DNA from: Saccoglossus kowalevskii
Taxonomy: Eukaryota > Hemichordata > Enteropneusta > Harrimaniidae
DNA: 25,514 nt
Direction: 5' to 3'
Assembly (NCBI RefSeq): GCF_000003605.2
Contig: NW_003119118.1
Coordinates: 1-25,514, forward strand
Part shown: positions 1 to 25,514 of the stretch, in pieces
Position numbering within the stretch: position 1 is the stretch's first letter
Layout of the letters: each line of letters starts with the position of its first letter
Translations under genes and position numbers: made by a program
Notes under the pieces: model-generated
What the model saw: only the letters and a program-made list of their open reading frames with translations
What the model was told of the DNA's origin: nothing
Databases searched by the model: none

Positions 1-620
1 CAATAACATCTTTACAACTGTGTCAGGTAGCATATCTCTATGACACTACCAATAACATCTTCACAAGCACTGTGTCAGATAGCATGTCTCTATAACACTG
101 CCAATAACATCTTCACAACCACTGTGTCAGATAGCATGTCTGTATGGCACTGCCAATAACATCTTCAAAACCACTGTGTCAGATAGCATGTCTGTATGGC
201 ACTACCAATAACATCTTCACAACCACCGTGACAGATAGCATGTCTCAATGACACTACCAATAACATCTTCACAACAACTGTGTCAGATAGCATGTCTCCA
301 TGACACTACCAATAACATCTTCACAACAACTGTGTCAGATAGCATGTCTCCGTGACACTACAATAACATCTTCACAACAACTGTGTCAGATAGCATGTCT
401 CTATGGCACTACCAATAACATCTTCACAACCACTGTGTCAGGTAGCATGTCTCTATGGCACTACCAATAACATTTTCACAACCACTGTTTCAGATAGCAT
501 GTCTCTATGACACTACCAATAACATCTTCACAACCACTGTGTCAGATAGCATGTCTCTATGACCCTACCAATAACATCTTCACAACCACTGTGTCAGATA
601 GCATGTCTTTATGACACTAC

Positions 621-672
621 CAATAACATCTTCACAACCACTGTGTCAGATAGCATGTCTCTATGACACTAC
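621..672 (+). repeat. Reference (consensus-like) 52-bp monomer
   Basis: This copy matches the consensus I derived by eye and is used as the numbering frame. It has 21 G/C of 52 and no CpG. Its first part (CAATAACATC, then TTCACAACCA) varies mainly at positions 9-21. The middle CTGTGTCAG is well kept. The last part, CTCTATGACACTAC, varies most (TATATGAC, CTATGGC, GACAGTAC, CTACGAC). Confidence 0.9.
643..669. repeat. Inverted half-sites inside each monomer (GTGTCA / TGACAC)
   Basis: GTGTCA at monomer positions 23-28 is the exact reverse complement of TGACAC at 44-49, separated by 15 bp. Including inner matches around the centre, 9 of 13 opposing base pairs are complementary. The dyad repeats every 52 bp through most of the array, but the right half is broken in several families (TGGCAC, TGACAG, TAACAC). 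It could be a protein-binding dyad or a weak hairpin; no known binding box was recognised. Confidence 0.6.
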
Positions 673-699
673 CAATAACATCTTCACAACCACTGTGTC

Positions 700-1345
700 A
701 GATAGCAGGTCTCTATGAAACTACCAATAACATCTTCACAACCACTGTGTCAGATAGCATGTCTCTATGACACTACCAATAACATCTTCACAACCACTGT
801 GTCAGATAGCATGTCTTCATGACACTACCAATAACATCTTCACAACCACTGTGTCATGTAGCATGTCTCTATGACACTACCAGTAAGATCTTCACAAGCA
901 CTGTGTCAGATAGCATGTCTCTATGACACTGCCAATAACATCTTCACAACCACTGTGTCAGGTAGCATGTCTCTATGAAACTACCAATAACATCTTCACA
1001 ACCACTGTGTCAGATAGCATGTCTCTATGACACTACCAATAACATCTTCACAACCACTGTGTCAGATAGCATGTCTTCATGACACTACCAATAACATCTT
1101 CACAACCACTGTGTCATGTAGCATGTCTCTATGACACTACCAATAACATCTTCACAACCACTGTGTCAGATAGCATGTCTCTATGAAACTACCAATAACA
1201 TCTTCACAACCACTGTGTCAGATAGCATGTCTCTATGACACTACCAATAACATCTTCACAACCACTGTGTCAGATAGCATGTCTTCATGACACTACCAAT
1301 AACATCTTCACAACCAATGTGTCATGTAGCATGTCTCTATGACAC
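700..1345 (+). repeat. Local tandem duplications of 4-5 monomers
   Basis: The rare variant GTCTTCATGAC occurs at 813, 1073 and 1281, that is 260 bp (5 monomers) and 208 bp (4 monomers) apart. Each is followed by the same neighbour carrying GTCATGTAGC and preceded by a GTCTCTATGAAACTACC copy. The extra monomer in the first interval holds CCAGTAAG and ACAAGCACTG. This points to two successive small duplications. Confidence 0.8.
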
Positions 1346-1554
1346 TACCAATACATTTTACAGCCACTGTGTCAGATAGCATGTCTATATGACACTATCA
1401 ATAACATCTTCACAACCACTGTGTCAGATAGCATGTCTATATGACACTATCAATAACATCTTCACAACCACTGTGTCAGGTAGCATGTCTATATGACACT
1501 ACCAATAACATCTTCACAACCACTGTGTCAGGTAGCATGACTCTATGACAGTAC

Positions 1555-1970
1555 CAATAACATCTTCACAACCAATGTGGCAGGTAGCATGTCTCTATGA
1601 CACTACCAATAACATTTTTACAACCACTGTGTCAGATAGCATGTCTATATGACACTATCAATAACATCTTCACAACCACTGTGTCAGGTAGCATGTCTAT
1701 ATGACACTACCAATAACATCTTCACAACCACTGTGTCAGGTAGCATGTCTCTATGACAGTACCAATAACATCTTCACAACCACTGTGTCAGGTAGCATGT
1801 CTCTACGACACTACCATTAACATCTTCACAGCAACTGTGTCTGATAGCATGTCTCTATGATACTACCAATAACATCGTTACAACAACTGTGTCAGGTAGC
1901 ATGTCTCTATGGCACTACCAATAACACCTTCACAACCACTGTGTCAGGTAGCATGTCTCTATAACACTAC
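1555..1970 (+). repeat. Type I module before A1
   Basis: Eight monomers (416 bp) that end exactly at an A cassette. Ordered markers: AACCAATGTG, a CATTTTTAC monomer, a TATATGACACTATC monomer, a TATATGACACTACC monomer, GACAGTACC, CTACGACACTACCATT, then CACAGCAACTGTGTCTG with GATACTACC, CATCGTTAC and CACCTTCAC. This copy has the subtype AATGTGGCAGG, shared with the modules at 21841, 22918 and 24623, and lacks the separate CTATGGC difference. Confidence 0.8.
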
Positions 1971-2170
1971 CAATAACGTCTTTATAACAACTGTGTCAGA
2001 TATTATGTCTATATAACACTTCCGATAACATCTTCACAACCACTGTGTCAGTCTCTATGGCACTACCAATAACATCTTCACAACAACAGTGTCATATAGC
2101 ATGTCTCTATGGCACTACCAATAACATCATCGCAACCACTGTGTCAGGTAGCATGTCTCTATGACTCTAC
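1971..2170 (+). repeat. A cassette 1 (higher-order marker)
   Basis: Four monomers of 52+44+52+52 bp. The first has AACGTCTTTATAAC, CAGATATTATG and ATAACACTTC, running into TTCCGAT. The second lacks 8 bp (GTGTCAGTCTCTATGGC). The third has AACAACAGTGTCA and CTATGGC. The fourth has CATCATCGCAACC and GACTCTACC. In this copy the third monomer carries the subtype GTCATATAG. The cassette contains most of the CpGs in its neighbourhood. The same four-monomer string recurs through the window and sets the higher-order units. Confidence 0.9.
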
Positions 2171-2222
2171 CAATAACATCTTCACAACCACTGTGTCAGG
2201 TAGCATGTCTCTATGACACTAC

Positions 2223-2271
2223 CAATAACATCTTTACAACTGTGTCAGATAGCATGTCTTTATGACACTAT
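2223..2271 (+). repeat. 49-bp monomer (3-bp deletion), representative
   Basis: CTTTACAACTGTG replaces CTTTACAACCACTGTG. Monomers of this length start at 1, 2223, 3044, 4334, 5207, 9911, 11668, 12695, 14867, 16102, 18064, 20389, 22509, 22766 and 23586. Those following an A cassette sit exactly 202 bp after its TCCG and carry GTCTTTATGAC; those in C modules are the third monomer and mostly carry GTATG. Confidence 0.85.
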
Positions 2272-2791
2272 CAATAACATCTTCACAACCACTGTGTCAG
2301 GTAGCATGTCTATATGACACTATCAATAACATCTTCACAACCACTGTGTCAGGTAGCATGTCTATATGACACTACCATTAACATCTTCACAACCACTGTG
2401 TCAGATAGCATGTCTCTATGACACTACCAATAACATTTTCACAACCACTGTGTCAGATAGAATGTCTCTATGATACTACCAATAACATCTTCACAACAAC
2501 TGTGTTAGATAGCATGTCTCTATGACACTACCAATAGCATCTTCACAACAACTGTGTCAGATAGTATGTCTCTATGACACTACCAATAACATCTTCACAA
2601 CAACTGTGTCAGATAGTATGTCTCTACGACACTACCATTAACATCTTCACAGCAACTGTGTCTGATAGCATGTCTCTATGACACTACCAATAACATCGTT
2701 ACAACAACTGTGTCAGGTAGCATGTCTCTATGGCACTACCAATAACACCTTCACAACCACTGTGTCAGGTAGCATGTCTCTATGACACTAC

Positions 2792-2991
2792 CAATAACGT
2801 CTTTATAACAACTGTGTCAGATATTATGTCTATATAACACTTCCGATAACATCTTCACAACCACTGTGTCAGTCTCTATGGCACTACCAATAACATCTTC
2901 ACAACAACAGTGTCATATAGCATGTCTCTATGGCACTACCAATAACATCATCGCAACCACTGTGTCAGGTAGCATGTCTCTATGACTCTAC
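2792..2991 (+). repeat. A cassette 2
   Basis: Subtype GTCATATAG, as in cassette 1, from which it lies 821 bp away (16x52-8-3). With the following 49-bp monomer and TATATGAC copies it repeats the material after cassette 1, so 1971-2791 and 2792 onward are tandem duplicates for several hundred bases. Only the last three or four monomers before it belong to the type I series. Confidence 0.88.
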
Positions 2992-3561
2992 CAATAACAT
3001 CTTCACAACCACTGTGTCAGGTAGCATGTCTCTATGACACTACCAATAACATCTTTACAACTGTGTCAGATAGCATGTCTTTATGACACTATCAATAACA
3101 TCTTCACAACCACTGTGTCAGGTAGCATGTCTATATGACACTATCAATAACATCTTCACAACCACTGTGTCAGGTAGCATGTCTATATGACACTACCATT
3201 AACATCTTTACAACCACTGTGTCAGATAGTATGTCTCTATGACACTACCAATAACATCTTCACAACAACTGTGTCAGATAGCATGTGTCTATGGCACTAC
3301 CAATAACATCTTCCCAACAACTGTGTCAGATAGCATGTCTCTATGACACTACCAATAAACATCTTCACAGCAACTGTGTCAGGTAGCATGTCTTTATGAC
3401 ACTACCAATAACATCTTCACAACAACTGTGTCAGATAGTATGTCTCTATGACACTACCAATAACATCTTCACAACAACTGTGTTAGATAGCATGTCTCTA
3501 TGACATTACCAATAACATCTTCACAACAACTGTGTCATGTAGCGTGTCTCTATGACAGTAC

Positions 3562-4081
3562 CAATAACATCTTCACAACCAATGTGTCAGGTAGCATGTC
3601 TCTATGACACTACCAATAACATTTTTACAACCACTGTGTCAGATAGCATGTCTATATGACACTATCAATAACATCTTCACAACCACTGTGTCAGGTAGCA
3701 TGTCTATATGACACTACCAATAACATCTTCACAACCACTGTGTCAGGTAGCATGTCTCTATGACAGTACCAATAACATCTTCACAACCACTGTGTCAGGT
3801 AGCATGTCTCTACGACACTACCATTAACATCTTCACAGCAACTGTGTCTGATAGCATGTCTCTATGACAGTACCAATAACATCTTCACAACCACTGTGTC
3901 AGGTAGCATGTCTCTATGACAGTACCAATAACATCTTCACAACCACTGTGTCAGGTAGCATGTCTCTACGACACTACCATTAACATCTTCACAGCAACTG
4001 TGTCTGATAGCATGTCTCTATGGCACTACCAATAACACCTTCACAACCACTGTGTCAGGTAGCATGTCTCTATGACACTAC
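3562..4081 (+). repeat. Rearranged type I module before A3
   Basis: Starts with AACCAATGTG like other type I modules but is 520 bp rather than 416. The CTACGACACTACCATT plus GTGTCTGATAG pair is present twice (about 3810-3860 and 3965-4015), and the CATCGTTAC monomer is missing, so GTGTCTGATAG runs straight into a CTATGGC/CACCTTCAC pair. This fits a small internal duplication with a one-monomer loss. Confidence 0.7.
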
Positions 4082-4281
4082 CAATAACGTCTTTATAACA
4101 ACTGTGTCAGATATTATGTCTATATAACACTTCCGATAACATCTTCACAACCACTGTGTCAGTCTCTATGGCACTACCAATAACATCTTCACAACAACAG
4201 TGTCAGATAGCATGTCTCTATGGCACTACCAATAACATCATCGCAACCACTGTGTCAGGTAGCATGTCTCTATGACTCTAC
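4082..4281 (+). repeat. A cassette 3
   Basis: Standard composition with GTCAGATAG in the third monomer. It is followed by GACTCTACC, the 49-bp monomer at 4334 and a rare GACATTATC variant at 4427, a set shared with 11,466-11,900. Confidence 0.88.
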
Positions 4282-4694
4282 CAATAACATCTTCACAACC
4301 ACTGTGTCAGGTAGCATGTCTCTATGACACTACCAATAACATCTTTACAACTGTGTCAGATAGCATGTCTTTATGACACTATCAATAACATCTTCACAAC
4401 CACTGTGTCAGGTAGCATGTCTATATGACATTATCAATAACATCTTCACAACCACTGTGTCAGGTAGCATGTCTATATGACACTACCAATAACATCTTCA
4501 CAACCACTGTGTCAGGTAGCATGTCTCTATGACAGTACCAATAACATCTTCACAACCACTGTGTCAGGTAGCATGTCTCTATGACACTACCAATAACATC
4601 TTCACAACCACTGTGTCAGGTAGCATGTCTCTATGACAGTACCAATAACATCTTCACAACCACTGTGTCAGGTAGCATGTCTCTACGACACTAC

Positions 4695-4902
4695 CATTAA
4701 CATCTTCACAGCAACTGTGTCAGATAGCATGTCTATATGACACTACCAATAACATCTTCACAACAACTGTGTCAGATAGTATGTCTCTATGACACTACCA
4801 ATAACATCTTCACAACAACTGTGTCAGATAGTATGTCTCTATGACACTACCAATAATATCTTCACAACCACTGTGTCAGATAGCATGTCTCTATGACACT
4901 AC
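4695..4902 (+). repeat. Type II module before A4
   Basis: Four monomers (208 bp) ending exactly at an A cassette: CCATTAACATC with CACAGCAACTG; two CACAACAACTG monomers with GATAGTATG; then CAATAATATC. It is the alternative to type I at the same position relative to A. Here the first monomer reads TATATGAC where most type II copies have TTTATGAC. Confidence 0.8.
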
Positions 4903-5102
4903 CAATAACGTCTTTATAACAAGTGTGTCAGATATTATGTCTATATAACACTTCCGATAACATCTTCACAACCACTGTGTCAGTCTCTATGGCACTACCA
5001 ATAACATCTTCACAACAACAGTGTCAGATAGCATGTCTCTATGGCACTACCAATAACATCATCGCAACCACTGTGTCAGATAGCATGTCTCTATGACAGT
5101 AC
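4903..5102 (+). repeat. A cassette 4, joined to a C module
   Basis: The first monomer has the private change AACAAGTGTG, found again only in cassette 11 at this position. The fourth monomer ends GATAG...GACAGTAC instead of GACTCTACC and leads directly into a C module, so it is a chimera shared with 17,760-17,959. Confidence 0.88.
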
Positions 5103-5255
5103 CAATAACATATTTACAACCACTGCGTCAGGTAGCATGTCAATATGACACTATCAATAACATCTTCACAACCACTGTGTCAGGTAGCATATCTCTATGA
5201 CACTACCAATAACATCTTTACAACTGTGTCAGATAATATGTCTCTATGACACTAC
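5103..5255 (+). repeat. C module, partial (3 monomers)
   Basis: The first monomer has CATATTTACAACCACTGCG and GTCAATATGAC, the second GCATATCTC, the third is a 49-bp form with GATAATATG. The two further monomers seen in full C modules are replaced here by copies with GTATGTCAC and CAATAAACATC. Confidence 0.75.
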
Positions 5256-5465
5256 CAATAACATCTTCACAACAACTGTGTCAGATAGCATGTCTGTATG
5301 TCACTACCAATAAACATCTTCACAACCACTGTGTCAGATAGTATGTCTCTATGACACTACCCAATAACATCTTCACAACAACTGTGTTAGATAGCATGTC
5401 TCTATGACACTACCAATAACATCTTCACAACAACTGTGTCATGTAGCGTGTCTTTATGACACTAC

Positions 5466-5568
5466 CAATAACATTTTCACAACAACCCGGTCAGATAGCG
5501 TGTCTCTATGACACTACCAATAACATTTTATAACAACAGTGTCAGATATTATGTCTATATAACACTTC
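5466..5568 (+). repeat. B cassette 1 (higher-order marker)
   Basis: A monomer with AACAACCCGGTCAG, preceded by a GTCATGTAGCGTGTC monomer, is followed by a 51-bp monomer with CATTTTATAAC, CAGATATTATG and the TTCCGAT end. Unlike A, the next monomer is full length (CATCTTTACAACCAC). Here the second monomer reads AACAACAGTG instead of AACAACGGTG, and the first has GATAGCGTG. Confidence 0.85.
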
Positions 5569-6140
5569 CGATAACATCTTTACAACCACTGTGTCAGATA
5601 GCATGTCTCTATGACACTACCAATACCATTTTTACAACCACTGTGTCAGGTAGCATGTCTTTATGACACTACCAATAACATCTTCACAACCACTGTGTCA
5701 GATAGCATGTCTCTATGACCCTACCAATAACATCATCACAACCACTGTGTCAGGTAGCATGTCTCTATGACACTACCAATAACATCTTCACAACCACTGT
5801 GTGAGGTAGCATGTCTATATGACACTATCAATAACATCTTCACAACCACTGTGTCAGGTAGCATGTCTATATGACACTATCAATAACATCTTCACAACCA
5901 CTGTGTCAGGTAGCATGTCTATATGACACTACCAATAACATCTTCACAACCACTGTGTCAGGTAGCATGTCTCTATGACAGTACCAATAACATCTTCACA
6001 ACCACTGTGTCAGGTAGCATGTCTCTATGACACTACCAATAACATCTTCACAACCACTGTGTCAGGTAGCATGTCTCTATGACAGTACCAATAACATCTT
6101 CACAACCACTGTGTCAGGTAGCATGTCTCTACGACACTAC

Positions 6141-6348
6141 CATTAACATCTTCACAGCAACTGTGTCAGATAGCATGTCTTTATGACACTACCAATAACA
6201 TCTTCACAACAACTGTGTCAGATAGTATGTCTCTATGACACTACCAATAACATCTTCACAACAACTGTGTCAGATAGTATGTCTCTATGACACTACCAAT
6301 AATATCTTCACAGCCACTGTGTCAGATAGCATGTCTCTATGACACTAC
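6141..6348 (+). repeat. Type II module before A5
   Basis: CCATTAAC, TTTATGAC, two GATAGTATG monomers and CAATAATATC, with CACAGCCACTG in the last monomer, a subtype shared with the module at 7433. Confidence 0.8.
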
Positions 6349-6548
6349 CAATAACGTCTTTATAACAACTGTGTCAGATATTATGTCTATATAACACTTC
6401 CGATAACATCTTCACAACCACTGTGTCAGTCTCTATGGCACTACCAATAACATCTTCACAACAACAGTGTCAGATAGCATGTCTCTATGGCACTACCAAT
6501 AACATCATCGCAACCACTGTGTCAGGTAGCATGTCTTTATGACACTAC
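6349..6548 (+). repeat. A cassette 5
   Basis: The fourth monomer has CATCATCGC but then GTCTTTATGAC rather than GACTCTACC. The chain downstream leaves the usual A path (no 49-bp monomer) and enters a duplicated TAATAACATATTTAC block. Confidence 0.88.
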
Positions 6549-6652
6549 CAATAACATCTTCACAACAACTGTGTCAGGTAGCATGTCTTTATGACACTAC
6601 CAATAACATCTTCACAACAACTGTGTCAGATAGCATGTCTCTATGACAGTAC

Positions 6653-6912
6653 TAATAACATATTTACAACCACTGTGTCAGGTAGCATGTCTCTATGACA
6701 CTACCCATAACATCTTTACAACCACTGTGTCAGATAGCATGTCTCTATGACACTACCAATAACATCTTTACAACCACTGTGTCAGATAGCATGTCTCTAT
6801 GACAGTACTAATAACATATTTACAACCACTGTGTCAGGTAGCATGTCTCTATGACACTACCCATAACATCTTTACAACCACTGTGTCAGATAGCATGTCT
6901 CTATGACACTAC
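6653..6912 (+). repeat. 156-bp (three-monomer) tandem duplication
   Basis: The set TAATAACATATTTAC / CCATAACATCTTTAC / CAATAACATCTTTAC...GACAGTAC starts at 6653 and again at 6809; the second copy's third monomer is replaced by CATTTTCACAAGCACTGCG. An equivalent duplicated set lies at 20645-20904. Confidence 0.8.
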
Positions 6913-7432
6913 CAATAACATTTTCACAAGCACTGCGTTAGATAGCATGTCTCTATGACACTACCAATAACATCTTCACAACAACTGTGTCAGATAGTAT
7001 GTCTCTATGACACTACCAATAACATCTTCACAACAACTGTGTCAGATAGTATGTCTCTATGACACTACTATTAACATCTTCACAACCACTGTGTCAGATA
7101 GCATGTCTCTATGACACTACCAATAACATCTTCACAACAACTGTGTTAGATAGCATGTCTCTATGACACTACCAATAACATTTTCACAACAACTGTGTTA
7201 GATAGCATGTCTCTATGACACTACCATTAACATCTTCACAAGCACTGTGTCAGATAGAATGTCTCTATGACACTACCAATAACATCTTCACAACAAATGT
7301 GTTAGATAGCATGTCTCTATGACACTACCAATAACATCTTCACAACAACTGTGTTAGATAGCATGTCTCTACGACAGTACCAATAACATCTTCACAACCA
7401 CTGTGTCAGGTAGCATGTCTCTACGACACTAC

Positions 7433-7640
7433 CATTAACATCTTCACAGCAACTGTGTCAGATAGCATGTCTTTATGACACTACCAATAACATCTTCACA
7501 ACAACTGTGTCAGATAGTATGTCTCTATGACACTACCAATAACATCTTCACAACAACTGTGTCAGATAGTATGTCTCTATGACACTACCAATAATATCTT
7601 CACAGCCACTGTGTCAGATAGCATGTCTCTATGACACTAC
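7433..7640 (+). repeat. Type II module before A6
   Basis: Same four-monomer order as at 6141, including CACAGCCACTG in the last monomer. Confidence 0.8.
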
Positions 7641-7840
7641 CAATAACGTCTTTATAACAACTGTGTCAGATATTATGTCTATATAACACTTCCGATAACA
7701 TCTTCACAACCACTGTGTCAGTCTCTATGGCACTACCAATAACATCTTCACAACAACAGTGTCAGATAGCATGTCTCTATGGCACTACCAATAACATCAT
7801 CGCAACCACTGTGTCAGGTAGCATGTCTCTATGACTCTAC
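7641..7840 (+). repeat. A cassette 6
   Basis: Standard composition, 1292 bp after cassette 5 (25x52-8). It is followed by a monomer with GCATGTTTCTATGAC and a 51-bp junction CACTACAATAAC, a pair also found after cassette 8. Confidence 0.88.
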
Positions 7841-8203
7841 CAATAACATCTTCACAACCACTGTGTCAGGTAGCATGTTTCTATGACACTACAATAACAT
7901 CTTCACAACAACTGTGTCAGATAGCATGTCTCTATGACACTACCAATAACATCTTCACAACAACTGTGTCAGATAGCATGTCTCTATGACAGTACTAATA
8001 ACATATTTACAACAACTGTGTCAGATAGTATGTCTCTATGACACTACCAATAACATCTTCACAACAACTGTGTCAGATAGTATGTCTCTATGACACTACC
8101 AATAACATCTTCACAACAACTGTGTTAGATAGCATGTCTCTATGACACTACCAATAACATCTTCACAACAACTGTGTCATGTAGCGTGTCTTTATGACAC
8201 TAC

Positions 8204-8306
8204 CAATAACATTTTCACAACAACCCGGTCAGATAGCATGTCTCTATGACACTACCAATAACATTTTATAACAACGGTGTCAGATATTATGTCTATATAA
8301 CACTTC
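8204..8306 (+). repeat. B cassette 2
   Basis: CCCGG monomer with GATAGCATG, then the 51-bp CATTTTATAACAACGGTG monomer. Confidence 0.85.
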
Positions 8307-8458
8307 CGATAACATCTTTACAACCACTGTGTCAGATAGCATGTCTCTATGACACTACCAATACCATTTTTACAACCACTGTGTCAGGTAGCATGTCTAT
8401 ATGACACTACCAATAACATCTTCACAACCACTGTGTCAGATAGCATGTCTCTATGACA

Positions 8459-9658
8459 CTACCAATAACATCTTTACAACCACTGTGTCAGGTAGCATGT
8501 CTCTATGACACTACCAATAACATCTTCACAACCACTGTGTGAGGTAGCATGTCTATATGACACTATCAATAACATCTTCACAACCACTGTGTCAGGTAGC
8601 ATGTCTATATGACACTATCAATAACATCTTCACAACCACTGTGTCAGGTAGCATGTCTATATGACACTACCAATAACATCTTCACAACCACTGTGTCAGG
8701 TAGCATGTCTCTATGACAGTACCAATAACATCTTCACAACCAATGTGTCAGGTAGCATGTCTCTATGACACTACCAATAACATTTTTACAACCACTGTGT
8801 CAGATAGCATGTCTATATGACACTATCAATAACATCTTCACAACCACTGTGTCAGGTAGCATGTCTATATGACACTACCAATAACATCTTCACAACCACT
8901 GTGTCAGGTAGCATGTCTCTATGACAGTACCAATATCATCTTCACAACCACTGTGTCAGGTAGCATGTCTCTACGACACTACCATTAACATCTTCACAGC
9001 AACTGTGTCTGATAGCATGTCTCTATGATACTACCAATAACATCTTTACAACCACTGTGTCAGGTAGCATGTCTCTATGACACTACCAATAACATCTTCA
9101 CAACCACTGTGTCAGGTAGCATGTCTATATGACACTATCAATAACATCTTCACAACCACTGTGTCAGGTAGCATGTCTATATGACACTATCAATAACATC
9201 TTCACAACCACTGTGTCAGGTAGCATGTCTCTATGACAGTACCAATAACATCTTCACAACCAATGTGTCAGGTAGCATGTCTCTATGACACTACCAATAA
9301 CATTTTTACAACCACTGTGTCAGATAGCATGTCTATATGACACTATCAATAACATCTTCACAACCACTGTGTCAGGTAGCATGTCTATATGACACTACCA
9401 ATAACATCTTCACAACCACTGTGTCAGGTAGCATGTCTCTATGACAGTACCAATATCATCTTCACAACCACTGTGTCAGGTAGCATGTCTCTACGACACT
9501 ACCATTAACATCTTCACAGCAACTGTGTCTGATAGCATGTCTCTATGATACTACCAATAACATCGTTACAACAACTGTGTCAGGTAGCATGTCTCTATGG
9601 CACTACCAATAACACCTTCACAACCACTGTGTCAGGTAGCATGTCTCTATGACACTAC
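8459..9658 (+). repeat. Tandem duplication of about 11 monomers, including two type I modules
   Basis: The interval from B cassette 2 to A cassette 7 is 1404 bp, exactly 520 bp more than the 884 bp seen elsewhere. The private variant AGTACCAATATCATC occurs at 8931 and 9451, and the AACCAATGTG monomers start at 8723 and 9243, both 520 apart. The CATCTTTAC monomers that open the two copies are 572 bp apart, because the second copy has one TATATGACACTACC monomer fewer. The join is near 9031-9045, where GATACTACC is followed by CATCTTTAC instead of its usual CATCGTTAC. Confidence 0.85.
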
Positions 9659-9858
9659 CAATAACGTCTTTATAACAACTGTGTCAGATATTATGTCTAT
9701 ATAACACTTCCGATAACATCTTCACAACCACTGTGTCAGTCTCTATGGCACTACCAATAACATCTTCACAACAACAGTGTCAGATAGCATGTCTCTATGG
9801 CACTACCAATAACATCATCGCAACCACTGTGTCAGGTAGCATGTCTCTATGACTCTAC
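9659..9858 (+). repeat. A cassette 7
   Basis: Standard composition, GTCAGATAG subtype, followed by the 49-bp monomer at 9911. Confidence 0.88.
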
Positions 9859-10271
9859 CAATAACATCTTCACAACCACTGTGTCAGGTAGCATGTCTCT
9901 ATGACACTACCAATAACATCTTTACAACTGTGTCAGATAGCATGTCTTTATGACACTATCAATAACATCTTCACAACCACTGTGTCAGGTAGCATGTCTA
10001 TATGACACTACCATTAACATCTTCACAACCACTGTGTCAGATAGCATGTCTCTATGACACTACCAATAACATCTTCACAACAACTGTGTTAGATAGCATG
10101 TCTCTATGACACTACCAATAGCATCTTCACAACAACTGTGTCAGATAGTATGTCTCTATGACACTACCAATAACATCTTCACAACAACTGTGTCAGATAG
10201 TATGTCTCTATGACACTACCAATAACATCTTCACAACAACTGTGTCATGTAGCGTGTCTTTATGACACTAC

Positions 10272-10479
10272 CAATAACATCTTCACAACAACCCGGTCAG
10301 ATAGCATGTCTCTATGACAATACCAATAACATTTTTATAACAACGGTGTCAGATATTATGTCTATATAACACTTCCGATAACATCTTTACAACCACTTTG
10401 TCAGATAGCATGTCTCTATGACACTACCAATAACATTTTTATAACAACGGTGTCAGATATTATGTCTATATAACACTTC
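10272..10479 (+). repeat. B cassette 3, doubled
   Basis: CCCGG monomer (here with CATCTTCAC), a 52-bp CATTTTTATAACAACGGTG monomer, one ordinary monomer, then a second CATTTTTATAACAACGGTG monomer. The two TTCCGAT ends are 104 bp apart. The CCCGG monomer ends GACAATACC, shared with cassettes 4 and 5. Confidence 0.85.
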
Positions 10480-11311
10480 CGATAACATCTTTACAACCAC
10501 TGTGTCAGATAGCATGTCTCTATGACACTACCAATACCATTTTTACAACCACTGTGTCAGGTAGCATGTCTATATGACACTACCAATAACATCTTCACAA
10601 CCACTGTGTCAGATAGCATGTCTCTATGACCCTACCAATAACATCTTTACAACCACTGTGTCAGGTAGCATGTCTCTATGACACTACCAATATCATCTTC
10701 ACAACCACTGTGTGAGGTAGCATGTCTATATGACACTATCAATAACATCTTCACAACCACTGTGTCAGGTAGCATGTCTATATGACACTATCAATAACAT
10801 CTTCACAACCACTGTGTCAGGTAGCATGTCTATATGACACTACCAATAACATCTTCACAACCACTGTGTCAGGTAGCATGTCTCTATGACAGTACCAATA
10901 ACATCTTCACAACCAATGTGTCAGGTAGCATGTCTCTATGACACTACCAATAACATTTTTACAACCACTGTGTCAGATAGCATGTCTATATGACACTATC
11001 AATAACATCTTCACAACCACTGTGTCAGGTAGCATGTCTATATGACACTACCATTAACATCTTCACAACCACTGTGTCAGATAGCATGTCTCTATGACAC
11101 TACCAATAACATCTTCACAACAACTGTGTCAGATAGTATGTCTCTATGACACTACCAATAACATCTTCACAACAACTGTGTCAGATAGTATGTCTCTATG
11201 ACACTACCAATAACATCTTCACAACAACTGTGTTAGATAGCATGTCTCTATGACACTACCAATAACATCTTCACAACAACTGTGTCATGTAGCGTGTCTT
11301 TATGACACTAC

Positions 11312-11415
11312 CAATAATATTTTCACAACAACCTGGTCAGATAGCATGTCTCTATGACAATACCAATAACATTTTTATAACAACGGTGTCAGATATTATG
11401 TCTATATAACACTTC
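11312..11415 (+). repeat. B cassette 4, altered
   Basis: The CCCGG marker reads CCTGG here, a C to T change at its CpG neighbour, and the monomer starts CAATAATATTTTC. The second monomer is the 52-bp CATTTTTATAAC form. It runs directly into the A hybrid. Confidence 0.82.
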
Positions 11416-11615
11416 CGATAACATCTTTACAACCACTGTGTCAGATATTATGTCTATATAACACTTCCGATAACATCTTCACAACCACTGTGTCAGTCTT
11501 TATGGCACTACCAATAACATCTTCACAACAACAGTGTCAGATAGCATGTCTCTATGGCACTACCAATAACATCATCGCAACCACTGTGTCAGGTAGCATG
11601 TCTCTATGACTCTAC
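11416..11615 (+). repeat. B/A hybrid cassette
   Basis: The first monomer starts like the one that follows B (CGATAACATCTTTACAACC) but switches at CAGATA into the A monomer (TTATGTCTATATAAC, TTCCGAT). It is then followed by the A series: the 44-bp monomer (with GTCTTTATGGC), AACAACAGTG, CATCATCGC. Two TTCCGAT ends are therefore only 52 bp apart (11414 and 11466), which is unique here. It looks like an unequal exchange inside a shared CTGTGTCAGATA stretch. Confidence 0.85.
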
Positions 11616-11920
11616 CAATAACATCTTCACAACCACTGTGTCAGGTAGCATGTCTCTATTACACTACCAATAACATCTTTACAACTGTGTCAGATAGCAT
11701 GTCTTTATGACACTATCAATAACATCTTCACAACCACTGTGTCAGGTAGCATGTCTATATGACATTATCAATAACATCTTCACAACCACTGTGTCAGGTA
11801 GCATGTCTATATGACACTACCAATAACATCTTCACAACCACTGTGTCAGGTAGCATGTCTCTATGACAGTACCAATAACATCTTCACAACCACTGTGTCA
11901 GGTAGCATGTCTCTATGACA

Positions 11921-12240
11921 CTACCAAATAACATCTTCACAACCACTGTGTCAGGTAGCATGTCTCTATGACAGTACCAAAAACATATTCACAACCAATG
12001 AGTCAGGTAGCATGTGTATAGGACAATACCATTAACATATCACAGCAATTGTGTCAGATAGCAAGTCTTTAAGACATACCAATAACATATTCACAACAAC
12101 TGTGTCAGATAGTATGTCTCTATGACAATACCAATAATATCTTCACAAACACTGTATCAGATAGCATGTCTGTAAGACACTACCAATAACGTCTTTATAA
12201 CAACTGTGTCAGATATTATGTCTATATAACACTTCAGATA
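11921..12240 (+). repeat. Abnormally divergent patch
   Basis: About 20 private differences in roughly 320 bp, many of them changes to A: CCAAATAAC, CCAAAAACATATTC, ATGAGTCAG, GTGTATAGGAC, CATATCACAGCAATTG, GCAAGTC, TTAAGACATACC, AAACACTGTATC, GTCTGTAAGAC and CTTCAGATAAC. Two single-base losses and one gain fit the marker spacing (768 = 15x52-8-3+1-2). It is a recognisable type II module with one GATAGTATG monomer missing. Either a real degenerate island or poorly corrected sequence. Confidence 0.8.
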
Positions 12241-12383
12241 ACATCTTCACAACCACTGTGTCAGTCTCTATGGCACTACCAATAACATCTTCACAACAAC
12301 AGTGTCAGATAGCATGTCTCTATGGCACTACCAATAACATCATCGCAACCACTGTGTCAGGTAGCATGTCTCTATGACTCTAC
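12184..12383 (+). repeat. A cassette 8
   Basis: Its marker reads CTTCAGATAAC, losing the CpG of TTCCGAT. The fourth monomer ends GACTCTACT. The start lies inside the divergent patch, while the rest is normal. Confidence 0.85.
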
Positions 12384-12590
12384 TAATAACATCTTCACAA
12401 CCACTGTGTCAGGTAGCATGTTTCTATGACACTACAATAACATCTTCACAACAACTGTGTCAGATAGCATGTCTCTATGACACTACCAATAACATCTTCA
12501 CAACAACTGTGTCAGATAGCATGTCTCTATGACAGTACTAATAACATATTTACAACCACTGTGTCAGATAGCATGTCTCTATGACAGTAC

Positions 12591-12846
12591 CAATAACATA
12601 TTTACAACCACTGCGTCAGGTAGCATGTCAATATGACACTATCAATAACATCTTCACAACCACTGTGTCATCTAGCATATCTCTATGACACTACCAATAA
12701 CATCTTTACAACTGTGTCAGATAGTATGTCTCTATGACACTACCAATAACATCTTCACAACAACTGTGTCAGATAGCATGTGTCTATGGCACTACAATAA
12801 CATCTTCCCAACAACTGTGTCAGATAGCATGTCTCTATGACACTAC
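12591..12846 (+). repeat. C module
   Basis: Five monomers, 52+52+49+51+52 bp: CATATTTACAACCACTGCG with GTCAATATGAC; GCATATCTC (preceded here by GTCATCTAG); the 49-bp form with GATAGTATG; a GTGTCTATGGC monomer ending in the 51-bp CACTACAATAAC junction; and CATCTTCCCAAC. The modules at 15998, 17960, 20285 and 22662 have the same order and length. Confidence 0.82.
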
Positions 12847-13574
12847 CAATAACATCTTCACAACAACTGTGTCAGGTAGCATGTCTTTATGACACTACCA
12901 ATAACATATTTACAACCACTGTGTCAGGTAGCATGTCTCTATGACACTACCCATAACATCTTTACAACCACTGTGTCAGAGAGCATGTCTCTATGACACT
13001 ACCAATAACATCTTTACAACCTCTGTGTCAGATAGCATGTCTCTATGACAGTACTAATAACATCTTTACAACCACTGTGTCAGATAGCATGTCTCTATGA
13101 CACTACCAATAACATTTTCACAAGCACTGCGTTAGATAGCATGTCTCTATGACACTACCAATAACATCTTCACAACAACTGTGTCAGATAGTATGTCTCT
13201 ATGACACTACCAATAACATCTTCACAACAACTGTGTCAGATAGTATGTCTCTATGACACTACCATTAACATCTTCACAACCACTGTGTCAGATAGCATGT
13301 CTCTATGACACTACCAATAACATCTTCACAACAACTGTGTTAGATAGCATGTCTCTATGACACTACCAATAGCATCTTCACAACAACTGTGTCAGATAGT
13401 ATGTCTCTATGACACTACCAATAACATCTTCACAATAACTGTGTCAGATAGTATGTCTCTATGACACTACCAATAACATCTTCACAACAACTTTGTTAGA
13501 TAGCATGTCTCTATGACACTACCAATAACATCTTCACAACAACTGTGTCATGTAGCGTGTCTTTATGACACTAC

Positions 13575-13782
13575 CAATAACATTTTCACAACAACCCGGT
13601 CAGATAGCATGTCTCTATGACAATACCAATAACATTTTTATAACAACGGTGTCAGATATTATGTCTATATAACACTTCCGATAACATCTTTACAACCACT
13701 GTGTCAGATAGCATGTCTCTATGACACTACCAATAACATTTTTATAACAACGGTGTCAGATATTATGTCTATATAACACTTC
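13575..13782 (+). repeat. B cassette 5, doubled
   Basis: CCCGG monomer ending GACAATACC, then two CATTTTTATAACAACGGTG monomers whose TTCCGAT ends are 104 bp apart. 884 bp later comes A cassette 9. Confidence 0.85.
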
Positions 13783-14198
13783 CGATAACATCTTTACAAC
13801 CACTGTGTCAGATAGCATGTCTCTATGACACTACCAATACCATTTTTACAACCACTGTGTCAGGTAGCATGTCTATATGACACTACCAATAACATCTTCA
13901 CAACCACTGTGTCAGATAGCATGTCTCTATGACCCTACCAATAACATCTTTACAACCACTGTGTCAGGAAGCATGTCTCTATGACACTACCAATAACATC
14001 TTCACAACCACTGTGTGAGGTAGCATGTCTATATGACACTATCAATAACATCTTCACAACCACTGTGTCAGGTAGCATGTCTATATGACACTATCAATAA
14101 CATCTTCACAACCACTGTGTCAGGTAGCATGTCTATATAACACTACCAATAACATCTTCACAACCACTGTGTCAGGTAGCATGTCTCTATGACAGTAC

Positions 14199-14614
14199 CA
14201 ATAACATCTTCACAACCAATGTGTCAGGTAGCATGTCTCTATGACACTACCAATAACATTTTTACAACCACTGTGTCAGATAGCATGTCTATATGACACT
14301 ATCAATAACATCTTCACAACCACTGTGTCAGGTAGCATGTCTATATGACACTACCAATAACATCTTCACAACCACTGTGTCAGGTAGCATGTCTCTATGA
14401 CAGTACCAATAACATCTTCACAACTACTGTGTCAGGTAGCATGTCTCTACGACACTACCATTAACATCTTCACAGCAACTGTGTCTGATAGCATGTCTCT
14501 ATGATACTACCAATAACATCGTTACAACAACTGTGTCAGGTAGCATGTCTCTATGGCACTACCAATAACACCTTCACAACCACTGTGTCAGGTAGCATGT
14601 CTCTATGACACTAC
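14199..14614 (+). repeat. Type I module before A9
   Basis: Subtype AATGTGTCAGG, with a private CACAACTACTG before the CTACGAC monomer. All eight markers are in order. Confidence 0.8.
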
Positions 14615-14814
14615 CAATAACGTCTTTATAACAACTGTGTCAGATATTATGTCTATATAACACTTCCGATAACATCTTCACAACCACTGTGTCAGTCTCT
14701 ATGGCACTACCAATAACATCTTCACAACAACAGTGTCAGATAGCATGTCTCTATGGCACTACCAATAACATCATCGCAACCACTGTGTCAGGTAGCATGT
14801 CTCTATGACTCTAC
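14615..14814 (+). repeat. A cassette 9
   Basis: Standard composition, followed by the 49-bp monomer at 14867. Confidence 0.88.
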
Positions 14815-15434
14815 CAATAACATCTTCACAACCACTGTGTCAGGTAGCATGTCTCTATGACACTACCAATAACATCTTTACAACTGTGTCAGATAGCATG
14901 TCTTTATGACACTATCAATAACATCTTCACAACCACTGTGTCAGGTAGCATGTCTCTATGACACTACCAATAACATTTTTACAACCACTGTGTCAGGTAG
15001 CATGTCTCTATGACAGTACCAATAACATCTTCACAACCACTGTGTCAGGTAGCATGTCTCTATGACACTACCAATAACATTTTTACAACCACTGTGTCAG
15101 ATAGCATGTCTATATGACACTATCAATAACATCTTCACAACCACTGTGTCAAGTAGCATGTCTATATGACACTACCAATAACATCTTCACAACCACTGTG
15201 TCAGGTAGCATGTCTCTATGACAGTACCAATAACATCTTCACAACCACTGTGTCAGGTAGCATGTCTCTATGACACTACAATAACATCTTCACAACAACT
15301 GTGTCAGATAGCATGTCTTTATGACACTACCAATAACATCTTCACTACAACTGTGTCAGATAGCATGTCTCTATGGCACTACCAATAACATTTTCACAAC
15401 AACTGTGTCAGATAGCATGTCTCTATGACACTAC

Positions 15435-15634
15435 CAATAACGTCTTTATAACAACTGTGTCAGATATTATGTCTATATAACACTTCCGATAACATCTTCA
15501 CAACCACTGTGTCAGTCTCTATGGCACTACCAATAACATCTTCACAACAACAGTGTCAGATAGCATGTCTCTATGGCACTACCAATAACATCATCGCAAC
15601 AACTGTGTTAGATAGCATGTCTCTATGACACTAC
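15435..15634 (+). repeat. A cassette 10, chimeric fourth monomer
   Basis: Preceded by neither type I nor type II but by a CTATGGC/CATTTTCACAAC pair. The fourth monomer reads CATCATCGCAACAACTG with GTTAGATAG, a jump into the CACAACAACTG/GTTAG family, and is followed by the CATTTTTAC and TATATGAC monomers usually found inside type I. Confidence 0.85.
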
Positions 15635-15997
15635 CAATAACATTTTTACAACCACTGTGTCAGATAGCATGTCTATATGACACTATCAATAACATCTTCA
15701 CAACCACTGTGTCAGGTAGCATGTCTATATGACACTACCAATAACATCTTCACAACCACTGTGTCAGGTAGCATGTCTCTATGACTCTACCAATAACATC
15801 TTCACAACCACTGTGTCAGGTAGCATGTCTCTATGACACTACAATAACATCTTCACAACAACTGTGTCAGATAGCATGTCTCTATGACACTACCAATAAC
15901 ATCTTCACAACAACTGTGTCAGATAGCATGTCTCTATGACAGTACTAATAACATATTTACAACCACTGTGTCAGATAGCATGTCTCTATGACAGTAC

Positions 15998-16253
15998 CAA
16001 TAACATATTTACAACCACTGCGTCAGGTAGCATGTCAATATGACACTATCAATAACATCTTCACAACCACTGTGTCAGGTAGCACATCTCTATGACACTA
16101 CCAATAACATCTTTACAACTGTGTCAGATAGTATGTCTCGATGACACTACCAATAACATCTTCACAACAAATGTGTCAGATAGCATGTGTCTATGGCCCT
16201 ACAATAACATCTTCCCAACAACTGTGTCAGATAGCATGTCTCTATGACACTAC
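15998..16253 (+). repeat. C module
   Basis: Same five monomers as at 12591, with small private changes: GCACATCTC in the second monomer, GTCTCGATGAC in the third, and CACAACAAATG plus GGCCCTAC in the fourth. Confidence 0.82.
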
Positions 16254-16824
16254 CAATAACATCTTCACAACAACTGTGTCAGGTAGCATGTCTTTTTGAC
16301 ACTACCAATAACATCTTCACAACAAGTGTGTCAGATAGCATGTCTCTATGACACTACAATAACATCTTCACAACAACTGTGCCAGATAGCATGTCTCTAT
16401 GGCACTACCAATAACATCTTCACAACCACTGTGTCAGGTAGCATGTCTCTATGGCACTACCAATAACATTTTCACAACCACTGTGTCAGATAGCATGTCT
16501 CTATGACACTACCAATAACATCTTCACAACCACTGTGTCAGATAGAATGTCTCTATGATACTACCAATAACATCTTCACAACCACTGTGTTAGATAGCAT
16601 GTCTCTATGACACTACCAATAGCATCTTCACAACAACTGTGTCAGATAGTATGTCTCTATGACACTACCAATAACATCTTCACAACAACTGTGTCAGATA
16701 GTATGTCTCTATGACACTACCAATAACATCTTCACAACAACTGTGTTAGATAGCATGTCTCTATGACACTACCAATAACATCTTCACAACAACTGTGTCA
16801 TGTAGCGTGTCTTTATGACACTAC

Positions 16825-16927
16825 CAATAACATTTTCACAACAACCCGGTCAGATAGCATGTCTCTATGACACTACCAATAACATTTTATAACAACGGTG
16901 TCAGATATTATGTCTATATAACACTTC
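16825..16927 (+). repeat. B cassette 6
   Basis: CCCGG monomer plus the 51-bp CATTTTATAACAACGGTG monomer. A cassette 11 lies 884 bp later, but the segment between contains a repeated CATTTTTAC/TTTATGAC/GACCCTACC trio and a type II module, so it equals the 884-bp type I segments in length only. Confidence 0.85.
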
Positions 16928-17551
16928 CGATAACATCTTTACAACCACTGTGTCAGATAGCATGTCTCTATGACACTACCAATAACATTTTTACAACCAC
17001 TGTGTCAGGTAGCATGTCTTTATGACACTACCAATAACATCTTCACAACCACTGTGTCAGATAGCATGTCTCTATGACCCTACCAATAACATTTTTACAA
17101 CCACTGTGTCAGGTAGCATGTCTTTATGACACTACCAATAACATCTTCACAACCACTGTGTCAGATAGCATGTCTCTATGACCCTACCAATAACATCATC
17201 ACAACCACTGTGTCAGGTAGCATGTCTATATGACACTATCAATAACATCTTCACAACCACTGTGTCAGGTAGCATGTCTATATGACACTATCAATAACAT
17301 CTTCACAACCACTGTGTCAGGTAGCATGTCTATATGACACTACCAATAACATCTTCACAACCACTGTGTCAGGTAGCATGTCTCTATGACAGTACCAATA
17401 ACATCTTCACAACCACTGTGTCATGTAGCATGTCTCTATGACACTACCAATAACATCTTCACAACCACTGTGTCAGGTAGCATGTCTCTATGACAGTACC
17501 AATAACATCTTCACAACCACTGTGTCAGGTTGCATGTCTCTACGACACTAC

Positions 17552-17759
17552 CATTAACATCTTCACAGCAACTGTGTCAGATAGCATGTCTTTATGACAC
17601 TACCAATAACATCTTCACAACAACTGTGTCAGATAGTATGTCTCTATGACACTACCAGTAACATCTTCACAACAACTGTGTCAGATAGTATGTCTCTATG
17701 ACACTACCAATAATATCTTCACAACCACTGTGTCAGATAGCATGTCTCTATGACACTAC
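17552..17759 (+). repeat. Type II module before A11
   Basis: CCATTAAC, TTTATGAC, two GATAGTATG monomers (the second one starting after CCAGTAAC) and CAATAATATC. Preceded by GTCAGGTTGCATG. Confidence 0.8.
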
Positions 17760-17959
17760 CAATAACGTCTTTATAACAAGTGTGTCAGATATTATGTCTA
17801 TATAACACTTCCGATAACATCTTCACAACCACTGTGTCAGTCTCTATGGCACTACCAATAACATCTTCACAACAACAGTGTCAGATAGCATGTCTCTATG
17901 GCACTACCAATAACATCATCGCAACCACTGTGTCAGATAGCATGTCTCTATGACAGTAC
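17760..17959 (+). repeat. A cassette 11, joined to a C module
   Basis: Has AACAAGTGTG in the first monomer and GATAG...GACAGTAC in the fourth, both as in cassette 4, 12,857 bp upstream. Confidence 0.88.
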
Positions 17960-18215
17960 CAATAACATATTTACAACCACTGCGTCAGGTAGCATGTCAA
18001 TATGACACTATCAATAACATCTTCACAACCACTGTGTCAGGTAGCATATCTCTATGACACTACCAATAACATCTTTACAACTGTGTCAGATAGTATGTCT
18101 CTATGACACTACCAATAACATCTTCACAACAACTGTGTCAGATAGCATGTGTCTATGGCACTACAATAACATCTTCCCAACAACTGTGTCAGATAGCATG
18201 TCTCTATGACACTAC
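17960..18215 (+). repeat. C module
   Basis: Full five-monomer module directly abutting A cassette 11. Confidence 0.82.
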
Positions 18216-18579
18216 CAATAACATCTTCACAACAACTGTGTCAGGTAGCATGTCTTTATGACACTACCAATAACATCTTCACAACAACTGTGTCAGATAG
18301 TATGTCTCTATGACACTACCAATAACATCTTCACAACAACTGTGTTAGATAGCATGTCTCTATGACATTACCAATAACATCTTCACAACAACTGTGTCAT
18401 GTAGCGTGTCTCTATGACACTACCAATAACATCTTCACAACAACTGTGTCAGATAGTATGTCTCTATGACACTACCAATAACATCTTCACAACAACTGTG
18501 TTAGATAGCATGTCTCTATGACATTACCAATAACATCTTCACAACAACTGTGTCATGTAGCGTGTCTTTATGACACTAC
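18216..18579 (+). repeat. Duplicated GTTAG / GACATTACC / GTCATGTAGCG trio
   Basis: The string GATAGTATG, GTTAGATAG, GACATTACC, GTCATGTAGCGTGTC appears at about 18,300-18,410 and again at about 18,455-18,570, 156 bp (three monomers) apart, just before B cassette 7. The first copy has GTGTCTCTATG and the second GTGTCTTTATG. Confidence 0.75.
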
Positions 18580-18786
18580 CAATAACATTTTCACAACAAC
18601 CCGGTCAGATAGCATGTCTCTATGACACTACCAATAACATTTTATAACAACGGTGTCAGATATTATGTCTATATAACACTTCCGATAACATCTTTACAAC
18701 CACTGTGTCAGATAGCATGTCTCTATGACACTACCAATAACATTTTTATAACAACGGTGTCAGATATTATGTCTATATAACACTTC
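18580..18786 (+). repeat. B cassette 7, doubled
   Basis: The first AACGGTG monomer is the 51-bp form and the second the 52-bp form; their TTCCGAT ends are 104 bp apart. Confidence 0.85.
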
Positions 18787-19480
18787 CGATAACATCTTTA
18801 CAACCACTGTGTCAGATAGCATGTCTCTATGACAATACCAATACCATTTTTACAACCACTGTGTCAGGTAGCATGTCTTTATGACACAACCAATAACATC
18901 TTCACAACGACTGTGTCAGATAGCATGTCTCTATGACCCTACCAATAACATCATCACAACCACTGTGTCAGGTAGCATGTCTCTATGACACTACCAATAA
19001 CATCTTCACAACCACTGTGTGAGGTAGCATGTCTATATGACACTATCAATAACATCTTCACAACCACTGTGTCAGGTAGCATGTCTATATGACACTATCA
19101 ATAACATCTTCACAACCACTGTGTCAGGTAGCATGTCTATATGACACTACCAATAACATCTTCACAACCACTGTGTCAGGTAGCATGTCTCTATGACAGT
19201 ACCAATAACATCTTTACAACCACTGTGTCAGATAGCATGTCTCTATGACAATACCAATACCATTTTTACAACCACTGTGTCAGGTAGCATGTCTTTATGA
19301 CACAACCAATAACATCTTCACAACGACTGTGTCAGATAGCATGTCTCTATGACCCTACCAATAACATCATCTCTTCACTGTGTCAGGTAGCATGTCTATA
19401 TGACACTATCAATAACATCTTCACAACCACTGTGTCAGGTAGCATGTCTATATGACACTACCAATAACATCTTCACAACC
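18787..19480 (+). repeat. 416-bp (eight-monomer) tandem duplication with a scar
   Basis: Private variants GACAATACCAATACC, GACACAACC (18882 and 19298) and ACAACGACTG recur 416 bp apart. Copy 1 spans 18787-19202; copy 2 starts at 19203. Copy 2 is cut short at CATCATCTCTTCACTG (19366-19390), a unique join one base shorter than the parent monomer, after which three monomers present in copy 1 are missing. The distance between the flanking B and A markers (1143) equals 22x52-1, in agreement. Confidence 0.85.
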
Positions 19481-19669
19481 ACTGTGTCAGGTAGCATGTC
19501 TCTATGACAGTACCAATAACATCTTCACAACCACTGTGTCAGGTAGCATGTCTCTATGACACTACCAATAACATATTCACAACCACTGTGTCAGGTAGCA
19601 TGTCTCTATGACAGTACCAATAACATCTTCACAACCACTGTGTCAGGTAGCATGTCTCTACGACACTAC

Positions 19670-19877
19670 CATTAACATCTTCACAGCAACTGTGTCAGAT
19701 AGCATGTCTTTATGACACTACCAATAACATCTTCACAACAACTGTGTCAGATAGTATGTCTCTATGACACTACCAATAACATCTTCACAACAACTGTGTC
19801 AGATAGTATGTCTCTATGACACTACCAATAATATCTTCACAACCACTGTGTCAGATAGCATGTCTCTATGACACTAC
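19670..19877 (+). repeat. Type II module before A12
   Basis: Same order as at 4695 with TTTATGAC in the first monomer and CACAACCACTG in the last. Confidence 0.8.
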
Positions 19878-20077
19878 CAATAACGTCTTTATAACAACTG
19901 TGTCAGATATTATGTCTATATAACACTTCCGATAACATCTTCACAACCACTGTGTCAGTCTCTATGGCACTACCAATAACATCTTCACAACAACAGTGTC
20001 AGATAGCATGTCTCTATGGCACTACCAATAACATCATCGCAATGACTGTGTCAGGTAGCATGTCTCTATGACTCTAC
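19878..20077 (+). repeat. A cassette 12
   Basis: Fourth monomer reads CATCGCAATGACTG, a private change; otherwise standard. Confidence 0.88.
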
Positions 20078-20284
20078 CAATAACATCTTCACAACCACTG
20101 TGTCAGGTAGCATGTCTCTATGACACTACAATAACATCTTCACAACAACTGTGTCAGATAGCATGTCTCTATGACACTACCAATAACATCTTCACAACAA
20201 CTGTGTCAGATAGCATGTCTCTATGACAGTACTAATAACATATTTACAACCACTGTGTCAGATAGCATGTCTCTATGACAGTAC

Positions 20285-20540
20285 CAATAACATATTTACA
20301 ACCACTGCGTCAGGTAGCATGTCAATATGACACTATCAATAACATCTTCACAACCACTGTGTCAGGTAGCATATCTCTATGACACTACCAATAACATCTT
20401 TACAACTGTGTCAGTTAGTATGTCTCTATGACACTACCAATAACATCTTCACAACAACTGTGTCAGATAGCATGTGTCTATGGCACTACAATAACATCTT
20501 CCCAACAACTGTGTCAGATAGCATGTCTCTATGACACTAC
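20285..20540 (+). repeat. C module
   Basis: Full five-monomer module; the 49-bp monomer has GTCAGTTAGTATG instead of GTCAGATAG. Confidence 0.82.
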
Positions 20541-20644
20541 CAATAACATCTTCACAACAACTGTGTCAGGTAGCATGTCTTTATGACACTACCAATAACA
20601 TCTTTACAACAACTGTGTCAGATAGCATGTCTCTATGACAGTAC

Positions 20645-20904
20645 TAATAACATATTTACAACCACTGTGTCAGGTAGCATGTCTCTATGACACTACCCAT
20701 AACATCTTTACAACCACTGTGTCAGATAGCATGTCTCTATGACACTACCAATAACATCTTTACAACCACTGTGTCAGATAGCATGTCTCTATGACAGTAC
20801 TAATAACATATTTACAACCACTGTGTCAGGTAGCATGTCTCTATGACACTACCCATGACATCTTTACAACCACTGTGTCAGATAGCATGTCTCTATGACA
20901 CTAC
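20645..20904 (+). repeat. 156-bp tandem duplication, second occurrence
   Basis: Same trio as at 6653, starting at 20645 and 20801. The second copy has CCCATGACATC. It is again followed by CATTTTCACAAGCACTGCG, as at 6.9 kb, so the duplicated trio was itself copied to both places. Confidence 0.8.
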
Positions 20905-21216
20905 CAATAACATTTTCACAAGCACTGCGTTAGATAGCATGTCTCTATGACACTACCAATAACATCTTCACAACAACTGTGTTAGATAGCATGTCTCTAT
21001 GACACTACCAATAACATCTTCACAACAACTGTGTCAGATAGTATGTCTCTATGACACTACCAATAACATCTTCACAACAACTGTGTCAGATAGTATGTCT
21101 CTATTACACTACCAATAACATCTTCACAACAACTGTGTTAGATAGCATGTCTCTATGACACTACCAATAACATCTTCACAACAACTGTGTCATGTAGCGT
21201 GTCTTTATGACACTAC

Positions 21217-21424
21217 CATAACATTTTCACAACAACCCGGTCAGATAGCATGTCTCTATGACACTACCAATAAACATTTTTATAACAACGGTGTCAGATA
21301 TTATATCTATATAACACTTCCGATAACATCTTTAAAACCACTGTGTCAGATAGCATGTCTCTATGACACTACCAATAACATTTTTATAACAACGGTGTCA
21401 GATATTATGTCTATATAACACTTC
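21217..21424 (+). repeat. B cassette 8, doubled, with two compensating indels
   Basis: The CCCGG monomer has lost one A (CTACCATAAC), and the next has gained one (CCAATAAACATTTTTATAAC) and reads TTATATCTATATAAC. Two TTCCGAT ends lie 104 bp apart. The -1/+1 pair keeps a forward frame open across this cassette for 87 codons, but this is only translated satellite and not a gene. Confidence 0.85.
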
Positions 21425-21840
21425 CGATAACATCTTTACAACCACTGTGTCAGATAGCATGTCTCTATGACACTACCAATACCATTTTTACAACCACTGT
21501 GTCAGGTAGCATGTCTATATGACACTACCAATAACATCTTCACAACCACTGTGTCAGATAGCATGTCTCTATGACCCTACCAATAACATCTTTACAACCA
21601 CTGTGTCAGGTAGCATGTCTCTATGACACTACCAATAACATCTTCACAACCACTGTGTGAGGTAGCATGTCTATATGACACTATCAATAACATCTTCTCA
21701 ACCACTGTGTCAGGTAGCATGTCTATATGACACTATCAATAACATCTTCACAACCACTGTGTCAGGTAGCATGTCTATATGACACTACCAATAACATCTT
21801 CACAACCACTGTGTCAGGTAGCATGTCTCTATGACAGTAC

Positions 21841-22256
21841 CAATAACATCTTCACAACCAATGTGGCAGGTAGCATGTCTCTATGACACTACCAATAACA
21901 TTTTTACAACCACTGTGTCAGATAGCATGTCTATATGACACTATCAATAACATCTTCACAACCACTGTGTCAGGTAGCATGTCTATATGACACTACCAAT
22001 AACATCTTCACAACCACTGTGTCAGGTAGCATGTCTCTATGACAGTACCAATAACATCTTCACAACCACTGTGTCAGGTAGCATGTCTCTACGACACTAC
22101 CATTAACATCTTCACAGCAACTGTGTCTGATAGCATGTCTCTATGATACTACCAATAACATCGTTACAACAACTGTGTCAGGTAGCATGTCTCTATGGCA
22201 CTACCAATAACACCTTCACAACCACTGTGTCAGGTTGCATGTCTCTATGACACTTC
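21841..22256 (+). repeat. Type I module before A13
   Basis: Subtype AATGTGGCAGG as at 1555. The last monomer carries GTCAGGTTGCATG and the module ends CACTTC. Confidence 0.8.
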
Positions 22257-22456
22257 CAATAATGTCTTTATAACAACTGTGTCAGATATTATGTCTATAT
22301 AACACTTCCGATAACATCTTCACAACCACTGTGTCAGTCTCTATGGCACTACCAATAACATCTTCACAACAACAGTGTCATATAGCATGTCTCTATGGCA
22401 CTACCAATAACATCATCGCAACCACTGTGTCAGGTAGCATGTCTCTATGACTCTAC
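22257..22456 (+). repeat. A cassette 13
   Basis: Begins CAATAATGTC rather than CAATAACGTC, a CpG to TpG change. The third monomer is the GTCATATAG subtype, as in cassettes 1, 2 and 14. Confidence 0.88.
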
Positions 22457-22661
22457 CAATAACATCTTCACAACCACTGTGTCAGGTAGCATGTCTCCAT
22501 GACACTACCAATAACATCTTTACAACTGTGTCAGATAGCATGTCTTTATGACACTATCAATAACATCTTCACAACCACTGTGTCAGGTAGCATGTCTATA
22601 TGACACTATCAATAACATCTTCACAACCACTGTGTCAGGTAGCATGTCTATATGACACTAC

Positions 22662-22917
22662 CATTAACATATTTACAACCACTGCGTCAGGTAGCATGTC
22701 AATATGACACTATCAATAACATCTTCACAACCACTGTGTCAGGTAGCATATCTCTATGACACTACCAATAACATCTTTACAACTGTGTCAGATAGTATGT
22801 CTCTATGACACTACCAATAACATCTTCACAACAACTGTGTCAGATAGCATGTGTCTATGGCACTACAATAACATCTTCCCAACAACTGTGTCAGATAGCA
22901 TGTCTCTATGACAGTAC
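22662..22917 (+). repeat. C module inserted into a type I context
   Basis: Both ends are hybrid: the left reads CCATTAACATATTTAC (a CCATTAAC monomer switched into the C module), and the right reads GACAGTAC and leads directly into a type I module. The monomer order is that of a full C module. Confidence 0.82.
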
Positions 22918-23333
22918 CAATAACATCTTCACAACCAATGTGGCAGGTATCATGTCTCTATGACACTACCAATAACATTTTTACAACCACTGTGTCAGAT
23001 AGCATGTCTATATGACACTATCAATAACATCTTCACAACCACTGTGTCAGGTAGCATGTCTATATGACACTACCAATAACATCTTCACAACCACTGTGTC
23101 AGGTAGCATGTCTCTATGACAGTACCAATAACATCTTCACAACCACTGTGTCAGGTAGCATGTCTCTACGACACTACCATTAACATCTTCACAGCAACTG
23201 TGTCTGATAGCATGTCTCTATGATACTACCAATAACATCGTTACAACAACTGTGTCAGGTAGCATGTCTCTATGGCACTACCAATAACACCTTCACAACC
23301 ACTGTGTCAGGTAGCATGTCTCTATGACACTGC
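22918..23333 (+). repeat. Type I module before A14
   Basis: Subtype AATGTGGCAGGTATCATG, shared only with the module at 24623. Ends GACACTGCC. Confidence 0.8.
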
Positions 23334-23533
23334 CAATAACGTCTTTATAACAACTGTGTCAGATATTATGTCTATATAACACTTCCGATAACATCTTCAC
23401 AACCACTGTGTCAGTCTCTATGGCACTACCAATAACATCTTCACAACAACAGTGTCATATAGCATGTCTCTATGGCACTACCAATAACATCATCGCAACC
23501 ACTGTGTCAGGTAGCATGTCTCTATGACTCTAC
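23334..23533 (+). repeat. A cassette 14
   Basis: GTCATATAG subtype, followed by the 49-bp monomer at 23586, two TATATGAC copies and CCATTAAC. It is 1077 bp after cassette 13. Confidence 0.88.
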
Positions 23534-24103
23534 CAATAACATCTTCACAACCACTGTGTCAGGTAGCATGTCTCTATGACACTACCAATAACATCTTTAC
23601 AACTGTGTCAGATAGCATGTCTTTATGACACTATCAATAACATCTTCACAACCACTGTGTCAGGTAGCATGTCTATATGACACTATCAATAACATCTTCA
23701 CAACCACTGTGTCAGGTAGCATGTCTATATGACACTACCATTAACATCTTCACAACCACTGTGTCAGATAGCATGTCTCTATGACACTACCAATAACATT
23801 TTTCACAACCACTGTGTCAGATAGAATGTCTCTATGACACTACCAATAACATCTTCACAACAACTGTGTTAGATAGCATGTCTCTATGACACTACCAATA
23901 GCATCTTCACAACAACTGTGTCAGATAGTATGTCTCTATGACACTACCAATAACATCTTCACAACAACTGTGTCAGATAGTATGTCTCTATGACACTACC
24001 AATAACATCTTCACAACAACTGTGTTAGATAGCATGTCTCTATGACACTACCAATAACATCTTCACAACAACTGTGTCATGTAGCGTGTCTTTATGACAC
24101 TAC

Positions 24104-24206
24104 CAATAACATTTTCACAACAACCCGGTCAGATAGCATGTCTCTATGACACTACCAATAACATTTTATAACAACGGTGTCAGATATTATGTCTATATAA
24201 CACTTC
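24104..24206 (+). repeat. B cassette 9
   Basis: CCCGG monomer with the 51-bp CATTTTATAACAACGGTG monomer, 821 bp after the cassette 14 marker and 884 bp before that of cassette 15. Confidence 0.85.
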
Positions 24207-24622
24207 CGATAACATCTTTACAACCACTGTGTCAGATAGCATGTCTCTATGACACTACCAATACCATTTTTACAACCACTGTGTCAGGTAGCATGTCTAT
24301 ATGACACTACCAATAACATCTTCACAACCACTGTGTCAGATAGCATGTCTCTATGACCCTACCAATAACATCTTTACAACCACTGTGTCAGGTAGCATGT
24401 CTCTATGACACTACCAATAACATCTTCACAACCACTGTGTGAGGTAGCATGTCTATATGACACTATCAATAACATCTTCACAACCACTGTGTCAGGTAGC
24501 ATGTCTATATGACACTATCAATAACATCTTCACAACCACTGTGTCAGGTAGCATGTCTATATGACACTACCAATAACATCTTCACAACCACTGTGTCAGG
24601 TAGCATGTCTCTATGACAGTAC

Positions 24623-25038
24623 CAATAACATCTTCACAACCAATGTGGCAGGTATCATGTCTCTATGACACTACCAATAACATTTTTACAACCACTGTGT
24701 CAGATAGCATGTCTATATGACACTATCAATAACATCTTCACAACCACTGTGTCAGGTAGCATGTCTATATGACACTACCAATAACATCTTCACAACCACT
24801 GTGTCAGGTAGCATGTCTCTATGACAGTACCAATAACATCTTCACAACCACTGTGTCAGGTAGCATGTCTCTACGACACTACCATTAACATCTTCACAGC
24901 AACTGTGTCTGATAGCATGTCTCTATGATACTACCAATAACATCGTTACAACAACTGTGTCAGGTAGCATGTCTCTATGGCACTACCAATAACACCTTCA
25001 CAACCACTGTGTCAGGTAGCATGTCTCTATGACACTAC
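24623..25038 (+). repeat. Type I module before A15
   Basis: Subtype AATGTGGCAGGTATCATG; all eight markers in order. Confidence 0.8.
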
Positions 25039-25238
25039 CAATAACGTCTTTATAACAACTGTGTCAGATATTATGTCTATATAACACTTCCGATAACATC
25101 TTCACAACCACTGTGTCAGTCTCTATGGCACTACCAATAACATCTTCACAACAACAGTGTCAGATAGCATGTCTCTATGGCACTACCAATAACATCATCG
25201 CAACCACTGTGTCAGGTAGCATGTCTCTATGACTCTAC
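25039..25238 (+). repeat. A cassette 15
   Basis: Standard composition with GTCAGATAG. It is the last marker cassette in the window; after its fourth monomer the array shifts to another monomer family. Confidence 0.88.
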
Positions 25239-25514
25239 CAATAACATCTTCACAACCACTGTGTCTGATAGCATGTCTTCGTGACACTACCAATAACATC
25301 TTCACAACCACTGTGTCAGATAGCATGTCTGTATGGCACTACCAATAACATCTTCACAACAACTGTGTCAGATAGCATGTCTATATGACACTACCAATAA
25401 CATCTTCACAACCACTGCGTCATATAGCATGTCTCCATGACACTACCAATAACATCTTCACAACAACTGTGTCAGATAGCATGTCTCCATGACACTACAA
25501 TAACATCTTCACAA
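25239..25514 (+). repeat. Closing block resembling the start of the window
   Basis: About five monomers with GTCTTCGTGAC, GTCTGTATGGC, TGCGTCATATAG and two GTCTCCATGAC copies, ending in a 51-bp CACTACAATAAC junction. The same kinds of monomers, in nearly the same order, are at about 140-377. Confidence 0.75.

Follow-up and report, generated by a model that had tools for sequence, protein, structure and literature searches.

Higher-order organisation of satellite DNA has been studied mainly in primates, and the monomer of alpha-satellite measures about 171 bp. The cascading 58mer alpha-satellite of the orangutan Y has long units inside which monomer types are repeated; 258 of its 310 copies are canonical, and the variant copies come from duplication or deletion of rows or of single monomers (PMC12428378). 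Satellites of the invertebrate Meloidogyne form higher-order units in long and short versions one monomer apart and combine different satellites, with neighbouring monomers 32-86% identical and conserved junction motifs (PMC3694981). A length-variable case in a distant deuterostome asks whether the same turnover, by amplification and in-register gain or loss of blocks, operates there, and a compact array allows single exchange events to be read from its 52-bp monomers.

The window, i.e., the whole 25,514-bp stretch of hemichordate DNA that we analysed (all of contig G000:C1191), is a single head-to-tail 52-bp satellite throughout (Tandem Repeats Finder: 1-25514, period 52, 494.3 copies). Cutting it into monomers yielded 495 pieces of 175 distinct kinds, in which the 52-bp register is kept: 436 are 52 bp long, lengths of 51 (20 pieces), 44 (16) and 49 bp (15) are recurring variants, and the rest comprise four pieces of 53 bp, two of 50 bp, one of 54 bp and a 17-bp end piece. 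Monomer pairs differ on average by about 6.07 of 52 bases. The window and two sister contigs, C2426 (44,789 bp) and C2817 (23,651 bp), are long tandem arrays of one monomer family, as befits satellite DNA, with a monomer of 52 bp in place of the ~171 bp of alpha-satellite. We consider that the window is probably part of a satellite array with an irregular higher-order repeat. The initial annotation had limited the array to 1971-25238; these are indeed the start of the first and the end of the last module A, but the array itself fills the window. Its landmarks are:

1 to 25514, forward strand: whole 52-bp satellite array, 495 pieces
1 to 1348, forward strand: left-hand portion of the array, containing neither A nor B, with some recurring strings of its own (517-880 copies 985 on)
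22896 to 24600, forward strand: example unit of 1705 bp, whose 22896-23331 recurs exactly at 24601-25036
1971 to 2170, forward strand: module A
2792 to 2991, forward strand: module A
4082 to 4281, forward strand: module A
4903 to 5102, forward strand: module A
6349 to 6548, forward strand: module A
7641 to 7840, forward strand: module A
9659 to 9858, forward strand: module A
12184 to 12383, forward strand: module A
14615 to 14814, forward strand: module A
15435 to 15530, forward strand: partial module A, matching in the first two monomers
17760 to 17959, forward strand: module A
19878 to 20077, forward strand: module A
22257 to 22456, forward strand: module A
23334 to 23533, forward strand: module A
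25039 to 25238, forward strand: module A
5518 to 5620, forward strand: module B
8256 to 8358, forward strand: module B
10324 to 10531, forward strand: module B doublet
13627 to 13834, forward strand: module B doublet
16877 to 16979, forward strand: module B
18632 to 18838, forward strand: module B doublet
21268 to 21476, forward strand: module B doublet
24156 to 24258, forward strand: module B

The monomer variants are not scattered and occur in fixed strings, as had been proposed from the sequence at first sight. Exact recurring strings of four monomers take in 51.3% of the monomers of the window and none in 200 shuffles of monomer order, the longest such string has nine monomers against two to four in 20 shuffles, and the conditional entropy of monomer order is 1.07 bits, with 2.19 as the minimum among shuffles. 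Described as a mosaic copied from itself, the window resolves into 55 segments (182-205 in 20 shuffled orders), with 96% of the monomers in segments of at least four monomers that are 1.1% divergent. The alternative of randomly ordered variants thus fails once the array is cut into monomers and their order shuffled. Within the strings the order of monomer types is conserved, and string copies are about 1% apart, far below the differences among the monomers inside them, as expected of a higher-order repeat.

Module A, 200 bp long (52+44+52+52), lies at 14 places in the window when at most three edits per monomer are allowed, and module B, of 103-105 bp, at 12 places including four doublets; both agree in length with the initial annotation (200 bp for A; about 103 bp, or 208 bp doubled, for B). 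Modules C, type I and type II had been given without coordinates and are compared by length only: at most one edit per monomer, strings of 256, 416 and 208 bp recur three, six and nine times, respectively. Spacings of 821, 884 and 104 bp do recur, although their description as exact is slightly strong: 821 bp separates neighbouring A copies twice, B is followed by the next A after 883 or 884 bp for four of the 12 B copies, and the doublets are spaced by 104 bp twice and by 103 and 105 bp once each. The idea that A and B are halves of an older duplication was dropped, as their first monomers are 3.2 of 52 bases apart, whereas the next two differ by 10.2 and 8.3, above the background of about 6.06.

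The strings do not add up to a regular unit. The best lag gives only 6.6% exact monomer identity, A-to-A distances range from 821 to 3145 bp, and a canonical unit was sought in the array and not found, so that the constant unit length of regular (Willard-type) alpha-satellite is absent here, as had been noted from the start together with the variation of 1.8-3.2 kb between successive B blocks, which we also recover. The further suggestion of a shuffled mosaic, with strings joined in different orders, holds as regards the missing fixed unit, but A and B partly alternate and A-to-A units share more collinear order than block-shuffled ones. Against label shuffles the alternation stands out in the window (p 0.0061) and in C2426 (p 0.002; p 0.0001 in its 9.6-27.3 kb core, which was picked after its order was seen) but not in C2817 (p 0.46); stricter shuffles of whole blocks reach the observed runs in 170, 9 and 676 of 2000 trials, respectively. 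Collinear order of A-to-A units is 0.595, compared with a block-shuffle mean of 0.528 and maximum of 0.547 (n=40). Other anchors, which overlap and hence are not independent, exceed the maximum of eight block shuffles in 7/7 cases in the window, 6/8 and 8/8 in the halves of C2426 and 6/7 in C2817. Retention of order between strings is favoured in the window and C2426 but weak in C2817, and simulations of random copying partly reach it.

We posit that this irregular repeat probably derives from an amplified unit later altered by block duplications and deletions. The ancestral unit, of very roughly 33-50 monomers (1.7-2.6 kb), would have run from A through a linker to B and then over ~884 bp to the next A, and would have been amplified head to tail. 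Later duplications and deletions of multi-monomer blocks would have changed the length of most units, with point changes of about 1% added on top; a possible route is unequal exchange, or the repair of breaks, involving homologous monomers that are out of step. Consistent with such a route, at 52 of 54 joins the two sources around the join are 91.5% identical, compared with 88.5% in 1220 random in-register pairs, and the shared run has a median of 18 bp as against 13 bp in such pairs, a test that relies on the same segmentation that placed the joins. A preferred breakpoint within the monomer was discarded: junction phases cluster at 19, 30, 34 and 41, but these positions rank with the columns of highest variability and phases are scored at informative bases, so that nothing can be drawn from the clustering.

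The main competitor of this decayed repeat is a true shuffled mosaic, in which non-local conversion, template switching or re-insertion may have copied strings to random sites of the array, so that their order holds no memory of an older unit; we consider this possible, though rather doubtful. In its favour, the divergence of string copies shows no dependence on distance (window: rho -0.07, p 0.46; C2426: rho 0.13, p 0.062; C2817: rho -0.25, p 0.079), the near/far density of recurring strings is 1.03 in the window, strings are common to all three contigs, and simulated random copying likewise yields flat profiles and some order excess. Since simulated random copying itself lies above the maximum of its block shuffles at 20 of 23 anchors, order excess alone is not decisive, and the order tests separate the models only by the size of the excess. 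This is 0.032-0.083 in the window, against 0.004-0.036 in the random-copying simulations and 0.024-0.116 in those of a decayed repeat, which favours retained order with overlap between the models (two of seven window anchors and four of seven C2817 anchors fall inside the random-copying range). Random copying also fell short in 14 runs, which gave 10-91 recurring runs of 0.04-0.57% divergence, whereas the window has 111 at 0.97%, and A/B alternation exceeds label shuffles in two of the three contigs. The decayed repeat in turn has against it the absence of a canonical unit and the fact that some block shuffles match the alternation of the window and C2817.

Six simulations of a 40-monomer repeat decayed by 30 or 80 events produced 117-217 recurring runs, 1.2-1.4% divergence, a best lag of 3.6-11% and near/far densities of 0.74-1.96. 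With at least 150 events the density was 3.1 and above in 9/9 runs, and the model therefore requires a limited number of events. In these simulations, which are small, with settings set by hand and two or three seeds each, a repeat of about 40 monomers blurred by 30-80 block events appears nearer to the data, with overlap, than random copying or local duplication. Local tandem duplication and deletion without any earlier regular higher-order repeat would account for plain neighbouring doublings, such as the four B doublets and the exact repetition of 8671-9044 at 9191-9564. Its simulated near/far density is at least 6 in 12/12 runs, compared with the 1.03 of the window and 1.53 and 1.39 in the other two contigs, and this flat distance profile makes it very improbable. 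We likewise regard as improbable an assembly artefact, with a more regular real array whose pieces were misjoined or copies collapsed. The array does reach both ends of the window and of C2817, in C2426 it runs from base 12 to the end, and the head of C2426 (reverse strand) is identical to C2817 from 1759 over 300 bp. Against this, the four array contigs contain zero N, the same type of organisation is seen in three of them, and the longest exact repeat measures 530 bp within the window and reaches 1116 bp in any of the three contigs, which is short if long reads were used.

Judged from open-frame and Rfam scans, the window appears non-coding and would represent structural DNA without a product. 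A coding function was rejected, with a single open frame of at least 80 aa (87 aa) in the window, which also holds no Rfam match at the gathering score; a hairpin-forming monomer is a weak candidate (consensus dimer z -1.49, with 19 of 200 shuffles folding equally well). The CENP-B box has no match in the window with 0 or 1 mismatch. At two mismatches there are nine matches against 3.0 expected, a number reached by none of 100 shuffles, which ignore copying; eight are identical and the ninth is one base different, so that these copies of one variant monomer count about once and are not evidence.

An exact 33-base probe has 633 copies, all within four contigs of the 572-Mb assembly; C694 alone shows a flank of the array, the others ending inside it. 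The mitochondrial contig points to an acorn worm resembling Saccoglossus, and Asymmetron was rejected as host, since the order described for it in PMC2034537 disagrees. It is conceivable, if unlikely, that this is a hemichordate satellite of one or very few loci whose unit is steadily remodelled, with block turnover so fast that there is no dominant canonical unit, and yet a cyclic order over tens of kb. If the array marked the centromere of a single chromosome, non-vertebrates would have a case of a chromosome-specific higher-order satellite. A title search of mainly open literature found none on this satellite.

By itself the array is one more satellite family with an organisation of a familiar kind, which looks like an irregular form of the higher-order repeats known from centromere DNA. 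As in regular alpha-satellite, copies of a string resemble one another much more closely than do the monomers inside them (PMC12428378), whereas a fixed period is lacking here. With the Meloidogyne arrays it shares higher-order units in an invertebrate satellite, and it differs in that all monomers belong to one 52-bp family, without a demonstrated junction motif (PMC3694981). From the orangutan Y 58mer it is set apart by the want of a canonical unit, the 52-bp monomer, the distant host and a known extent of ~94 kb; in common with that repeat it has long units with repeated monomer types and variants that probably arose by duplication and deletion (PMC12428378).

The array in the window (contig C1191, in a genome of 572 Mb and 4830 contigs) is a higher-order satellite, real and ordered but irregular. 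It occupies the entire contig at even base composition, and wrap-around alignment cuts it into 495 monomer pieces, 175 of them distinct, with 436 keeping the 52-bp length and a mean identity to the consensus of 93%. The window holds a single open frame of at least 80 aa and returned no match in an Rfam search.

The order of the variants is not random. As the initial annotation proposed, they occur in fixed recurring strings: exact recurring 4-monomer strings take in 51.3% of the window's monomers (0 in 200 shuffles), and 73.5% once rare variants are merged at one edit (shuffle mean 0.1%, maximum 1.6%). A self-copy model, in which every monomer is copied from elsewhere in the window and a jump costs 4 edits, needs 55 segments for the window against 182-205 in 20 shuffled orders, and 91 against 326-351 for the sister array contig C2426. 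The A and B modules, their doublets and the named spacings were all located, and strings of 256, 416 and 208 bp, matched by length, recur. The proposed variability of the unit also holds, and the array is not a regular higher-order repeat: the best of the lags tried (1-199 monomers) gives 6.6% exact matches over a background of 1.5%, and neighboring full A modules lie 821 to 3145 bp apart (820 to 2525 bp with the partial A at 15435 included).

The further proposal of a shuffled mosaic is only partly right, the evidence being mixed. Scored by the first two monomers of each module with doublets merged, the A/B order is AAAABAABABABAABABABAABA in the window, BBABABABABBABABABABBBBABBA in C2426 and ABBAABA in C2817, the other sister array contig. 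Label shuffles reach the run number at p 0.0061 (window) and 0.002 (C2426); the stricter shuffling of whole self-copy blocks reaches it in 170/2000 and 9/2000, respectively, and C2817 has no A/B alternation beyond these controls (label p 0.46; block shuffle 676/2000). Among A-to-A units (14 from the window and 7 from C2426, 9 to 27.5 kb), the collinear share of monomers is 0.595, against a mean of 0.528 (maximum of 40, 0.547) with blocks shuffled within units and 0.502 with blocks dealt across them.

Models of array evolution were ranked rather than fitted, since the simulations (495-monomer samples) used hand-chosen settings with two or three seeds each. The near/far density of copies is 1.03, 1.53 and 1.39 in the three array contigs, whereas local tandem duplication alone, giving many near and few far copies, yielded at least 6 in 12/12 runs and is very improbable. 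If a 40-monomer repeat had been amplified first and then decayed by block duplications and deletions, 30 or 80 such events would give 0.74-1.96 (6 runs) and leave recurring runs whose number and divergence come near those observed; the ratio is 3.1-8.2 at 150 events and above 31 at 300-600. Random non-local copying of strings within the array also produces a flat distance profile and in simulation passes its own block-shuffle maximum for 20/23 anchors, so that the order test separates the models by size and not by significance. The order excess is 0.004-0.036 for random copying and 0.024-0.116 for the decayed repeat; that of the window (0.032-0.083) overlaps both ranges, and the other values are -0.012 to 0.094 and 0.021-0.066 for the first and last 495 monomers of C2426 and 0.011-0.066 for C2817. 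We nevertheless consider random copying rather unlikely, as it leaves fewer and fresher recurring runs than the array (10-30 in six runs; 31-91 at 0.15-0.57% in eight runs), and moderately favor a decayed repeat of roughly 40 monomers.

Exchange between homologous, non-equivalent monomers would predict alike sources at the joins between copied segments. At 52 of the 54 joins (two with a segment below 3 monomers were left out), the two sources are 91.5% identical around the join versus 88.5% in 1220 random in-register pairs (p 7e-7), and their common exact run has a median of 18 versus 13 bp (p 0.007), a likeness that may be inflated because the same segmentation places the joins.

One variant monomer carries CENP-B-box-like sites, which probably share one origin because eight copies are identical and one differs by a base:

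Window 5476, 8214, 10282, 11322, 13585, 16835, 18590, 21226, 24114: CENP-B-box-like site, two mismatches

On the reverse strand of C2426, at about 30,900-31,200 (in its stretch L013), lie a few diverged monomers, one with 12/52 differences and the motifs ATATCATCTTCAC and ATATGATGTC; these are possibly an older subfamily.

An exact 33-base probe, a count outside which diverged copies would fall, has 633 matches genome-wide, all accounted for by the window (179), C2426 (283), C2817 (168) and C694 (3).

C2426: 44,789 bp, array throughout, from base 12 on
C2817: 23,651 bp, array throughout
C694: 18,346 bp, array over 387 bp at its end, then other DNA

Different contigs have exact strings in common, the longest of 802 bp. 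Over 300 bp the head of C2426, on the reverse strand, is identical to C2817 starting at 1759; this identity may reflect either a recurrence or a join. The head of C2817 (1-300) differs from the left part of the window (95-394) at 13 of 300 positions, and on visual inspection the window's right end also looks similar; a string common to the contigs may be where they break. The sole array edge found is in C694 (stretch L011, 1-400), with about 7.6 monomers and an abrupt switch to non-satellite DNA. In this contig, one open frame at about 12.8-13.9 kb has matches to BTB and NPH3 domains, and there are other tandem repeats, with units of 93 bp (also in 69-bp forms), 47 bp and 149 bp:

L011 2594-3471: tandem repeat
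L011 4142-4391: tandem repeat
L011 4549-4738: tandem repeat
L019 (a further stretch of C694) 1790-2147: tandem repeat

Separately, C4830 (17,037 bp; stretches L021 and L022) is the mitochondrial contig and the sole COX1 match returned. Its frames, of which COX1 alone was profile-matched and the others recognized by eye, run ATP6, COX3, ND3, ND4L, ND4, ND5, CYTB, reversed ND6, ND2, ND1, reversed COX1, COX2; eleven frames contain 0 AGG, 4 AGA and 50 AAA codons. A published account gives Saccoglossus kowalevskii an inverted COX1 and a transposed ND1 or ND2 relative to Balanoglossus, and a code table without AGG and with AAA as Lys (PMC3121625). The inverted COX1 and ND2 before ND1 in C4830 agree with that account (PMC3121625). 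On the assumption that C4830 belongs to the host itself, the array's source would probably be an acorn worm resembling Saccoglossus.

Judged from its sequence, the array is most likely non-coding structural DNA that homologous exchange has shaped. It behaves like cascading higher-order repeats rich in variants and, unlike regular higher-order repeats with their fixed period, fails the fixed-period test.
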